DNA of 64,000 bases from Saccharopolyspora soli (GTDB lineage: Bacteria; Actinomycetota; Actinomycetes; Mycobacteriales; Pseudonocardiaceae): the NCBI RefSeq assembly GCF_022678645.1, contig NZ_JALBWV010000018.1, positions 1 to 64,000 of the forward strand. Reading direction: 5' to 3'. Shown one piece after another: positions 1 to 64,000 of the stretch (positions are counted from its first letter, which is position 1; each line of letters begins with the position of its first letter). Below the pieces are notes generated by a model that searched no databases, was not told the DNA's origin, and was given only the letters and a program-made list of their open reading frames with translations. The translations under genes and the position numbers were made by a program.

Positions 1-1
1 T

Positions 2-67
2 GGCACCGCGTACATTCGCGATGGTTGGCGCGACTCGGATCTGTACGCCATCCTCGCCGACGACTGA
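2..67 (+). CDS. C-terminal end of a GNAT-like acetyltransferase (partial)
   Basis: An open frame enters from outside the window and ends at TGA 65-67. The 21 visible residues read GTAYIRDGWRDSDLYAIL and then ADD. A short basic stretch followed by W-x-D-x-x-x-Y-A-x-L is typical of the last strand of RimJ/RimL-type GNAT acetyltransferases, so that family is inferred. The fragment is too short to be sure, and the substrate cannot be guessed. Confidence 0.4.
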   Translation, partial: GTAYIRDGWRDSDLYAILADD

Positions 68-88
68 TACCCGCCCCCGGCTCGATGA

Positions 89-145
89 TGGCCAGTTGGC
101 CAGACAGTGGCCATCAGGACTGAGAATTGGCCATCAGATTTGAGA
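89..145. repeat. Tandem 18-mers resembling an insertion-sequence end
   Basis: TGGCCATCAGGACTGAGA (108-125) and TGGCCATCAGATTTGAGA (128-145) are direct repeats with a 20-bp period that differ only in the central three bases. Further TGGCCA-type copies stand just upstream, around 89-104. Multiple short terminal repeats of this form are known at the ends of IS21-type elements. No transposase is visible in the window, so this may be a relic or the edge of something outside. It lies immediately beyond the stop codon of dnaB. Confidence 0.35.
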
Positions 146-162
146 CCCTACACAATCGGTGG

Positions 163-3100
163 TTACTCCTGGGCCATGTCGACGAAGCGGCTGTAGTGGA
201 GTTGGTGGGCGACCGTGATCGTCGCGGTCGGACCGGCGCGGTGCTTGGCCAAGATCAGGTCGGCCTCACCCATCCGCGGATCATCCCGCTCGAACGCATC
301 CGGCCGATGGATCAAGATCACCATGTCGGCATCCTGCTCCAGGCTGTTATGCATACAAATGCAGTTTGCCGCGAAATTATGCGTTCCATCGACGGTTGCG
401 TCGAAGACCTGCTGCTCGCCGACACCGGTGATCTCCGCGATCTCATCCCAGAACACGTCGTTGGTCGCCAACATCTCCAGGTCGGCGTCGTCCAGCACCG
501 CTGCCACGCGGGCCAGCCGCGTCCGACTGGGCGCGTGCTTCCACATGGTCGAGCCGCAGAACTGGGTCTCCATTCGCGCCGAGAAGTCCCGATGCGTCAT
601 CGGACGCGCTGCGAGAAGGCCACGAATCCGGCCCCAAACCTCCTTGGGGACCGTGTCCCGGTTCGTGTTCCCGCTGATCGCCCGCAGCTTCTCAGCCACG
701 AATGCGACCGGAACAGACCGGGCTCCGTGAATTCCGGCTTCGTCCAGGAACTTCAGCTGGTTCTCCGCACCGTAGATGAGCACGTGGTAGCAGTCTCTAT
801 AGCCGGACTTCTTCACAGCCGTGATCCGGGCGAAGACACCGATCTGAAGCAGCAGACGAGCCAGGTCATCGGCGAGTTGTCGGCTCGTCGTCGCGTAGTA
901 AAGCCTCGCCTGGCTGGCTTTCTCGTCCCAGCGCACCGAACCATCGGTGGCCCACAGGTGCCGCAGGAACACTGCAATCTGCTTGCGGGGTAGCGAGAAG
1001 ACCCGGTCCGGGATGAACTTCTCATGGCTGCGCAGGCCGAACAGGCCCATCTCGTCGAGCCAGGCCGCGATCGGGTTCCGCTTGCCGTGCGTCAGCCGAT
1101 ACGGCGCGGGGAGCCGCAGCGTGGTCACCTTCGCCGCCGCGTAGACGTCGCGGACTGCGGTGATACCGAAGTGCTTCGCCGCTTCAGCCACGACTTCCAG
1201 GTTCGCTTCGTCCACGCTCGCATAGCGCAACGGCTGCCGCTTCACGAACGAGCCGTCGCCGATCAGGTGCGCGAGCATCACGATCTCGGCTTCCGGCAAC
1301 GGCTTCACATCCAGCGGCTCCGGCAGCTGCCGGGGTACGGCAACCCGCGATCCCTCGGCCAATTCACCCAGTGGCACCCAGCCGTCCACAGTGAGCATCG
1401 GGTGGTTGGCGGTGGCTTCGATCTCGCGGCCGGAGGCGAGCCGGACCTTGAAGACTTCCTTGACGCCGCTGGAGAAGACGTTCGTGATCGGCCTCGGCAC
1501 CAGGCGCATCCGGTCGTCCAAGGACCAGACGAGCGGCCGTTCCCCGGTGCGCATCAGTTCACCGAAGGTGACCTCGGCACCGGTGTCCGCGCGCAGCAGC
1601 CGGGTGTCAGCTGTGAGGCACCCCGACTCACGCAGGTCCGAGAGTTGGGGCTTTTTGTCCGTTCTTTGTTCTGGGCCTCGGTTCAGCTGGGAGATCGCTA
1701 CCAGGGGGACTTCTAGTTCCTTGGCCAGCAGCTTGAGATTTCGGGAGAACTCCGAGACTTCCTGCTGGCGGGACTCGACCCGCTTGCCGGAGGTCATCAG
1801 CTGCATGTAGTCCACGACGATGAGCTGGATGTCGTGGCGTTGCTTCAGGCGTCGCGCTTTCGCGCGGATCTCCATCATGGTCAGGTTCGGCGAGTCGTCG
1901 ACGAACAGCGGCGCCTCGCTGATCTCGCTCATCCGCCGAGCCAGCCGGGTCCAGTCGTCGTCGGTCATCCGACCACCGCGCATATCGCCGAGCCGAATCC
2001 GGGCCTCCGCGGACAGCATGCGCATGACGATCTCGGTACGCCCCATCTCCAACGAGAAGATGACACTGCCAAGCCCGTGCTTCACCGACGCCGACCTGGC
2101 GAAGTCCAAGCCCAGCGTGGAGTTGTGGGTCGGAATCATGGCTCGGCTGGCCAGGTACAGGTGATCCGGCGCATCGACCTCGACGCACCGGACCGGCACA
2201 CTGGCTGTCGGCCGCACATCAGTCATCTTGAGGTCTGCGCGGCGAATCATCGCCGTCGGCACCAAGGAAACGAGGCTTTCCGTGGCGTGCACGCCGCCGT
2301 CGGCGAGTTGCCACCGGTGTTGGGCGTCGGCGGTGATGATGGTGCTGTCGGAGAATTCGACTTCGTAGCACGGGCGGTCGGTCATGACCTCGGTTGCCGC
2401 GACGACCTTCGTGGGCTTGCCGTCGGATCCGAGCAGGTGGTCACCGACCGCGACCTCGCCCATCGTCGTCCAGCCGTTCGGGGTTGGCAGGGGCGTGTCC
2501 AACGCCAATGCCTTCCCGACACCAGGACGCGCGGCCAGGATGATCATCTGGCCGGGGTGGAGGCCGTTGGTCAGGGCGTCCAGGTCCGCGAAACCCGTTG
2601 GGATTCCTTGGGATTCTCCTCCTCGGGAGGCGATGGCGTCGATCTCGTCCATCGTTGGTTGGAGGAGTTCTTCGAGCGCGTGGTAGTCCTCGCTGGTTCG
2701 GCGCTCGGTCACGTCGTAGATCGCGGCCTGGGCTCGGTCGACCACCTCTTCGATCGCCGCTCCTTCGGAGCCGTGGTAGCCGAGCTGCACGATCCGGGTG
2801 CCCGCCTCCACCAGGCGGCGCAGGACCGCCTTCTCCGAGACGATTTCCGCGTAGTAACCCGCGTTCGCGGCCGTGGGCACCGTGGCGATCAGGGTGTGCA
2901 GGTAGGGAGCGCCGCCGACCTTGAGCAACTCCTGGCGGCGTTCCAGTTCGGCCGACACGGTGATCGCGTCCGCTGGTTCGCCACGGCCGTAGAGGTCGAG
3001 GACGCAGTCGTAGATGGCCTGGTGCGCCGGTCGGTAGAAGTCGTTCGGGCGGAGCACTTCGACGACGTCGGCGATCGCGTCCTTGCTCAGCATCATGCCG

Positions 3101-3216
3101 CCGAGCACCGACTGCTCGGCCGCCAAGTCCTGCGGGGGCTGCCGTTCGAAGGTGCCGTTACCGGCGCCGTCGTCGCTGGCGAAGTACGGATCTTCCCGCT
3201 CGTCGGGCACCGCCAC
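163..3216 (-). CDS. dnaB: Replicative DNA helicase DnaB with two inteins
   Basis: Precursor of 1017 residues from GTG 3216. That start has a GGAGGAGG ribosome site 11 nt upstream; an in-frame start at 3252 would add 12 residues. Removing the two inteins leaves 462 residues, the usual DnaB size. The order is: N-terminal DnaB domain (AAEQSVLGGMM near residue 33), linker, first half of Walker A (GVGK, ending at 235), intein 1 (236-365), ATPase core with the VVDYMQLM Walker B region, intein 2 (533-957), and the C-terminal SLEQDADMVILIHRPD segment (from 958). DnaB is the hexameric 5'-3' helicase at the replication fork. The gene follows rplI on the same strand, separated by a stem-loop and a DnaA-box-like cluster. 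Splicing is required for an active helicase because both insertions break the ATPase. Confidence 0.97.
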   Translation of the reverse strand: MAVPDEREDPYFASDDGAGNGTFERQPPQDLAAEQSVLGGMMLSKDAIADVVEVLRPNDFYRPAHQAIYDCVLDLYGRGEPADAITVSAELERRQELLKVGGAPYLHTLIATVPTAANAGYYAEIVSEKAVLRRLVEAGTRIVQLGYHGSEGAAIEEVVDRAQAAIYDVTERRTSEDYHALEELLQPTMDEIDAIASRGGESQGIPTGFADLDALTNGLHPGQMIILAARPGVGKALALDTPLPTPNGWTTMGEVAVGDHLLGSDGKPTKVVAATEVMTDRPCYEVEFSDSTIITADAQHRWQLADGGVHATESLVSLVPTAMIRRADLKMTDVRPTASVPVRCVEVDAPDHLYLASRAMIPTHNSTLGLDFARSASVKHGLGSVIFSLEMGRTEIVMRMLSAEARIRLGDMRGGRMTDDDWTRLARRMSEISEAPLFVDDSPNLTMMEIRAKARRLKQRHDIQLIVVDYMQLMTSGKRVESRQQEVSEFSRNLKLLAKELEVPLVAISQLNRGPEQRTDKKPQLSDLRESGCLTADTRLLRADTGAEVTFGELMRTGERPLVWSLDDRMRLVPRPITNVFSSGVKEVFKVRLASGREIEATANHPMLTVDGWVPLGELAEGSRVAVPRQLPEPLDVKPLPEAEIVMLAHLIGDGSFVKRQPLRYASVDEANLEVVAEAAKHFGITAVRDVYAAAKVTTLRLPAPYRLTHGKRNPIAAWLDEMGLFGLRSHEKFIPDRVFSLPRKQIAVFLRHLWATDGSVRWDEKASQARLYYATTSRQLADDLARLLLQIGVFARITAVKKSGYRDCYHVLIYGAENQLKFLDEAGIHGARSVPVAFVAEKLRAISGNTNRDTVPKEVWGRIRGLLAARPMTHRDFSARMETQFCGSTMWKHAPSRTRLARVAAVLDDADLEMLATNDVFWDEIAEITGVGEQQVFDATVDGTHNFAANCICMHNSLEQDADMVILIHRPDAFERDDPRMGEADLILAKHRAGPTATITVAHQLHYSRFVDMAQE
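346..1620 (-). mobile_element. DnaB intein 2: class 1 intein with LAGLIDADG homing endonuclease
   Basis: 425 residues inserted between RESG and SLEQDADM, a conserved DnaB intein site. Seen directly: Cys1; block B T-A-N-H with Thr70 and His73; two endonuclease motifs LAHLIGDGS (intein 116-124) and LRHLWATDGS (219-228) with the catalytic-type aspartates; and the C-terminal block ending in C-M-H-N before Ser+1. All residues expected for standard protein splicing are present. The endonuclease half looks intact, so the element could still home into intein-free dnaB alleles. Activity is inferred, not shown. Confidence 0.95.
2122..2511 (-). other. DnaB intein 1: mini-intein with class 3 (W-C-T) signature
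   Basis: 130 residues interrupt Walker A exactly between Lys and Ser (GVGK / S-T-L-G). The first residue is Ala, not Cys or Ser, so the standard N-terminal nucleophile is missing. The three residues that define class 3 inteins are in place: Trp67 two residues after the block B His65, Cys109 at the start of block F (V-R-C-V), and Thr128 before the terminal His129-Asn130. The +1 residue is Ser. There is no endonuclease domain. Class 3 inteins were defined from mycobacteriophage DnaB-type inteins, so a phage origin is plausible. Confidence 0.9.
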
Positions 3217-3315
3217 CGGACCCCGCACCTCCTCCAGCGCCAAAATGATCACGCGTAGTGGGCAAGAAGCCCGCGCGCGAAGCTAGATCGCCCGCATGGA
3301 GCAGGCAAGTCAGGC

Positions 3316-3411
3316 TGTGGACAAACCTTGGGACAACTTGTGGATAGCTCGAATCGAGCTGGGGATAACTTGTGCCAGCCTTCCGCGCAGCTGGGGACAA
3401 CCTGGGGACAA
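3316..3411. promoter_or_regulatory. Cluster of six DnaA-box-like 9-mers upstream of dnaB
   Basis: Same-orientation 9-mers: TGTGGACAA (3316-3324), TTGGGACAA (3328-3336), TGTGGATAG (3339-3347), TGGGGATAA (3360-3368), TGGGGACAA (3392-3400) and TGGGGACAA (3403-3411). The first is the exact complement of the actinobacterial DnaA box TTGTCCACA; the others differ at one or two positions. They lie in the 380-bp gap between rplI and dnaB, at the 5' side of dnaB. The likely role is DnaA binding that controls dnaB or titrates DnaA. Chromosomal oriC normally sits beside dnaA, which is not in this window. The rest of the gap, 3412-3561, shows no gene. Confidence 0.55.
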
Positions 3412-3561
3412 GTCACCATGATCGACGAGAAACCCCAGGTCACCTGCAATGTGCAGGCTGTGGAAGAAATCCGTGGAAAAGTCCCGGCGTGTCGCTGGCT
3501 TCGGCGTGTCGGAATCGGCGACGCTGCGCGGTCGTCGTGACGGCCGGTGTGCACGCCGGAC

Positions 3562-3608
3562 GCAGCATCGTCCACCCATCACACGAATGCCGGAGTGGAC
3601 GATGCTGC
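3562..3608. terminator. Stem-loop after rplI
   Basis: GCAGCATCGTCCAC (3562-3575) and GTGGACGATGCTGC (3595-3608) form a perfect 14-bp stem with a 19-nt loop, starting 23 nt after the rplI stop. No T-run follows on either side, as is common for actinobacterial terminators. It probably ends the rpsF-ssb-rpsR-rplI transcript. Confidence 0.7.
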
Positions 3609-3631
3609 CGGTGGAAACCGGTACTACCGGG

Positions 3632-4084
3632 TCACTGCTCGCCAGCGACTCGAACGTTGACGGCGGCCGTCACGTCCGGGTGCAACTGCACGTCGACGAC
3701 GTGCTTGCCCAGCGACTTGATGTGGCCGCGCAACGAGACCGAGCGCTTGTCCAGGTTCGGGCCACCTGCCTTGCGCACTGCGGCGACGACGTCGCCGCTG
3801 GTGATCGAACCGAAAAGCTTGCCCTGCTGGGAAACCTTCGCGGTCAGCGTGACCGCACCGAGGTCCTGCAGCTGCTGCTTGAGCTCGCGGGCGTGCTCCA
3901 GGTTGCGCACCCGGCGGTTCTCCTGGACGCGGCGGATCGTCTCGATCTGCTTCTGCGCACCCTTGGTGGCCACGATGGCCAGGCTGCGGGGCAGCAGGTA
4001 GTTGCGCGCGTAGCCGTCCTTGACCTCGACGATGTCGCCCGACTCGCCGAGACCGGTCACGTCGGCGGTGAGGATGATCTTCAC
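3632..4084 (-). CDS. rplI: 50S ribosomal protein L9
   Basis: 150 residues beginning [20 protein letters not shown], the canonical L9 start, with the N-terminal rRNA-binding domain, a long basic connecting helix around residues 45-75 and the C-terminal domain. GTG start preceded by AAAGGAGA. L9 binds 23S rRNA near the L1 stalk and helps maintain reading frame. Last gene of the rpsF-ssb-rpsR-rplI operon, 19 nt after rpsR. Confidence 0.98.
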
Positions 4085-4103
4085 GACGTGTCTCCTTTCC
4101 GGG

Positions 4104-4340
4104 TCAGCGAGCGGTCGAGGTGTAGGGCAGCAGCGCCATCTCGCGGGCGTTCTTCACCGCGATCGCGACGTCGCGCTGGTGCTGGCTGCAGTTGCCGGTC
4201 ACCCGGCGGGCACGGATCTTGCCGCGGTCGGAGATGTACTTCCGCAGCAGCGTCGTGTCCTTGTAATCGATCTGCGCCGCCTTGTCCTTGCAGAACACGC
4301 AGACCTTCTTCTTCGGCTTGCGCACAGGCGCCTTGGCCAT
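4104..4340 (-). CDS. rpsR: 30S ribosomal protein S18, zinc-ligand (C+) form
   Basis: 78 residues. S18 binds S6 on the platform of the small subunit. The sequence keeps Cys14, Cys17 (C-V-F-C), Cys51 and His54, a complete C-x2-C/C-x2-H set. This marks the C+ type, which in actinobacteria is the zinc-replete paralog as opposed to a cysteine-free copy induced on zinc starvation. ATG start with AGGAGGA 6 nt upstream. Third gene of the operon. Confidence 0.97.
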
Positions 4341-4385
4341 CGGTCTTCCTCCTGAACGAAAACTTCGTAAGCGTTGCTGCGCCGC

Positions 4386-4865
4386 TTAGAACGGCGGCTC
4401 GTCGCTGAACCCGCCGGAACCGGCGGGCGGCGCGGAACCCCACGGGTCGTCGGCCGGGCTGCCCGCCTGGCCGCCGCCACCGCTGAAGCCACTGCCGCCG
4501 CGGCTGACCTTGTTCACCTTGGCGGTGGCGTAGCGCAGGGACGGCCCGATCTCGTCGACCTCAAGCTCGACGACGGTGCGCTTCTCGCCCTCCTTCGTTT
4601 CGAAGGAGCGCTGCCGCAGCCTGCCCTGCACGACCACCCGCATGCCGCGGGTCAGCGACTCGGCCACGTTCTCCGCGGCCTGGCGCCAGATGTTGCAGCG
4701 CAGGAAGAGGGCTTCGCCGTCCTTCCACTCGCCGCTCTGGCGGTCGAAGGTCCGAGGCGTGGAGGCGACCGTGAAGTTCGCAACCGCCGCACCGGACGGG
4801 GTGAAGCGCAGCTCCGGGTCGGCCGTCAGGTTGCCGACCACCGTGATTACCGTTTCACCAGCCAT
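4386..4865 (-). CDS. ssb: Single-stranded DNA-binding protein
   Basis: 159 residues: N-terminal OB fold (about 1-110, starting [13 protein letters not shown]), a Gly/Ser-rich linker and the acidic hydrophobic tip D-E-P-P-F that recruits partner proteins. SSB coats single-stranded DNA in replication and repair. It lies between rpsF and rpsR, the usual bacterial arrangement. Confidence 0.97.
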
Positions 4866-4909
4866 GACCTGTGGACTCCAGTCTGGTCGTTAGCGGGTTC
4901 GGGGCCGGA

Positions 4910-5263
4910 TCAGGCGGATGCCTGAGCGCGGGCCTTGGCGGCGGTGGCCTTGGCGGCCCGAGCAGCCTTGCGGGGCTCGACGACCTTGCGCAGGACCTTG
5001 GTCCGCAGGATCGACTCGTTGAGGTTCAGCTGCCGGTCGAGTTCCTTGATGGTGGCCGGCTCGCCATTGAGGTCCAGGACGACGTAGATGCCCTCGGCGT
5101 GCTTGTCGATCTCGTACGACAGCCGCCGCCGACCCCAGACGTCCACCTTCTCGACGGTGCCACCGTCGTTGCGGACAACGTTGAGGAAGTTCTCCATGGA
5201 CGGAGCGACGTTGCGCTCGTCCAGGCTCGGGTCGAGGATGACCATGAGCTCGTAATGACGCAT
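4910..5263 (-). CDS. rpsF: 30S ribosomal protein S6
   Basis: 117 residues from ATG 5263 ([12 protein letters not shown]). An in-frame ATG at 5272 abuts the AGGAGGTGA ribosome site, so 5263 is the better start. The S6 fold is complete, with an Ala/Lys-rich tail. S6 pairs with S18. First gene of the operon. Confidence 0.96.
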
Positions 5264-5292
5264 GAAGACCATTCACCTCCTGTGGACTCGCG

Positions 5293-5311
5293 GCCACGGG
5301 CTCTCCGTGGC
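5293..5311 (-). promoter_or_regulatory. Hairpin in the rpsF leader
   Basis: GCCACGG and CCGTGGC form a 7-bp stem with a 5-nt loop about 20 nt upstream of the rpsF ribosome site. Many bacteria have an rpsF leader bound by the S6:S18 complex, a stem-loop with an exposed CCG. A CCG is next to the loop here, but the resemblance is limited and autoregulation is only a possibility. Confidence 0.3.
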
Positions 5312-5422
5312 AGGAGGGTCGTTCGCGTCGACGAACTGGACAAGGCTAGCAAGGCCTCCCGACACCACCCGCAGCGCCCCGCCGCTTCTCGGCGTGGCCA
5401 GCAGCGCGGGTGTTTCCGCTGG

Positions 5423-6364
5423 TCAGTAGCGGCGGAGGACCCAGCTGCGGACCAGGGCCGCGGTGAGCACCGCCAGCGAGATCGCGGCGAGCAGCACCGG
5501 GAGGGCGACCCGATCGGTCACCTCGGTGGGCAGCGCTTCGGCCTTGCCCGCGGCGCGGATCTCGTCCTGCTCTTCGCGCGCCTGCTGCTGGGCCTGCTGT
5601 TCCTGGGTCTGCCTGGCGAGGTCGCCGACGTTCGGGGTCAGGCCGGGGACCTGGTCGTAGCGGGGCTGCGCCCACGGCAACGGTTCATAGCGGAGGTCGG
5701 GGGGCAGCACGCTGATCGCGGCCGGAGCGCCGCCGCTGGGCAGCAGGACCGGCGCGGACGTTTCGGCCGGTGCCGGTGGCGGTGCGGCTTCGCTGCTGCT
5801 CGGCGGTGGGCTGGTCTGCGGTGGAGGTGTCGGTGCCGGTTGCTCGGGGGCGGGTTCCGACGACGGCGGTGGCTGTTCCTCGGGCTGTTCGGCGTTCACG
5901 GTGACGGCGTTGCCGATGCTCACCAGGGTGGTGAAATGCCAGGTCACGGCTTCGACTTTGTCGGCTGGCAGACCGAGTTCGGCGAGCCGGGGCGCGGCTG
6001 CCGCGGCGATGTCGTTGCCGGAGTAGAACGTGCGGCCTTCGGGTGCGTTGCCGATCGGGATCGGGGTCAGCTCGGCGAACCGGTCGGCGGCGTCGTCGGC
6101 CGGGCCCAGGGCCAGCGGCATGGCGAGCAGCACAGCTTCGCGGACCTTGAAGTCCAGGGTGGACGGCGCGACGGCGATCTCCTGGCCGGGCACCGCCTCG
6201 ACGGTCGCCAGCGGCTGGTCGACGACCAGCGTGTCGGCGGCGTGGGCGGCTCCGGCACCGAGGAAGGTGCTGGCGCTGATCACGAGGGCGACGAGCCCAG
6301 CGGATGCGGTCCGGCCGAGCGCGTTCGGTCTGATCAGCGGGTTGGGTCGACCCCGTGCCCCCAT
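5423..6364 (-). CDS. Cell-surface protein with signal peptide, Pro-rich stretch and C-terminal membrane anchor
   Basis: 313 residues from ATG 6364 with GGGGAGG 5 nt upstream. Seen: a twin-charged start and hydrophobic signal peptide ending G-A-G-A-A-H-A-A near residue 43; an extracellular globular part (about 45-165); a Pro/Ser/Glu-rich segment with repeated P-P-P and S-S-E; and, near the end, a hydrophobic helix (L-P-V-L-L-A-A-I-S-L-A-V-L-T) followed by basic residues (R-S-W-V-L-R-R-Y). This is a secreted, membrane-anchored topology. I do not recognise the family and no catalytic motif is evident. Confidence 0.75.
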   Translation of the reverse strand: MGARGRPNPLIRPNALGRTASAGLVALVISASTFLGAGAAHAADTLVVDQPLATVEAVPGQEIAVAPSTLDFKVREAVLLAMPLALGPADDAADRFAELTPIPIGNAPEGRTFYSGNDIAAAAAPRLAELGLPADKVEAVTWHFTTLVSIGNAVTVNAEQPEEQPPPSSEPAPEQPAPTPPPQTSPPPSSSEAAPPPAPAETSAPVLLPSGGAPAAISVLPPDLRYEPLPWAQPRYDQVPGLTPNVGDLARQTQEQQAQQQAREEQDEIRAAGKAEALPTEVTDRVALPVLLAAISLAVLTAALVRSWVLRRY

Positions 6365-6559
6365 GCTCGCCTCCCCGTTGGCAGTGCGAATGCGAATGCT
6401 GATCATCCACTCTCTCAAAAAAATCCAACGCGTGAACACCGCCATTGGTGACGGGGTCGGTTGGTTTCCGACCAGTGGGATGGCCGGGCCGATTTCACGC
6501 GGAAGCGGCTGGCTCGGACGGCTGAACGGGCGGGTCGCGACGGTTCTAGACTTCGGGGT

Positions 6560-7327
6560 ATGCGTATCGGCGCCCACGTCCGCGATGATGATCCGTTGAC
6601 CGCCGCTGCCGAGCGCGGCGCGGAGGTAGTGCAGTTCTTCCTGTCCGACCCGCAGGGTTGGAAGGCCCCGAAGCCGCATCCGCAGGCCGAGCAGCTGCGG
6701 GACAGCGAGCTGGTGGTGTTCATCCACTCGCCGTACGTGATCAACGTGGCGTCGCTGAACAACCGGATCCGGATTCCGTCGCGCAAGGCGGTGGCGCAGC
6801 AGGCGAAGGCCGCGGCCGGAGTGGGGGCGCAGGGGCTGATCGTGCACGGCGGGCACGTGACCAAGGACGATGCTCCGGCCGAGGGCGTGGCGAACTGGCG
6901 GAAGTTGTTCGAGCGGCAGGCCGCTGACGGTGGTTTCGAGGTGCCGATCCTGATCGAGAACACCGCTGGTGGGGCCAACGCGATGGCCCGGCGCTTCGAC
7001 GCGTTGGCGCGGTTGTGGGATGCCGTCGGGGAGTTCGGTGCCGGGTTCTGCCTGGACACCTGCCACGCGCATGCGGCGGGCGAGGAGTTGTTGGACATCG
7101 TGGATCGGGTGCGGGCGATCACCGGGCGGATCGATCTGGTGCACCTCAACGATTCGCGTGACGAGTTCGGTTCGTCGCGGGATCGGCACGCCAACATCGG
7201 GGCGGGCAACATCGATCCGGATCTGCTGGTCGCGGTGTGCGCGAACGCTGCGGCGCCGGTGGTGGTGGAGACGCCGGACGAGGGCCAGGCCGAGGACATC
7301 TCGTTCTTGCGCGGCAAGGTGTCGTGA
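6560..7327 (+). CDS. nfo: Endonuclease IV (AP endonuclease)
   Basis: 255 residues of the TIM-barrel AP endonuclease family 2: [42 protein letters not shown]-x-N-I-G and V-V-E-T-P supply the trinuclear zinc ligands. The enzyme cuts 5' to abasic sites in base-excision repair. The start at 6560 fits the conserved M-R-I-G-A-H opening. Its stop overlaps the GTG of the next gene (GTGA), so the two are probably translationally coupled. Confidence 0.93.
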
Positions 7328-7365
7328 GTGCGAATGGCCGTTCCAGCGGCCGTAATCGCTCACGA
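7322..7365. repeat. Palindrome family B, copy 1 (imperfect)
   Basis: TCGTGAGTGCGAATGGCCG, a 6-nt loop, then CGGCCGTAATCGCTCACGA. Outer and inner stem segments pair and the middle is mismatched. The nfo stop TGA (7325-7327) lies inside the left arm. Related copies are at 10712, 21602 and 62830. Here the palindrome also forms the first codons of the following membrane glycosyltransferase. Confidence 0.6.
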
Positions 7366-8721
7366 GCGCTGACGATCTCCGGGTTGGCGGTGCTGTGCCT
7401 GTTGACGGCGCTGACGTTGGCGCTGGGTTATGCGAACAAGGCTCGTTGCACCGGTCCGGATTTCGACGAGCAGGGGCGGTCGGAACCGGCCTACCAGGAA
7501 CGGGCCTACGGCGACGTGTGCTACTCCGACATCCAGAACCTGTGGATCGGCCGGGACATCGACCGGCACGTGTTCCCCTACGTGCACGGGGGGATTCGGG
7601 CTGACGGGACGTTGTACGGCGGGGTGGTCGAGTACCCGGTGCTGACCGGGGTGCTGATCTGGGTGGGGGCGTTGTTCGCCCACACCGATGCGGGTTTTCT
7701 CGCCGCGTCGGCGTTGTTGATGGCTCCGTTCGGGTTGGCCGTCGCGTGGTGGTTGGGCAGGTTGAGCGGGTGGCGGGCGTTGTTGTGGGCGCTCAGCCCG
7801 CCGTTGGTGTGGTATGCGTTCCACAACTGGGATCTGCCCGTCGTGGCGTGTTCGGTGGCGGCGGTGTTCGTGGTGCACCGGTGGACGTCGGTGTCGTTGC
7901 GGCGTCGGGCGACGGTGGCCGCGGTGTTGTTGGGCGCGGGTTTCGCGCTGAAGCTGTATCCGGCGCTTTTCGTGCTACCGCTGGCGTTGTACGTGCTGAC
8001 CAGCGGCCGGGGGCGGCTGGATGTGCGGGGCGCGGTGCAGGTCGTGGGTGCGGCAGTCGCTACGGCGGTGGCGGTGAACGTGCCGTTCGCGCTGGCCGGG
8101 TTCGGCGGTTGGTTGGCGTCGTTCGAGTTCCAGTCCCGGCGGCAGGTGGACATCAGCACGAATTCGGTCTGGTACTGGGGTTTTCGGCATTGGACCGACT
8201 CCGAGGGGTTCCAGTCGGCGATGGGCGTGGTGTCGCCGCTGCTGATGCTGGTGGCGTTCGCGATCGCCTGCGGCGTGGGCTGGTTGCGCTACGAGCGCAC
8301 CGGGAGCTATCCGTGGGTCCAGGTGTCGGCGGCGATGCTGTGCGGCTTCCTGCTGTTGCACAAGGTGCATTCGCCGCAGTACACGCTGTGGTTGTTGCCG
8401 ATGTTCGTGCTGGTGTCGGTGCGCTGGGGTTGGATCGCGGCGTACCTGGTGGCGGACGCGGCGATGGGCATCAGCATCTTCCGCTGGTTCTACTTGAACA
8501 TGACCGGTGAGCCCAGCGGGATCCACGACGGTTTCACCGCGCAGGCGTTGATGATCGGGGTGTGGGGCCGGGCCGCGCTGCTGGTCGGCCTGTTCATCGC
8601 GTTCCTCGCGGCCCGGTCCACTGTGGATGATGTCAGGTCCGGTACATCAAGCGGCGCAGCACGTGCTCTGCCGGACCTCGTCGATCGCGACGTTCGAACC
8701 AGTACGCTCCGGCGACCGTGA
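7324..8721 (+). CDS. GT87/DUF2029-like polytopic membrane glycosyltransferase
   Basis: 465 residues from GTG 7324, overlapping the nfo stop. About ten hydrophobic helices. After the first comes a Cys-containing outer loop (C-T-G-P-D-F-D) and the motif V-E-Y-P-V-L-T-G, typical of the GT-C fold, where the early-loop acidic residue is catalytic. Also H-N-W-D-L and L-H-K-V-H-S-P-Q-Y. Such enzymes transfer mannose or arabinose from polyprenyl-phosphate donors outside the membrane; donor and acceptor are unknown here. A DUF2029-type gene also sits by the rpsF cluster in mycobacteria, so the neighbourhood is conserved. The last 89 nt overlap the opposing DUF418 gene. Confidence 0.8.
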
Positions 8722-9826
8722 TCAGCCACAGCCCGGTGGCGAAGCAGGCCATGGTCGCGTTGGTCAGGTGTGCGCCGAGGCCGAGACCCCAGGCGGCCAG
8801 CACCGGGGCCATGATCACCGAATGGGTCAGGTAGCAGGACAGCGAGCGCTTGCCCACCGCGCTGACCGCCACGATCGCCCGCGATGGCTTGGCGCGTCGG
8901 GATGTCCGGTTGGCGAGCAGGCCGAACAGCGCGACGTAGCCGAGTCCGCCTGCTAGTCCGGTCGGCCATTGCATCGCCCACAGGGCGGCTTCGTTCACCT
9001 CGGGCAGGGCGCCGACCTGGGACAGGGCTGCGGGCAGGCTGCCCAGCCAGCAGGTGGTGATGCCGATGATCGCGGTGCGGCGCAGCAGTGGCAGGTGCCG
9101 GTGCGGTTCTTCGAGGATTCTTCGGCGGGCGGCCCAGGTCCCGAGCAGCATCGCGACCGGGGCGGTGATGCCGAACGTGGTCAGGCCGGTCAGCACCAGC
9201 CACGTGGCGAGTCTTGAGATGCCCGCGACGAGGTAGTTCTCGTCGGCTGCGCCCGTCGCGTTCGCTGGTGTCGGCCCTATCGCGGCGGGGTCGGCGGGGG
9301 CGAACGCGAAGGCGATTCCGCTGATCAGCAGCAGGGCGAGGAGGGCGGCACCGATCGCGCTCCAGGTGAGCAGGGTGCGATCGCTGCGGCGGAGCAGGAG
9401 CGCGCCGATGACGAGGCTGATCACGCCGTAGGCGCCGAGCACGTCGGTGGCGAGCAGGAGCGCGGCGTGCGCGAAGCCGAAGGCGAGCAGCCAGCGGCTT
9501 CGGCGGCGCAGCAGCACGACGGCGTGCCGTTCGCTGGTTCCGGCTTCGATCTGCCGTCGGAACAGCTGCGTCATCCCGTAGCCGAACAGGAACGCGAACA
9601 GCGGATACACCCGCATGTCGAGCACCAGGAGTTGCACGAACTGCACGGCGCTGTCGATCGGGGTCGCCGCAGCGGGGTATTGGCCGGGCCCGCCGTAGTC
9701 GGCGGCCCACAGGAAGAACGTCGTGTTGGACAGCACGATGAGCAGCAGCATCAGGCCGCGGGCGAGGTCGGGTGCGAGGGCGCGTTCGGTGGCTCGCACC
9801 GGTCCGCGGGTCGTCAGGGTTGGCAT
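8633..9826 (-). CDS. DUF418 family membrane protein
   Basis: 397 residues from ATG 9826. An N-terminal D-L-A-R-G-L-M-L-L-L-I-V-L-S-N, then around ten membrane segments, and a C-terminal DUF418 region (G-K-R-S-L-S-C-Y-L-T-H-S and [17 protein letters not shown]). Known relatives such as YeiB are uncharacterised inner-membrane proteins, often suggested to be transporters. It is divergent from a tetR gene with operators in between, so it is the likely regulated target. Confidence 0.85.
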   Translation of the reverse strand: MPTLTTRGPVRATERALAPDLARGLMLLLIVLSNTTFFLWAADYGGPGQYPAAATPIDSAVQFVQLLVLDMRVYPLFAFLFGYGMTQLFRRQIEAGTSERHAVVLLRRRSRWLLAFGFAHAALLLATDVLGAYGVISLVIGALLLRRSDRTLLTWSAIGAALLALLLISGIAFAFAPADPAAIGPTPANATGAADENYLVAGISRLATWLVLTGLTTFGITAPVAMLLGTWAARRRILEEPHRHLPLLRRTAIIGITTCWLGSLPAALSQVGALPEVNEAALWAMQWPTGLAGGLGYVALFGLLANRTSRRAKPSRAIVAVSAVGKRSLSCYLTHSVIMAPVLAAWGLGLGAHLTNATMACFATGLWLITVAGAYWFERRDRRGPAEHVLRRLMYRT

Positions 9827-9847
9827 CGGTCCCCCCAGTGGCGCCGG

Positions 9848-9895
9848 ATAACTCCGAACATCATTCGGAGTTATCCGAACAGTATTCGGAGTTAT
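9848..9895. promoter_or_regulatory. Overlapping palindromic operators between the DUF418 gene and tetR
   Basis: ATAACTCCGAA-CATCA-TTCGGAGTTAT is a perfect 11-5-11 palindrome (9848-9874). A second arm TTCGGAGTTAT follows at 9885-9895, with CCGAA five nt before it, giving a second overlapping site with the same spacing. Position between divergent genes and the form both fit a TetR operator. Confidence 0.75.
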
Positions 9896-9909
9896 AGGCT
9901 GAGCGCAAC

Positions 9910-10650
9910 ATGTCGACCGATGAAACTGATCCGTCCCGCGCCCTCGCACTGCTCTGGGGCGTCCGGGACCGCCCGCGACGCGGCCCGCGCCCCGCGCTGG
10001 ACGTCGACCGCATCGTGCGCGCGGCGATCGACATCGCCGACCGCGAGGGCGTCACAGCGCTGTCGATGCGCCGCGTCGCGACGGAACTCGGCGTGGGCAC
10101 CGCGTCGCTGTACACCTACGTGCCGGGGCGGGCCGAGCTGATCGCGCTGATGCTCGACGCGGTCGCGGGATACTCCAGCCTGCCGCACACGCTGCCGGGC
10201 GACTGGCGGGCGAAGTTCCAGACCTGGGCGCGGGAGGACTGGGCGGAGTTCCACCGGCACCCGTGGGTGCTGCAGGTGGTCTCCGGCCGGGTGCTGCCGG
10301 GTCCGAACCTGCTGGCCTGGTACGACTCGACGCTTCGGGTGCTGGCCGAAACCGGGCTGTCGGAGCAGGAGAAACTCGCGGTCATCGAGACGTTGGACGG
10401 CTTCGTCCGCGGCACCGCGTGGACCAGCGTGGACCGGGGTGCGGGCGACACCGCCTGGGCGGCCAAGCGCGACGAGGCGCTGGCGGAGCTGGTGAACTTC
10501 GACGACTACCCAGCCCTGGCCCGAGCCCTGCTCGCGGGTGCCGACCCGTCCGCCGCCGAAACCTTCGAACTGGGCCTGCAACGCGTCCTCGACGGCATAG
10601 CAACCCTGATCGACGCCCGAGCCCCGTCGCGGGGTGCAGAGACAGGGTGA
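9910..10650 (+). CDS. TetR family transcriptional regulator
   Basis: 246 residues. N-terminal HTH (A-A-I-D-I-A-D-R-E-G-V-T-A-L-S-M-R-R-V-A and G-V-G-T-A-S-L-Y-T-Y-V) at about 35-85, then an all-helical TetR_C-type ligand domain (W-A-R-E-D-W-A-E-F-H-R-H-P-W). It probably represses itself and the divergent DUF418 gene through the palindromes 15-60 nt upstream. The ligand is unknown. The TGA stop lies at the base of the next hairpin. Confidence 0.93.
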   Translation: MSTDETDPSRALALLWGVRDRPRRGPRPALDVDRIVRAAIDIADREGVTALSMRRVATELGVGTASLYTYVPGRAELIALMLDAVAGYSSLPHTLPGDWRAKFQTWAREDWAEFHRHPWVLQVVSGRVLPGPNLLAWYDSTLRVLAETGLSEQEKLAVIETLDGFVRGTAWTSVDRGAGDTAWAAKRDEALAELVNFDDYPALARALLAGADPSAAETFELGLQRVLDGIATLIDARAPSRGAETG

Positions 10651-10694
10651 GGGGCACCCTTTACCAACTTACTTGGTGAAGGGTGCCCCTCACC
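10646..10694. terminator. Terminator-like hairpin family A, copy 1
   Basis: Arms 10646-10667 and 10673-10694 pair over 22 bp with a single G-T wobble and a CTTAC loop; the core reads GGGGCACCCTTTACC. It starts within the tetR stop and lies between convergent genes, so it can terminate both transcripts. Related hairpins are at 25876 and 61358. Confidence 0.75.
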
Positions 10695-10711
10695 CCTCAC
10701 TCGAATGGGGC

Positions 10712-10753
10712 CGTGAGTGCCTAGCCGGGCTGGAGCCCGGTTTCGCACTCACG
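10712..10753. repeat. Palindrome family B, copy 2
   Basis: CGTGAGTGC ... GCACTCACG outer arms with an inner CCGGGC-tgga-GCCCGG stem. Read on the minus strand it supplies the TCG-TGA end of the WYL regulator gene (stop 10751-10749). Confidence 0.65.
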
Positions 10754-11714
10754 ACGCGTAGCGGGTTGCCAGGGCCGTGACGGTTTCGGCGACGGCCGAA
10801 CGGAGTTCGGCTGGAGCGAGGACTTCGGCTTCCGCTCCGAGGCGGAGCAGGTCGCAGACCGCGACCTGCTGGTGCTCGACCGGTAGGTCGACCTGCACCC
10901 AGCCGTTTTCGTCCGGCGGTCCGGCTTCCGCGAGGGCTCGGGCGCCTTTCGCGCCGAACTGCGCGGGCAGCAATCGCTGGGCGCGCGGCGAGATCCGCAG
11001 TCGAGCGGTTCCGCGCAGCATCGCTGCTTCCATCCGGCGGGCCGCTTCGGCCCAGCTGGTGGCGAGGTCGAAACCGGCTGGTCGGGTGAAGGATTCCGGG
11101 GTGACCCGCACGCTGCGGAACCGGGAGATCCGGTAGGTGCGGACCGCTTCTTCGGCCTGCGCGACCAGGTACCAGATCCCTCCTTTCAGGACGACGCCCA
11201 GCGGGTGTAGTTCCCGGTGCACTTCGCCTTTCCAGCGGCGGTAGTGCGCACGCAGCACGCGTTGTTCCCACACCGCTCGGGCGATTTCGGCAAGGTGCGG
11301 GACCGGATCGGCGTCCCGGAACCAGCCCGGCGCGTCGAGGTGGAAGCGGTCCTGGATGCGTCGCGCGCGTTCGGCCAGGGCGGCAGGCAGGGCGGCTTGG
11401 ACCTTCAGTTGCGCGGTGGTGAGAACCGCGCCAAGACCCAGATCTTCGGCCGGGCCCGGCGCTCCGGCGAGGAACAGCGATCCGGCTTCGGCGTCGGTGA
11501 GTCCGGTCAGGCGGGTGCGGTAGCCGTCCACCAGGCGGTAGCCGCCGTCCGGCCCGCGGTCGGCGCAGACCGGGACGCCCGCCGTGCCGAGGGCCTCGAT
11601 GTCCCGGTAGATCGTGCGGACCGACACCTCCAGTTCCGCGGCGAGTTCGGTCGCCGTCATCCGGCCGCGGTTCTGCAGCAGCAGGAGGACGGCGAGCAGG
11701 CGGTCGGCGCGCAT
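10749..11714 (-). CDS. YafY-type HTH-WYL transcriptional regulator
   Basis: 321 residues: N-terminal DeoR-like winged helix (M-R-A-D-R-L-L-A-V-L-L-L-L-Q, V-S-V-R-T-I-Y-R-D-I-E-A-L), a WYL domain with W-Y-L-V-A-Q near residue 180 (G-G-I-W-Y-L) and Y-R-I-S-R-F-R, and a C-terminal WCX region. WYL proteins sense ligands, often nucleic acids or small molecules. Divergent from a DUF3224 gene; the palindrome between them is a likely operator. Confidence 0.92.
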   Translation of the reverse strand: MRADRLLAVLLLLQNRGRMTATELAAELEVSVRTIYRDIEALGTAGVPVCADRGPDGGYRLVDGYRTRLTGLTDAEAGSLFLAGAPGPAEDLGLGAVLTTAQLKVQAALPAALAERARRIQDRFHLDAPGWFRDADPVPHLAEIARAVWEQRVLRAHYRRWKGEVHRELHPLGVVLKGGIWYLVAQAEEAVRTYRISRFRSVRVTPESFTRPAGFDLATSWAEAARRMEAAMLRGTARLRISPRAQRLLPAQFGAKGARALAEAGPPDENGWVQVDLPVEHQQVAVCDLLRLGAEAEVLAPAELRSAVAETVTALATRYAS

Positions 11715-11732
11715 GGCGCGGATTTTGCCCGC

Positions 11733-11759
11733 GGTACCTGACAGGAGGTGTCAGCTACC
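11733..11759. promoter_or_regulatory. Palindrome between the WYL regulator and the DUF3224 gene
   Basis: GGTACCTGACA-GGAGG-TGTCAGCTACC; the arms agree at 10 of 11 positions with a 5-nt centre. Being centred between divergent starts suggests an operator for the WYL regulator. Confidence 0.6.
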
Positions 11760-11797
11760 GCATCCAGGCTGGTCGCAAAACGATCGAAAGGACGTCC

Positions 11798-12205
11798 ATG
11801 AGCACGCAGACCACCGGGAGCTTCATCGTCGCCAGCTGGGACGAGAGCGTCGTCGGCGACGCCGAGCGGTATCCGAAGCTCGCCCACGCCGCGATCACCA
11901 ACACCTTCTCCGGCGGCATCGAAGCTGCCGAGGTCCGCTGCGAGTACACCCTCGTCTACCGCACCGAACTGACCGGGTCGTTCACCGGCATGCAGTTGCT
12001 CAGCGGGACGATCAGCGGGCGCAAGGGGAGTTTCGCCGTCGAAGAACGCGGCTGGTTCGGGGCGGACGGTTTGATCCACGGCACCTTCGAGGTGGTGGCG
12101 GGCTCGGCGACCGACGAGCTGTCCGGGCTTAGCGGCACCGGCCGCTACACCACCAAGCACGGCGAATCCGCGGTGCCCTACACCTTCGACTACGACCTGG
12201 ACTGA
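11798..12205 (+). CDS. DUF3224 domain protein
   Basis: 135 residues, all-beta, with repeated G-x-F and G-S-F strands (T-G-S-F-I-V-A-S-W-D, F-S-G-G-I-E-A, G-T-I-S-G-R-K-G-S-F, L-S-G-L-S-G-T-G-R-Y). This is the allene-oxide-cyclase-like barrel known as DUF3224. The function is unknown. ATG preceded by AAAGGA. Probably controlled by the divergent WYL regulator. The following 160 nt hold no recognisable gene. Confidence 0.85.
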   Translation: MSTQTTGSFIVASWDESVVGDAERYPKLAHAAITNTFSGGIEAAEVRCEYTLVYRTELTGSFTGMQLLSGTISGRKGSFAVEERGWFGADGLIHGTFEVVAGSATDELSGLSGTGRYTTKHGESAVPYTFDYDLD

Positions 12206-12368
12206 CGATTCGTCCACATAGGACTCGGACGGTTGAGCTGTCTTGTGGGTGGAGAGCGGAACGCCGGACGTCGCCGCGGCTACCCCGATTCCCGCGCCCG
12301 TCGTTGCGGCGCCGCCCAAAGCCGGGGCCACCGCTGCGATTGAACGGTGGCCTCGGCCGGGAGGTGCG

Positions 12369-14213
12369 TCAGAAGGCGGACTCGTCCAGTTCCATCAGGG
12401 AGTTGTCGGTCGCCTCGATGATCTTGCGGCGACCGGTGAGCTCCGGCAGCACGTTCTTGGCGAAGAACCGGGCCGCCGCGACCTTGCCCTGGTAGAACGG
12501 CTGGTCCTTGGCGGACGCACCGGCGTCCAGCGCGGCGAGGGCGGTCTCGGCCTGCCGCAGCAGCAGCCAGCCGATCAGCAGGTCGCCCATGCTCAGCAGG
12601 AACGAGACCGCGTGCTGGCCGACCTTGTAGATGTTCTTGACGTCCTCCTGCGCGGAGGTCAGGAACTCGATCAGCGTGCCCACCATGCTCTGGGCGTCCT
12701 GCAACGCGCGGGCGACCAGCGCGCGCTCCTCCTTGAGCCGCTCGTCGGCGCTTTCGGCTTCCAGCGTCGCCTGGATCTCGGCCGCGACTTGGCCGAGGGC
12801 CGCGCCGTTGTTGCGGACGATCTTGCGGAAGAAGAAGTCCTGGGCCTGGATCGCGGTGGTGCCCTCGTACAGGCTGTCGATCTTGGCGTCCCGGATGTAC
12901 TGCTCGATCGGGTAGTCCTGCAGGTAGCCGGAGCCGCCCAGGGTCTGCAACGACAGGGTCAGCATCTCGTACGCCCGCTCCGATCCGACGCCCTTGACGA
13001 TCGGCAGCAGCAGGTCGTTGACCTGCTCGGCGGTGCTGAAGTCGGTGCCGTCGTGCTGGCCCTGCGCGACCTGGTCCTGGAAGCTGGCGGTGTAGAGGTA
13101 GACCGCGCGCAGCCCTTCGGCGTATGCCTTCTGCAGCATCAGGATCCGCCGCACGTCGGGGTGGTGGGTGATGGTGACCCGCGGCGCGCTCTTGTCGGTG
13201 GACTTGGTCAGGTCCGCGCCCTGCACCCGTTGCTTGGCGTAGTCCAGCGCGTTGAGGTAGCCGGTGGACAGGGTGCCGATGGCCTTGGTGCCGACCATCA
13301 TCCGGGCGTGCTCGATGACCTGGAACATCTGCGCGATGCCGTCGTGCACCTCGCCGAGCAGCCAGCCCTTGGCCGGGGTGCCGTGCTGGCCGAAGGTCAG
13401 CTCGCAGGTGGCGGAGGCGTTCAGCCCCATCTTGTGCTCGACGTTGGTGACGAAGGCGCCGTTGCGCTCGCCGAGCTCACCGGTGGTGGTGTCGAAGTGG
13501 AACTTCGGCACCAGGAACAGGCTCAGACCCTTGGTACCGGGTTTGGACTCCACGCCGGACCCCTCGGGGCGGGCCAGCACCAGGTGCATGATGTTCTCGG
13601 TCATGTCCTGGTCGCCGGAGGTGATGAACCGCTTGACTCCCTCCAGGTGCCACGAACCGTCCTCCTGCTTGATGGCCTTGGTGCGCCCGGCGCCGACGTC
13701 GGAGCCCGCGTCCGGTTCGGTGAGCACCATGGTGGCGCCCCAGCCGCGCTCGATGATCAGCTCGGCCCAGTGGCGCTGCTCCTCGGTGCCGTTGCGCCAC
13801 AGGATCGTGGCGAAGTTCGGGCCCGTCATGTACATGTACACCGCCGGGTTGGCGCCGAGCATGAGTTCCGCGGCCGACCAGACGACGCTGGGCGGGGTGC
13901 CGTAGCCGCCGAGTTCGTCCGGCAGGCTCAGCCGCCACCACTCGCCGTCCACGACCTGCCGGTAGGACTTCTTGAACGCCTCGGGCAGGGTCACCGAATG
14001 GGTGGCCGGGTCGAACTTGGCGCCCGTGCGGTCGCCCTCGGCGAAGGCTTCCGCCAGCGGGCCGGTGGCCAGCTCGTTGAGTTCGGTCAGCACGCCGCGC
14101 ACGGTGTCTTCGTCGGACTGTTCGAAGGCGCCCCGCCCCAGGCGGTCCTGCACCCGGAAGAGCTCGAACAGGTTGAATTCGAGGTCGCGGACGTTGCTCT
14201 TGTAGTGGCCCAT
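12369..14213 (-). CDS. fadE5: Acyl-CoA dehydrogenase, FadE5 type
   Basis: 614 residues from ATG 14213 ([10 protein letters not shown]). The size and N-terminal extension match the long mycobacterial FadE5 class. FAD- and substrate-binding motifs are present ([19 protein letters not shown]), as is [11 protein letters not shown] with the catalytic-region Glu. It catalyses the first step of fatty acid beta-oxidation with broad chain-length specificity in characterised relatives. Two operator-like palindromes lie upstream. Confidence 0.92.
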
Positions 14214-14260
14214 CGGAGGCTCCCTCTTGCGCGCTGCTGCGGGCGGGCCCGGCTCGGCCC

Positions 14261-14298
14261 TTACTCGTCGGTAACAAGAGAGTATTACCTGGCAGTAA
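14261..14298. promoter_or_regulatory. Twin TTAC-N6-GTAA palindromes upstream of fadE5
   Basis: TTACTCGTCGGTAA (14261-14274) and TTACCTGGCAGTAA (14285-14298), centre-to-centre 24 bp, about 50-85 nt upstream of the fadE5 start. They resemble binding sites of TetR-type fatty-acid regulators, but no such gene is adjacent. The rest of the gap to 14540 shows no gene. Confidence 0.6.
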
Positions 14299-14540
14299 CC
14301 CGTGCCAAGGCGACATTGCGCACCCCGTTGTCGAAACCGGCCACGACCAGGGAATTCGATGCGAAATTCAGCTTGTGGCATAGACCTCCCAAGCGGGCTG
14401 CGCCATCCGAGCCGCAGCAGCCAGCAGTTGCTCTTGAACTGCCAGGCACCGGGTGACCGCGGAAAATCGGCGGCGGATTGTCCGGGCCACCGCCTACAGT
14501 TGCGCTGACATTTCCGGCAAAAACCCCTGCGGAGACCCCG

Positions 14541-15494
14541 ATGGCTGCTGTGCGCGCGGAAGCGTTGGTGAAGACCTTCGGCTCGAACCGCGCGTTGGAC
14601 GGCGTGGACCTGGAGATTCCGTCCGGTCAGGTGCTCGGCCTGCTCGGACCCAACGGCGCGGGCAAGACCACGACCGTGCGGATCCTGACCACCCTGCTCA
14701 AACCCGACTCCGGGCGGGCCTTCGTGGCCGGTCACGACGTGCTCGCCGAGCCGCAGGCGGTGCGGCGCTCGATCGGCCTGTCCGGGCAGTACGCGGCGGT
14801 CGACGAGAACCTCACCGGCTACGAGAACCTCTACATGGTCGGTCGGCTCTACGGCATGTCCCGCGCGGGCGCGACCGCGCGAGCGCGCCAACTGCTGGAC
14901 CGATTCCGGCTGCGGGAGGCCGCCGACCGACCGTCCAAGGGTTACTCCGGTGGCATGCGCCGACGGTTGGACCTGGCCGGTGCGCTGGTCGCCGCGCCAG
15001 CCGTCGTGGTCCTCGACGAGCCGACCACCGGACTGGACCCGCGCGGCCGGATGGACACCTGGAGCGTCATCGGCGAACTCGTCGCCGACGGCACCACCGT
15101 CCTGCTGACCACGCAATACCTGGAGGAGGCCGACCAGTTGGCGGACCGCATCGCGGTGATCGACCGCGGCCGGGTGATCGCCAGCGGCACTGCCGACCAG
15201 CTCAAGACCCAGGTCGGCGGGGAACGTCTGGAACTGGCGGTGCAGGACGCGGCGGACCTGCCGGTGGTGGCGCGGGTGCTCAGCGAGGTCGGGTCCGGAC
15301 CACCGGAGATCGAGGAGCAGTTGCGCAAGGCGCTCGTCGCGGTGGACACCGGGCCGAAGGCGCTCATCGAGGCGCTGCGCAGGTTGGACCTCGAAGGCGT
15401 CGCGGTGCAGGACGTCGCATTGCACCGACCCACCCTGGACGACGTGTTCCTGGGCCTGACCGGTCGCCGCACCGAAGAGGAGGGCCAGCCGTGA
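14541..15494 (+). CDS. ABC transporter ATPase, DrrA-like
   Basis: 317 residues. Walker [10 protein letters not shown] near residue 38, Q-loop [10 protein letters not shown], signature S-G-G-M-R-R-R, Walker [12 protein letters not shown], and the C-terminal extension typical of DrrA-type drug exporters (D-D-V-F-L-G-L-T-G). Start ATG 14541 with GGAG upstream. It drives the membrane partner encoded next, with which it overlaps (GTGA). Confidence 0.93.
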
Positions 15495-16291
15495 CCGTGC
15501 TCGCCGTCAGCATGCGCGACAGCAGCGTCGTCGCGTGGCGGAACCTGATGAACATCAAGCGGAACCCGGACATGCTGCTGTCCAGCACCGCGCAGCCGAT
15601 CATGTTCGTGCTGCTGTTCGCCTACGTCTTCGGCGGCAGCCTGGGCGGCGAGGCGTACCGGGAGTTCCTGATCGCCGGGATCTTCGTGCAGACCGTCGCG
15701 TTCAACAGTGCGTTCACCGTGATCGGGCTGGCCAACGACCTGAACAAGGGGATAGTGGACCGGTTCCGGTCGCTGCCGATGTCGCGGATCGCCGTGCTGC
15801 TGGGCCGCACCTCGTCGGATCTCGTGATCAGCGTGCTGACCGTGGTGATCATGTCGCTGTGCGGGCTGTTCGTGGGCTGGCGGATCCGCGGCAGCCTGCT
15901 CGAAGCGCTGCTGGCCTTCGCCATCCTGCTGCTGTTCTCGTTCGCGATGTCCTGGGTCGGCGCGTTCATCGGGCTGCTCTCGCGCAGTGTCGAGGTGGCG
16001 CAGAGCGCCGGGCTGCTCTGGCTGTTCCCGGTCACCTTCATCTCGTCGGCGTTCGTCCCGGCGGAGTCGATGCCGGGACCGCTGCGCGCCTTCGCCGAGT
16101 GGAACCCGATCACCGTCACCGCCGACGCGCTGCGACAGCTCTACGGCAACCCGCTGCGGGTCACCGGGCCGGTGCCGGACGGCTGGCCCGCGCAGCACGC
16201 GGTGCTGTACTCGATCGCGTCCGCCCTGGTCATCATGGCGATCTTCATGCCATTGGCGGTCGCCCGCTACCGCCGCGTCGCCAGCAGATGA
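15491..16291 (+). CDS. ABC transporter permease, DrrB-like
   Basis: 266 residues, six hydrophobic helices, ABC-2 family; L-P-M-S-R-I-A and the late [12 protein letters not shown] motif match daunorubicin-resistance DrrB proteins. GTG start overlaps the ATPase stop by 4 nt. With its partner it should export a hydrophobic compound; the substrate is unknown. Confidence 0.92.
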
Positions 16292-16461
16292 CCCGGCGCC
16301 ATCCGCTGGACGCGGGGCGACGGCGCACATCTGGTGCTCGAACGCGGTGCATCCGGATCGGTGAACACTTCCACGTCGATGCGCGCACGCTGCGGTTCGG
16401 GCGGATTCCCGTGCTGCGGCTGCACTACCGGTTGTGGCGCGTACCGCGGAATTCGGCTTGA
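16288..16461 (+). CDS. Possible 57-residue protein or gene remnant
   Basis: An ATG overlaps the permease stop (ATGA) and opens a frame of 57 Arg-rich codons ending at TGA 16459-16461. The part around R-F-G-R-I-P-V-L-R-L-H-Y-R-L-W-R looks like the tail of a larger protein rather than a complete small one. I do not recognise the family; it could be a decayed gene. Confidence 0.25.
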   Translation: MTRRHPLDAGRRRTSGARTRCIRIGEHFHVDARTLRFGRIPVLRLHYRLWRVPRNSA

Positions 16462-16488
16462 CCCTCACGTTGCGTTAGGCCGCAGGCT
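16458..16488 (+). promoter_or_regulatory. MerR-type promoter and operator of the tipA-like gene
   Basis: CCTCACG-TTG-CGTTAGG (16463-16479) is a near-perfect dyad placed just after a -35-like TTGACC (16458-16463). A 19-bp spacer then leads to CAGGCT, a weak -10. A dyad in an over-long spacer is the hallmark of MerR activation, consistent with autoregulation of the gene starting at 16518. Confidence 0.6.
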
Positions 16489-16517
16489 CGGTGGCGCGGA
16501 GGTGAGGAGGTGAGGAG

Positions 16518-17273
16518 ATGAGCTACTCGGTCGGCGAAGCCGCCCGGCTCGCCGGGGTGACCGTGCGGACGCTGCACCACTACGACGAAATCGGTCTGCT
16601 GACACCGAGCGCCCGGACGTCGGCTGGCTACCGCAGCTATTCCGACGCGGATCTGGACCGGCTGCGCCGAATCCTGTTCTACCGGGAGCTGGACCTCACC
16701 CTCGACGACATCGCGAGCATCCTCGCCGAAGGTGACGCTCGGGCGCACCTGAAGCGGCAGCACGAACTGCTGCGCAGCCGCATCGAGCGGCTGCAGCGGA
16801 TGGTCGCGGCAGTGGAACGCGAACTGGAGGCGAGCACCTTGGGCATAAACCTGACGCAGGAGGAGAAGTTCGAGCTCTTCGGCGACTTCGACCCGGACGA
16901 CTACACCGAGGAAGTCGAGCAGCGCTGGGGCGGCACGGACGCGTACCGGGAGTCCCAGCAGAAGATGAGCTCCTACACGAAGGAGGACTGGAAGCGGTTC
17001 CTGGCCTCCCAGGAGGACATCGGCCGCCGCCTGGCGGAAGCGCACCAGGCCGGGATCGCGCCGGAGAGCGAAGCGGCGATGGACCTGGCCGAGGAGCACC
17101 GCCAGCACATCACGCGCTGGTGCTACGACTGCACCTACGAGATCCACCGCGGTCTCGGCGAGATGTACGTCGCGGACGAGCGCTTCCGCGCGGTGTACGA
17201 GGACCTGGCGCCCGGCCTGGCGGAATTCGTCCGAACGGCGATCACCGCCAACGCCGACCGAGCCTCGGTCTGA
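16518..17273 (+). CDS. TipA-like MerR family regulator
   Basis: 251 residues: MerR HTH (Y-S-V-G-E-A-A-R-L-A-G-V-T-V-R-T-L-H-H-Y-D) at 3-70, a coiled coil around 75-110, then a TipAS antibiotic-binding domain (Q-R-W-G-G-T-D-A-Y, W-C-Y-D-C-T-Y-E-I-H-R-G-L-G-E-M-Y). In TipA a Cys in this region reacts with thiopeptides such as thiostrepton; two Cys are present here. The ATG is preceded by three tandem Shine-Dalgarno-like units (GGAGGTGAGGAGGTGAGGAG), which is unusual. It sits downstream of the DrrAB-like exporter and may control it. Confidence 0.93.
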   Translation: MSYSVGEAARLAGVTVRTLHHYDEIGLLTPSARTSAGYRSYSDADLDRLRRILFYRELDLTLDDIASILAEGDARAHLKRQHELLRSRIERLQRMVAAVERELEASTLGINLTQEEKFELFGDFDPDDYTEEVEQRWGGTDAYRESQQKMSSYTKEDWKRFLASQEDIGRRLAEAHQAGIAPESEAAMDLAEEHRQHITRWCYDCTYEIHRGLGEMYVADERFRAVYEDLAPGLAEFVRTAITANADRASV

Positions 17274-17301
17274 GACTGTTTCAGAAGACTCCAGGGTCTG
17301 C

Positions 17302-17329
17302 GGGTGCGTTGGGGCGCCCCAACGCACCC
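17302..17329. terminator. Perfect palindrome after the MerR gene
   Basis: GGGTGCGTTGGGGC and its exact reverse complement form a 28-bp palindrome about 30 nt after the MerR stop. No T-run. Likely a transcription terminator. Confidence 0.6.
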
Positions 17330-17400
17330 ACCCCTGATCGTGCTGCCCGACCGTAGGGCTGGCGGGAGAATCGAGCCGAAACCGGCAAGAGGGGGACCCG

Positions 17401-17748
17401 ATGAGTGACACCACGATCATCAAGGTGGACGGCGCGCACTCGCCGCGCGGCTCGCTGGGGCAGTACTACCTCGCCGAGGGTGTGGGCCTGTCGATGCGGC
17501 TGTGGCGCGACGAACCGCCAGGCACCGACAAACCTTCCGCCGCACGGGATTACGAGACCGCCGGGTACGTGATCAGCGGCCGCGCGGAGCTGCACAGCGA
17601 AGGGCAGACCGTGCTGCTGCAACCCGGCGACTCGTGGGTCATCCCCAGGGGCGCCGAGCACCACTACAAGATCCTGGAAACGTTCACCGCCGTGGAGGCC
17701 ACGCACCCACCGGCCCAGGTCCACGGTCGCGACGAGACGCCCAGCTGA
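17401..17748 (+). CDS. Cupin domain protein
   Basis: 115 residues, single small beta-barrel with cupin motifs G-Y-V-I-S-G-R-A-E-L and P-G-D-S-W-V-I-P-R-G-A-E-H-H-Y. The metal-binding histidines are only partly present in motif 1. AAGAGGGGG precedes the ATG. It lies 14 nt upstream of the MBL-rhodanese gene and is probably co-transcribed with it. Confidence 0.88.
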   Translation: MSDTTIIKVDGAHSPRGSLGQYYLAEGVGLSMRLWRDEPPGTDKPSAARDYETAGYVISGRAELHSEGQTVLLQPGDSWVIPRGAEHHYKILETFTAVEATHPPAQVHGRDETPS

Positions 17749-17762
17749 CCTGCGGGCGCGTG

Positions 17763-19115
17763 ATGGTCGCGATCGAAGTCGTCGAGACCTCGTCGCTCGG
17801 CGATCGCAGCTACCTGGTCACCGACGGCGCGGTGGCGGCCGTGGTGGACCCGCAACGCGACATCGACCGGCTGTTCGCCGCGGCTGGTCGCCGCGACGTC
17901 CGCATCACGCACGTGCTGGAGACGCACATCCACAACGACTACCTCTCCGGCGGCCTGGAGCTGTGTCGGCTCACCGGGGCGGAGTACGGGGTGGCCGCAG
18001 CCGACGAGGTGACCTTCGCGCGACGTCAGCTGGTGGAAGGCGATGTGCTGGAGGTGTCGCCACAACTGCGGCTGCGCGTGCTGGCGACTCCGGGGCACAC
18101 CTTCCACCACCTGTCCTACGTGCTCGAAGGCACCGACGGGGCGGTCGGGGTGTTCACCGGCGGATCGCTGCTGTTCGGCTCGACCGGGCGCACCGACCTG
18201 CTCGGGCAGCAGCACAGCGAGGAACTGGCCCGGCAGCAGCACGCGTCGGTCCACAAGCTCGCCGAGGTGCTGCCGGACGGCGCGGAGATCTGGCCGACGC
18301 ACGGCTTCGGCAGTTACTGCTCGGCCAGCGCGGTGTCCGGCGACTCCGGGACCGTCGGCCAGCAGAAGAAGGTCAACGCCGCGTTCCGCCTCAGCGAGGA
18401 CGAATTCGTCGAGCACACCCTCTGCGCGCTGGACCCGTTCCCGGCCTACTACGCGCGGATGGGCTCGCGGAATCTGACCGGCCCGGACCCGGTGGACCTG
18501 CGGGAACCGGCCAGGGTGCGGCCAGCGGAGCTCGCGCGGCGGCTGCGCGGCGCCGAATGGGTGGTGGACCTGCGCTCCCGCCGCGCCTTCACGCGCGCCC
18601 ACCTGGCGGGCGCGATCAGCCTCGGGTTGGACGGTCCGCTGGCGACCTGGCTCGGCTGGCTGACCGACTGGGGCACCCCGTTTACCCTGCTCGGCGAGGC
18701 ACCGGAGCAGGTCGCGGCGGCGCAGCGCGAACTGGTGCGCATCGGCATCGAGCGGCTGACCGCGGCGGTCGGTCAGCCGCAGGAACTCGTGGACGCCAGC
18801 CTGGTGCGCGGCATGCCGTCGGCGACCTTCGCCGATCTCGCCGAAGCCGGTCCGGGCACCGTTGTGCTGGACGTGCGGATGCGCCGGGAGTGGCGGGCCC
18901 GCCACCTCAAGAACGCCGTGCACATCCCGCTTTTCGAGCTGCGGGATCGGACCCATGAAATCGCCGACGGCGTCGTGTGGGTGCATTGCAGCGCCGGATA
19001 CCGGGCCGCCGCGGCGGCTTCGCTGCTGGCGCGCGAAGGCCGCGAGGTCGTGTTGATCGACGAGGAGTTCGCCGCGGCGCAGCACGCCGGACTGCCCCTG
19101 GTGTCCGACCGCTGA
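17763..19115 (+). CDS. MBL-fold persulfide dioxygenase-like protein with two rhodanese domains
   Basis: 450 residues. The N-terminal metallo-beta-lactamase fold has H55-x-H57-x-D59-Y and A-T-P-G-H-T-F-H-H, as in ETHE1/CstB-type persulfide dioxygenases. It is followed by a first rhodanese domain (about 250-330) that lacks an active-site Cys, and a second (about 350-450) with Cys409 in V-H-C-S-A-G-Y-R. The likely role is sulfide or persulfide detoxification. A GTG directly before the ATG is an alternative start. Confidence 0.87.
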   Translation: MVAIEVVETSSLGDRSYLVTDGAVAAVVDPQRDIDRLFAAAGRRDVRITHVLETHIHNDYLSGGLELCRLTGAEYGVAAADEVTFARRQLVEGDVLEVSPQLRLRVLATPGHTFHHLSYVLEGTDGAVGVFTGGSLLFGSTGRTDLLGQQHSEELARQQHASVHKLAEVLPDGAEIWPTHGFGSYCSASAVSGDSGTVGQQKKVNAAFRLSEDEFVEHTLCALDPFPAYYARMGSRNLTGPDPVDLREPARVRPAELARRLRGAEWVVDLRSRRAFTRAHLAGAISLGLDGPLATWLGWLTDWGTPFTLLGEAPEQVAAAQRELVRIGIERLTAAVGQPQELVDASLVRGMPSATFADLAEAGPGTVVLDVRMRREWRARHLKNAVHIPLFELRDRTHEIADGVVWVHCSAGYRAAAAASLLAREGREVVLIDEEFAAAQHAGLPLVSDR

Positions 19116-19158
19116 GCCCTATCCCGGTCGGCACCGGCTGCCCGGCGACCGGCCGGAG

Positions 19159-19290
19159 GTGGTCTGCCTGCTGTTCGGCACGATCTTCGGCGGCGTCGGC
19201 GTGCTCATGACCTGGGCGGTGCTGCGCAGCTGTGATCGCTCGCCGATGGCGATTCCGGGCATACACTCGCAGGCACGAGGTGTTCGGTGA
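19159..19290 (+). CDS. Possible 43-residue single-span membrane peptide
   Basis: GTG 19159 opens a frame encoding one hydrophobic segment (L-L-F-G-T-I-F-G-G-V-G-V-L-M-T-W-A-V-L) and a short polar tail, ending just before the LuxR-type gene. No convincing ribosome site; it may be a remnant of a larger membrane protein. Confidence 0.25.
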   Translation: MVCLLFGTIFGGVGVLMTWAVLRSCDRSPMAIPGIHSQARGVR

Positions 19291-19306
19291 GTTGCGGGTG
19301 GTCGTG

Positions 19307-21607
19307 ATGGCAACCCGGCGGGTGGGCAGACTCCCCGACGACCTGACGAGTTTCGTTGGCCGCCGCGGGGCGATCACGCAGGTCAAACGTCTGCTGTCAA
19401 CGTCCCGGCTGGTGACCCTGACCGGTGTGGCGGGGGTCGGCAAGTCGCGGCTGGCGACCCGCGTCGCGCGCGATCTGCGCCGCGCCTTCCCGGACGGCAT
19501 CTGGTTGGTGGAGTTGGCCAAGGTCCCGGCGCGCAACCACCTCGCCCGCGTGCTGCTGGCCACCCTGGGGCTGCGCGATCGACCGGCGCTGTCCGCGGAA
19601 GATCTGCTCGCCGAGCAGCTGGCCGACAAGCGGATGCTGATCGTGCTCGACGGCTGCGAGCACCTGTTGGAGGAGTGCGGACCGCTGGTCGGCGGGCTGC
19701 TCGCGGCCGCGCCAGAGGTGCGCGTCCTGGTCACCTCGCGGGCCCCGCTGGCGATCGCGGGTGAGCAGGTGTGGCCGGTGCCGCCGATGGTCATGCCCCG
19801 GCTGGACCGGTACGGCCACGTGGTGCAGCGGGCCACCGGCTACGAGGCGCTGGAGCTGTTCGCCGACCGAGCCTCGGCGGTCGTGCCAGGGTTCGCCGTG
19901 GGTCCGGAAAACGAGGCGCTGGTGGTGCGGCTGTGCCAGCAGCTCGACGGGTTGCCGCTGGCCATCGAGCTGGCCGCGGTGTGGATGCGGTCGCTTTCGG
20001 TCGAGGAGATCCTGGACCGGCTCGCCGACCGGTACCGCCTGCTGACCCTGGGCGATCGCAATGCCGTGCCGCACCACCGCACGCTGCGGGCGGCGATCGA
20101 GTGGAGCTTCGACCTGTGCTCGCCGACCGAGCAGGCGTTGTGGGCGCGGCTGTCGGTGTTCGCGAGCAGCTTCGACCTGGACGCCGCCGAAGCCGTCTGC
20201 GTCGGCGACGGGGTGAGCACCGAGGATGTGCTCGTCGGGGTCGCGGGTCTGGTGGAGAAGTCCGTGCTGACCAAGGAGGACCAGCACGACGCCCCGACCC
20301 GCTACCGGTTGCTGAAGACGATCCAGGAGTACGGGCGGGAGCGGCTCGGCGGCGGCGCGAAGGAACTGGTGTTGCGGCGGCGGCACCGCGACCACTTCCT
20401 GCTGCTCGCCGAGCACATCGACGCGGAGTGGCTGGGCCCCAACCAGGCGGAGTGGCTGACCCGGCTGCTGCAGGACCGGGCGAACCTGCGGGCCGCCTTG
20501 GACTTCTGCCGCACCGAATCCGGCGAAGGGCACGAGGGCCTGCGAATGGCTGCGGCGCTGCGGTTCTTCTGGATGGCTGGCGGACTGCTGCGCGAAGGCC
20601 GCTACTGGCTGGACGAGGCGCTCCAGGTGTCATCGGGACCGAGCCTGCAGCGGGCGCGGGCACTGGCGGTCAACAGCCTGGTCACCGGTTTGCAGGGCGA
20701 CACCGACACGGCGAACGGCTTGCTGGCCGAGGCGCGGGAGGTGGCCACCCAGGTCAAGGCCGATTCGGTGACGGCGTCGATCGCGCACCTCGCCGGGACC
20801 ATCGCGATGCTGCGCAACGAGCACGCGCGGGCCGCGACCTGGTTCACCGAGGCGCTGGACCGGGACGACATGCCGCGGCACGACGGGTTGGCGCTGCTCA
20901 GCCTGCCGAAATTGGCGCTGGTGACGGCCTTCCGGGGCGACTACGGGCGGGCCGTCGAGCTGTGCGAGCAGTGCCGGGAGATCTGCGAGGAGCACGGTGA
21001 GCAGTGGGGTCGGGGGTGGGCCGAGATGGTGCTCGGCTTGGTGCGCTGGAGGCAGGGCGACTTCCCCGCGGCACTGGTGCACCTGCACGAATGCCTGCGG
21101 ATCAAGCACCTGTTCAGCGACCTCACCGGAATTCTGCTGGCGATCGAACTGGAGTCGTGGGTGGCCGCGGCCCAGCAGCACCCGGCACGGGCGGCTCGGC
21201 TGACCTCGGCCGTGGCCCACCTGTGGAAGCCGCTGGGCAGCTACTTGTTCGGCATCGAGCGCTACTTCGCCTGGCACGCGGAGACCGAAGCGCGGATCCG
21301 CAACAGCCTGCCAACGCCGGAACTGCGCGCCGCGCGACGGCAGGGCGCCGAGGACACCGTCGAGGAGTTGATCCGGTTCGCGCTCGGGGAACGCGAACCG
21401 GCGCAGACGGCGGACACTCCCGCGCGGCTGACCCCGCGTGAGCAGGAGGTGGCGCAGCTGGTCGCGCAGGGCCTGTCGAACCGGCAGATCGCGGAGCAGC
21501 TGGTGATCTCCAAGCGGACCTCGGACAGCCACATCGAGCACATCCTGGCCAAGCTCGGCGTCACCTCCCGAGCCCAAATCGCGGTCTGGGTAGCCGAACG
21601 GTCGTGA
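19307..21607 (+). CDS. Large LuxR family regulator with NB-ARC ATPase
   Basis: 766 residues from ATG 19307. STAND architecture: P-D-D-L-T-S-F-V-G-R entry motif, Walker A G-V-A-G-V-G-K-S near 46, Walker B L-I-V-L-D-G-C-E-H near 114, G-L-P-L-A-I-E-L at about 205, winged helix, TPR-like helical repeats (about 400-680) and a C-terminal LuxR HTH (L-T-P-R-E-Q-E-V-A-Q-L-V-A-Q-G-L). These proteins are ATP-dependent signal switches that activate transcription. The target is unknown. TGA lies inside palindrome family B, copy 3. Confidence 0.92.
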   Translation: MATRRVGRLPDDLTSFVGRRGAITQVKRLLSTSRLVTLTGVAGVGKSRLATRVARDLRRAFPDGIWLVELAKVPARNHLARVLLATLGLRDRPALSAEDLLAEQLADKRMLIVLDGCEHLLEECGPLVGGLLAAAPEVRVLVTSRAPLAIAGEQVWPVPPMVMPRLDRYGHVVQRATGYEALELFADRASAVVPGFAVGPENEALVVRLCQQLDGLPLAIELAAVWMRSLSVEEILDRLADRYRLLTLGDRNAVPHHRTLRAAIEWSFDLCSPTEQALWARLSVFASSFDLDAAEAVCVGDGVSTEDVLVGVAGLVEKSVLTKEDQHDAPTRYRLLKTIQEYGRERLGGGAKELVLRRRHRDHFLLLAEHIDAEWLGPNQAEWLTRLLQDRANLRAALDFCRTESGEGHEGLRMAAALRFFWMAGGLLREGRYWLDEALQVSSGPSLQRARALAVNSLVTGLQGDTDTANGLLAEAREVATQVKADSVTASIAHLAGTIAMLRNEHARAATWFTEALDRDDMPRHDGLALLSLPKLALVTAFRGDYGRAVELCEQCREICEEHGEQWGRGWAEMVLGLVRWRQGDFPAALVHLHECLRIKHLFSDLTGILLAIELESWVAAAQQHPARAARLTSAVAHLWKPLGSYLFGIERYFAWHAETEARIRNSLPTPELRAARRQGAEDTVEELIRFALGEREPAQTADTPARLTPREQEVAQLVAQGLSNRQIAEQLVISKRTSDSHIEHILAKLGVTSRAQIAVWVAERS

Positions 21608-21645
21608 GTGCGTAGCCGTGCTCCAGTCCGGCTACGCACTCACGA
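21602..21645. repeat. Palindrome family B, copy 3
   Basis: TCGTGAGTGCGTAGCCG and CGGCTACGCACTCACGA, 17-bp perfect arms around a 10-nt loop. The LuxR-type gene stop (21605-21607) is part of the left arm. It can act as a terminator between convergent genes. Confidence 0.75.
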
Positions 21646-21725
21646 CACCGCGGTGCGGGCGACGGAACCCGCAGTGGTCTTCTCGGCTCCGGGATCCCCG
21701 GCTTGCATGTCCAAGCGTCCGCCGC

Positions 21726-22130
21726 TCAGGCGGTGGGGTGCAGGATTTCGGCGTGGGCTCGGCGGGCCGCCGAGACGACGACCTGCCAGGGCGGTGCCAG
21801 GCGGTCCGCCCGCGGCGGGCTGATCCAGCGCGGGTCATCCAGCGGGGGCAACGCCAGTCGACTGCCGGTCGGCATGGCGACGACCTCGGCGAGTTCGTCC
21901 GGCAAGTCACCCCGACCGTCCGGCTGGGTGAGCAGCACCCAGTCGTCGCCGTCGGCCAGCGCGGGTCCGGCCTGCAGGTGGACGACCAGCACGTGGTGCA
22001 CGCGGGCGGCTAGTTCGGCGGGGATGCGCAGCGCACCCACCCGGCCGCCGATGATCAGTGTGGTTCGGTCGGTTTTGGGATCTTGCTCGACCCACCAACC
22101 GTAGGAGCGGTATTCGGAGTTACTGTTCAT
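21726..22130 (-). CDS. Conserved actinobacterial hypothetical protein
   Basis: 134 residues. W-W-V-E-Q-D near the start, G-A-L-R-I-P-A-E-L-A-A-R-V, then W-V-L-L-T-Q-P and a tail R-W-I-S-P-P-R. The G-A-L-R-x-P-A motif and overall layout are seen in actinobacterial proteins sometimes annotated as primase/polymerase-related, but I see no catalytic residues, so I assign no function. Confidence 0.6.
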   Translation of the reverse strand: MNSNSEYRSYGWWVEQDPKTDRTTLIIGGRVGALRIPAELAARVHHVLVVHLQAGPALADGDDWVLLTQPDGRGDLPDELAEVVAMPTGSRLALPPLDDPRWISPPRADRLAPPWQVVVSAARRAHAEILHPTA

Positions 22131-22207
22131 GTCGATTGATCGCGGGCCTCAAGAGGAATCAGGGGATCGGGTGGTCCGGGAACGGTCGGCTCCCAGATGC
22201 ATTAGAA

Positions 22208-22273
22208 ATCAGCGAGGCAGGCGCGGCGGTTGTCTTGCCGCCTTGTCGGACGGGTGGCACCCGCCTCGCTGAT
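22208..22273. ncRNA. Candidate three-way-junction structured element
   Basis: Outer helix ATCAGCGAGGC (22208-22218) with GCCTCGCTGAT (22263-22273) encloses a GGCGG/CCGCC hairpin and a CGGGT-ggc-ACCCG hairpin that ends exactly at the outer helix. The layout resembles a small structured RNA or a folded DNA element. It lies in the 570-bp gap 22131-22702 and no gene reads through it. Strand unknown. Confidence 0.35.
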
Positions 22274-22483
22274 GGGAGGGCCGAACAACAGACGGCTGGG
22301 GCAATTTGACTGCTGTCCGGTCGCTGGGCGTTACCTCCTCCCTGTCGCGAAATCCGCTGAAAGATCCGGGGGTCGACCCATGACCGCCTCGGCCGGGTGG
22401 GCCGCAGTCGAGACGGCGGTCTCGTCGCCGTTCGATCACCGGGTCTTGCAGGCGGAAGTGCTTCGTGCACCGCTTGCGGCGGC

Positions 22484-22511
22484 GCCACGTCCGAAAACTT
22501 CCGGACGTGGC
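22484..22511. terminator. Stem-loop in the gap before the acidic protein gene
   Basis: GCCACGTCCG and CGGACGTGGC, 10-bp arms with an 8-nt A-rich loop. It is 190 nt upstream of the next start, has no T-run and its role is unclear. Apart from this and the element at 22208, the gap holds nothing I recognise. Confidence 0.35.
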
Positions 22512-22702
22512 GAAAGCATGGACCAAGGACCCTGGTAGGCAAAGCGGGACATGTACCGATGGCCGTACCGATGTGACCCCGGTTTCACCCATTCGAGGGT
22601 CACGACACGCGTGCGGAATCCGGCCTCCGCTACCGGGAAACCACTCCGGGACTCCCTACCCTCTACCCGATCCCCCGCACACCTGAGCGAAAGGAGCGAG
22701 TC

Positions 22703-24493
22703 ATGCGCACTGCCTTCATCCACGGCGAAGTGGACCGGTTCGAAGCCGCGCGCGACGAGTTGATCGACCGGTTCGACCGCAGCCGACCGGAGTTGGAGGC
22801 CGGTTGGCTGGTGGAATGCCTGCTGGACGACAAGCTCGTCCGCGACGGCCTGCTGGCCTGCTGGAGCGAGGAGGACTTGGCGCGGTTCCTGGTCGAAGTG
22901 GTGCCACGTCGCCTGGTGGTGCAGGAGTGGTCGGCCGTTCCGGAGGTCCTGCACCAGTGGCTCGGCTTCCTCGCCGAGGAGGGTCTGCTGACCTCGCCGA
23001 CTCCGGTGTCGGAGCTGCACGAGGCGGTCGAGCGGGCCGTGCCGGACTACCTGGCCGCGATGGCCGAGCCCACCGAGTGGAGCCTGGAGAAGTTCTGGGA
23101 CACCACGATGCGCGAACTCGGCGTGGACGTCGACGATCCGCAAGCCGTGGCCGAGTTCTTCGACTCGGTGGATTCCGACGAGATCGATTTCGACAGCGAG
23201 GTGTTCGAGGAGATCGAGCGCCGCGACTCGCTGGACGCCACCCGACCAGCGCTCTGGCTGCCGCCGATCGAGCTCGCCGAGATCGAACCGCACCGGGCGA
23301 TCGCGGCGAGCACGCCGATCATGCAGCAGCTGCGCACCTTGCTGGACTGGGTCGGCGACGGCCAGGATCCCTCCGATGTGGACAAACTGGCGGCGGCACT
23401 GGGCAGCGACGCGGCAGACGCCGACCTGCTGCTGGAGTGGGCCGAGCGGGCGGGCCTGCTCCGGTCGGCCGGAGACCAGCTGGCCCCCACCCTGATCGCC
23501 GAATCGCTGCTGGCCGAACCGGAACTGCTGTGGACCCGGCTCTGGCAGCGGTTCGTGCTGGTGGACGACGTCTTCCACGAGCAGCTCGACGTCCTGGCCG
23601 ATGGTGAGGACGCGCTGCCGGAGATCGTGCAGTCGGCGTTGAGCCTGCTGTACTCGCGAACCGACGCGGTACCGCTGGAGCTGATCGTCGCGACGGCCTG
23701 CGATCTCCTCGGGCAAGGCGAACTGGACGAGCGGGAAGCGGTGCGCGACATCGTGCGGCGGATGCTCGCGCAGTGGGAGGCGATGCAGGCGGTCCGCTGC
23801 CACGTCACGACCGCGCCGGAAGAGGTCGAGGCGCTGGAAGCGGACATGCCAGAGGGCATCACCGCCGATCGCACGATGGTCGAGCTGATGCCCGCGGGTC
23901 TGTGGGCGGCTCGAGGATCGCTGCGCGCCTTCGGCTTCCAGGTGCCCGCGGTGGACGATCTGGTGGCATGCCCGGCGGAGCTGCTGGCGCTCGTCGCGGC
24001 GGACACCCCGGCGGACGTGCAGCAGGTGTTGGTCCAGCGGTGGATCGAGCGGCGCGGCGAGCGGCAGGCCAGCGCGGAGCTGGCGGACCTGCTGCGGCGC
24101 GTCGACGACCCGACGATCCGCCTGGCGGCGCTGGGGCTGCTGGAACACACGGGCGAGGAAGGCGTCTCGGCGGCGAGCCAGCTGATCGAGGACCCGATCG
24201 CTGGCCCGGCAGCGCGGATGTGGCTGCAATCGCGGCCGACGAGCACGGCGGACGTGGCCCGGCCCGGCGACGAGCTGCTGTTCTGGCTGGACGGCATGGC
24301 CGCGGCCGTGGATGAAGATGTCGACCTGTTCCTGGCCGAGTTCAGCCACCAGCCAGCGGCGGACCAGATCGCCCTGATCAAGGAGATCGCAGCGACCGAG
24401 CACGGCAGCGCGGGCGAAGTCCTCGCGGTGCTCGCCGAACACCACCCGGAGGAAACCATCGCAACAGCCGCCCAAGAAGCCCTGAATTCGTGA
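22703..24493 (+). CDS. Large acidic protein of unknown function
   Basis: 596 residues from ATG 22703 with AAAGGAGCG upstream. Strongly acidic, no signal peptide or membrane helix, rich in short amphipathic helices. The C-terminal third (about 460-596) has repeated L-x-x-L and A-A-x-x-L helices suggestive of HEAT/armadillo-type repeats. The N-terminal half has a very acidic stretch (V-D-S-D-E-I-D-F-D-S-E-V-F-E-E) near 170. I do not recognise the family. It is transcribed alone. Confidence 0.75.
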   Translation: MRTAFIHGEVDRFEAARDELIDRFDRSRPELEAGWLVECLLDDKLVRDGLLACWSEEDLARFLVEVVPRRLVVQEWSAVPEVLHQWLGFLAEEGLLTSPTPVSELHEAVERAVPDYLAAMAEPTEWSLEKFWDTTMRELGVDVDDPQAVAEFFDSVDSDEIDFDSEVFEEIERRDSLDATRPALWLPPIELAEIEPHRAIAASTPIMQQLRTLLDWVGDGQDPSDVDKLAAALGSDAADADLLLEWAERAGLLRSAGDQLAPTLIAESLLAEPELLWTRLWQRFVLVDDVFHEQLDVLADGEDALPEIVQSALSLLYSRTDAVPLELIVATACDLLGQGELDEREAVRDIVRRMLAQWEAMQAVRCHVTTAPEEVEALEADMPEGITADRTMVELMPAGLWAARGSLRAFGFQVPAVDDLVACPAELLALVAADTPADVQQVLVQRWIERRGERQASAELADLLRRVDDPTIRLAALGLLEHTGEEGVSAASQLIEDPIAGPAARMWLQSRPTSTADVARPGDELLFWLDGMAAAVDEDVDLFLAEFSHQPAADQIALIKEIAATEHGSAGEVLAVLAEHHPEETIATAAQEALNS

Positions 24494-24568
24494 GCCGCTA
24501 ATTTCGAGCGTCACCATTTCTGCTGGTCAGAGCCTGATTTTCGTGACTTGGCTCATGTCCGTTTGGTC

Positions 24569-24590
24569 GGCTAACAGAAAGTTGTTAGCC
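24569..24590. promoter_or_regulatory. Palindrome upstream of the MFS exporter gene
   Basis: GGCTAAC-agaaagtt-GTTAGCC, perfect 7-bp arms, 42 nt upstream of the MFS start. Its form fits an operator for a dimeric repressor; no regulator gene is adjacent. Confidence 0.5.
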
Positions 24591-24631
24591 TTGCAAACGA
24601 ACAGCTTCCGTTCAGCAAGGGGTGGCGGCCG

Positions 24632-25855
24632 ATGAGCGCCGGGCACGACGTTCGATTGCTAGACGTTTTCAAGGGACAACCGAAAGCCGTGTGGATCACC
24701 GCGTTCGCCGCGGTGATCGCCTTCATGGGCATCGGACTGGTCGACCCGATCCTGTTGTCGATCGCCGAGGCGCTGCGCGCCGGGCCAGAGCAAGTCACCC
24801 TGCTGTTCTCGTCCTACCTGGGCGTGCAGGTCGTGGCGATGCTGGTGACCGGTGCGTTCAGCGCGCGCTTCGGCGCGAAGCGGACCGTGGTCACCGGGCT
24901 GGTGCTGATCGTGCTGGCGACGTTGGCGTGTGCGGCGGCCAGTTCGATCGGGCAACTCGTCGCGCTGCGCGCGGTGTGGGGTTTGGGCAACGCCTTCTTC
25001 ATCGCGACCGCGTTGTCGGTGATCGTCGGCGCCGCCAGCGGCGGCCAGCAGGCCGCCATCCTGCTCTACGAGGCTGCGCTGGGCATCGGTCTGTCCACCG
25101 GACCGCTGCTCGGCGCTGCGCTGGGCAACATCTCCTGGCGCGGACCGTTCGCCGGAACCGCGGTGCTGATGGCGATCGCGCTGATCCTCTCGGCGGGCTT
25201 CCTGCCCAAGGACAGCAATCGCGCCGAACGGCCCAAGATCCGGCTGCTCGACCCGATCCGCGCGCTGGGCCACGGCGGCCTGCTGCGCACCTCGCTCGGT
25301 TCCGCCTTCTACACCGCCGCGTTCTTCGTCGTGCTCGCATGGGCGCCGTTCGTCCTCGAATTCGGTGCGATCGCGGTCGGCCTGGTGTTCTTCGGCTGGG
25401 GCCTGTGCGTGGCCGTCGCCGGTGTCACCCTCGCCCCCAGGGTGGCCGCCCGGTTCGGCGAGGTCGGCGGCACCGTGCTCGCGGTGCTGATCTACGCCGT
25501 GCTGCTCGTGGGCATGGCGGTTGGCTCCAAGCCGGTCGTGGTCGTCGGGGTGATCCTCAGCGGGTTGGCCTCGGGCCTGCTCAACACCCTGTTCACCGGC
25601 TCGGCGATGAGCGTCAGCAACGCGCCGCGACCGGTGGCCAGCGCGGGCTACAACTTCTGCCGCTGGCTGGGCGGCGCAGCCGCGGCCACCCTGGTCGGGC
25701 ACGTGGCCGAGTGGTTCGGTTCGCGGCACGCGCCGTTCGCCGCCGGAGCGGTGCTGTGCCTGGTCGCCGCAGGTCTGCTGATCACGGACCTGCGCCCCAA
25801 GTCCGACGAGCACCAGGTCCCCACCGAAGCCGCCCTGGTCGGCGAAGAGTTCTAA
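24632..25855 (+). CDS. MFS drug-efflux type transporter
   Basis: 407 residues with about twelve membrane segments. The N-terminal T-A-F-A-A-V-I-A-F-M-G-I-G-L-V-D-P-I-L and motif A-like F-G-A-K-R match proton-driven multidrug exporters of the DHA1 class. Loops are short and the central cytoplasmic loop (L-P-K-D-S-N-R) is present. Substrate unknown. Preceded by a palindromic operator candidate and followed by a strong hairpin. Confidence 0.9.
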   Translation: MSAGHDVRLLDVFKGQPKAVWITAFAAVIAFMGIGLVDPILLSIAEALRAGPEQVTLLFSSYLGVQVVAMLVTGAFSARFGAKRTVVTGLVLIVLATLACAAASSIGQLVALRAVWGLGNAFFIATALSVIVGAASGGQQAAILLYEAALGIGLSTGPLLGAALGNISWRGPFAGTAVLMAIALILSAGFLPKDSNRAERPKIRLLDPIRALGHGGLLRTSLGSAFYTAAFFVVLAWAPFVLEFGAIAVGLVFFGWGLCVAVAGVTLAPRVAARFGEVGGTVLAVLIYAVLLVGMAVGSKPVVVVGVILSGLASGLLNTLFTGSAMSVSNAPRPVASAGYNFCRWLGGAAAATLVGHVAEWFGSRHAPFAAGAVLCLVAAGLLITDLRPKSDEHQVPTEAALVGEEF

Positions 25856-25875
25856 CCGCCCGTTCAGGTGAAGAC

Positions 25876-25920
25876 TGAAGGGCACCTTTGACCGGCTTAC
25901 TCGGTCAAAGGTGCCCTTCA
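25876..25920. terminator. Terminator-like hairpin family A, copy 2
   Basis: Perfect 18-bp arms (25876-25893 and 25903-25920) around a 9-nt loop GGCTTACTC, beginning 20 nt after the MFS stop. Shares the GGCACC-TTT-ACC core and CTTAC loop with the hairpin at 10646. Confidence 0.8.
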
Positions 25921-25963
25921 CTCCGCAAGTGGTCTTCGAGAATTCGCCTAATTTTTGGAGAGT

Positions 25964-25985
25964 GTTTGCCGTTCGTTGGTGGTGT
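25964..25985 (+). promoter_or_regulatory. PHO-box-like direct repeats before phoX copy 1
   Basis: GTTTGCCGTTC followed at an 11-nt period by GTTGGTGGTGT. The spacing is that of actinobacterial PhoP boxes (GTTCACC units every 11 nt), but the match is weak. Confidence 0.3.
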
Positions 25986-26026
25986 CATACGCTCCAAGCC
26001 ATTTCTAGATCGCTTGGGAGGTTGCG

Positions 26027-28018
26027 GTGGCACAGCTGGGCGAACGTCGACTCCTACCGCTGTTGTCGACCGGTCGGGCACGGGTGACCTGCCGGTACCG
26101 CTGCGGTGACCAGTGCGCCGGGCATCCGCCCAACCCCACGGCGAACCCGTACTTCGGCGACCTGTTGCAAAACGTGCTGAGCCGACGGGGTTTGCTGCGC
26201 GCCGGTGCCGTGGCCGCGGCCTCCGCCGCCGTGCTGCCAGCGATCGCCGCGCGGCCCGCAGCCGCCGCACCCGGTCGGCCGCCGGGCCTGGACTTCACGC
26301 CGGTGCAGCCGAACAGCGCCGACGCCGTGGTCGTGCCGGAGGGCTACCAGCAGCAGGTCGTGCTGCGGTGGGGCGATCCGATCCTGCCCGGTGCCCCGGA
26401 ATTCGACTTCGACAACCAGACGCCGGAAGCCCAGGAACGGCAGTTCGGCTACAACAACGACTTCTGCGCGCTGCTGCCGCTGACCGACGACCGGCGGCTG
26501 ATGGTGAACAACCACGAGTACACCACCGAAGAGTTCCTGTTCCGCGGCTACGATCCGGAAAACCCCACGCAGCAGCAGGTCCGGGTGGCGTGGGCGGCAC
26601 ACGGGCTGTCCGTCGTGGTGCTCGAAACCCGCGACGGCGCGCCGAAAGCGGTCCTCGACCCGTTGAACCGGCGGATCACGCTGAACACCCCGTTCGAGCT
26701 GCGCGGCCCGGCCGCTGGCAGCGAACTGCTGAGAACCCCGGCGGATCCCACCGGCACGCGGTCCTTCGGCACGATGAACAACTGCTCGGGCGGCGTGACC
26801 CCGTGGGGCACGATCCTCTCCGGCGAGGAGAACATCCACTTCTACTTCGCCAACGCCGACCAGGTCACCGACCCGACCACCCAGCAACGGCTGGCCCGCT
26901 ACGGGATCTCGGGCGCCGCCAGCGAACGCAAATGGGAGCGCTTCGACTCCCGCTGGGACCTCGCCCAACAGGTCAACGAGCCGAACCGGTTCGGCTGGAT
27001 CATCGAACTCGACCCGCACGACCCGACATCGACGCCGGTGAAGCACACCGCGCTCGGCCGGTTCAAGCACGAGGGCGCCAACATCCGGGTGGCCGACGAC
27101 GGTCGGGTGGTGGCGTACCTGGGCGATGACGAGAAGTTCGAGTACGTCTACCGGTTCGTCTCCGACGAGAAGGTGAGACCTGGCCGCAGCGGGCACGCCC
27201 GGCGGCACAACATGTCGCTGTTGGATTCCGGCACGCTCTACGTCGCGAGGTTCACCGGCGACAGCCCGGCCAGCGAGATCGACGGTACCGGCAAGCTGCC
27301 CTCGGACGGCGAGTTCGACGGCGTCGGCGAGTGGATCCCGTTGGCGCACAACGACACCAGCTTCGTGCCCGGCATGAGTGCCGAAGAGGTCTACATCTTC
27401 ACCCGGCTCGCGGCCGACCAGGTCGGGGCGACCAAGATGGACCGTCCCGAGGACATCCAGCCGCACCCGATCACCGGCCGCGTGTACTGCGCCCTGACGA
27501 ACAACTCCGACCGCGGCCCGGACGGCAAGGCGGCCGCGGACGAGTTGAACCCGCGCAACAGCAACAAGCACGGCCAAGTCCTGGAACTCGACGACGACCC
27601 GGCGGGCACCCGGTTCAGCTGGCGCCTGCTGCTGGTCTGCGGCGACCCGAACGACCCGAGCACCTACTTCGCCGGTTTCGACAAATCCCAGGTCAGCCCG
27701 ATCACCTGTCCGGACAACCTGGCGTTCGACCGGCACGGCAACCTGTGGATCACCACGGACTCGGCAGAAGCCCTGGGCGCCAACGACGGCCTCTACGCGC
27801 TTCCCTTGGAAGGCCCGGAACGCGGCCACGTGATGCAGTTCCTCAGCGTGCCGCGAGGTGCCGAGGCATGCGGTCCGATCATCGAGGACGACCTGATCCT
27901 GGTCTCGGCCCAGCATCCGGGCGAGGTCGACGGGGCCAACGCGGACAACCCGGTCTCCCACTGGCCGGACGGCGGAACCTCCCAACCTCGCCCTTCCGTC
28001 ATCGCGGTCTGGCGCTGA
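26027..28018 (+). CDS. Tat-exported PhoX-family phosphatase (DUF839), copy 1
   Basis: 663 residues, GTG start with GGGAGG upstream. A 50-residue leader with a C-x3-C-x4-C cluster (T-C-R-Y-R-C-G-D-Q-C) precedes a twin-arginine signal S-R-R-G-L-L-R-A-G (52-60). The PhoX domain follows with N-N-H-E-Y-T-T-E, N-N-C-S-G-G-V-T-P-W-G-T and L-S-G-E-E-N, which supply metal ligands in PhoX. PhoX enzymes release phosphate from many phosphoesters outside the cell, using calcium and iron. A close paralog lies at 31702. Expected to be induced by phosphate starvation (inferred). Confidence 0.92.
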   Translation: MAQLGERRLLPLLSTGRARVTCRYRCGDQCAGHPPNPTANPYFGDLLQNVLSRRGLLRAGAVAAASAAVLPAIAARPAAAAPGRPPGLDFTPVQPNSADAVVVPEGYQQQVVLRWGDPILPGAPEFDFDNQTPEAQERQFGYNNDFCALLPLTDDRRLMVNNHEYTTEEFLFRGYDPENPTQQQVRVAWAAHGLSVVVLETRDGAPKAVLDPLNRRITLNTPFELRGPAAGSELLRTPADPTGTRSFGTMNNCSGGVTPWGTILSGEENIHFYFANADQVTDPTTQQRLARYGISGAASERKWERFDSRWDLAQQVNEPNRFGWIIELDPHDPTSTPVKHTALGRFKHEGANIRVADDGRVVAYLGDDEKFEYVYRFVSDEKVRPGRSGHARRHNMSLLDSGTLYVARFTGDSPASEIDGTGKLPSDGEFDGVGEWIPLAHNDTSFVPGMSAEEVYIFTRLAADQVGATKMDRPEDIQPHPITGRVYCALTNNSDRGPDGKAAADELNPRNSNKHGQVLELDDDPAGTRFSWRLLLVCGDPNDPSTYFAGFDKSQVSPITCPDNLAFDRHGNLWITTDSAEALGANDGLYALPLEGPERGHVMQFLSVPRGAEACGPIIEDDLILVSAQHPGEVDGANADNPVSHWPDGGTSQPRPSVIAVWR

Positions 28019-28026
28019 ATTCCCCT

Positions 28027-28047
28027 GGTACCGGGCTATCCGGCACC
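28027..28047. terminator. Short hairpin after phoX copy 1
   Basis: GGTACCGG-gctat-CCGGCACC, 8-bp arms with one mismatch, 8 nt after the stop and between convergent genes. Confidence 0.4.
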
Positions 28048-28089
28048 ACCCGCTGTTCGGTGCGCCATCGCTTCCGTACGGGCGGGCTC

Positions 28090-28824
28090 TCAGGCGTCGC
28101 GGCGGAACAGGGCTGTCCAGAGGAAGGCTTCGCCGAAACGCGGGGACTGCGGTGGCTCGTCGCGCATGCGGCGCAGTTCCACCTCCGTCAGATCGGAGAA
28201 GATCTCGCGCAGCGACTCCGGCGTGTAGGCGAGACCGCCGTCCAACCGGGCATTGCGGTAGAAGTCGGCGTCAGGACGCTCGGAACCCATCTCACCAGCC
28301 GCGAAGCAGGAGAGCGCGAAATGCCCGCCTGGGGCCAGGAACCGGTCGAGGAAGGCGAGGTAGCTGATGCGGCGGTGCGGTGGCAGGTGGTGGAAGCAGC
28401 CGGAATCGTAGATCAGGTCGTACGGCCCGCCCAGGTCGATCGCGGAGCGGTCGAAGGCGTCGCCGCAGTGGAACCGAACTTCGGCACCGGCGTCACGGGC
28501 GCGGTCCTCGGCCCAGGCGATAGCTGTCGGGGAGAGGTCCACAGCATCCACCTCGAATCCCGCCGCGGCTAGGTGCAAGGCGTTGCGGCCGGGACCGCAG
28601 CCCAAATCGAGCGCGCGACCCGTGGTGATCAGACCGCGATCGAGGTAGGAGACGAGGCTCTCGTCCGGTTTCGCCACGAAGAACGGCACGGGCTTGGCGC
28701 GATCCGCGTAGAAGCCGTCCCACCAGGAGGCGCCAGCATCGGTCGTCCAGCGGGCGGCCTCCGACGCGAACAGCCCGTCCAAGAGCCTGAGCACGTCATC
28801 AACCGTACGTACGCTTCGGTCCAC
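28090..28824 (-). CDS. Class I SAM-dependent methyltransferase
   Basis: 244 residues from GTG 28824, chosen because GGAGGA lies 7 nt upstream; an earlier in-frame TTG is at 28848. SAM-binding motif L-D-L-G-C-G-P-G-R-N near residue 75, acidic V-D-A-V-D-L-S-P, and D-A-F-D-x-S. The family resembles TehB/thiopurine-type small-molecule methyltransferases. The substrate is unknown. Confidence 0.88.
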   Translation of the reverse strand: MDRSVRTVDDVLRLLDGLFASEAARWTTDAGASWWDGFYADRAKPVPFFVAKPDESLVSYLDRGLITTGRALDLGCGPGRNALHLAAAGFEVDAVDLSPTAIAWAEDRARDAGAEVRFHCGDAFDRSAIDLGGPYDLIYDSGCFHHLPPHRRISYLAFLDRFLAPGGHFALSCFAAGEMGSERPDADFYRNARLDGGLAYTPESLREIFSDLTEVELRRMRDEPPQSPRFGEAFLWTALFRRDA

Positions 28825-29251
28825 GTGCTTGTCCTCCACAGTAGACAATTCTACGCCCTGACAAGCGAAAGTCCAGATCAGACGACATGAAGAGGTGCTG
28901 TAGCAGGGCTTGCGGAGCGGTTACCTCGCCAGGGATGCGCAGGCTGGGCTTCGCACGCGCGGCCTCTTACGCGGGATCGCGTCGGCGTGTCGTGGGGGTC
29001 GGTGGTTTTGCCCGACATGAGAATGGGATTAGCCCTCGACGCCCCGCTTGCGACCGTTCTCGCTCGTAACCCTGAGCCGTGGCGTCGCGCGAAATTCAGA
29101 AGTCTGCTCTTGGGTCGGTTCAGCGGCGGTGGCAGTGGCGTGGGCGGGGCACGCGGCCGCACCGGTTCCGACAGCATCAAGGGTGGGCACTGAGCCAGCG
29201 GAATCTTGCAAACCGATGGGCAGTTCCGACCGGTACCGCCCACATCGACCA
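28825..29251. other. Gap without a recognised gene
   Basis: Part of the 765-bp gap between the methyltransferase and erm genes. Open frames on both strands have poor codon bias and no convincing ribosome sites. The only structured part of the gap is the two-hairpin element that starts at 29252. Confidence 0.5.
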
Positions 29252-29327
29252 GGTCCGGCGTAGTCCCTCCCCACGCCGGACCACATGGTGGCCGGGCGCA
29301 CCGCGCCCCGACAGGCGCCCGGCCACC
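29252..29327. ncRNA. Two-hairpin element, copy 1
   Basis: Hairpin 1: GGTCCGGCGT / ACGCCGGACC, a 10-bp perfect stem (29252-29261, 29273-29282) with loop AGTCCCTCCCC. After ACAT, hairpin 2: GGTGGCCGGGCGC / GCGCCCGGCCACC, a 13-bp perfect stem (29287-29299, 29315-29327). A second copy at 63254-63331 keeps both stems and the loop sequence GTCCCTCCCC, with a compensatory G-C to C-G change in stem 1. A structured RNA is the simplest reading; the strand is unproven. The segment from 29328 to 29589 shows no gene. Confidence 0.5.
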
Positions 29328-29589
29328 CCTAGCCGGAGAGAGCCCTCCGATACGGAGAAAGGTGCCAACTCATCGAAGCAGGCAACGACACCCCAACGGA
29401 CAACTCGACCTGGCAGAACAGGGAGGATGCACGTCCCGCATCGTCCAGCACCTCCTTGAGATGACCGCCGCTGCATGACACAACCGCAGCATCCGACCTC
29501 TGATCACCTACGACCACGGACCAATCGGAACAGCTCATCGAGCGATTCCAACGGAAAGCAGCGAAAAGCGACCACCAAGCCGACCGGCG

Positions 29590-30327
29590 TCAGGTGACTT
29601 CGGTGTAGAGGTGGGCCCAGCCTTCGGCCGTGAGGTTCTTCGGCAACGCGGGCAGGTTCCGCAACCGGCGCCCAGTCACCTTTCGCACGATCTCGGCCAA
29701 ACCCCGACCGGGTCCGGTGAAAACCGCCTCGACGAATCGCTGGTACTGGCGCAGTTCGTCGGAGGGCACCAGCGGCTGCGGCCGACGCCGGATCTTCAGC
29801 ACGCCCCCGTCGACGGCAGGCACCGGGCGGAACGATCGAGCGGGAACCCGTCCGCAGAGCCGGAGCTCGTACCAAGGCGCCCACTGCGCGTTCAGCATCG
29901 TGCCGCCACCAGCGCGTTTGCGTGCGACATCCCACTGCACGAGCAAGATCGCCTCCGACCAACCCGCTGTGCCGAGCAACCGGCGGGTCATCGCCGTCGT
30001 GATGCTGAAAGGCAGATTGCCGACCACCGCGTACGGCGTGTCTGGGAACCGGAAATCCAGCATGTCACACCGGATCACCCGAACCTGGGGACAGTTGGCG
30101 CGGAGTTCCGCGGCCCAGTGGCGGTCGAGTTCGACAGCCGTGATCTCTCGTCCAGTGTGGACGAGTGCGCGGGTGATGGCTCCGCGCCCGGCGCCGAGTT
30201 CGACGATCGGCACCGGCGACGGATCGAGCAAGTCGACCAGGCGGCGGGCTGCGCTCCGGTCGATCAGGAAGTTCTGGCCGAGTTCACGGCGCGCACGATC
30301 GCGCGCCGACATGCGGCGAGTAGGCAT
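29590..30327 (-). CDS. erm: Erm-family 23S rRNA (adenine-N6) methyltransferase
   Basis: 245 residues from ATG 30327. E-L-G-Q-N-F-L (15-21), SAM motif I V-E-L-G-A-G-R-G-A-I (42-51), acidic motif A-V-E-L-D, catalytic N-L-P-F-S-I-T (104-110), and a C-terminal basic helical domain. Erm enzymes dimethylate A2058 and confer macrolide-lincosamide-streptogramin B resistance; housekeeping KsgA is the alternative, but the N-L-P-F core, Q-W-D-V-A-R-K-R-A and short length favour Erm. AGGAG is 8 nt upstream and partly buried in a leader hairpin, suggesting translational control. Confidence 0.85.
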   Translation of the reverse strand: MPTRRMSARDRARRELGQNFLIDRSAARRLVDLLDPSPVPIVELGAGRGAITRALVHTGREITAVELDRHWAAELRANCPQVRVIRCDMLDFRFPDTPYAVVGNLPFSITTAMTRRLLGTAGWSEAILLVQWDVARKRAGGGTMLNAQWAPWYELRLCGRVPARSFRPVPAVDGGVLKIRRRPQPLVPSDELRQYQRFVEAVFTGPGRGLAEIVRKVTGRRLRNLPALPKNLTAEGWAHLYTEVT

Positions 30328-30335
30328 GGTGAGTG

Positions 30336-30382
30336 CTCCTGCGTTCGCGAACCGGTCGGAACCGGGCACTCGCGAGCGCAGG
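30336..30382 (-). promoter_or_regulatory. Leader hairpin that sequesters the erm ribosome site
   Basis: Arms 30338-30350 and 30370-30382 pair over 13 bp with one G-T wobble, and an inner CCGGT-tccg-ACCGG stem (30352-30365) extends the fold. The AGGAG ribosome site (30340-30336) has its first three bases in the stem. Upstream on the same strand a tiny frame (ATG-CCA-CGC-TGA, or six codons from GTG) could be a leader peptide, but it lacks a clear ribosome site. This is the layout of drug-inducible erm attenuators. The rest of 30383-30647 has no gene. Confidence 0.5.
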
Positions 30383-30647
30383 TCAGCGTGGCATCAAAAG
30401 CACAACGAACCGCGCGTCGGGAAACGAGAGCCCGGACGCGGACGGCGGCGCTAATTCAGATCCGGCGCCGCCTAGGCGGAACGCAACCTCATGAAAACGC
30501 CGATGCCACCAAAACCAGCCATGCCGAGCAGGCTAGCGGTCCCAATCGCGACTCGAAACCGATTTTTCGGGCACCTGAGCTCGTGCCCGCGTGAGCAGCC
30601 GCTGCCGTGCAACGATGTGCGTTGATCAGCTACTCCGGAGCGTGCCC

Positions 30648-31478
30648 ATGCGGATCTACTTCACCGTCGACATGGAAGGCATCACCGGTCTCGTCGACTC
30701 CCACGACGTCCAACCCGCCGGGCGGGATTACGAACACGGCAGGCTGATGATGGCCGAGGACGTCAATGCGGCGATTCGCGGCGCGCTCGCCGCCGGTGCC
30801 ACCGAGATCACCGTCAACGACGCGCACGGCCCGATGCGAAACCTGCGTTCCGACATGCTGCACCCCATCGCGCGGCTGATCCGCGGCAAGCCCAAGAGCA
30901 TGGGCATGCTGGAAGGTCTCGACAACAGCTACGACGCGGCGATCTGCATCGGCTACCACTCCCGAGCCGGAACCTCGGGAGTGCTCAGCCACAGCTTCAT
31001 GGGCCACGAGATCGAAGACCTGTGGATCGATGACCGACCCGTCGGCGAGATCGGGCTCACGCACGCCACCGCCGCCGTGCTCGGTGTTCCGGTGGTGCTG
31101 CTCTCCGGCGACGACACCGCATGCGCGGAGATGACCGATTGGGACCCCGCCGTCGAGACCGTGCCGGTGAAGTACGCGCGCGGCCGCTTCGCGGCAGAAC
31201 TGCGGCCGATCGCCGAAGCGCGCGAAGCCATCGAAGCCGCCGCGACCGCGACCCTGACCAGGGCGCCTGCGGCCGAAACCCATGCGGCGGAGCGGACAAC
31301 GCTCGCGGTGCGCTGGCAGTCCGCCGCCGTGGCCACCACGCTGCTGGACCTTCCCGGCGTCACGGCCCGCGACGATCGCACCGTCGAGATCAGCGGCTAC
31401 CTGCCCGACGTCTACCGGCAGTTCCGCGTCTGGATGACCGTGGCCACCGCGCTCACCAACCAGCCGCCGTACTGCTGA
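30648..31478 (+). CDS. M55 family D-aminopeptidase (DppA-like)
   Basis: 276 residues from ATG 30648 (M-R-I-Y-F-T-V-D-M-E-G-I-T-G). The zinc ligands of the M55 family are present: D8, E10, H60 (N-D-A-H-G), H104 (G-Y-H-S) and E134 (G-E-I-G-L). Relatives form decamers and cleave D-amino-acid dipeptides, probably to recycle cell-wall peptides. CCGGAG precedes the start. Confidence 0.93.
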   Translation: MRIYFTVDMEGITGLVDSHDVQPAGRDYEHGRLMMAEDVNAAIRGALAAGATEITVNDAHGPMRNLRSDMLHPIARLIRGKPKSMGMLEGLDNSYDAAICIGYHSRAGTSGVLSHSFMGHEIEDLWIDDRPVGEIGLTHATAAVLGVPVVLLSGDDTACAEMTDWDPAVETVPVKYARGRFAAELRPIAEAREAIEAAATATLTRAPAAETHAAERTTLAVRWQSAAVATTLLDLPGVTARDDRTVEISGYLPDVYRQFRVWMTVATALTNQPPYC

Positions 31479-31613
31479 GAGCTTGGTGGGCGATCTAGCG
31501 CGAAATCGGCGCACGCGGAACGAGTTCTGGGATCGACCTCAGTAGTCGGTCAACTACCCGATGTTCGTCAATTTCGGTTGTCCGAAGGCGGTTTCGGCAA
31601 CTCTGCGTCATGT

Positions 31614-31643
31614 GTTTGACCTTTGTTCATCTTCGCGTTCAAG
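31614..31643 (+). promoter_or_regulatory. PHO-box-like direct repeats before phoX copy 2
   Basis: GTTTGACCTTT, GTTCATCTTCGC and GTTCAAG follow each other with periods of 11 and 12 nt, about 60-90 nt upstream of the PhoX start. GTTCA units with an 11-nt period are the form of actinobacterial PhoP boxes. Confidence 0.4.
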
Positions 31644-31701
31644 TGCTATCGCCTGATCGCCGTAATGTCCGATTGTTCCCGACGATCACTTGGAGGTCCG
31701 C

Positions 31702-33762
31702 TTGTCTTCCCGATCGGACAGCGGGCGGGTCATCCCGCTCCCCCTTCTGTCCCACCACTCAGCCAACCGGTCCTCGGTGACCTGCAAGTACCGCTGCGGT
31801 AGCGCGTGCGCTCACGAGGCACCCAACACCTCGGACAACGCCTACTTCGGCGACATCATCGAAAGCGTGCTCAGCCGACGCGGCGCGCTGAAGGCCGGTG
31901 GCGTGCTCGCCCTGACCGTCGGGGGCGCAGCAGCTCTCGCTGGCACCGCAGCGGCCACCCCGGCACCGCAAGCCCGACCGGGCCGGGGAGCCGTTCCCGG
32001 CACCGACTTCGCGCCCGTTGCCCCGAACACCGAGGACGCGGTCGTCACCGCCGAGGGCTACGAGCAGGGCATCGTGATCCGCTGGGGCGACCCGGTGGTG
32101 CCGGGTGCGCCGGAGTTCGACTTCAACAACCAGACCGCGGCGGCGCAGGAGAAGCAGTTCGGCTACAACAACGACTTCGCCGAGCTGATCGCGCTGGACC
32201 GCGGCGGCAACGAGAACCTGCTGGTGGTGAACCACGAATACACCACCGAGACGCACATGTTCGCCGGGTACGACGAGGAGAACCCGACCGAGGAGCAGGT
32301 GCGCATCGCCTGGGCCGCGCACGGCCTGTCCGTGGTGCTCGTGAAGCGGGACGGCGGCGGCCTCAAACCGCAGCCGAGCAAGTACAACCGGCGCATCACG
32401 CTGAACACGCCGTTCGAACTGCGCGGTCCCGCCGCGGGTAGCGACTACCTCAAGACCTCGGCCGACCCGACCGGCACGAAGGTCCTCGGCACGCAGAACA
32501 ACTGCGCGGGCAGCCTGACGCCGTGGGGCACCATCCTCTCCGGCGAGGAGAACTTCAACCAGTACTTCGCCAACGCCGACTCGGTCACCGACCCGGCCAC
32601 CAAGACCCGCCTGGGCCGCTACGGCTTCTCGGGCGCCGCGAGCGTCCGCAAGTGGGAGAACTTCGACAAGCGCTGGGACCTCGCGCAGGAGCCGAACGAG
32701 GCCAACCGCTTCGGCTGGATCGTCGAGATCGACCCGCAGGATCCCCAGTCCACGCCGGTCAAGCACACCGCGCTGGGCCGGTTCAAGCACGAAGGCGCGG
32801 CCATCCAGATCGCCGATGACGGCCGGGTGGTGGCCTACTCCGGCGACGACGAGCGCTTCGACTACATCTACAAGTTCGTCTCCAACGGCAAGGTGAAGAA
32901 GGGCACCAGCGCCTTCGCCCGGCGGCACAACATGACGCTGCTCGACGATGGCACCCTCTACGTCGCGAAGTTCGCCGGCAACAGCCCGGCCGGTGAGATC
33001 GACGGCACCGGCAAGCTGCCCGCGGACGGCGCCTTCGACGGCACCGGCGAGTGGATCCCGCTGGCCAGCGGCAAGGAATCGTTCGTGCCCGGATTCACCG
33101 CCGAAGAGGTCTACATCTTCACCCGGCTCGCGGCCGACCAGGTCGGGGCGACCAAGATGGACCGGCCGGAGGACATCCAGCCGAACCCGGTCAACGGCCG
33201 CATCTACTGCGCGCTGACCAACAACACCAACCGCGGCTCGGCGGGCAACGCCGCTCCGGACGAGGCGAACCCGCGGGTCGGCAACAAGCACGGTCACGTG
33301 CTGGAGGTCACCGACGACACGACCGGCACCAAGTTCGCCTGGGACCTGCTGCTGGTGTGCGGTGACCCGAACGACCCGAACACCTTCTTCGGCGGGTTCG
33401 ACAAGTCGAAGGTCAGCCCGATCTCTTGCCCCGACAACGTGGCGTTCGACCGGCACGGCAACCTGTGGATCTCCACCGACGGCAACGCGCTGGAGAGCAA
33501 CGACGGCCTGTTCGCGGTGCCGGTGGACGGTCCCGAACGCGGCTGGGTCAAGCAGTTCCTGACGGTGCCGCACGGCGGAGAGACCTGCGGTCCGGTGATC
33601 CGGGACAACGTGGTGACTGTTTGCGTGCAGCACCCCGGCGAGCTCGACGGCGCGAGCGCGGACAACCCGGCGTCGCACTGGCCCGACGGCGGGAACTCGC
33701 AGCCGCGTCCGTCGGTCGTGGCGATCTGGCGCAAGGACGGTGGTGAGATCGGCCGACGCTGA
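31702..33762 (+). CDS. Tat-exported PhoX-family phosphatase (DUF839), copy 2
   Basis: 686 residues from TTG 31702, chosen because GGAGG ends 5 nt before it. Same plan as the gene at 26027: Cys cluster T-C-K-Y-R-C-G-S-A-C, twin-arginine signal S-R-R-G-A-L-K-A-G, then the PhoX domain with N-H-E-Y-T-T-E, N-N-C-A-G-S-L-T-P-W-G-T and L-S-G-E-E-N. The two proteins align over their whole length, so this is a gene duplication. PHO-box-like repeats lie upstream and a good terminator downstream. Confidence 0.92.
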   Translation: MSSRSDSGRVIPLPLLSHHSANRSSVTCKYRCGSACAHEAPNTSDNAYFGDIIESVLSRRGALKAGGVLALTVGGAAALAGTAAATPAPQARPGRGAVPGTDFAPVAPNTEDAVVTAEGYEQGIVIRWGDPVVPGAPEFDFNNQTAAAQEKQFGYNNDFAELIALDRGGNENLLVVNHEYTTETHMFAGYDEENPTEEQVRIAWAAHGLSVVLVKRDGGGLKPQPSKYNRRITLNTPFELRGPAAGSDYLKTSADPTGTKVLGTQNNCAGSLTPWGTILSGEENFNQYFANADSVTDPATKTRLGRYGFSGAASVRKWENFDKRWDLAQEPNEANRFGWIVEIDPQDPQSTPVKHTALGRFKHEGAAIQIADDGRVVAYSGDDERFDYIYKFVSNGKVKKGTSAFARRHNMTLLDDGTLYVAKFAGNSPAGEIDGTGKLPADGAFDGTGEWIPLASGKESFVPGFTAEEVYIFTRLAADQVGATKMDRPEDIQPNPVNGRIYCALTNNTNRGSAGNAAPDEANPRVGNKHGHVLEVTDDTTGTKFAWDLLLVCGDPNDPNTFFGGFDKSKVSPISCPDNVAFDRHGNLWISTDGNALESNDGLFAVPVDGPERGWVKQFLTVPHGGETCGPVIRDNVVTVCVQHPGELDGASADNPASHWPDGGNSQPRPSVVAIWRKDGGEIGRR

Positions 33763-33779
33763 TCCACCTCGCCAGCGCG

Positions 33780-33816
33780 GGGGTCTCCGGCCAGGCCGGA
33801 GGCCCTCGTTGCTTTT
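33780..33816 (+). terminator. Intrinsic terminator after phoX copy 2
   Basis: GGGTCTCCGGC-CAG-GCCGGAGGCCC followed by TCGTTGCTTTT: a tight GC stem with a T-rich tail, the clearest classical terminator in the window. Confidence 0.8.
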
Positions 33817-33833
33817 CCGGGTAGTTTCCAGCG

Positions 33834-34472
33834 GTGGGATTCGCGGATCGAGAATCGCTCGCGCAGGCCGTGACCAGGGCGTTGACCGATGCGGTGCCCG
33901 GCTCGCGGGTGTCGGTGATCGGGTCGTTGGGGGCTGGCACAGCCGACGAGTACAGCGACGTCGACCTTGCCCGGGTGGTGCCCGACGGCGCGGCGCCGGA
34001 TTGCGCCGACCGTTTGGTTCCGCTGCTCGGCGAGGTGGCCGAGGTCGCGTCGGTGCGGTCGGTGCCGGAGTTCCAGCGGTCCTCGCTGCGTCGCCTGATC
34101 TTCGTGCGGCTTCGCGGAGTGCCGCTGTTCTGGCGGCTCGACCTGCAGATCTGGGCTGAGTCGCACGCTTTCGACACCGACGCCGATGTCGGCAACCCGC
34201 AGGCGCGCGGCGCTGACTGGTCGCTGGCCGAAAGCGCTGCCATGAACGCTCTCGGTGCGTGCAAAGCGGTGCTGCGCGGCCTTCCGGATACCGCCGATGG
34301 GTTGCTGTCGCGTGGATTTCAACGCATCGACGAGCCCGATCCCGGTGGTGGTTGGGAGCACCGCATAGCCGCGCTCGTCGCTGCTGCCACGCGACGCGAC
34401 GCCGGGCTCGGCCCACTCGGTGCAGAGCTGAGTGCGCTGCTTTCCGCGTGCAGCAAGGATTTCCCGGTCTAG
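33834..34472 (+). CDS. Nucleotidyltransferase-fold protein
   Basis: 212 residues, GTG start. G-S-L-G-A-G-T-A-D-E-Y-S-D-V-D-L (30-45) is the G-S-x-x-x-G-x-x-x-x-S-D-x-D signature of the polymerase-beta-like nucleotidyltransferases, with a third carboxylate expected near D102 (R-L-D-L-Q-I-W). Relatives include aminoglycoside and lincosamide adenylyltransferases. The substrate is unknown. Confidence 0.8.
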   Translation: MGFADRESLAQAVTRALTDAVPGSRVSVIGSLGAGTADEYSDVDLARVVPDGAAPDCADRLVPLLGEVAEVASVRSVPEFQRSSLRRLIFVRLRGVPLFWRLDLQIWAESHAFDTDADVGNPQARGADWSLAESAAMNALGACKAVLRGLPDTADGLLSRGFQRIDEPDPGGGWEHRIAALVAAATRRDAGLGPLGAELSALLSACSKDFPV

Positions 34473-34537
34473 GCTGCGTTTCGACAACCGCAACCTTCGA
34501 GCCTGTCCCCGACAGTGGCTATCGCGTCTGGGTGGGC

Positions 34538-34605
34538 GATTTCTCGCGAAATTGTCACTTCCCGTGAGAAGCGGGTGCCGATTCCTCAAGAAATTGGCAA
34601 CTCCT
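34538..34605. repeat. Family C motif, two tandem variants
   Basis: CGATTTCTCGCGAAATTG (34538-34555) and GCCGATTCCTCAAGAAATTGG (34577-34597). The first 16 bases recur exactly at 46121 and 63425. They lie in the 347-bp gap after the nucleotidyltransferase gene, which holds no convincing gene. Confidence 0.5.
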
Positions 34606-34819
34606 CGCACTGGCGCGCGGCGCGAGTTCAAGGGCGGGCCTTGGGCCGGAGGGCATTCCAGCCGTGCCTGCCCGAGAACCGGAACGCCCAGCGGCTGACA
34701 CCAGGCCGAACAAGCACCCGATCGCGTACAGCACGAACACCTCGGCTTCGTTACCGAATCCGATGCACGCCTGCCTTGCGCCCGGCTACGCCCGCAGCCG
34801 CCGAGGACCGTGCGGCGCA

Positions 34820-36166
34820 TCAGCCTTCTTGCTGGGCGCTGGTCTCGGCCTGTTCCGTTTTGGGTGCTGCGCGCAGGGCGATCACCGTGATCGCCGCCGC
34901 GATCATCACCAGACCCACCACCCAGAGGCCGGTGCGCTGGGAGCCGGTCGCGTCCTTGAGCGCACCGGTGATGTAGGGCGCCGCGAAGCCGCTGATGTTG
35001 CCCAACGAGTTGATCAGCGCGATGCCACCGGCCGCCGCCGCACCCGCCAGGAAGTTGCTCGGCAAGGCCCAGAACGTGGGTAGCGCGGCGCAGACACCGA
35101 CCGCGCAGATCGTCACCGCGACCATCGCGCTGAACGGATTGCCCAGGTACAGCGCGATCGGGATGCACGCGCCGCCGAGCAACATCGGCAACGCGACGTG
35201 CCACACCCGCTCCCGAGTCCGGTCACCGTGCCCGGCCCAGAGCACCATGGCCACCGCACCGATCACGTACGGCACCGCAGTGATCAAACCGGTCTGCATC
35301 GTGGACAGATCGGTGCCGTACTGCTGCTCGAAGCCCTTGATGATGGTGGGCAGGAAGAAGCCCAGCGCGTACAGGCCGTAGGCGATGCCGAAGTACACGA
35401 ACGCCAACGCCAGGATCCGCGGGTGGGTCAGGGCCTTGCGCAGCGGCCAGCTGTGGGCGGCCTCGGTCTGCTTGCGTTCGGCCTCCAGCTGCTCGTTCAG
35501 CCAGGCCCGTTCGTCGGCCGTGAGCCACTTCGCCTCGGACGGCCGGTCGGTCAGGTAGAACCAGGTGGCGACGGCCAGCAGCATCGCCGGGATGCCCTCG
35601 ACGAGGAACATGAACCGCCATCCGGACAACCCGAAGACGCCGTGCCCGGCGCTGATCAACGCGCTGGACACCGTTGCGCCGATGGCGCTGGACACCGGGA
35701 TCGCGGTCATGAACAGCGCGACCGCCTTCGCCCGTTGCGCCGCCGGGAACCAGTAGGTCAGGTACAGGATGATGCCGGGGAAGAACCCGGCCTCGGCCAC
35801 CCCGAGCAGGAACCGCAGCACCACCAGGGCGGTGGCGTTGGGCACGAACGCCATGGCGGTCGCCACCAGGCCCCAGGTGATCATGATGCGCGCGAGCCAC
35901 TTGCGCGCCCCGAAGCGGTGCAGCGCGAGGTTGCTCGGCACCTCCAGCACCAGGTAGCCGATGAAGAAGATGCCCGAGGCGAACCCGAAGACGGTCGCGC
36001 TCAGCCCCAGTTCGTCGTTCATCCCGTTCGGGCCAGCGAAACCGATGTTCACGCGGTCCAGGTAGTTGACGAAGTAGAGCAAGCAGAGGAAAGGCATCAA
36101 CCGGACCGCGACTTTGCGCACGATCCGGTTCTGAACTCCAGCAGAGGCTGCGTCGACACTGCTCAC
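34820..36166 (-). CDS. MFS transporter, anion:cation symporter type
   Basis: 448 residues with twelve predicted helices. L-Y-F-V-N-Y-L-D-R-V-N-I-G-F-A and P-S-N-L-A-L-H-R-F-G-A-R-K-W are the ACS-family signatures (tartrate, phthalate or 4-hydroxyphenylacetate-type carboxylate importers). GTG start. The likely role is uptake of an organic acid; the substrate cannot be read from the sequence. Confidence 0.92.
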   Translation of the reverse strand: MSSVDAASAGVQNRIVRKVAVRLMPFLCLLYFVNYLDRVNIGFAGPNGMNDELGLSATVFGFASGIFFIGYLVLEVPSNLALHRFGARKWLARIMITWGLVATAMAFVPNATALVVLRFLLGVAEAGFFPGIILYLTYWFPAAQRAKAVALFMTAIPVSSAIGATVSSALISAGHGVFGLSGWRFMFLVEGIPAMLLAVATWFYLTDRPSEAKWLTADERAWLNEQLEAERKQTEAAHSWPLRKALTHPRILALAFVYFGIAYGLYALGFFLPTIIKGFEQQYGTDLSTMQTGLITAVPYVIGAVAMVLWAGHGDRTRERVWHVALPMLLGGACIPIALYLGNPFSAMVAVTICAVGVCAALPTFWALPSNFLAGAAAAGGIALINSLGNISGFAAPYITGALKDATGSQRTGLWVVGLVMIAAAITVIALRAAPKTEQAETSAQQEG

Positions 36167-36267
36167 CCAGGTGACCTAAGCCTCCAGCCCCCAATGGGTC
36201 AAGTGGTGGGCCGCTGATTGGGACGGCCGGTATCCGGATCGAAACCGGCCGACGTTACCGTTCAGGC

Positions 36268-36951
36268 ATGCCCGAACGCCCAATTGCCCTGGTCACCGGC
36301 GCCTCACGAGGCATCGGTGCCGCCGTGGCCCGCGCACTGTCCGACACGCACGATCTGCTGTTGGGCGGGCGCGACACCGACGCGCTGCGGACGCTCGTCG
36401 ACGAGTTGCCCGGCGCCACGCCTTGGCCGGTGGAACTCACCGATCACCACGCCGTCGCCACCGCGGTCACCGACATCGAACGGCTCAACGTGCTGGTGCA
36501 CAGCGCCGGTCTCATCGAACTGGCGCCGGTCGCGGACGCGCGCAGCGACTCCTGGCGGCGCACCTTCGAGCTGAACCTCTTCGCGGTCACCGAGCTGACC
36601 AGGCTGCTGCTGCCCGCACTGCGTGCCGCGAAGGGGCACGTGGTGCTGGTCAACTCCGGCGCCGGGCTGTCCGCGAAGCCGCACTGGGGCTCCTACGCCG
36701 CGAGCAAGTTCGCGCTGCGCGCCTTCGCCGACGTGCTCCGCGCCGAAGAAGCGGCCAACGGCATGCGGGTCACCTCGGTTTTCCCCGGCCGAACCGTCAC
36801 GGACATGCAGCGGAACGTCCGCGAGCAGGAGGACGCCGCGTTCGAGCCGGAGCGCTACCTGCGTCCCGAGTCGGTGGCGGGGCCGATCGTGTCCGCCGTG
36901 CACGCCAGCGCCGACGCGCACCTCACCGAGATCGTCATCCGACCGTCCTGA
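36268..36951 (+). CDS. Short-chain dehydrogenase/reductase
   Basis: 227 residues. Rossmann T-G-A-S-R-G-I-G (10-17), N103, S130 and Y143-x3-K147 complete the SDR catalytic set; G-G-R-D after strand 2 suggests NADP(H). The substrate is unknown. Convergent with the deaminase gene 46 nt away. Confidence 0.93.
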   Translation: MPERPIALVTGASRGIGAAVARALSDTHDLLLGGRDTDALRTLVDELPGATPWPVELTDHHAVATAVTDIERLNVLVHSAGLIELAPVADARSDSWRRTFELNLFAVTELTRLLLPALRAAKGHVVLVNSGAGLSAKPHWGSYAASKFALRAFADVLRAEEAANGMRVTSVFPGRTVTDMQRNVREQEDAAFEPERYLRPESVAGPIVSAVHASADAHLTEIVIRPS

Positions 36952-36997
36952 CCCAGCGCACCCGGTCCGGTCGCCGCACCACCTGCGTCGGACCGGT

Positions 36998-38353
36998 TCA
37001 GCCCCGGATGTACTGCGCCGCCGTGCGGGCCGCCGCCTGCACAGCGCGGCGGTCCACCCGCGTGGGTTCGCTGTCGTGCAGCACTTCTTCGCCCGCGACC
37101 CAGACGTCCCGGACGTACCGGGACCCGGCCGCCCACACCACGTTCGCCAACACCTGGTCATCCGGTGCGTCCAGGCCGGTGGCGAACGCCGGGTTGTCGA
37201 CGTCCAGGTGCACGATGTCAGCCCAGCGGCCCTGCTCCAGCGCTCCGATGTCGTCCCGGTGCAGGGCCTCGGCCCCGCCGCGTGTCGCCGCGAGCAGCGC
37301 CGCACCCGCGCTGAGGGCCGTCGCATCGCCGGTCGCGGTCCGCGCGAACAGGCCTGCGAGCTGCACCTCTTCCCACAGGTCGATGTCGTCGTTGCTGGAT
37401 GGTCCGTCGGTGCCCAGGCCCACCGGAACACCCGCAGCGAGCAGATCGACCAGCCGAGCGGTTCCCGACGCGAGCTTCGCGTTGGACCCCGGGCAGTGCG
37501 CCACGCCCACCTGGCGGCGCGCGAACAACTCGATGTCCGCGTCCGAAAGGTGCACGCCGTGCGCGGCGAGCACCCGGCCGTCGAGCACGCCCAGCTTCTC
37601 CAGGAGGGCGGGCACCGAACCGAACTGCTCCCGCTGTTCCGCGTCTTCAGCGGCGGTTTCGGCCACGTGCGTGTGGACCAAGGCAGCGCGCTGCTGTGCG
37701 GACTCGCCGATCATCTGCAGCGCTTCCGGCGGCAGCGTGTAGGCCGAATGCGGACCGTAGGCCAGCTCCACCCGATCACTGGCGCCGAACCGCAGCCCGT
37801 CGGCATCGATCCACCGGTTGATGCCGTCGACCATGCCCTGCCAGCCGCCGAAATTGTCCAGCGCCGGTGTGGAGATCACCGCGGTGGCCAGCACCACCCG
37901 AGACCCGACCGACAGGGTCGCCTCGACCACTGCCTCGCCCATGAAGTACATCTCGGAGCTGGTCGTGACCCCGGCCCGCAGCATCTCGACGCATCCGAGC
38001 TCCATCCCGGCGCGGACGTCCGACGGTCGCAGCCGCGCCTCGGCGGGCCAGATGACCTCGTGCAGCCACCGCAGCAGCGGAAGATCGCCACCCGTCCCCC
38101 GCAGCAGGGTCATCGGGCTGTGCGCGTGCGCGTTGATCAGGCCCGGTAACAGGATTCCGCTGCATTCCCGGACGTTCGCATCGTGCGGACGCTCCGGTGC
38201 GCCGGTGCGCGGCCCGCAGTACACGATGCGCCCCTCTGCGTCGACGTCCACCACCGCGTCCCGGATCACCGAGCACGTCGGATCGCAGGGCAGAACGATC
38301 GGCGCGTGCAGGCGTAGTGCGATCGGCATGCCCGCATTCTGCCCGACGCTCAT
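36998..38353 (-). CDS. Amidohydrolase of the SAH/MTA/guanine deaminase type
   Basis: 451 residues from ATG 38353. N-A-H76-A-H78-S, G-P-H-S-A-Y, H-T-H-V-A-E-T and G-T-D-G-P-S-S-N supply the metal ligands and catalytic Asp of TRZ/ATZ-type deaminases acting on purine or S-adenosylhomocysteine-like substrates. An internal ATG (38329) would also work, but the overlap of 38353 with the stop of the small upstream ORF favours the longer form. Confidence 0.9.
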   Translation of the reverse strand: MSVGQNAGMPIALRLHAPIVLPCDPTCSVIRDAVVDVDAEGRIVYCGPRTGAPERPHDANVRECSGILLPGLINAHAHSPMTLLRGTGGDLPLLRWLHEVIWPAEARLRPSDVRAGMELGCVEMLRAGVTTSSEMYFMGEAVVEATLSVGSRVVLATAVISTPALDNFGGWQGMVDGINRWIDADGLRFGASDRVELAYGPHSAYTLPPEALQMIGESAQQRAALVHTHVAETAAEDAEQREQFGSVPALLEKLGVLDGRVLAAHGVHLSDADIELFARRQVGVAHCPGSNAKLASGTARLVDLLAAGVPVGLGTDGPSSNDDIDLWEEVQLAGLFARTATGDATALSAGAALLAATRGGAEALHRDDIGALEQGRWADIVHLDVDNPAFATGLDAPDDQVLANVVWAAGSRYVRDVWVAGEEVLHDSEPTRVDRRAVQAAARTAAQYIRG

Positions 38354-38457
38354 CCGCCGCCCCAGGGGCTTATGACGAGCAACATGATCACCCCCGCCAA
38401 GCCCGCGATGCCGGTCAGCACTGTCAGGAAAACGATGTCTTGCATTCGCTGTGTCAT
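38350..38457 (-). CDS. 35-residue single-span membrane protein
   Basis: ATG 38457 with GGAG just upstream opens 35 codons: a short polar start (M-T-Q-R-M-Q-D), one hydrophobic helix (I-V-F-L-T-V-L-T-G-I-A-G-L-A-G-V-I-M-L-L) and P-W-G-G-G. The stop overlaps the deaminase start (ATGA), so the two are probably coupled. No family recognised. Confidence 0.6.
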   Translation of the reverse strand: MTQRMQDIVFLTVLTGIAGLAGVIMLLVISPWGGG

Positions 38458-38489
38458 GACTCCAGCATCACCGGGTTCCGGCCCCCGGA

Positions 38490-38562
38490 CCTCGGCTGAT
38501 CGGCCCGCTGACCTCGTTCGATCGGCCAGTCCCCGGCGGCCAGTCGGCTGACCTCGGACGGG
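38490..38562. repeat. Interspersed short direct repeats
   Basis: GATCGGCC occurs at 38498 and 38520 and GCTGACCTCG at 38507 and 38546, interleaved. This is 35-105 nt upstream of the small membrane protein start on the minus strand and may be a regulator-binding region. The remainder of 38458-38807 has no gene. Confidence 0.35.
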
Positions 38563-38807
38563 CTAGGTAGCCAGCGTCGATCCGTCCCGACGTCGGCCAA
38601 GCGGCGAGCCGTTTCCGAGGCGCTCAACGGCACCTTCGCGGGTGGTCAGCACGCAGCTCCACAACGACACCCTGACTTGGTGCAGTGGTGCACTCGGTGT
38701 CAAAGATCACACGAAGAGCGCGCGGTTGAAGGTCGTCCTGGAATTTGTGCCGCGTGCCCGGCCCGATCGCGGAATCGCCGCCGACCGACGCGAAAATCGA
38801 CCACCGG

Positions 38808-39467
38808 TCATTCGTCGTCCATCAAACCGCTGCGCCACGCCCACGCCGCGGTCTCCACGCGGTTGCGGGCCTTGATCTTGCCCTGCGCGGCGGCGAGATG
38901 GGTCTTGACCGTGGACAACGACATGAACAGCTCGTTGCCGATCTCGCCGTTGGTCAGGCCGCGGGCGGTCGCCCGCACCACGTCGAGTTCCCGTTCGGTC
39001 AGCTCCACGGTCGGCGCGGGCACCGACCGGCGTTGCACCTGCGGCTGGGCGAAGTGCTTGAGCAGGCGCACCGTGATCTGCGGTGAGACCAGCGCGTCGC
39101 CGCGTTGCGCGGCCCGGATCGCCTCCAGCAGCAGGGTTGGACCAGCATCCTTGAGCAGGAATCCGCTCGCCCCGTTGCGCAACGCGCGCTCGACGTACTC
39201 GTCCAGGTCGAAGGTGGTCACGACGACGACCTTGACGGGCTCGGCCACGTCGGGACCGGCCAGTTGCTTGGTCGCCTCCAGCCCGTCGATCCCCGGCATC
39301 CGGATGTCCATCAGGCACACGTCCGGCCGCTTCTCCCGCGCGACGCGAACCGCGTCGATCCCGTTCGCGACGTCGGCCACCACTTCGATGTCGTCTTGGG
39401 ACTCCAGGATCATCCGGAAACCGGCGCGCACCAGTTCCTGGTCGTCGGCGATCAACACCCGGATCAT
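38808..39467 (-). CDS. NarL/FixJ response regulator
   Basis: 219 residues: receiver domain with D8-D9, phospho-acceptor D54 (C-L-M-D-I-R-M-P) and K-D-A at about 105; LuxR-type HTH at the C terminus (L-T-E-R-E-L-D-V-V-R-A-T-A-R-G-L). Its ATG overlaps the stop of the histidine kinase gene (ATGA). It probably controls the divergent ABC transporter. Confidence 0.95.
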   Translation of the reverse strand: MIRVLIADDQELVRAGFRMILESQDDIEVVADVANGIDAVRVAREKRPDVCLMDIRMPGIDGLEATKQLAGPDVAEPVKVVVVTTFDLDEYVERALRNGASGFLLKDAGPTLLLEAIRAAQRGDALVSPQITVRLLKHFAQPQVQRRSVPAPTVELTERELDVVRATARGLTNGEIGNELFMSLSTVKTHLAAAQGKIKARNRVETAAWAWRSGLMDDE

Positions 39468-41251
39468 CGCTGTCCCACTTCCTCGGTCTGCTCCGCCAGC
39501 GGTAGCACCACTTCGACCCGCCAGCCGACGTGTTCTCCCGGCCCCGCGCGGAACCGGCCGCCGAGCAACTCGATCCGTTCCCGCATGCCGACCAAACCGT
39601 ATCCGCCCGATCCACCGACGGGCTGACGGCGTGCCATTGTGCCGTCATCGGTGATCAGGGCGTACAAGTTCGCCAGGTCGGCCCGCACGTCGACCTGCAC
39701 ATAGCTCGCGTCCAGCGCGTGCTTCTCCGCGTTGGTCAGGGATTCCTGCACCACGCGCAGGGCGGACCGGGCGACCTCCGGTGGGATTTCCCGACCGAGG
39801 TCCACCCGCAGGTTCACCGTGGGCGCGCCCGCGTGACCGGCGACGCGTTGGGTCGCGGCGACCAGCGCCTGCAGATCCGCCTCCAGGTTGGTGGTGGCTT
39901 GTTCGGTGGCCTCCGAGGCACCGGCTGGTTCGGCACCGCGCATGCTGGCAACCAGCCGTCGCATCGCGGTCAGCGCTTCCGTGCCGCTCTCGGAGATGCG
40001 CGCCAACGCGTCGGTCGCCGCCTTCGGGTTCTGCGCCGCGACGAGTTGGGCCGCCTGCGCCTGCACCACGATGCCGGTGACGTGGTGCGCCACCACGTCG
40101 TGCAGTTCCCGCGCCAGCGCCATCCGCTCGGCGTGCTGCGCGTCCGACACGGCGGCCTGCACCGATTTCGCCCGTTCCTCGTCCCGTGCGCGGAAGTACA
40201 TCCCGGTGCCGACCGAGATCGCCAGCAGCAGACCACCCAGGAACACGGATTGCAGCTGATCGCTCAGATCGCCGTAACTTCCGCCCTCCAGCGGCGTGAC
40301 GAACAGCGCGAACAGCGCTGCGGCGACCAGCGCGACGCCGGACCGCACGGCGCGTCGCGGCTCGGCGTGACGGGTCGCGAACGTCAGCAGCAACATGCCC
40401 GCACCGGTCGACGAAATCGGCACCGGGCCGAGGAGCCCGGACTCGGCCTCCAACCCCAGGAACCGCATCACCAGCGCCGTCAGCACCAGCGCCACCGACC
40501 CGAGCATGGCCGCCTCGACCGGGCGCATCGGCGCGAACACGGCCAGCACCGACATCACCAGCCCACCCAGCAGCACGACCACGAGGGCGATCAGCGATCC
40601 ATTGCTCCTGGCGAATTCCAGGAACAGCAGGATGCTCAGCGCCGCGATCACCGGCCACTGGCGACGCAACAGCACCCGGATCGGGCTGTCCAGGGCGTCG
40701 TCCCGGACCAGCCACTTCCCGCGCAGGTACAAGCCGGTTCCGGTGGCGAGCAGCAGTTGCAGGAACCCGAAACCCACGGTCTGGCTGAGTGAATACGTCG
40801 TGCCGTCGCGGAAGACCACCGCCGCCAGGCACGCCACCACCAAGGCTGCGGTGACCACGATGGCCTTCCGAACCGGGCGGAACTGGAAGAGGTAGAGCAC
40901 CAGCAGCAGCCCGGCCAGGTTCTCGGTCGGCAAGACCGACTCCAACCCGAGCGAGTACACGTTCGCGTCCGTCAGCCGGACGACCGCCGTGGTGCCGCAC
41001 AGCAGAACGGCCGCAGCCAGCCCGCACCGCACCGGATGGCGGCGACCGAAGATCGCGAGCACCGCCATCGCGGTGATCGGCAGGATCAGCAGCGGACTCC
41101 GCCCATGATCCGTCAGCAGCGCGAGCGCGTCCCCGCTCCAGACCAGTCCGAGCAGCGCAGCGAAGATCCACTGCTCGTGCAGGAAGGCACCGAACCGTCG
41201 CCACCACGGTTCGGCTGGTTCGGTTTTCGGAGACGTCACGAAACTGCTCAC
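39464..41251 (-). CDS. Membrane histidine kinase (HisKA_3)
   Basis: 595 residues from GTG 41251. About eleven hydrophobic segments in the first 370 residues, phospho-acceptor H384 in R-E-L-H-D-V-V-A-H-H, and an HATPase domain with N-A-E-K-H and G-Y-G-L-V-G-M-R-E-R. Many-helix sensors of this type often detect membrane-active compounds or the state of an ABC transporter. Partner of the response regulator that overlaps its end. Confidence 0.94.
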   Translation of the reverse strand: MSSFVTSPKTEPAEPWWRRFGAFLHEQWIFAALLGLVWSGDALALLTDHGRSPLLILPITAMAVLAIFGRRHPVRCGLAAAVLLCGTTAVVRLTDANVYSLGLESVLPTENLAGLLLVLYLFQFRPVRKAIVVTAALVVACLAAVVFRDGTTYSLSQTVGFGFLQLLLATGTGLYLRGKWLVRDDALDSPIRVLLRRQWPVIAALSILLFLEFARSNGSLIALVVVLLGGLVMSVLAVFAPMRPVEAAMLGSVALVLTALVMRFLGLEAESGLLGPVPISSTGAGMLLLTFATRHAEPRRAVRSGVALVAAALFALFVTPLEGGSYGDLSDQLQSVFLGGLLLAISVGTGMYFRARDEERAKSVQAAVSDAQHAERMALARELHDVVAHHVTGIVVQAQAAQLVAAQNPKAATDALARISESGTEALTAMRRLVASMRGAEPAGASEATEQATTNLEADLQALVAATQRVAGHAGAPTVNLRVDLGREIPPEVARSALRVVQESLTNAEKHALDASYVQVDVRADLANLYALITDDGTMARRQPVGGSGGYGLVGMRERIELLGGRFRAGPGEHVGWRVEVVLPLAEQTEEVGQR

Positions 41252-41442
41252 GCCAAAACGGTAGTCGGTGGCGAATTCGAGCACCTTGGCCGAATGGTTC
41301 GAATGCCCTGACCGATCGGCCGACCTCCGGCACTCGATCAACGGCCCGCAGGCCGATCCCAAAACTCCCGCTGATCGCCAATCTCGAATCACACGCGTCC
41401 CGCATCCAGCGGTGACCCAGGGCACTAAAGCAGGAGGAAGGA

Positions 41443-42150
41443 ATGTCGGCTCCCATGGTCGACCAGCGGCCCGGAAATCCGTTCCTGGTGGGACGAGGGC
41501 TGGTCAAGAACTACGGCACGGACCGGGCACTTGCCGGGGTGGATCTCGCGATCCACCCCGGCGAGGTGTTGGCGATCGTCGGGCCTTCGGGCTCCGGCAA
41601 GACGACTCTGCTGCACGTGCTGGCCGGGATCCTGCGCCCGGACAGCGGCGAGGTCCTGCTGGACGGGCACCGCATCGACCAGCTCGGCGAGGCCAAGCGC
41701 AGCGAGCTGCGGCGGCACGCGTTCGGCTTCGTGTTCCAGCAGGGCCTGCTGGTCGGCGAGCTGACCGCGGTGGAGAACACGGCGTTGCCGCTGCTGCTGG
41801 CCGGGGCCGACCGGAAGCAGGCGCTGGCGGGCGCGCAGGACTGGTTGCACCGGCTCGGCCTCGCTGGGCTGGAGAAACGGCTGCCCGGCGAGCTCTCCGG
41901 CGGTCAGGCGCAGCGGGTTGCGATCGCGCGCGCCCTGGCGCACCGACCGAAGGTGATCTTCGCCGACGAACCCACCGGGGCGTTGGACACCCGCACCGGA
42001 GCCGAGACCACCAATGCCCTGTTCACCGCCGCGGCGGCCACCCAAGCCGCCGTCGTCATCGTGACGCACGACCGGGAACTGGCCGCCAAGGCAGGGCGAA
42101 CCGTGGAGATCCGCGACGGTGTGATCGCGGGCGGGGTGATGGTCGGATGA
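41443..42150 (+). CDS. ABC transporter ATPase, MacB/LolD type
   Basis: 235 residues: Walker A G-P-S-G-S-G-K-T-T, Q-loop V-F-Q-Q-G-L-L, signature L-S-G-G-Q-A-Q-R, Walker B V-I-F-A-D-E-P-T-G-A-L-D. AGGAGGAAGG precedes the ATG. It energises the FtsX-type permease encoded next (ATGA overlap). Confidence 0.95.
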   Translation: MSAPMVDQRPGNPFLVGRGLVKNYGTDRALAGVDLAIHPGEVLAIVGPSGSGKTTLLHVLAGILRPDSGEVLLDGHRIDQLGEAKRSELRRHAFGFVFQQGLLVGELTAVENTALPLLLAGADRKQALAGAQDWLHRLGLAGLEKRLPGELSGGQAQRVAIARALAHRPKVIFADEPTGALDTRTGAETTNALFTAAAATQAAVVIVTHDRELAAKAGRTVEIRDGVIAGGVMVG

Positions 42151-44372
42151 ATCCCGTCCAACTGGCGCTCCGGGTGCTGCGGGTGGACTCCCGCAGCCGC
42201 CTTTCAGCCGTGCTCACCGCGGCCGGGGTCGCGGTCGCCACGGCGCTGATCCTGTTCCTGGCGACCCTGCCGAACGCGACCCAGGCGCGGCTGGACCGGT
42301 CAATGTGGCAACGCGACGCCGTCGACCCGTCCGGCGCGGTTTCGCTGGCCAGCCAGGACTTCTTCCACAACGAGACGATCACCCGGTTGGACACCGAGGG
42401 CAGCCCGGCTCCGACCGGTGGTGCGCCGGTGTTCCCGGGCGCCGGTGAGGTTCTGCTGTCCCCGCAACTGGCGGATCTGGCCGAGCACTACCCGCGCGAG
42501 GAACTCGCCAACCGGTTCCCGGGCCGGGTGATCGGCGTGCTGGACGAGAGTTCGCTGAAGTTCCCGGAGCAACTCGTCGCGATCGTCGGGCATCCACCGG
42601 GCACATTGGACCCCTCCGGTGCCTCGGACTTCAGCTCGGCGTCGGTCGGCGAGGAAGACCTGCTGCTGAATCTGCTGTCCGGCGTGGGCATCGTGCTGCT
42701 CGCCATTCCCAGCCTGGTCCTGGTCGCATCCGCGGCCAGGCTGACCGCGGCACGTCGGGAGCGTCGACTCGCGGCGCTGCGGCTGGCCGGTGCCACCCCC
42801 GGGCAGGTGATCGGCACCGTCACCGCGGAGACCACGATCGCCGCGGTGACGGGCACCGTGATCGGGCTCGTGCTGAGCTGGCCGCTGCGGTACTTGGGGG
42901 CGCAGATCCCGTGGGGCGGCGGCACCTGGCTGGCCACCGACTTCACCCCGTCGACGCTCACGGTCCTCGCGGTGGCGATCGTGATTCCGCTGCTGGTCAT
43001 CCTGGCTGCGGTGCTGGGGCTGCGCCGAGTGGTGCAGGCTCCCGTCGGAGCGGCGATGAACCACTCGAGGAAGGCGCCCAAGGCATGGCGGTTGCTCTCC
43101 CTCGTGGCAGTGGCAGCGTTCTTCGCCTTCGGTCTCGCCGTGGCCAAGGACACCGGCGGCCTCACACTGCTGCTCGCGTCGCTGGCCGCGGTACTGGTGT
43201 CGGCGTCGATCGTCGGTCCGTGGCTGACCGGCGCGCTCGGCGCGCTGTTCGCCACGCTGTGGCGGCGACCGGCGATGCTGCTTGCGGGCCGCAGGTTGCG
43301 CAGCGATCCGAAGGCCGCCTACCGCTCGGTGTCCGGCATCGTCCTCGCGGTCTTCGTCGGGTCGATGGCACTGACCCTGCTGCCCAGCTTCGAAGCCTTC
43401 GCCGGGGGTGGCCGCTCCTTCAAGGACTCCGTGCTGTACGTGGACGTGCCGTCCGAGCAAGCCGCCGCCCAGCAACAGCGCATCACCGAGGAGTTGGCGC
43501 GCAACGGCACGAACGCCACGGCCACCGAGGCCGGACGAGTCTCCCTGGAAACCCCTGACGGCGAGGAGTTCTCCGGGTTGGTGATCAGTTGCCCGGACGC
43601 CGCGGCGGTGACCCGGATGGCTGTCGGGGTGTGCACGGGCCCACCGGCCATTCGAGCCGACCCGTCCACCCGGCTGCCGAGTTCCGGCCTGCAGATCCAG
43701 TGGTACCCATGGCTCAGCGATTCCCCGGAGCCAGTGAAGGTCCCGCTACCGGCAGGCGTCGTGGTGCGCCCGCTCGGCGGCCAGGACCCGGAGCTGAGCG
43801 ATTCGGTGCTGATCGATCCCGCACTGGCGCCCGAGCTGGCCAACGTCGGGCAAGCCACGTTGCTGGTGAACCCGGCGACCGATGCCGACCGGGAGAAGGC
43901 ACGCACCGCGCTCGGCGCGGCACTGCCCGGCGTGACGTTCAACAGCCGTGAATTGCGGCTCTACGAACAGCAGACGATGCTGGCGGATCTCAAGCGGGTC
44001 ACGGCCATCGGCTTGGCGCTCGCCGCGTTGCTCGCGGGCAGCAGTGCCGCGATCACCGCCGCATCGTCGGTGGTCGATCGGCGGCGCACCTTCGGAGCGT
44101 TGATCGCCGCGGGCACGCCGGTGCGCATGTTGGGACGCGCGCTGCGAACCGAGGCCGCGCTGCCCGCGCTGGTCGCGACGCTGGGCGCAGGTGCGGGCGG
44201 CATCGCGGTCGGGATCGGCATGTTGGGCCTGTTCGGCTCGGAAACCCCGGTGGTGATCAACGGCTGGATCTTCGCCCCGGTCGTGATCGGTGTGGCGGTC
44301 GCGGTGCTCGCCGCCGCCAGCAGCGGGCCGATGCTGCGCCGGATCAGCGCCGAACCCATCTCCGACGAGTAG
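42147..44372 (+). CDS. FtsX-family ABC permease
   Basis: 741 residues. N-terminal helix, a large extracytoplasmic domain, a block of helices around 170-310, a second ectodomain (about 420-600) and three C-terminal helices: the duplicated FtsX layout of MacB-like or antibiotic-sensing transporters. R-R-E-R-R-L-A-A-L-R-L-A-G-A-T is the typical coupling loop. Divergent from the two-component system, as in modules where kinase and transporter cooperate in drug or peptide resistance. Confidence 0.92.
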   Translation: MNPVQLALRVLRVDSRSRLSAVLTAAGVAVATALILFLATLPNATQARLDRSMWQRDAVDPSGAVSLASQDFFHNETITRLDTEGSPAPTGGAPVFPGAGEVLLSPQLADLAEHYPREELANRFPGRVIGVLDESSLKFPEQLVAIVGHPPGTLDPSGASDFSSASVGEEDLLLNLLSGVGIVLLAIPSLVLVASAARLTAARRERRLAALRLAGATPGQVIGTVTAETTIAAVTGTVIGLVLSWPLRYLGAQIPWGGGTWLATDFTPSTLTVLAVAIVIPLLVILAAVLGLRRVVQAPVGAAMNHSRKAPKAWRLLSLVAVAAFFAFGLAVAKDTGGLTLLLASLAAVLVSASIVGPWLTGALGALFATLWRRPAMLLAGRRLRSDPKAAYRSVSGIVLAVFVGSMALTLLPSFEAFAGGGRSFKDSVLYVDVPSEQAAAQQQRITEELARNGTNATATEAGRVSLETPDGEEFSGLVISCPDAAAVTRMAVGVCTGPPAIRADPSTRLPSSGLQIQWYPWLSDSPEPVKVPLPAGVVVRPLGGQDPELSDSVLIDPALAPELANVGQATLLVNPATDADREKARTALGAALPGVTFNSRELRLYEQQTMLADLKRVTAIGLALAALLAGSSAAITAASSVVDRRRTFGALIAAGTPVRMLGRALRTEAALPALVATLGAGAGGIAVGIGMLGLFGSETPVVINGWIFAPVVIGVAVAVLAAASSGPMLRRISAEPISDE

Positions 44373-44393
44373 CCACCGGCACGGACCGCACCA

Positions 44394-44435
44394 GCCATTC
44401 GGCCAGTCCCGCAGCCGCCGGACTGGCCGAATGGC
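44394..44435. terminator. Strong stem-loop after the FtsX-type permease
   Basis: Perfect 16-bp arms (44394-44409 and 44420-44435; GCCATTCGGCCAGTCC) and a 10-nt loop, 22 nt after the stop. Likely terminator of the ABC operon. Confidence 0.75.
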
Positions 44436-44523
44436 CACCCGGCCGAACCATCTGGCCGATCCGCCGCACCGGCCGGAAAAGCGACGATTTAGGTATCAGA
44501 AGCGAAGTCGGGGAGGGTTTGAG

Positions 44524-44784
44524 ATGTTCGTCAACGCGATTTCCATCGTCGGAGCCGTAATTGCCTTGGCGGTGCTGCTGCTCATGGCGGTCAGTTCCGT
44601 GCTGCCGGATCTACTGGAGCGGTTCGCCCCGAACGCGGATCGTCCGGTCAGTCCTCGGGCAGATCGGTCCCCAGGCAGCGCCGACTCATCCGCGCCAGCA
44701 CGTCGTAGCGGAGCCGGGTCGGTTCGGGGGACCGGAAGCCGGGCGGTGTGCCCTGCCGGGCACGCTGGGCCGCTTCCTTGGTGA
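44524..44784 (+). CDS. Small membrane protein
   Basis: 86 residues from ATG 44524 with GGGGAGGG upstream. One clear membrane helix (I-S-I-V-G-A-V-I-A-L-A-V-L-L-L-M-A-V) and then P-D-L-L-E-R-F-A. The last 137 nt run antisense into the opposing gene, so the C-terminal part after about residue 40 may be fortuitous or the reading frame may be disrupted. No family recognised. Confidence 0.5.
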   Translation: MFVNAISIVGAVIALAVLLLMAVSSVLPDLLERFAPNADRPVSPRADRSPGSADSSAPARRSGAGSVRGTGSRAVCPAGHAGPLPW

Positions 44785-45916
44785 CGGTGAACATCGGTCG
44801 GTGGGAGCCGGTTCGCGGCCCCGACCGCAGCCAAGCCAACCGGTGCAACGCCTCGCTGTGGTGGTCGATGATCGTGACGCGCGCGGAGTCGAACGAGTAC
44901 AGCACGGCCCGGTTGATCTCGACGATCGCCCGGTCCCGCCACAGCGTTCGTTCCGTGGACGTGTCCATGCCCAGCCGTTCGGCCACATGCCGGGCGATGC
45001 CGTACGCGTTCTCGTCGGCCAAGCCGCGAGTGCCGATCTCGGTTCCCACGAACCAGGTGTTGAACGGCGCGGCCGGGTACCGGATGCCGCCGATGAGCAG
45101 CTGCATGTTGCTGATCAGCGGCACGGTGTGCCAGCGGAGTCCGAGTTCGCGGAACCACGGGAATTCCGGGTGCTCCAACGGCACTTCCTGCACCACGTCG
45201 CGCGGCACGGTCAGCAGCTTGGTGCCTTCGTGTGCGGTTTCGACCACCAGCGGCACGTGGTCGAAACGCCCGCGCTCGCTGGGCGGTTTCCATCCGAGTC
45301 GCTGCACCTCAGCGGTGAAGCCTTGGTAGCGCGCATCGCCGAGCACGCCACCGTCGGACAAGGTGTAGCCCGCGTACCGGACCACCTGTTCGTTCCAAAT
45401 GCACGGGCCGGGTCGGTCCGGCGCATCCGGGGCGAAAACGGTGACCAACGGCTGGAGTTGCCCAGCGTTGGTGGCCAGCCGGAGGTGCTCGAAGCACTCA
45501 CTGGCGATCGCGGAGGCGTTGCGCAGACCTCGCAGGTCGCGCACCCGCAACCGACGCCACGGCGCGCCGCTGGTGCACCAACCACTGTCGCGCAGCGCAA
45601 TCCGCGCGCCGTAGGCGAGTTCCGCGCTGGTGTGCCAGTAGGTGCCGGTCTCGGCAACCGCCCGGCGCACCTCGGCCAGCCGCTTGGTCAGGGGTCCGGC
45701 CTCGGGGTGAGCATCGTGGAAGGCGCGCAGGAACTCCTCGGCGGCCGAGATATCCGTGGTCGACTCGGGCCGACAGGGGTCGAGCTCGCGCGCCCTGTCG
45801 CTGTTGCCGGTGCCGTTAATGTCGCTGTCCGGCGAGCGCTGTTGGATCGGGATGACTTCATCACGGATAACGGTCACGGACCGGTAACGTAGTCGCGATC
45901 GCCGTTCACTCGTCAC
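44648..45916 (-). CDS. Divergent nitric oxide synthase oxygenase-like protein
   Basis: 422 residues; the start is uncertain (GTG 45916, or GTG 45877). The C-terminal 330 residues follow the NOS oxygenase fold: I-W-N-E-Q-V-V-R-Y-A-G-Y, G-R-F-D-H-V-P-L-V, L-R-W-H-T-V-P-L-I-S-N-M, A-A-P-F-N-T-W-F-V-G-T-E-I-G-T-R with the substrate-binding Glu, and L-W-R-D-R-A-I-V-E-I-N. The haem-thiolate region, usually R-C-I-G-R, reads W-C-T-S-G: the Cys ligand is kept but both flanking Arg are lost. An N-terminal stretch of about 75 residues is not part of the domain. There is no reductase domain, as usual in bacteria. Confidence 0.8.
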   Translation of the reverse strand: MTSERRSRLRYRSVTVIRDEVIPIQQRSPDSDINGTGNSDRARELDPCRPESTTDISAAEEFLRAFHDAHPEAGPLTKRLAEVRRAVAETGTYWHTSAELAYGARIALRDSGWCTSGAPWRRLRVRDLRGLRNASAIASECFEHLRLATNAGQLQPLVTVFAPDAPDRPGPCIWNEQVVRYAGYTLSDGGVLGDARYQGFTAEVQRLGWKPPSERGRFDHVPLVVETAHEGTKLLTVPRDVVQEVPLEHPEFPWFRELGLRWHTVPLISNMQLLIGGIRYPAAPFNTWFVGTEIGTRGLADENAYGIARHVAERLGMDTSTERTLWRDRAIVEINRAVLYSFDSARVTIIDHHSEALHRLAWLRSGPRTGSHRPMFTVTKEAAQRARQGTPPGFRSPEPTRLRYDVLARMSRRCLGTDLPED

Positions 45917-46116
45917 TCCGGAAGCGCTCTTCTTTCCGGTGAATTCACGAACCCACGATCGCGCGTAGAGCCACTCGCCGTAGCAGCTATCGTCCCAACG
46001 AAAGCCACCCTTGATCGCCCAATCAGGTGAACATCTTCCACCGATCCACAGTCCGACCAATCGGAGACGCAACGACCGGCGTCTGCTTGTCCCGCCTACC
46101 GGTGCCGGTGGCGGTG

Positions 46117-46146
46117 TTGCCGATTTCTCGCGAAATTAGCACTTGC
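46117..46146. repeat. Family C motif
   Basis: GTTGCCGATTTCTCGCGAAA then TTAGCACTTGCC; the central 16 bases match 34538 and 63425. It lies in the 325-bp gap 45917-46241, which otherwise shows no gene. Confidence 0.5.
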
Positions 46147-46241
46147 CGTGGGGCAGGATGATGTGTCGCCGCCGGATTCCCCGCGCTGGCAATCAACGGC
46201 AGTCGATGACCGGACGTCTATCAGAGCATCTGGGGCAGCCG

Positions 46242-47063
46242 TCATGGCTGGAGCGTTGTCCGTCTGTTGCGCAGTGTTTCGCGCGTGCGTACTGCCAGAA
46301 GTTGAACGGCGACCGTCACGGCTGCGCCAAGGACGAACGAGGCGCCGCCGATCGGACGTACCAGGATCGCGACTGAGAGGCAGAACGTCGCAAAGCTGAG
46401 CAGGCTCATGACCGCACCCGCCAGGGTTCGCGCGGTCGCTGCGGGTCCGTGCTGCGCGTGGACGAAGGTTGCCACGACGCTCATCGCAGTGGGGAACGGT
46501 GCCAGCAGTCCGGTCCAGTTCGGACCGAGCGCGCCGGAAGCTGTTGTAACTGCGAGCACCAGGATGCCGGTCGCGATCGCACGGCTGGGCAGGTCCCACG
46601 ATGGCGACGCTGGTTGCTCCAACTCGGCTTCCGGCTCAGTTCTCGGCATGAGAATCATCGCGGCAGTGGTCGCGACCAGTGTGAACGCAAAAGCGACGAG
46701 CGTGGTGACCCGGACAAGGGATAGCGCAACGTCCATTGCCAGCACGGCAGTCCAGCTCGTGGCCAACGTGGCGAGCCAGCCGAAACGACCGGCAGCACGG
46801 GAGAACACCACCGCGAACGCAGCAATCGACACGAGTCCCAGCAGGGAAGAACTGGCTGCACCGCTGGCGAAGTCCGCGCCGTGCTGCAGGTAGGAGATGA
46901 ACAGGATCGGCCCGGCAACGATCGGAAGACCGACGAGAATCCCCGCGACTTCGGATCCCCACCGGCGCCCGGCCAGCGTGGACGTCACGACCAACAGGGG
47001 AGCGAGAAACAGCTTCAGCAGCAGAATGCCCACTTGCTGGCAGTCTGCCAAACTCCCCGCCAC
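46242..47063 (-). CDS. Polytopic membrane protein of unknown family
   Basis: 273 residues (a GTG at 47033 is an alternative start). Eight to nine hydrophobic helices, compact loops, an early G-R-R-W-G-S-E-V-A-G-I-L-V-G-L-P-I-V-A-G-P-I and a mid loop P-R-T-E-P-E-A-E-L-E-Q-P. Two halves of similar layout suggest an internal duplication. Probably a transporter; no signature recognised. Confidence 0.7.
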   Translation of the reverse strand: MAGSLADCQQVGILLLKLFLAPLLVVTSTLAGRRWGSEVAGILVGLPIVAGPILFISYLQHGADFASGAASSSLLGLVSIAAFAVVFSRAAGRFGWLATLATSWTAVLAMDVALSLVRVTTLVAFAFTLVATTAAMILMPRTEPEAELEQPASPSWDLPSRAIATGILVLAVTTASGALGPNWTGLLAPFPTAMSVVATFVHAQHGPAATARTLAGAVMSLLSFATFCLSVAILVRPIGGASFVLGAAVTVAVQLLAVRTRETLRNRRTTLQP

Positions 47064-47628
47064 TTGTCGCCGTGTTTGTCGCGCCGCGGGCTAGAAGTCG
47101 CCCGGCCCGCACGCAAGCGCTCGGAGTCCGCATCGCCGCTGCAAAGGTGAGCGGCAGTCGCTCTACGACGACGCTGGTTGCTGGTGGCAGCTGGAACGAT
47201 TCGTCGCCCGTGGGCCTTGCAGTTGGCGGTGCTGATCGGGCAGCGGGTGATATCGGTCCGGCGCATCCTTCGTTGGGGCGCCACCTCCCCTCGATCCGGA
47301 CGAGTGTCGTGTGCTTGTCGTAGCAGCCGAGCTACGACGCGCCGAAGCCTTGCAGCGCGACTCCCAGACGAGACGGCTCATAGATTCACAACAGCTGCAC
47401 AAACGGATTGCCCGTTCGGCCCGAGAAGCCAGCGCGTTCGGCAACTCGCCGAGAAGGCCGGGTGTGGGTGCGGGTCGCAGAGGAACCTGCGGCGTGTTCA
47501 TGCCCCCGCTGCTGATGGACGAAACAGGATCCCAGCCAGCGCCCGCCGCAACGGATGGAAGTCCAGACCGCGATCGAGTACCGGTCTTCGCTCCATCCAG
47601 ACCACAGGCGGCCAGCAAGGCGCCTGGT
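47064..47628. other. Gap without a recognised gene
   Basis: 565 bp between two minus-strand genes. Short open frames on both strands lack codon bias and ribosome sites, and no strong hairpin or repeat was seen. Confidence 0.5.
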
Positions 47629-48885
47629 CTAGGTGGGATCTCCGCTGGACGACAGGGTTGGTGATCCCTGCGAACTCCAGGCCACCAAGCGTTGTGCGGC
47701 CACCTGTGCGCCGTCGGCGCGCAGCGACGTGGCCACAACGCGGGCGCGGGCCGCGACGTCCGGTTCCAGGGCTTGGCTGAGGGTCTTGGTCAGCGAATCG
47801 GCCGTCGGCATGCGCTGCGGGTGCGCGACCCCGATCCCGAGGTGGCCGACCCGCCGGGCCCAGTAGTGCTGGTCGTAGACCTGGGGGATGACGACCTGGG
47901 GCGCCCCGGCTCCCGCGGCGGCGGTCGTGGTTCCCGCGCCGCCGTGGTGCACGACGGCGGCGACCCGCCGGAACAGCTCTTGGTGGTTGACCTCTCCGAT
48001 CAACAGGCAGTCGTCCCCGTCGTCCGGCAGCGGCAGGTCGGCCCATCCACGGGAGATGATCGCGCGGCGTCCGAGTGCGCGGGCCGCGGTGGTCATCACT
48101 TGGCTGATGTCGTCCCCAGGGGAACGCATGCTGCCCAGTCCGAAGTAGACCGGTGGCTCGCCCGCGTCGAGGAAGGTTGCCAACTCGATCGGTAGCGGGC
48201 GTTCGTCCGGCAGGATCCACGCGCCCGTCCGAATCACGGTCGGGTCGTCGGGCTCGGGCCAGGGGCCCAGCACCGGGTCGGCGGCCAGCCAGGGCCGATC
48301 GCCGAGGACGTGGTTGCGCACGTCGTCGACCGGTGGCAGACCGACGCTGGCGCGGTGGGCGTTGAGCGCGGCGCGCCAGGTGTCGTTCCAACGCCGCGCG
48401 TCCAACGCCCACTGCTGGCGGTGGTCGCCCGTCTCGTCCTGCGGCCATCCCGGCCACGGGGCTGGCGCGTGGTGCGGGGACGGCAAGGTGGTGGGGCAGT
48501 AGTGGAAGTGGACGTAGCCGATCCCCATCAACTCGGCCACCGACCGAGCGGCGACGAGCACGGCCCCGCCCGCCACCAGGACATCAGCCTCCCGCGCGGC
48601 CCCCGGGAGCGTGGCGAACTGCGCGGCCACGGCGTCCTCCGCTGCCTGACGCCATCCCTCGGGCGAGGACAGGTCCCACTTGTCCGTTGCTGCTTCGGAT
48701 GTCGCCCCAGGACGCATCACCGCTCCGAGGGGGACCGCCGAGATTCCCAGATCCTCGATCCACTCGCAGAAGTCAGGGGGCACGCACACTCGAACGTCCT
48801 GGCCGAGCGCTTTCAACCGCCAGGCCAGCGCCGCCACCGGCTGGACCTCCCCGCGCGACCCGATGGTCGACAACAACACACGCAC
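47629..48885 (-). CDS. GT1 family (UGT-like) glycosyltransferase
   Basis: 418 residues from GTG 48885, with GGGAG 5 nt upstream. It begins V-R-V-L-L-S-T-I-G-S-R-G-E-V-Q-P, the N-terminal motif of actinomycete GtfB/GtfE-type enzymes, and has a C-terminal nucleotide-sugar site V-H-H-G-G-A-G-T-T-T. It transfers a sugar from an NDP donor to a small-molecule acceptor such as an antibiotic or polyphenol. It is divergent from a MarR regulator, which suggests induction by an aromatic or drug-like compound. Confidence 0.92.
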   Translation of the reverse strand: MRVLLSTIGSRGEVQPVAALAWRLKALGQDVRVCVPPDFCEWIEDLGISAVPLGAVMRPGATSEAATDKWDLSSPEGWRQAAEDAVAAQFATLPGAAREADVLVAGGAVLVAARSVAELMGIGYVHFHYCPTTLPSPHHAPAPWPGWPQDETGDHRQQWALDARRWNDTWRAALNAHRASVGLPPVDDVRNHVLGDRPWLAADPVLGPWPEPDDPTVIRTGAWILPDERPLPIELATFLDAGEPPVYFGLGSMRSPGDDISQVMTTAARALGRRAIISRGWADLPLPDDGDDCLLIGEVNHQELFRRVAAVVHHGGAGTTTAAAGAGAPQVVIPQVYDQHYWARRVGHLGIGVAHPQRMPTADSLTKTLSQALEPDVAARARVVATSLRADGAQVAAQRLVAWSSQGSPTLSSSGDPT

Positions 48886-48940
48886 TTGAACTCCCAGCTT
48901 TCCGGGCACACCTCGACATCGCGGCGCAACTACTGCCTGG

Positions 48941-48990
48941 CGCATTAACTGTGTGACGCATTAGTTGTGCCACGCAGATTAATCGTGCTA
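48941..48990. promoter_or_regulatory. Direct repeats between the GT1 and marR genes
   Basis: CGCATTAACTGTG (48941-48953) and CGCATTAGTTGTG (48957-48969), a 16-bp period, followed by a looser CGCAGATTAATCGTG. AT-rich centre between divergent genes, probably the promoter and MarR-binding region. Confidence 0.55.
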
Positions 48991-49029
48991 GCTTCCGGAT
49001 AACAAGCCGAACGGGAAGGCAGCGCTGGA

Positions 49030-49512
49030 GTGAGCAGTACGGGCAGCGGCACGGCGGCCGGGCGGGTGCTGGCAGCCCTGCCGGATTGGGGAAACGCCAC
49101 CGCCCAGCTCAACGCCGAGATCGCCAAGCAGATGGGTGTCACGCTCAGCGATCTGGACTGCCTGCACGCGCTCAACAAGCACGGACCCGCCACCGCGGCC
49201 GAACTCGCCAAGCACGTGGGGCTGACGTCGGGTTCGGTATCACGCATGATCGACCGCCTCGACGCGGCGGGCTGCATCGAGCGGGTCCGCGATCCCGGCG
49301 ACCGACGCAGGGTGCTCATCGAGCCCACCACCGAAGGGCTCAACCGCGTGCGCGCCTACTACGCCGGACTCGCCGCGCACACCCGCGACGATCTCGCCGA
49401 CTTCACGGACGCGGAGCTCGCCGCGGTGTTGCGCTTCATCCAGCGGGTCCACGACAACAGCGCGGCCGAACTCGCCCGGCTGCGAGCCGCACCGACTGAA
49501 ACTCGCCAATGA
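49030..49512 (+). CDS. MarR family transcriptional regulator
   Basis: 160 residues, GTG start. Winged helix with L-A-K-H-V-G-L-T-S-G-S-V-S-R-M-I-D-R-L and the wing D-P-G-D-R-R-R-V. MarR proteins are usually repressors released by phenolic compounds. The divergent GT1 glycosyltransferase gene is the likely target. Confidence 0.94.
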   Translation: MSSTGSGTAAGRVLAALPDWGNATAQLNAEIAKQMGVTLSDLDCLHALNKHGPATAAELAKHVGLTSGSVSRMIDRLDAAGCIERVRDPGDRRRVLIEPTTEGLNRVRAYYAGLAAHTRDDLADFTDAELAAVLRFIQRVHDNSAAELARLRAAPTETRQ

Positions 49513-49723
49513 CCAACGCCAAGTACGCCCGAGACGAGCAGCGCCGCTGAATCCACCCATCGCACAAGACGCGAGCAGCAGATACCACCGACCGAGGATC
49601 ACACGAACGCCGCCCAGCCCGAGCCCCGGCAGCGGCGGTTCAGCACGAACGAGCTCCACGCCCGCTGAACCCGCGTGCTTCTGCGACGAGGCCGGTCGCG
49701 ATGCCGATCGGCGCTGACGCCTA

Positions 49724-50437
49724 TCAGACGCGTTCGAAGATCAAGTCGCGGATCGCGCGGCCTTCTTCGTGGGCGCGGTTCTCGAACTTCGTGACCGGCC
49801 GCCATTCCGGCCGCGGCGCCCAGTCGCCCGGCTCGTCGGCGTACCGGTTGCGCAGCTGCGGCTCCGCCCGGCAGACCTCCAGCATCTGCTCGGCGTAGTT
49901 CTCCCAGTCCGTCGCGAGGTGCAGCACGCCGCCCGGCGCGAGGCGGGACGCGATCAACTCCACCGAGTCGGGTTGCACGAGACGGCGCTTGTGGTGCCGC
50001 TTCTTGGGCCACGGGTCCGGGAAGTAGATGCGCACCTCGGCGAGCGACGCTGGTTCGATGTGCTCGCGCAGCAGCACGATCGCATCCCCGCGCAGCAGCC
50101 GGAGGTTGGTCACTCCCAGCTTCTCCGCCCGGAGCATCAGCTGGGCCAAGCCCGGCTTGTAGACCTCGACCGCCAGGTAGTTGACCTCGGGCTGGGCGGC
50201 CACGAGCTGCGCGGTCGTTTCGCCCATGCCGGAACCGATCTCCAGCACCAGCGGCGCGCGGCGACCGAACCAGGTCGTGACGTCCAGTGGACCTTCGGGC
50301 AGCGCGGTCACCTCGTGGCCCAGCTCGGGCCAGTGGCAGTCCCAGGCCCGCTGTTGACCCACCGTCATCCGCTCGCCGCGCTGGACGTAGCTGACGACAG
50401 TTCGACGAAACGGAACCTGCTGGTCAGACGCGTTCAC
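49724..50437 (-). CDS. trmB: tRNA (guanine-N7)-methyltransferase
   Basis: 237 residues. SAM site L-E-I-G-S-G-M-G-E-T, V-E-V-Y-K-P-G, and the TrmB signature I-Y-F-P-D-P-W-P-K-K-R-H-H-K-R-R. TrmB makes m7G46 in the variable loop of tRNA. GTG start. The C-terminal T-K-F-E-N-R-A motif is also canonical. Confidence 0.97.
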   Translation of the reverse strand: MNASDQQVPFRRTVVSYVQRGERMTVGQQRAWDCHWPELGHEVTALPEGPLDVTTWFGRRAPLVLEIGSGMGETTAQLVAAQPEVNYLAVEVYKPGLAQLMLRAEKLGVTNLRLLRGDAIVLLREHIEPASLAEVRIYFPDPWPKKRHHKRRLVQPDSVELIASRLAPGGVLHLATDWENYAEQMLEVCRAEPQLRNRYADEPGDWAPRPEWRPVTKFENRAHEEGRAIRDLIFERV

Positions 50438-50467
50438 GAGAACTCAGTATCGCAAACCCGCAGCACA

Positions 50468-50500
50468 CCCCGACGACCGAACCCGGTGCGGCCGTCGGGG
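50468..50500. terminator. Stem-loop between the hypothetical gene and trmB
   Basis: CCCCGACG and CGTCGGGG arms with a 17-nt loop that holds a smaller ACC/GGT stem; 8 nt after the stop of the upstream minus-strand gene. Confidence 0.55.
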
Positions 50501-50508
50501 CCGGTTGA

Positions 50509-51084
50509 TCACCAGGCTTCGATCTGCGGCAACATCGAGATCAGCCCGGCGGCCTGCTTGACCGGCACCGGAACCGGTTCGGTGTCGCCGTGCGCGGCCA
50601 CCACGTTCAACCAACCCGGATGCTCGTCGGTGAGCACCACGGTGGTGGGCATCTTCATCGCCCCCCGGTCCGACGGCGCGTACTCCCAGTACCCGGCTTC
50701 GCCGATCCCGGCCCAAGGCACGAAGACCCAACCCGGCCGGGCGCCGAGCACCGCGTGCACCTCGTCTTCGATCTCGAACGCCGCGCCGCGTGACGGGATC
50801 TCGCCTCGATCCAGCGCCCGCAGCCACCACGGGGCGGGCAGTCGGCGCTGCGCGCCGTGCAACTTGCGGAACAGGTCGAGGACCTGCTGCTCCGGTGCGG
50901 TGTGGATCCAACTTCGGCGCAGCGATGCGGGGGTTGCAGCCTCCAGCGCGGGCGGGTGCGCCTCGGTCGCCAGGGACCATTCCAGACGCGGCACCGGTTC
51001 AAGTTGAACATCGCTGTCCGGCCGTTTCAGACGCACGTCTTTCTGCTGCCTCTGGACTACCGAGCCTTCCTTCGAAACCGCCAT
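50509..51084 (-). CDS. Hypothetical protein upstream of trmB
   Basis: 191 residues from ATG 51084 with GAGGGG upstream; an in-frame start at 51174 is possible. No membrane helix or signal peptide; a basic polar N-terminus then W-W-L-R-A-L-D-R-G-E, G-A-A-F-E-I-E-D-E-V and G-W-V-F-V-P-W. I do not recognise the family. Confidence 0.65.
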   Translation of the reverse strand: MAVSKEGSVVQRQQKDVRLKRPDSDVQLEPVPRLEWSLATEAHPPALEAATPASLRRSWIHTAPEQQVLDLFRKLHGAQRRLPAPWWLRALDRGEIPSRGAAFEIEDEVHAVLGARPGWVFVPWAGIGEAGYWEYAPSDRGAMKMPTTVVLTDEHPGWLNVVAAHGDTEPVPVPVKQAAGLISMLPQIEAW

Positions 51085-51210
51085 GGCCCACCCCTCTGCT
51101 GTTGAGAAAGTTGCGAGCCGATCCAACTCGCCCTCGCCCAGCGCATGCCCCCAAGCGACGCTGGTTCGGGACATCTCTACTCATGCCTTACCACAGCCAA
51201 GTCAAAGAAT

Positions 51211-51233
51211 GACACAGGGATGTTAATTGTGTC
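51211..51233. promoter_or_regulatory. Weak palindrome upstream of the stress protein gene
   Basis: GACACA and TGTGTC with an 11-nt AT-rich spacer, between divergent starts at 51084 and 51317. Possible operator or promoter element; nothing else stands out in the gap. Confidence 0.3.
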
Positions 51234-51316
51234 CAAAGTCACAGAATTACAACGTGTTCGGTTGATGCACCGCTGGTCGGCTCGACAACGCGGGGTTGGG
51301 CCGTTGGCATGGAGGG

Positions 51317-51784
51317 GTGCCAGATCAAACGATCCAACAGGTTGAGATCGACGGCGGTGTCGTCGTCGGGGTGGACAGCTCCGCGTCCTCGCTGCGCGCT
51401 CTGCTCGTGGCGGCTGAGGAGGCCAGGCGGCGCAACACCGTGCTGCACGTGGTGCGCGCCTGGAGCTTCCGGACCGCGCCGCGACCGTCGGACTGCCCGC
51501 CGAACGTGGTCCCCAGCCTGGACCAGTTCCAGCAGTCCGTCCTGGAGGACACCGAACGCATCGTGAACAAGAAGCTGGGGGAGCACCCCGACTTGCCGGT
51601 GCAGATCCACGTCGTCCACTCGCCGTCGCCGCAAGCCCTGCTGTCGGCGTCGAAGGGCGCGGAGCTCCTCGTGGTGGGCCATCGAGGTCGCGGCGGTTTC
51701 GCTGGCCTGATGCTCGGCTCGGTGGCCGAGCAATGCGTCCGCCACGCGGCCTGCCCGGTTCTGGTGGTCCGCCCGAACGTCTGA
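51317..51784 (+). CDS. Universal stress protein (UspA family)
   Basis: 155 residues from GTG 51317 (TTG 51296 possible). V-V-G-V-D-S-S-A-S-S at the start and the ATP-binding G-H-R-G-R-G-G-F-A-G-L-M-L-G-S-V-A near 120-136 place it in the ATP-binding Usp class. Its GGAGG site is unusually close to the GTG, so the start is uncertain. Confidence 0.9.
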   Translation: MPDQTIQQVEIDGGVVVGVDSSASSLRALLVAAEEARRRNTVLHVVRAWSFRTAPRPSDCPPNVVPSLDQFQQSVLEDTERIVNKKLGEHPDLPVQIHVVHSPSPQALLSASKGAELLVVGHRGRGGFAGLMLGSVAEQCVRHAACPVLVVRPNV

Positions 51785-51978
51785 ACGCCACCTCGCCCGC
51801 AGGCCGCGCCCGACGACCCGGATACCCGAGAGCTTGCCTTTGATCTTGTTTTTGAAGCGGCGCAGCCGCTTGGCCCACCCTCGCAACTGGCACCACCGCG
51901 GGTTCTCAGGCAGTGCTATGCGGGGACATCCCGCACCGCTAGGCAAAACGAGTTCACAGACAGATTCCGAGAAAGCAC

Positions 51979-52016
51979 AGGGCCCGGGCCATCCCCCGAA
52001 TGACAGCCCGGGCCCT
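51979..52016. terminator. GC-rich stem-loop in the convergent gap
   Basis: AGGGCCCGGGC and GCCCGGGCCCT, 11-bp perfect arms with a 16-nt loop. It lies in the 520-bp gap 51785-52304 between convergent genes. That gap also holds GTGTCC-actac-GGACAC (52105-52121) and an AT-rich AATTGATC/GATCAATT pair (52264-52296), but no gene. Confidence 0.55.
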
Positions 52017-52304
52017 CCCCCGTCCCGACCGCCGGCGCCCCCGAGCGCTGCTGCAGTCGGTCGATTTCGGTTGTGCCAGTCCGCCGCACCGTTGCCCCCG
52101 CACGGTGTCCACTACGGACACTGCGTGCCGCAATGGTCACAGCGCACCGAGGTGGCGACGTCTGCGGCTCGATCTTGTCGCCGATCCTATCTGTTGACGT
52201 GATCAGACTCTCGGCCGGGCTGGGTAACGTTTTGCTATCCCCCGCCCAGCAGGGCATTTCTTTAATTGATCATGAAATTCCACACCAAGATCAATTCTTG
52301 CTGG

Positions 52305-53030
52305 TCAGGCGTCCCGCCGCCGGACGATGATCAACGCGATCAGCCAAAGGCCCGCCGAGATCGCGGCGAAATAGCCCAGCGCACCCCACGGCCCGAATGG
52401 CATATCGCCCACCCCGTCGGCTCCAGTCAGGAAGTGGTCGGCGGCGACGAACGGCATCCACTTCTGCACGTCTTCGCCGATCTCCGGGATCAACCCGACC
52501 AGGTTCTCCACCAGCAGCGACCAGATCAGCAGCAGAGTCACCGCTCCCGCGGTCTGCCGCAGCAGGGCACCGACCGCGACCGCCAGCACCGCGCCGATGG
52601 CGAACACCACGCCGACCCCGGCGACCTGGCGCCACGCGTCGAGCGTGCCGATTGCGAGATCCGCGTTCGGCACCAGCACCTTCGCCGCGCCCCACGAGCC
52701 GAACGCCGCCACCTCACCGATCAGCAGCGCCACCACCGCGACGACCACCGTTTTGGCCAGCAGCACAGCACTCCGGTTCGGCACTGCCTGGAAGGTCGCG
52801 CGGAGCGTGCCGAAGCGGTACTCGGTGGTGATCGACAACGCGGCCAGCACCAGCACCACCATCAGACCGAACTGGTGGCCGATCTGGGTCATCTGCAACG
52901 GCATCTGATCGTCGGCCCGGGACGCGAACAGCGTGGCGAACCCGATGGTCAACGCCAAGGCCAGGAAGGTGCACCACCACGGCGAGCGGGTGGAGAAGAG
53001 CTTGATGCGCTCCACGGCGAGCAAGGTCAT
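52305..53030 (-). CDS. ABC-2 type permease
   Basis: 241 residues with six hydrophobic helices, ending in an R-R-R-D-A tail. E-Y-R-F-G-T-L-R-A-T-F near residue 70 is the ABC-2 coupling motif. ATG overlaps the ATPase stop (ATGA), so the two genes are coupled. Exporter; substrate unknown. Confidence 0.9.
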   Translation of the reverse strand: MTLLAVERIKLFSTRSPWWCTFLALALTIGFATLFASRADDQMPLQMTQIGHQFGLMVVLVLAALSITTEYRFGTLRATFQAVPNRSAVLLAKTVVVAVVALLIGEVAAFGSWGAAKVLVPNADLAIGTLDAWRQVAGVGVVFAIGAVLAVAVGALLRQTAGAVTLLLIWSLLVENLVGLIPEIGEDVQKWMPFVAADHFLTGADGVGDMPFGPWGALGYFAAISAGLWLIALIIVRRRDA

Positions 53031-53974
53031 CGGGTCACCCCCGAGGTGGTCAGCGCGGACGCGGCGGGGCCGAGATCGGTCTGGTATTCAACGGCATTGC
53101 TGGTCATCTGCATGTACGCGTCTTCCAACGAGCCCCGTTGCGCGGTGAGTTCGTGCAGGACTATTCCTTGCTGCGCGGCGAGTTCACCGATCTGCTCGGT
53201 GGTTACCTCGTCGACCACGAGGGTGTTCGCCGCCGTGGACCGCACGCTCAACCCTTGCGAGCTCAGCACCTGCTGCAACTGCGTGGCGCTCGGCGAGCGC
53301 ACCAGCACTCCCTGGGTACTGGCGTTGTCGACGAACTGCTGGGTGCTGCACTGCGCGATGAGCTCGCCACGGCCGATCACCACCAGTTCCTCGGCGGTCA
53401 GGGCCATTTCGGACAGCAGGTGACTGGAGACGAAGACTGTGCGCCCCTCCGCGGCCAAGCCCTGCATGAACCGCCGGATCCAGTGGATGCCCTCCGGGTC
53501 CAGCCCGTTCACCGGCTCGTCGAACAACAGGATCTTCGGGTCGCCGAGCAGCGCGACGGCGATGCCCAGCCGTTGCGACATGCCCAACGAGAACCCGCCC
53601 GCCCTGCGACGCGCGACTTCGTCCAGGCCGACCATGCCGAGCACCTCGTCGACCCGCTTCAGCGGAATCCCGTTCGACTTGGCCAGCCATTGCAGGTGGG
53701 TGCGCGCCGACCGATTGGGGTGCACCCACTTCGCGTCGAGCAGCGCTCCCACGGTGCGCAGCGGGTGCTTCAACTCGCGGTAGAGCTTTCCGTCTATGCG
53801 CACCTCGCCCGACGTCGGCCGGTCCAGGCCGAGCATCATGCGCATGGTCGTGGACTTACCAGCACCGTTGGGACCGAGAAAGCCCGTTACTCGGCCGGGT
53901 TTCACGGTGAACGACAAGTTGTTCACCGCGACTTTCGGTCCGTAGCGCTTGGTGAGGCCGGTCGCCTCGATCAT
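53027..53974 (-). CDS. ABC transporter ATPase
   Basis: 315 residues from ATG 53974 with AGGAG 5 nt upstream. Walker A G-P-N-G-A-G-K-S-T, signature S-L-G-M-S-Q-R-L-G, Walker B I-L-L-F-D-E-P-V-N-G-L-D. BcrA/NatA-like group, often bacitracin or lantibiotic resistance or Na+ export. Lies near a two-component system but is separated from it by a HAD phosphatase gene. Confidence 0.93.
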   Translation of the reverse strand: MIEATGLTKRYGPKVAVNNLSFTVKPGRVTGFLGPNGAGKSTTMRMMLGLDRPTSGEVRIDGKLYRELKHPLRTVGALLDAKWVHPNRSARTHLQWLAKSNGIPLKRVDEVLGMVGLDEVARRRAGGFSLGMSQRLGIAVALLGDPKILLFDEPVNGLDPEGIHWIRRFMQGLAAEGRTVFVSSHLLSEMALTAEELVVIGRGELIAQCSTQQFVDNASTQGVLVRSPSATQLQQVLSSQGLSVRSTAANTLVVDEVTTEQIGELAAQQGIVLHELTAQRGSLEDAYMQMTSNAVEYQTDLGPAASALTTSGVTR

Positions 53975-54143
53975 GATCACTCCTGTTGCCGCCGACTGCC
54001 GCGGCCCCTGACCGGGGCCACGAGATCAGCTTGCATGTTCTGGCACTACGCCGACATCGGTCCAGCGTCTGGACTTCGGGTCATCCCCGAGTCGTAGTGA
54101 ACCCGACCTGAAGGATGACCGCCTCAGGGTTGTCCCGGAGATC

Positions 54144-54944
54144 TCACCTGAACAAGCGGTCCAGGACAGCCGCCAGGCCGTCCTCGGAAACCGGACCGGT
54201 GACCTCGTCGGCTGCCGCGCGCACGATCTCCGGTGCCTGCCCCATGGCGACGCCGAGCGCCGCCCACCGCAGCATTTGGATGTCGTTGTCCCCGTCACCG
54301 GCGGCGAAGGTGTCCTCGCTGGCGATGCCGAGTTCGGCGCGCAGCTTCTCCAGCGCCGAGCCCTTCGTCACGCCCTCGGGCACGACGGTGACCAGCGGTT
54401 CGTAGTGGTCCAGGGTGATGGTGCAGGACGGCATGTCGAGATCGCCCAGCGCCTCGAAGACCTCGGCGGGCTGGTGGTCGACCCAGTGCGCGATCAACCG
54501 GGGCACCGGTTCGCTGACGAGTTCGTCCAGCGAGGCCAACTGCTGCGGGCCGTGCAACTCGTGCTCCTGGAACTTCGTGGTCACCAGGTTCCCGACGCCG
54601 ATCTGCTCGGCGGCGAAGCTGGCACCCGGCAGCCGACTCGCCAGTTCGGCCAACACCGGTGCCGGGTCGAAGGTCTCCACCGACAGCGGCTCGCGGGTGA
54701 CCACGTCCATCAGCACCGCGCCGTTGGAGCAAAGCGCGAAGCCGCTGGTCAGTTCAAGTTCATCGAGGATCGGCTGGGTGCCGAGCATGGCGCGGCCGGT
54801 CGCCACCACGACCTGGCTGCCCGCCTCGACCGCGCGGCGCACCGCCGCCTTGACCACCGCGGAAATCTGCTGGGTGGCCGGGTCGAGCAGGGTTCCGTCG
54901 ACGTCGACAGCGATCAGGCGAGGCTTCCACGCGGCGTCGGTCAC
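54144..54944 (-). CDS. Cof-type HAD phosphatase
   Basis: 266 residues from GTG 54944 (TTG 54947 also possible). D-V-D-G-T-L-L-D motif I, a C2B cap domain, K (V-T-K-G-S-A-L) and G-D-G-D-N-D motif IV: a complete haloacid-dehalogenase phosphatase. Such enzymes dephosphorylate sugar phosphates or flavin intermediates. The specificity is unknown. Confidence 0.93.
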   Translation of the reverse strand: MTDAAWKPRLIAVDVDGTLLDPATQQISAVVKAAVRRAVEAGSQVVVATGRAMLGTQPILDELELTSGFALCSNGAVLMDVVTREPLSVETFDPAPVLAELASRLPGASFAAEQIGVGNLVTTKFQEHELHGPQQLASLDELVSEPVPRLIAHWVDHQPAEVFEALGDLDMPSCTITLDHYEPLVTVVPEGVTKGSALEKLRAELGIASEDTFAAGDGDNDIQMLRWAALGVAMGQAPEIVRAAADEVTGPVSEDGLAAVLDRLFR

Positions 54945-54995
54945 CAACGCAGGTTAGCCGCCGTTGGCGGTGTTGTGGCTGGTTGGAGGCGTATT

Positions 54996-55652
54996 TCACG
55001 CTTCTCCCGGTTTGACCAGGCCGGTCTCGTAGGCCAGCACCACCGCCTGCACCCGATCCCGCAGGTCCAATTTGGACAGAATGCGGCCGAGGTGGGTCTT
55101 CACGGTGGCCTCGGACAGGAACAGCTTGCCCGCGATCTCGCTGTTCGACAGTCCTTTCGCCACCAGCACCAGCACTTCGCGCTCCCGGTCGGTCAGCACG
55201 TCCAGCACCGCGGGGTCCCGCAACTCGCCGACGCGTTCGCCCAGGAACCGGTCCAGCAGCCGCTTGGTCACGCTGGGTGCGACCACCGCGTCCCCGCTGG
55301 CCACCGACCGCACCGCGGTGACCAGGCTCTCCGGCGGGGTGTCCTTGAGCAGGAATCCGCTGGCCCCGTTGCGCAACGCGGACAGGGCGTATTCGTCCAG
55401 GTCGAAGGTGGTCATCACCAGGACCTTCGCGCTGTCCGCGGCGACGATCCGGCGGGTCGCCTCGACGCCGTCGAGCACCGGCATCCGGACGTCCATCAAC
55501 ACCACGTCGGGCCGCAACCGCCCGGCGAGCTCGACCGCGTCCGCACCGTTCCCGGCCTCGCCGACGACCTCCAGGTCGTCCTGGGCGTCGAGCACCATCC
55601 GGAATCCCATGCGCATCAGTTCCTGGTCGTCCACCAGCAGCACGCGAACCAT
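54996..55652 (-). CDS. NarL/FixJ response regulator
   Basis: 218 residues from ATG 55652. Receiver with D8-D9, D54 (V-L-M-D-V-R-M-P) and K105, and a C-terminal LuxR HTH (L-T-D-R-E-R-E-V-L-V-L-V-A-K-G-L). Partner of the kinase upstream, 153 nt away on the same strand. Confidence 0.95.
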   Translation of the reverse strand: MVRVLLVDDQELMRMGFRMVLDAQDDLEVVGEAGNGADAVELAGRLRPDVVLMDVRMPVLDGVEATRRIVAADSAKVLVMTTFDLDEYALSALRNGASGFLLKDTPPESLVTAVRSVASGDAVVAPSVTKRLLDRFLGERVGELRDPAVLDVLTDREREVLVLVAKGLSNSEIAGKLFLSEATVKTHLGRILSKLDLRDRVQAVVLAYETGLVKPGEA

Positions 55653-55805
55653 GGCAACACACCCTATCCGAGCAGGGATTTCGAACTCGGAGAGTGCACG
55701 GATCGGCTTGCCCGGCGGAACCTCGGAGTGGGTGCCGGTTTTGCCCTGAAACTGGCACCCGATCCCGCGTCTTCCGCGCGGCAGGGCGAGGCCGAAACCC
55801 AACGG

Positions 55806-57026
55806 CTACCGCTGCATCGACGGCATGCTTTCGCGTTCGGTTTGGCCGATCGGCAGCAGCGCGTGCACCCGCCAGCCTCCGTCCGCGCGCCGACCGGCCT
55901 CCAGCGTTCCGCCGTAGACCACGGCTCGCTCCCGCATCCCGATGAGCCCGTTGCCGCCCGAGGTCAGCTCGGTCCGCTTCCGTCGTTTCCCGTCATCCAG
56001 CACCTCGATCTCGATGCGTTGTCCGTCGTTGTCCGCGCGGACCCTGGCGGTGGCTCCCGGTCCGCCGTGCTTGACCACGTTGGTCAGCGATTCCTGCACG
56101 ATCCGGTACACGCTGAGCCCGATCCCGGTCGACAGCTCGGTGAAATCGCCGGTCACCTGCAACGACACGCGGACCCCGAGATCGCGCACCCGGTCGACCA
56201 GGTCGTGCAGGTCCGCAGAGGTCGGTTGCGGAATCCGGCCGGGTTCGCCCTCTGCTGGACCGCGCAGCACACCGAGCAGGCTCCGCAGTTCGCCCAGCGC
56301 CTCGCGGCCGGTGCTGCCGATCGCCTGCAACGCGCACTCGGCGAGTTCCGGCTTGTGGCGCAGGGCGTAACCGGCGCCGTCGGCCTGCGTGACCATCACG
56401 CTGACCGAGTGCGCGAGCACGTCGTGCACTTCTCGGGCGATCCGGTTGCGCTCCTCGGCGACCGCGATGCGGGCCTGCTGGTCGCGCTCGAACTCCAGGC
56501 TGTGCAGCCGCCGCTCCACCTCGGCGTGGTACGCACGGCGGGCTCCGACGAACTCGCCCAGCATCCAGCAGAATCCGGCCAGCAGGACGAAGAACGCGAC
56601 CTGGACGAGGACCAGGCCGATCACGTTCTCCGGCAGGCCCTGCTGGGTGAACAGCCGGAGCAGGAAGAGTCCGCCGGTCAGCGCGGTGTAGAGCGCGGCT
56701 TTCCAGCGGCCCGCCCCGGCGACCAGGGTGTAGATCATCACGCACGCCACCACGGTCGCCGCGGCGAAATCCGCGCCCTGGTGGGCAACCGACATGATCG
56801 CCACGCCGAGCAGCGCGACGTACGCCGACGGCACCGGCCAGATGCGCCGCACCGCCAGCGGCACGGTCAGCAGCAGTCCGACCACGACGTACAGCGCGGA
56901 CGGCATGGCGATCGCCCGGTCACCGCCATCGTTGAGCCCGCCCAGGTGTACGAGCAACATGAAGGTGGCGATCCCGCTGTCGCCGACCAACGGGCGCGCC
57001 CGCAACCAGAGGCTCAGTTTCCGCAC
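55806..57026 (-). CDS. Membrane histidine kinase (HisKA_3)
   Basis: 406 residues, GTG start. Five hydrophobic helices in the first 165 residues, a coiled-coil linker, phospho-acceptor H201 in R-E-V-H-D-V-L-A-H-S and an HATPase domain (N-V-V-K-H, G-N-G-L-I-G-M-R-E-R). LiaS/DesK-like layout. Signal unknown. Confidence 0.94.
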   Translation of the reverse strand: MRKLSLWLRARPLVGDSGIATFMLLVHLGGLNDGGDRAIAMPSALYVVVGLLLTVPLAVRRIWPVPSAYVALLGVAIMSVAHQGADFAAATVVACVMIYTLVAGAGRWKAALYTALTGGLFLLRLFTQQGLPENVIGLVLVQVAFFVLLAGFCWMLGEFVGARRAYHAEVERRLHSLEFERDQQARIAVAEERNRIAREVHDVLAHSVSVMVTQADGAGYALRHKPELAECALQAIGSTGREALGELRSLLGVLRGPAEGEPGRIPQPTSADLHDLVDRVRDLGVRVSLQVTGDFTELSTGIGLSVYRIVQESLTNVVKHGGPGATARVRADNDGQRIEIEVLDDGKRRKRTELTSGGNGLIGMRERAVVYGGTLEAGRRADGGWRVHALLPIGQTERESMPSMQR

Positions 57027-57195
57027 ACTGCCGAGATTAGGACGTCCGGACCTGCGCGGACGTCATTCCGCAGGCTCGAATCGGATCAACCCGTGGTCGT
57101 ACACCAGGCAATATCCCTTCGACGTCCCGGCTGATCAGCCATGCGTGGCAGGATGTCACGGACAGCGAGTGGCCGCGTGGATCGGGAGGGCTGAC

Positions 57196-57375
57196 GTGCG
57201 CAGGCAAGTGGCGGAGCCGCCCTTCCAGCACGTCCGCAGCCTGGTTCTTCGAACGCCATCTCCGCTGGACCGCCCCGACAGCATGTCCAATGCGCGAATC
57301 GTGTCGGGAGCAATGGCGTCCGCGGTCGCGCTGCACGAGACGACCCGCACAGTCCACCGGAAAGGTCGGCGTTGA
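57196..57375 (+). CDS. 59-residue protein coupled to the dynamin gene
   Basis: GTG 57196 with GGGAGGG 5 nt upstream. 59 codons, basic (R-R-Q-V at the start, H-R-K-G-R-R at the end), no membrane helix. The stop overlaps the TTG start of the dynamin-like gene (TTGA). Small genes often precede actinobacterial dynamin clusters, but I do not recognise this one. Confidence 0.5.
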   Translation: MRRQVAEPPFQHVRSLVLRTPSPLDRPDSMSNARIVSGAMASAVALHETTRTVHRKGRR

Positions 57376-58910
57376 GTACCGAGCAGCAGCACTGGCCCGG
57401 TCCGCTTTCGGCTGCGGTCGCCCGGCTGTGCACCGGGTTGCAGCCGCAGGTGTCCGAGCGGAGCGCGGCCGGATTCGCCGAGGTGCTGCGCAGGTTGTCG
57501 GCTCCGCTGCAGGTGGCCGTCGCGGGCCGGATCAAGTCCGGCAAGTCCACACTGGTCAATGCGCTGATCGGGCGCCGGGTCGCGCCCACCGACGTCGGCG
57601 AGTGCACCCGGCTGGTGACCCGCTTCCAGTACGGCACCGTGGACCGCGTCGAGATCATCTTCCGGAACGGGAAGAAGCAGGCCGTGCCGTTCGAGGCCAA
57701 CGGCGGCATCCCGGCCGACCTGGGCGTGGACATCGAACAGGTCTCGCACCTGGAGGCATACCTGACCAACGCGGTGCTGCGCGATCTGACGGTGATCGAC
57801 ACCCCGGGACTCGGTTCGCTGGACGCCGCCTCCGTGGCGCGCACCGAAGAACTGCTGGGCACCCGGCCGGAGACCGAGGACGACGACGAGTTGGACCCGG
57901 TGTCGCGCAGCGCGGTCGCCGGAGCCGAGGCCGTGGTCTACGTGGTGACGCAAGGGGTTCGAGCCGACGACGAACAGGCGCTGGCGGCGTTCACCGCGGC
58001 CACCGCGAGCCGGGAAGCCGGACCGGTCAACGCGATCGCGGTGCTGAACAAGGCCGACACCATCGAGCCGAGCTCGGTGGAGGACTCCGACGGTGACGTG
58101 TGGAAAGCCGCCTCGCTGCTGGCGGAGAAGCAGTCGCAGCTGCTCAAGCCCAAGGTCGCGGACGTGCTGCCGCTGATCGGCCTGCTCGCGGAAACGGCGG
58201 AATCCGGCGAGTTCACCTCCGGTGACGCGGAGGCGCTTCGCGGCCTGGCCAAGCTGGACGAGGCGACCCGCGAAACGCTGTTGCTGTCGGCGGACCTGTT
58301 CACCAGCTGGGAGTGCGACGTCCCGGCCGGTACCCGCAGCCGCCTGCTGGAACGGATGGACCTCTACGGAATCCGGTGCGCGCTGAAGGCGATCGACGCC
58401 GACCCGGAGATCACCGCGGGCGCGCTGCGGCGGCGGCTGCTGGATTCCTCCGGGCTGGCCTCGGTGTTGAACCGGCTGGACACGGTGTTCCGCGCACGGG
58501 CCGACGGCATCAAGGCGGCGGCTGCGCTGGCCTCGGTGACCGCACTCGCGCAAACCTCCGGCGACCAGGGCGAACGGCAGCGGGTGCACGACGCGATCGA
58601 GGTGCTGCTGGCCAAGCCGGAAGCGCACCAGCTGCGGGTGCTGGAGGCGTTGACGCTGGTCGCGGCCGGGGCGGTGACGATGCCGACGGATCTGGCCGAC
58701 GAGGTGATGCGGGTCGGCAGCAGCACCGATGTCGGCGAGCAGCTCGGTCTGCCGGGGCGGCACCGCAAGGAACTGACCGACTACGCGCTGGAACGGGCGA
58801 ACTGGTGGCGCTCGTTCTCATCGTTCGGCGCCACGCCCGCGCAGAGCCGCATCGCGCACGTGGTGCACCGGGCGTACTTCCTGATCTGGCAGCAGCTGCG
58901 GTCCGGGTGA
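57372..58910 (+). CDS. Dynamin-like GTPase, first copy (IniC-like)
   Basis: 512 residues, TTG start. G1 G-R-I-K-S-G-K-S-T (52-60), G3 D-T-P-G (143-146), G4 N-K-A-D (226-229), then helical stalk; no membrane helix is evident. Relatives are the mycobacterial isoniazid-inducible IniA/IniC and the streptomycete DynA/DynB pairs, which remodel membranes under drug stress or during sporulation septation. Start and stop overlap its neighbours on both sides. Confidence 0.9.
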   Translation: MSTEQQHWPGPLSAAVARLCTGLQPQVSERSAAGFAEVLRRLSAPLQVAVAGRIKSGKSTLVNALIGRRVAPTDVGECTRLVTRFQYGTVDRVEIIFRNGKKQAVPFEANGGIPADLGVDIEQVSHLEAYLTNAVLRDLTVIDTPGLGSLDAASVARTEELLGTRPETEDDDELDPVSRSAVAGAEAVVYVVTQGVRADDEQALAAFTAATASREAGPVNAIAVLNKADTIEPSSVEDSDGDVWKAASLLAEKQSQLLKPKVADVLPLIGLLAETAESGEFTSGDAEALRGLAKLDEATRETLLLSADLFTSWECDVPAGTRSRLLERMDLYGIRCALKAIDADPEITAGALRRRLLDSSGLASVLNRLDTVFRARADGIKAAAALASVTALAQTSGDQGERQRVHDAIEVLLAKPEAHQLRVLEALTLVAAGAVTMPTDLADEVMRVGSSTDVGEQLGLPGRHRKELTDYALERANWWRSFSSFGATPAQSRIAHVVHRAYFLIWQQLRSG

Positions 58911-59386
58911 TGACGGTGCGAAATTGGCGGGGTCGACAGCGTCGGCAGAAATCACCCGAAAGTGGAACCGGTGGCGTGCCCGCCGCGTCCGATCCAGACG
59001 AGGGCACCGCTGTGGCCCCGGATGCTGACGCAGAGTTGGGGACCAAGATGACCGCCGTGACCAGCGACATCGCCACCGATCCGCTCGACCGCGCACTGGC
59101 TGAACGGGCGACGCTGATCCAGCTGTGCATGTACGCGATGGACCGGGCCCGCAGCGCGGGCGTGGTGGAACGGCTTTCCGAAGGGCTCAGCGATATCGGG
59201 GTCGCGGCGCTGCGGCCGGACGGCACCCGGTTCGACCCGGCGCACCACGAGGCTGGCGGCACGTTGCCCACCGACGACCCGACGCTGGACGGCGTGATCG
59301 CCGAGACCGAGGTGCTCGGCTTCGCCGACCGGGATCGCGTGCTGCGCGCTCCGGTGGTGACCGTCTACCAGCTGCGGACGAAGTGA
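58910..59386 (+). CDS. GrpE-like nucleotide exchange factor
   Basis: 158 residues; ATG overlaps the dynamin stop by 1 nt (TGATG). Residues 1-55 are low-complexity and charged. 60-158 match the GrpE C-terminal half: a shortened helix, then L-R-P-D-G-T-R-F-D-P-A-H-H-E-A and V-L-R-A-P-V-V-T-V-Y. The long dimer helix of true GrpE is missing. GrpE-like proteins accompany dynamin pairs and Hsp70-like proteins in some actinobacteria; no Hsp70 gene is in this window. Confidence 0.75.
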   Translation: MTVRNWRGRQRRQKSPESGTGGVPAASDPDEGTAVAPDADAELGTKMTAVTSDIATDPLDRALAERATLIQLCMYAMDRARSAGVVERLSEGLSDIGVAALRPDGTRFDPAHHEAGGTLPTDDPTLDGVIAETEVLGFADRDRVLRAPVVTVYQLRTK

Positions 59387-59480
59387 GAAGCCTTCCGGTG
59401 GTGCTTCGGTTCGGGGACAATTTCCGGTCTGGACTGGGATTCCGCCACGTAGCACGGGTTCGGAGAGGAGCGGGGCGAGC

Positions 59481-61337
59481 ATGACGGCGTCTGCACCGGC
59501 CGCGGTCGCCGCGGCACTGCCGCAGCAGGTCAAGCAGGCCAGGGACAAGCTGCTCGCGCTGTTGCGGGAGGCCGACCCGACCGCCGCGGAGTGGGTGGAG
59601 CAAGTTCGGCGCAGCCGTCCGGCGACGCCCAGCGTGGTCGTGGTCGGCGAAACCAACCGCGGCAAGAGTTCGCTGGTCAACGCCCTGCTCGGACACCCTG
59701 GACTGTCCCCTGTGGACGCTGACGTGGCCACCGCGACGTACCTGCAGTTCGAGCACGGCGAGCAGTGGGCGGCGCACGCCTGCTACCCCGGCCAGCAGGA
59801 CCCGGTGTCCTTCGACCTGGCCGAGCTGCCGAACTGGGTGGGCGCGGGCCGCGAACTGCCCGAAGGGCAGCTGCCGCCGCGCTACGTGCGCATCTCGGCG
59901 CCGCTCGACGCGTTGGAAAAGGTGACGGTGGTCGACACCCCCGGTGTCGGCGGGTTGGACGCGCTGCACGGCGAACTCGCGATGGAAGCGGCGGCTTCGG
60001 CTACGGCGCTGCTGTTCGTCGTCGACGCGTCCGCCCCGTTCACCCGCGGCGAGCTGGACTTCCTGCACAAGGTCGGCGAGCGCGTCGAGACCGTGGTCTT
60101 CGCGCTGGCCAAGACGGACCAGCACCGGGGTTGGCGGCAGGTCCTGGAAGACGACCGGAAGCTGCTGGTCGAGCACGCGCCGCGGTTCGCCGACGTGCCG
60201 ATCTTCCCGGTGTCCGCGCGGATGCTGGAGCTGGCCGGGAACGCGCCGAGCGAGCAGGCCGCGAACGTGCTGCGCGAGAAGTCCGGCATCACGGAGCTGC
60301 GCACCGAGCTGGAGCGGCTGATCGGCGGTCGGTCGATGATGCTCGGCGAGGCCAACACGATGCGCGCACTGTCCACTGTGCTCGGTGAGTTGGTCGCGAA
60401 GCTGGAGGGCGAGAAGCGCGCGCTGACCGTCGGCGAGGACGAGGCGGAGTCGCTGCGGGCGCGGCGCGACGAGCTGTCCACCGCGCGGCGCTCGTCGACC
60501 CGAGGCTGGCAGGTCAAGCTGCGCGGCGAGATCCAGCGCACCCGCGTCGAGACCAGCCACGAGGTGACCCGCCAGGTCCGGGACGTGCAGAACTGGTTCC
60601 GCCGGGCCATCGACGGTGCCGACCGCGACCAGCTCGCCGATCTGCCCCGGCACGTTGACGTGGCGTTGCAGATGGCCTCGACGCGCATCGCATCGATGCT
60701 CTCCGCACGGCTGGCGACCGTTGCCGAGCAGGCGTTGAAGGAGCTGTTCTCCGCCGAGGAACTGGACGTGATCCGCTCGCAGTTCGCCCGTGGTGTGCAG
60801 GCGCCGATCGCGCTGCGCCCGCCGGACAAGCGACCGCCGACCGCGGAGGACAAGCTGCTGGTGTTCATGGGCGTCTCCGGCGGGCTCGGCGTCGGGCGCG
60901 CGGCCGCGATGCCATTGGCCGGGCTGGGAATCGCGGCGCTGAACCCGGTGGTGCTACCGGTGACGATCGTGCTCGGGCTCGGCGCGGGCTGGTGGATGGC
61001 CCGAACCCGCAAGCACGCGGCGGACAAGCAACACCTCAAGCAGTGGCTGACCGACGCGATCGCGGACGCCCGCTCGGCGCTGGACCAACTCGTGGCGGAG
61101 CAGCTGATCGAGGCGGAGCAGCAGCTGTCACTGGCCCTGGACGACGCCCTGACCAGGCGGATCGAGGCGATCGAGGGGGAGCTGCGCGAGGTGGACAAGG
61201 CGCTGAAGATGGACGCCGCGGAACGCAGCCGAGAACTCCAAACGGTCAACCGCCGCCTGACCGAAGCAACAGCGGGCCGCGACCGAGCGGAACACCTCCT
61301 CGGCAGCATCCGCAACCTCCGCGACACCGCGGCATGA
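59481..61337 (+). CDS. Dynamin-like GTPase, second copy (IniA-like)
   Basis: 618 residues; GAGAGGAGCGGGG precedes the ATG. G1 G-E-T-N-R-G-K-S (56-63), G3 D-T-P-G-V-G-G (152-158), G4-like A-K-T-D (210-213), long stalk helices, a hydrophobic hairpin at about 455-505 (A-A-M-P-L-A-G-L-G-I-A-A-L-N-P and G-L-G-A-G-W-W) that would insert in the membrane, and a C-terminal coiled coil. The hydrophobic paddle distinguishes it from the first copy, so the two probably form a hetero-oligomer. Confidence 0.9.
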   Translation: MTASAPAAVAAALPQQVKQARDKLLALLREADPTAAEWVEQVRRSRPATPSVVVVGETNRGKSSLVNALLGHPGLSPVDADVATATYLQFEHGEQWAAHACYPGQQDPVSFDLAELPNWVGAGRELPEGQLPPRYVRISAPLDALEKVTVVDTPGVGGLDALHGELAMEAAASATALLFVVDASAPFTRGELDFLHKVGERVETVVFALAKTDQHRGWRQVLEDDRKLLVEHAPRFADVPIFPVSARMLELAGNAPSEQAANVLREKSGITELRTELERLIGGRSMMLGEANTMRALSTVLGELVAKLEGEKRALTVGEDEAESLRARRDELSTARRSSTRGWQVKLRGEIQRTRVETSHEVTRQVRDVQNWFRRAIDGADRDQLADLPRHVDVALQMASTRIASMLSARLATVAEQALKELFSAEELDVIRSQFARGVQAPIALRPPDKRPPTAEDKLLVFMGVSGGLGVGRAAAMPLAGLGIAALNPVVLPVTIVLGLGAGWWMARTRKHAADKQHLKQWLTDAIADARSALDQLVAEQLIEAEQQLSLALDDALTRRIEAIEGELREVDKALKMDAAERSRELQTVNRRLTEATAGRDRAEHLLGSIRNLRDTAA

Positions 61338-61357
61338 GCCGATCAGGTGAGGAGTGC

Positions 61358-61396
61358 GGGGCACCCTTTACCAAGTAACTGGGTAAAGGGTGCCCC
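61358..61396. terminator. Terminator-like hairpin family A, copy 3
   Basis: GGGGCACCCTTTACC and its exact complement GGTAAAGGGTGCCCC, 15-bp arms around AAGTAACTG, which is nearly the reverse complement of the CTTAC loop of copies 1 and 2. It lies between the convergent dynamin and DUF397 genes. Confidence 0.75.
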
Positions 61397-61401
61397 TCAC
61401 C

Positions 61402-61656
61402 TCAGAACTTCGGCGCGTCGAACCGGTCGGAGCGGATCGCCGCGAGGAACGTGTGCCACTGGTGGTGGTCGAGGGATAACAGCCCGCCGTCGCGGTCCTT
61501 GGTGTCCCGGACTCCGACGGCGTCAGCGACGAGGCCGACCTCGACGCAGTTGTTGTTCGGGCCGCTGTGGCTGGACTTCCGCCAGCCGACTTCGACGCAA
61601 CTTGACTGCGTACCGCTGTAGCTGGACTTGCGCCAACCCGCAAAATCTTCGTTCAT
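61402..61656 (-). CDS. DUF397 protein with a duplicated signature
   Basis: 84 residues. The DUF397 core W-R-K-S-S-x-S-G-x-x-x-x-C-V-E-V occurs twice in tandem (residues 8-23 and about 24-40), where a single copy is usual. Start overlaps the stop of the HTH gene (ATGA). Such pairs belong to the WhiJ/BldB-like systems of actinobacteria, where the DUF397 protein modulates the DNA-binding partner. Confidence 0.9.
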   Translation of the reverse strand: MNEDFAGWRKSSYSGTQSSCVEVGWRKSSHSGPNNNCVEVGLVADAVGVRDTKDRDGGLLSLDHHQWHTFLAAIRSDRFDAPKF

Positions 61657-62492
61657 CGTCCCTCCAGGTCGTCGAGGTAGGAGCGGATCAGCTCGGCCGA
61701 CTGATCCACATCCAGCGCTTCCGTTCGGAGCGTAGACGTGAGTTCGCAAAAGCCAGTCGTGTCTGCCCGCTCGTCGAGAAACTGCCCTGAACGGCGATGT
61801 TCCAGGTGAACGATCGGGTCGGCCTTTGCGAACTCCAGCAGGATGTGCGAGCCATCTTGTCCAATGTGGGCGCCGAGCTCGAACGGCAGAACCTGAACCA
61901 AGACGTTGTCGAGATCGCCCATCTTCAGGATGTGCCTGAGCTGGTCGGCCATGACCTCCGCACCGCCGACAGGTCGGCGAAGCACCGCCTCGTCGATGAA
62001 CGCAAGAAAATCAACAGGCGATGCCTTCGTCAGTACCTCTCGCCGTCCCATCCTGATGGCAACCAACATCTCGATTCGTTCGGGAGGAATCCCGCCTGTA
62101 CGGAAGACCGTCCGCGCATAGTCTGCGGTCTGAAGCAAGCCTGGCACCCTGACCAGAGACAGGTCGACGATGCGCGTCGCTTCGCGCTCGAACTCCAGCA
62201 AAGCTGACAACTGACGCGGGATTCCAGGATTGCCGACCTCTGTCCAGTTCGGTTGATCTGCTTCCTTCGCCGCTTCGATCAGCTCGTTCCGGCGCGCACC
62301 CGTGACCTGGTAAATGGCGAGTATGGCCCCTAGGTCTTCGGCACTGGGCACCTTGTCGCCACACTCGATGCGGCTGATCGTCGAGCGCGAAAAGCTGAGG
62401 CGCTGTTCGAGTGCCCGCACGGTAAACCCAGCTTGCTTGCGAAGTTCTCGGAGTTCCGCGCCGAGTACACGAGCTTTCGCAGTGTTCGCCAT
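61653..62492 (-). CDS. XRE-family regulator with DUF5753 domain
   Basis: 279 residues. N-terminal helix-turn-helix (L-G-A-E-L-R-E-L-R-K-Q-A-G-F-T-V and S-R-S-T-I-S-R-I-E), then a DUF5753 region from about 95 (R-I-V-D-L-S-L-V-R-V-P-G-L-L-Q-T-A-D-Y-A-R). Partner of the overlapping DUF397 gene. Two palindromes upstream are candidate operators. Confidence 0.94.
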   Translation of the reverse strand: MANTAKARVLGAELRELRKQAGFTVRALEQRLSFSRSTISRIECGDKVPSAEDLGAILAIYQVTGARRNELIEAAKEADQPNWTEVGNPGIPRQLSALLEFEREATRIVDLSLVRVPGLLQTADYARTVFRTGGIPPERIEMLVAIRMGRREVLTKASPVDFLAFIDEAVLRRPVGGAEVMADQLRHILKMGDLDNVLVQVLPFELGAHIGQDGSHILLEFAKADPIVHLEHRRSGQFLDERADTTGFCELTSTLRTEALDVDQSAELIRSYLDDLEGR

Positions 62493-62513
62493 GACCTAAC
62501 CCTATGTTTCGCA

Positions 62514-62554
62514 TTGATCACCTGATGTGATCAACCTTAGTTGTCCCTGGGACA
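62514..62554. promoter_or_regulatory. Two palindromes between the XRE gene and the small zinc-finger-like gene
   Basis: TTGATCAC-ctgat-GTGATCAA (62514-62534) is a perfect 8-5-8 palindrome, followed by TGTCCC-t-GGGACA (62542-62554). The divergent gene starts are 20-60 nt away. Likely XRE operators. Confidence 0.65.
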
Positions 62555-62610
62555 TCACAAGACCCTATGCCATAGATTTGTCTTGGAAACAGGCTTAAAC
62601 AGGAGGCGAG

Positions 62611-62835
62611 ATGTTCGAAGCGGCTGGGGTGGATTGGTTTTGGCGGCCCGTTGGGGTTGGGCGGCACGGGTTCGGCGTGGCCGCGAAGCGGGCCGAGCCG
62701 CATGCGGCGGTGACCTCGTTCTGCGGGGTCGAGGTGGAGGCGTGGCAGGTGCAGCAGCTCCCGCCGGAGATCGAGTGGATCGACCAGGACACCTGCATGG
62801 CCTGCTGGCGTCGGATCGCCGCCCAGTGGTCGTGA
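62611..62835 (+). CDS. Small Cys-containing protein, zinc-finger-like
   Basis: 74 residues; AGGAGGCGAG precedes the ATG. Aromatic start (V-D-W-F-W-R-P-V-G), T-S-F-C-G-V-E-V and a late T-C-M-A-C-W; the Cys spacing with nearby His suggests a small zinc site. Similar short proteins accompany HTH/DUF397 loci in Pseudonocardiaceae. The stop lies in palindrome family B, copy 4. Confidence 0.65.
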   Translation: MFEAAGVDWFWRPVGVGRHGFGVAAKRAEPHAAVTSFCGVEVEAWQVQQLPPEIEWIDQDTCMACWRRIAAQWS

Positions 62836-62873
62836 GTGGTAATGGCCGCTCTGGCGACCATTACCACTCACGA
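62830..62873. repeat. Palindrome family B, copy 4
   Basis: TCGTGAGTGGTAATGG and CCATTACCACTCACGA, 16-bp perfect arms, loop CCGCTCTGGCGA. The preceding gene stop TGA (62833-62835) is in the left arm. Confidence 0.75.
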
Positions 62874-62917
62874 CCCCAAGCAGCAGAAACCCAACCTCAA
62901 ACGCAAAGGGGACACCG

Positions 62918-63136
62918 ATGTTCTGGCTTCAGGTGAGCACTCTCGTGCTGGTCAACGCATTGATCGCGAGCATGCTGCTCATTCGCGTGCCGCGCGCTCA
63001 GCACACCGGTGCGGGTGACGGTGCGCTCAACGTCTGGCAGCTGATCGAAGCAGTCGAAGCCGAACGACATCGGGAAACCGAGTCCACCGGACGCCATCGC
63101 CTGAGCCCGGAAACCCTCGCCCGCCTTCGGCTTTGA
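62918..63136 (+). CDS. Small membrane protein
   Basis: 72 residues, ATG start with AAAGGGG upstream. One hydrophobic N-terminal helix (F-W-L-Q-V-S-T-L-V-L-V-N-A-L-I-A-S-M-L) and then a soluble polar tail with V-E-A-E-R-H-R. It probably belongs to the same transcript as the preceding small gene. Family not recognised. Confidence 0.6.
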   Translation: MFWLQVSTLVLVNALIASMLLIRVPRAQHTGAGDGALNVWQLIEAVEAERHRETESTGRHRLSPETLARLRL

Positions 63137-63253
63137 CGTCGAGCAACGCGAAGCACGACGTCGGTCGATCCGAACCCCTCGGTCGCCTTCGGCTTTGACA
63201 ACGGTCGACGCCGAAGCCCCGGCTCATCTCCGGGTTCGACACCTACAGACCTC

Positions 63254-63331
63254 GTCCGGCCGTTGTCCCTCCCCGGGCCGGACCTCATGGTGGCCGGGCG
63301 CTTCGCACCCCCGCCCCGGCGCCCGGCCACC
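63254..63331. ncRNA. Two-hairpin element, copy 2
   Basis: Hairpin 1: GTCCGGCC / GGCCGGAC (63254-63261, 63276-63283) with loop GTTGTCCCTCCCCG. After CTCAT, hairpin 2: GGTGGCCGGGCGC / GCGCCCGGCCACC (63289-63301, 63319-63331). Same order, spacing and loop core as copy 1, with a compensatory stem change. It lies in the 460-bp gap 63137-63596, which has no other gene. Confidence 0.5.
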
Positions 63332-63423
63332 CCTCCGATCCAGCACGGTCCTCGGAGCCCATCCGTGCACCCGCTTCGCGCCTGTCCGAGTACTCGTCGT
63401 GCGGCGTTGCCGAAGTGGGGCTG

Positions 63424-63450
63424 GCGATTTCTCGCGAAATCGGCAACGCC
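63424..63450. repeat. Family C motif
   Basis: CGATTTCTCGCGAAATCGGC followed by AACGCC; the first 16 bases match 34538 and 46121. Confidence 0.5.
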
Positions 63451-63596
63451 GCCACCTGCCCTTCACGTGCGCTTGGCGAAGTGTGGGCGACAGCTCGCCC
63501 GACGCGGGCAGAACCGAGGTCCTTCACCTGCGGAACCTGCGCCCTCTACCCTGCGTCCTAATGGTTGCAAGCTGATCGCGGCGAGGGGTTGCGGAC

Positions 63597-64000
63597 GTGT
63601 ACATCGAGGAGACCGGCGCGGGGGACGGCGACATCAAGGTCACGGTCGACGGCGAGGAGTACACCGCCGAGGCCAACTACGACCTCGACGGTGATGGCGT
63701 GGACGAGACCGTCACGGTGCTCACCGATGACGGCTACGTCGCCTACATCGACGAGAACGCCGACGGCCAGGCCGATGTGATGCAGTCGATCGACGCCAAC
63801 GGCGTCGTGGTCGAGCAGGCGCGCTTCGACCCCGGGACCGGCAAGTGGACCGGTGAAGCGCCGGACCAGCACCCGGGCAGCGCCGACCCGCAGGACCAGG
63901 GCGGCCAGTCGATGGTCATCGACACCCCGCAGGGCGACATGCAGGTCGGTCCGGCCACCGAGGACACCAACTCCGACGGCATCGCCGACACCGCGGTCGT
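63597..64000 (+). CDS. Acidic protein with calcium-loop-like Asp repeats (partial, DUF6802-like)
   Basis: GTG 63597 opens a frame that runs off the window (134 codons seen). It is rich in Asp/Gly and carries D-x-D-x-D-G loops: D-L-D-G-D-G-V-D-E-T, D-E-N-A-D-G-Q-A-D and D-T-N-S-D-G-I-A-D, the form of EF-hand/dockerin calcium loops. No signal peptide. The layout resembles the DUF6802 group of actinobacterial proteins; the function is unknown. Codon bias is strongly coding. Confidence 0.75.
   Translation, partial: MYIEETGAGDGDIKVTVDGEEYTAEANYDLDGDGVDETVTVLTDDGYVAYIDENADGQADVMQSIDANGVVVEQARFDPGTGKWTGEAPDQHPGSADPQDQGGQSMVIDTPQGDMQVGPATEDTNSDGIADTAV

Follow-up and report, generated by a model that had tools for sequence, protein, structure and literature searches.

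Small RNAs with C-rich loops are known from mycobacteria, where 6C/B11 (RF01066) appears as a single-locus regulator. The available parts of two papers report that the C-rich loop of the B11 terminator binds G tracks near ribosome-binding sites (PMC12395582) and that one loop, either one, is enough for one target (PMC10470900). In Streptomyces, RNAs of the scr5583 and scr1434 type are highly expressed according to the available part of PMC3765725; like the element described here they carry a C-rich loop on a stem, but that text describes one such loop and no link to a gene module. The nearest Rfam family is Scr3202 (RF02833), which had over-threshold matches in 17 of 394 genomes of the class, all from one genus.

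The window (the whole 64,000 nt stretch of Saccharopolyspora soli DNA analyzed) carries two copies of an element made of two tandem GC hairpins, both on the forward strand and in the order that the earlier note had reported (Table 1). Folding z-scores were -6.0 for copy 1 and -5.6 for copy 2, and 0 of 200 shuffles were equally stable. The loop had been described as invariant and stem 1 as changed in a compensatory manner. The two copies do have the loop core GTCCCTCCCC in common, which occurs twice in the window against 0.22 occurrences expected (a number reached by 1 of 100 shuffles), but the loop varies across the family. Likewise the swap in stem 1 is real, but it is a single pair (G29260-C29274 versus C63261-G63276), and only wider alignments make covariation clear. 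The second loop, too, is rich in C on the sense strand, in both copies and in the wider family; this feature and the link to a gene family were absent from the earlier note. No sigma-70-type promoter was found beside either window copy, and no T-rich tail follows the last stem of either. Coding constraint, which had been named as a possible refutation, was rejected as an explanation: the frame of the gene upstream of copy 2 (the A6 gene) stops before the element, and no reading frame common to both copies was seen in the frame lists.

Table 1. Positions of the two element copies, their stems and the neighboring genes in the window
Feature	Position	Strand	Remarks
Twin C-loop hairpin element, copy 1	29249..29332	+	no module gene found within ~1.5 kb
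Copy 1 hairpin 1	29252..29282	+	10 bp, loop AGTCCCTCCCC
Copy 1 stem 1	29252-29261/29273-29282		loop 29262-29272
Copy 1 hairpin 2	29287..29327	+	13 bp, loop ACCGCGCCCCGACAG
Copy 1 stem 2	29287-29299/29315-29327		loop 29300-29314
rRNA adenine dimethylase-like gene	29590..30369	-	convergent with copy 1; RrnaAD 9.9e-37
DUF397 protein adjoining XRE regulator	61402..61656	-	PF04149 4.2e-26; start codon inferred
Divergent XRE regulator	61653..62492	-	DUF5753 1.6e-54, HTH_31 7e-18
Zinc-finger-like small protein, 74 aa	62611..62835	+	sub-threshold Pfam zf-HC3, 19.3 bits vs 25; aligned with relatives
A6 family small membrane protein, 72 aa	62918..63136	+	MFWLQ...GAGDGALNVWQLI...GRHRL
Twin C-loop hairpin element, copy 2	63250..63336	+	3' of small membrane protein gene
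Copy 2 hairpin 1	63254..63283	+	8 bp, loop GTTGTCCCTCCCCG
Copy 2 stem 1	63254-63261/63276-63283		loop 63262-63275
Copy 2 hairpin 2	63289..63331	+	13 bp, loop TTCGCACCCCCGCCCCG
Copy 2 stem 2	63289-63301/63319-63331		loop 63302-63318

The earlier note knew of no family for this element. No Rfam model matched the window over threshold, but comparable RNAs have been described, namely 6C/B11 and, below threshold, Scr3202. The element resembles 6C/B11 in its two hairpins with C-rich loops (ten 6C loci were read). It differs in sequence, in its tie to an operon module and in copy number: 6C was a single match in 32 of the 33 genomes that had matches (41 searched), whereas the new element is multi-copy. 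The 6C model (gathering score 47 bits) had no match in the window, and our model R1 matched 0 of the ten 6C loci at E values up to 1. Scr3202 shares the two GC hairpins, the C-rich loops and a similar first stem; copy 1 matches it over the full length, at a sub-threshold 26.7 bits against a gathering score of 52, and R1 in turn gives weak matches at Scr3202 loci (33.8 and 28.5 bits at best). Even so, we regard it as very unlikely that the element belongs to Scr3202 or 6C as a divergent member, an explanation already weakened. Copy 2 scores only 15.9 bits, so that both copies fall below the Scr3202 gathering score; 20 chosen A6 loci, that of copy 2 included, gave no match to either family at E up to 1; and when the copies' own genome was searched with Scr3202 at E values up to 10, three weak matches appeared, all of them at places other than the two window copies. 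This genome also carries a separate 6C locus, which lies outside the window on another contig (C131). In the one Streptomyces locus translated (L072), Scr3202 lies 3' of a sigma-factor gene, a placement that the new element does not have, and in some Scr3202 copies stem 2 is followed by a T-run.

The typical gene module comprises a divergent XRE-DUF5753 regulator, a zinc-finger-like small gene, the A6 gene and the twin hairpin. In the window the A6 gene stops 113 nt ahead of copy 2; its protein matched nothing in Pfam at E values up to 1 or in NCBIfam at E values up to 0.1. Beside copy 2, the divergent regulator and its DUF397 neighbor form a pair of the XRE-DUF397 type described in Streptomyces (PMC10364602). 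The available text of that paper mentions neither a zinc-finger-like gene nor an A6 protein nor an RNA, and its main text nowhere uses 'membrane protein' or 'small RNA'.

A covariance-model search for further copies, as had been proposed, gave 88 matches in 15 of 22 Saccharopolyspora genomes, far more than a two-copy element and with many copies per genome. The threshold was E up to 0.05 per genome, at which about one false match is expected over the 22 genomes, the model E-values being rough; some weak matches of model R3, such as L286, L289 and L294, may be chance. Fifty-five of the 88 lie 3' of a listed A6 gene match, on the same strand and no more than 292 nt away, five lie just 5' of a listed A6 gene, and none is antisense to one. 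The other 28 (an upper bound) have no A6 gene among the A6 matches listed; for 15 of them there is a module gene (A6, zinc-finger-like or XRE) at ~1.5 kb or less, and 13, copy 1 included, have no module gene found nearby. Antisense matches of the covariance model were absent at E < 0.01, and 11 weaker ones had E values of 0.011 to 0.049. Outside the family, model R3 matched only the element's own genome among 394 genomes of the class (strict filters, 11 candidates scored per genome listed).

A rule independent of the model found the twin C-loop in 68 of 100 A6 loci and the antisense, G-loop form in none. Adding the model matches brings the number to 83, a figure that is partly circular because R3 was built partly from members of the same set. 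The 100 loci were the first 80 A6 matches listed plus 20 lower ones picked by hand, and the element is present in 70 and 13 of these, respectively. Neither rule found it in the remaining 17, at least three of which end at contig ends; L220, L228, L232 and L233 among the 100 loci are cut by contig ends. Applied to 389 kb of the own genome, the same rule gave nine C-type and seven G-type cases among 156 tandem pairs, with both window copies among the former and the 6C locus among the latter; at that rate the 100 A6 loci, 78.5 kb in all, would be expected to hold about two C-type cases. Numerous copies per genome and strong palindromes would also be traits of a mobile REP-like DNA palindrome, but such an origin is scarcely credible for an element whose orientation and place are fixed relative to one gene family and which shows compensatory variation and recurring loop motifs.

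In the widest alignment (A8), which was fitted to the structure, two-sided changes occur at 17 of 22 pairs, and alignment A5 has six two-sided pairs; in each case 0 of 500 shuffles reached this level. Within the 15 closest sequences covariation did not exceed that of shuffles, 105 of 500 of which attained the same level. Alignment A3 consisted of the 16 rows of A2 minus L017, dropped because of the gap that it opened. A5 held 31 loci minus L060, in which the second stem is broken, and minus L062, L035 and L068, which are without C-rich loops; A8 was made without L060, L068, L111, L112 and L132, and L134 contributes a second, weaker match to it. The candidate RNA of the earlier note is partly supported, by a conserved structure with C-rich loops in many further copies.

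CCTCC was found in 66 of 68 elements (letter shuffles: mean 25, maximum 36), and CCTCC in one loop with CCCCGA in the other in 45 of 68 (shuffles: mean 0.7, maximum 4), although these counts, like those of covariation, are inflated because the sequences are related. Both motifs are kept, in either order. CCUCC is the anti-Shine-Dalgarno core, and its excess beyond composition fits pairing to ribosome-binding sites, as had been suggested for the first loop. However, computed pairing showed no preference of the loops for the A6 ribosome-binding site of their operon over those of its sisters (permutation p = 0.52), and the gain of own sites over shuffled ones was only ~1.1 kcal/mol. Fold-back of the element onto the ribosome-binding site of its own operon was rejected, as the computed pairing shows no such preference.

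The loops might instead be a site at which a protein, for example the operon's own small zinc-finger-like protein, binds and so controls the operon mRNA. The retention of both motifs in either order agrees with this, as do the presence of the zinc-finger-like gene in 21 of 30 A6 loci and the position of the element directly 3' of that gene in L016, L017 and L055; we nevertheless think it unlikely, since copy 1 and 12 other matches have no module gene found nearby. The chief rival is a two-hairpin terminator or 3'-end stabilizer that serves the small-gene operon and its convergent neighbor, with loops of no role. In most loci read the element starts within ~70 nt of a stop codon (the five 5'-placed elements excepted) and a convergent open frame often ends just past it, and the available part of PMC8355165 reports two-hairpin clusters as common termination units. 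The specific loop motifs and the restriction of C-rich loops in A6 loci to the sense strand speak against a terminator; only 2 of 68 elements have four or more T in the 8 bases past the last stem, and most tandem hairpins of the sampled genome are unlike the twin C-loop element. Moreover, all five 5'-placed elements lie upstream of the zinc-finger-like/A6 operon, between it and a divergent XRE homolog. We consider this rival possible, if somewhat unlikely.

Our best explanation, to which we give about an even chance, is a twin-hairpin RNA, carried by the operon, whose C-loops pair with G-rich ribosome-binding sites in the manner of mycobacterial 6C/B11. The element would be the end, or rarely the leader, of a Saccharopolyspora operon transcript that runs opposite the divergent XRE-DUF5753 regulator through the zinc-finger-like gene and then the small membrane protein gene. 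The hairpins may terminate or protect this transcript, and the stable RNA would expose two C-rich loops, typically CCUCC and CCCCGA. The acting form could be part of the mRNA or, after cutting, a small RNA derived from the 3' UTR. By analogy with 6C/B11, the loops would pair in trans with G-rich ribosome-binding sites of other mRNAs and so lower their translation. A more speculative extension, which we hold to be rather doubtful, sees the elements as a dispersed family of decoy RNAs of the anti-Shine-Dalgarno type, with each XRE/zinc-finger/small-membrane-protein module typically having one. Once a module's regulator releases its operon, the RNA would damp translation of sister modules and of other mRNAs with G-rich leaders, and through RNA the modules would exclude or balance one another, possibly in a toxin-antitoxin-like manner.

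Among the literature matches listed, no title or visible start of an abstract describes the element or module, though the element may overlap with S. erythraea small RNAs of PMC3827479. What appears to be new is the multi-copy, operon-tied element; C-loop RNAs of the 6C/B11 kind are already known. In these antibiotic producers such loops appear to have become numerous and joined to a recurring module of regulator and small membrane protein. If the loops act, they would form a genome-wide post-transcriptional network and would offer a direct test of target choice by anti-Shine-Dalgarno-like loops.

The locus of copy 1 (L006) has no A6, zinc-finger-like or XRE match within ~1.5 kb. A lost gene was considered and rejected: positions 28701-29700 contain only scattered short matches to A6 or zinc-finger-like genes (best E ~0.02). 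RrnaAD homologs lie beside the element or ~1 kb beyond it in L016, L055, L031 and L033, and mark the copy 1 locus in relatives.

The two copies proposed in the earlier note are genuine and lie in register with each other. Each spans about 80 nt and is made up of two GC hairpins, with stems of 10 and 13 bp in copy 1 and 8 and 13 bp in copy 2, and the fold stability of both is far above that of shuffled sequences. They share the core GTCCCTCCCC, which is seldom found in the window, and the suggested compensatory G-C to C-G exchange is present at one pair of stem 1. C-richness extends to the second loop (ACCGCGCCCCGACAG; TTCGCACCCCCGCCCCG). Within 389 kb of the own genome there were six tandem pairs and 168 perfect hairpins with stems of 9 bp or more, and runs of at least four of one letter in both loops were found only in copy 1 (C) and at the 6C RNA locus (G, read as C on the opposite strand); copy 2, with a first stem of 8 bp, falls outside this scoring. 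When the rule was relaxed to 8 bp with one mismatch, the same 389 kb held 156 tandem pairs, of which nine, including both window copies, had CCC in both loops and seven, including the 6C locus, were of the reverse (G) kind.

Positions of the hairpin elements and neighbouring features
Feature	Position	Strand	Remarks
Long open frame	26027-28018	+	Flanks copy 1's neighbourhood
Copy 1	29249-29332	+	
rRNA adenine dimethylase-like gene	29590-30369		Convergent neighbour of copy 1
Long open frame, similar to the first	31690-33762	+	Flanks copy 1's neighbourhood
Palindrome TTGATCACCTGATGTGATCAA	62514-62534		Between divergent XRE regulator and zinc-finger-like gene
Zinc-finger-like gene	62611-62835		5' of A6 gene; zf-HC3 match below cut-off
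A6 gene (72-aa membrane protein)	62918-63136		Copy 2 begins 113 nt 3'
Direct repeat of last 15 bases of A6 gene, stop codon included (GCCTTCGGCTTTGAC)	63122-63136 and 63185-63199		End of A6 gene and spacer before copy 2
Copy 2	63250-63336	+	

Rfam has no over-threshold match in the window. In its likely mode of action the element is likened to Scr3202 (RF02833) and 6C (RF01066), but it is filed under neither, because the scores were sub-threshold or weak and the genome carries a separate 6C. Against a cut-off of 52 bits, Scr3202 gave a full-length match to copy 1 of 26.7 bits and scored 15.9 bits on copy 2; it had no match at E up to 1 in 20 chosen loci of A6, the small membrane protein family encoded beside copy 2 (copy 2's locus included). 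Conversely, R1, the first covariance model of the element, matched Scr3202 loci weakly (best 33.8 bits). No prior description of the element was found among the literature matches listed.

With BLAST, 25 of 41 genomes (40 relatives plus the own one) showed some match, many of the matches being short; the 16 full or nearly full-length elements taken into the alignment were all within the genus. A pattern scan of named genomes matched seven records of Saccharopolyspora and one of Halopolyspora algeriensis. The covariance-model search envisaged in the earlier note, made with successive models, found R1 matches in 14/22 genus and 20/297 family genomes, and R2 matches in 26/297 family genomes. R3, built partly from members of the A6 loci, gave 88 matches in 15 of the 22 genus genomes (E up to 0.05); in a class-wide draw under strict filters, the own genome was the single one matched among 394. 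Among the nearest 15 sequences the stems are nearly invariant and covariation is no higher than in shuffles. Two-sided changes occur in 6 of 22 pairs with 27 sequences and in 17 of 22 with 54 (reached by 0/500 shuffles in each case), figures biased upward by the fitting of the alignments to the model and by the relatedness of the sequences. Sliding the partners by 1 to 3 columns reduces the 17 pairs to 1-5.

Copy 2 lies in a module in which an XRE-DUF5753 regulator and a DUF397 gene are divergent from the membrane protein gene. The palindrome in between is possibly an operator. These genes may be compared with the XRE-DUF397 pairs known in Streptomyces, which are described as controlling antibiotic production and have been proposed to be toxin-antitoxin systems (PMC10364602). 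The A6 protein of copy 2 matched nothing in Pfam up to E = 1 or in NCBIfam up to 0.1, two sister proteins had sub-threshold family matches only, and no curated family was found for A6. At E up to 0.01, 20 of the 22 genus genomes contain A6 matches; the own genome has 12, 11 of the 22 have 12 or more, and the maximum in one genome is 40. A family-wide draw at E 1e-5 found A6 in 22/297 genomes (19 of the own genus, 3 others); in these draws of 22 genus and 297 family genomes the family is nearly confined to the genus. Its conserved motifs are VW.LI and GRH. Among 30 A6 loci, the XRE regulator of the window had a homolog in 23, and the zinc-finger-like gene was present in 21; six of the seven XRE-less loci are weak A6 matches. 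At one locus, L061 (minus strand, about 1608-1937), the A6-type tail GRHHLRT forms the end of a zinc-finger-like protein, an arrangement that resembles a fusion of the two small genes.

The element is a multi-copy structured RNA family tied to this expanded operon module. Of its 88 R3 matches, 55 are on the 3' side of a listed A6 match, on its strand and 10 to 292 nt away, five are on the 5' side at 293 to 360 nt, and none is antisense to a listed A6. The remaining 28 have no A6 among the matches listed. Around 15 of these a match to A6, the zinc-finger-like gene or XRE turned up within about 1.5 kb; around the other 13, of which three are close to contig ends, no module gene was found within that distance. 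A model-free rule found the twin C-loop at 68 of 100 A6 loci (the first 80 listed and 20 hand-picked) and the reverse form at none; rule and model matches together place the element at 83, with neither at 17. All five 5'-placed elements lie between the divergent XRE homolog and the zinc-finger-like gene, followed by A6. For two of them, L222 and L245, the 3' flank of A6 was among the 100 loci and lacked the element by either rule. Similar twin hairpins (first loop GGCATCCCCG..., element at about 1501) occur in four genomes at L285, L287, L288 and L292, none of them close to a match to A6, the zinc-finger-like gene or XRE; three share a convergent frame whose tail is alike and contains EIITAFR. 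We hold with high confidence that the element is a real, conserved sense-strand structure.

The 68 rule-found elements comprise 60 distinct loop pairs. CCTCC occurs in a loop of 66 (shuffled loops: mean 25, maximum 36), CCCCGA in 49 (mean 3, maximum 11), and one in each loop in 45 (mean 0.7, maximum 4). The order varies, the CCCCG type being first in 33, the CCUCC type in 10, and 25 being mixed or other. CCUCC is the anti-Shine-Dalgarno core of 16S rRNA. The chief rival reading is a terminator or 3' stabiliser whose loops have no function; as the whole story it is opposed by the bias towards one strand, by the loop motifs, by the upstream-placed elements and by the near absence of a T-rich tail (2/68), though none of these is decisive. 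The anatomy is consistent with a C-loop RNA of the B11/6C kind. The C-rich loop of the B11 terminator is reported to bind G tracks near ribosome-binding sites (PMC12395582), and repression of one target reporter was lifted only when both loops were mutated (PMC10470900). A direct test of targeting of the own operon's ribosome-binding site was negative: loops paired equally well with sister-operon sites (55 modules, p = 0.52), and computed pairing was only modestly better than with shuffled sites. The action of the RNA would therefore be broad or in trans, unless it has a role other than pairing. We place moderate confidence in a C-loop pairing mechanism.

No module gene was found in the neighbourhood of copy 1. 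At L016 and L055, where the element follows a zinc-finger-like gene, homologs of copy 1's dimethylase-like neighbour lie directly beyond the element; at L031 and L033, where the element follows an A6 gene, they lie about 1 kb past it. Most simply, copy 1 may be read as the element of this same locus once the module genes had been lost, in which case it would have outlived them. Two long, similar open frames flank this neighbourhood.
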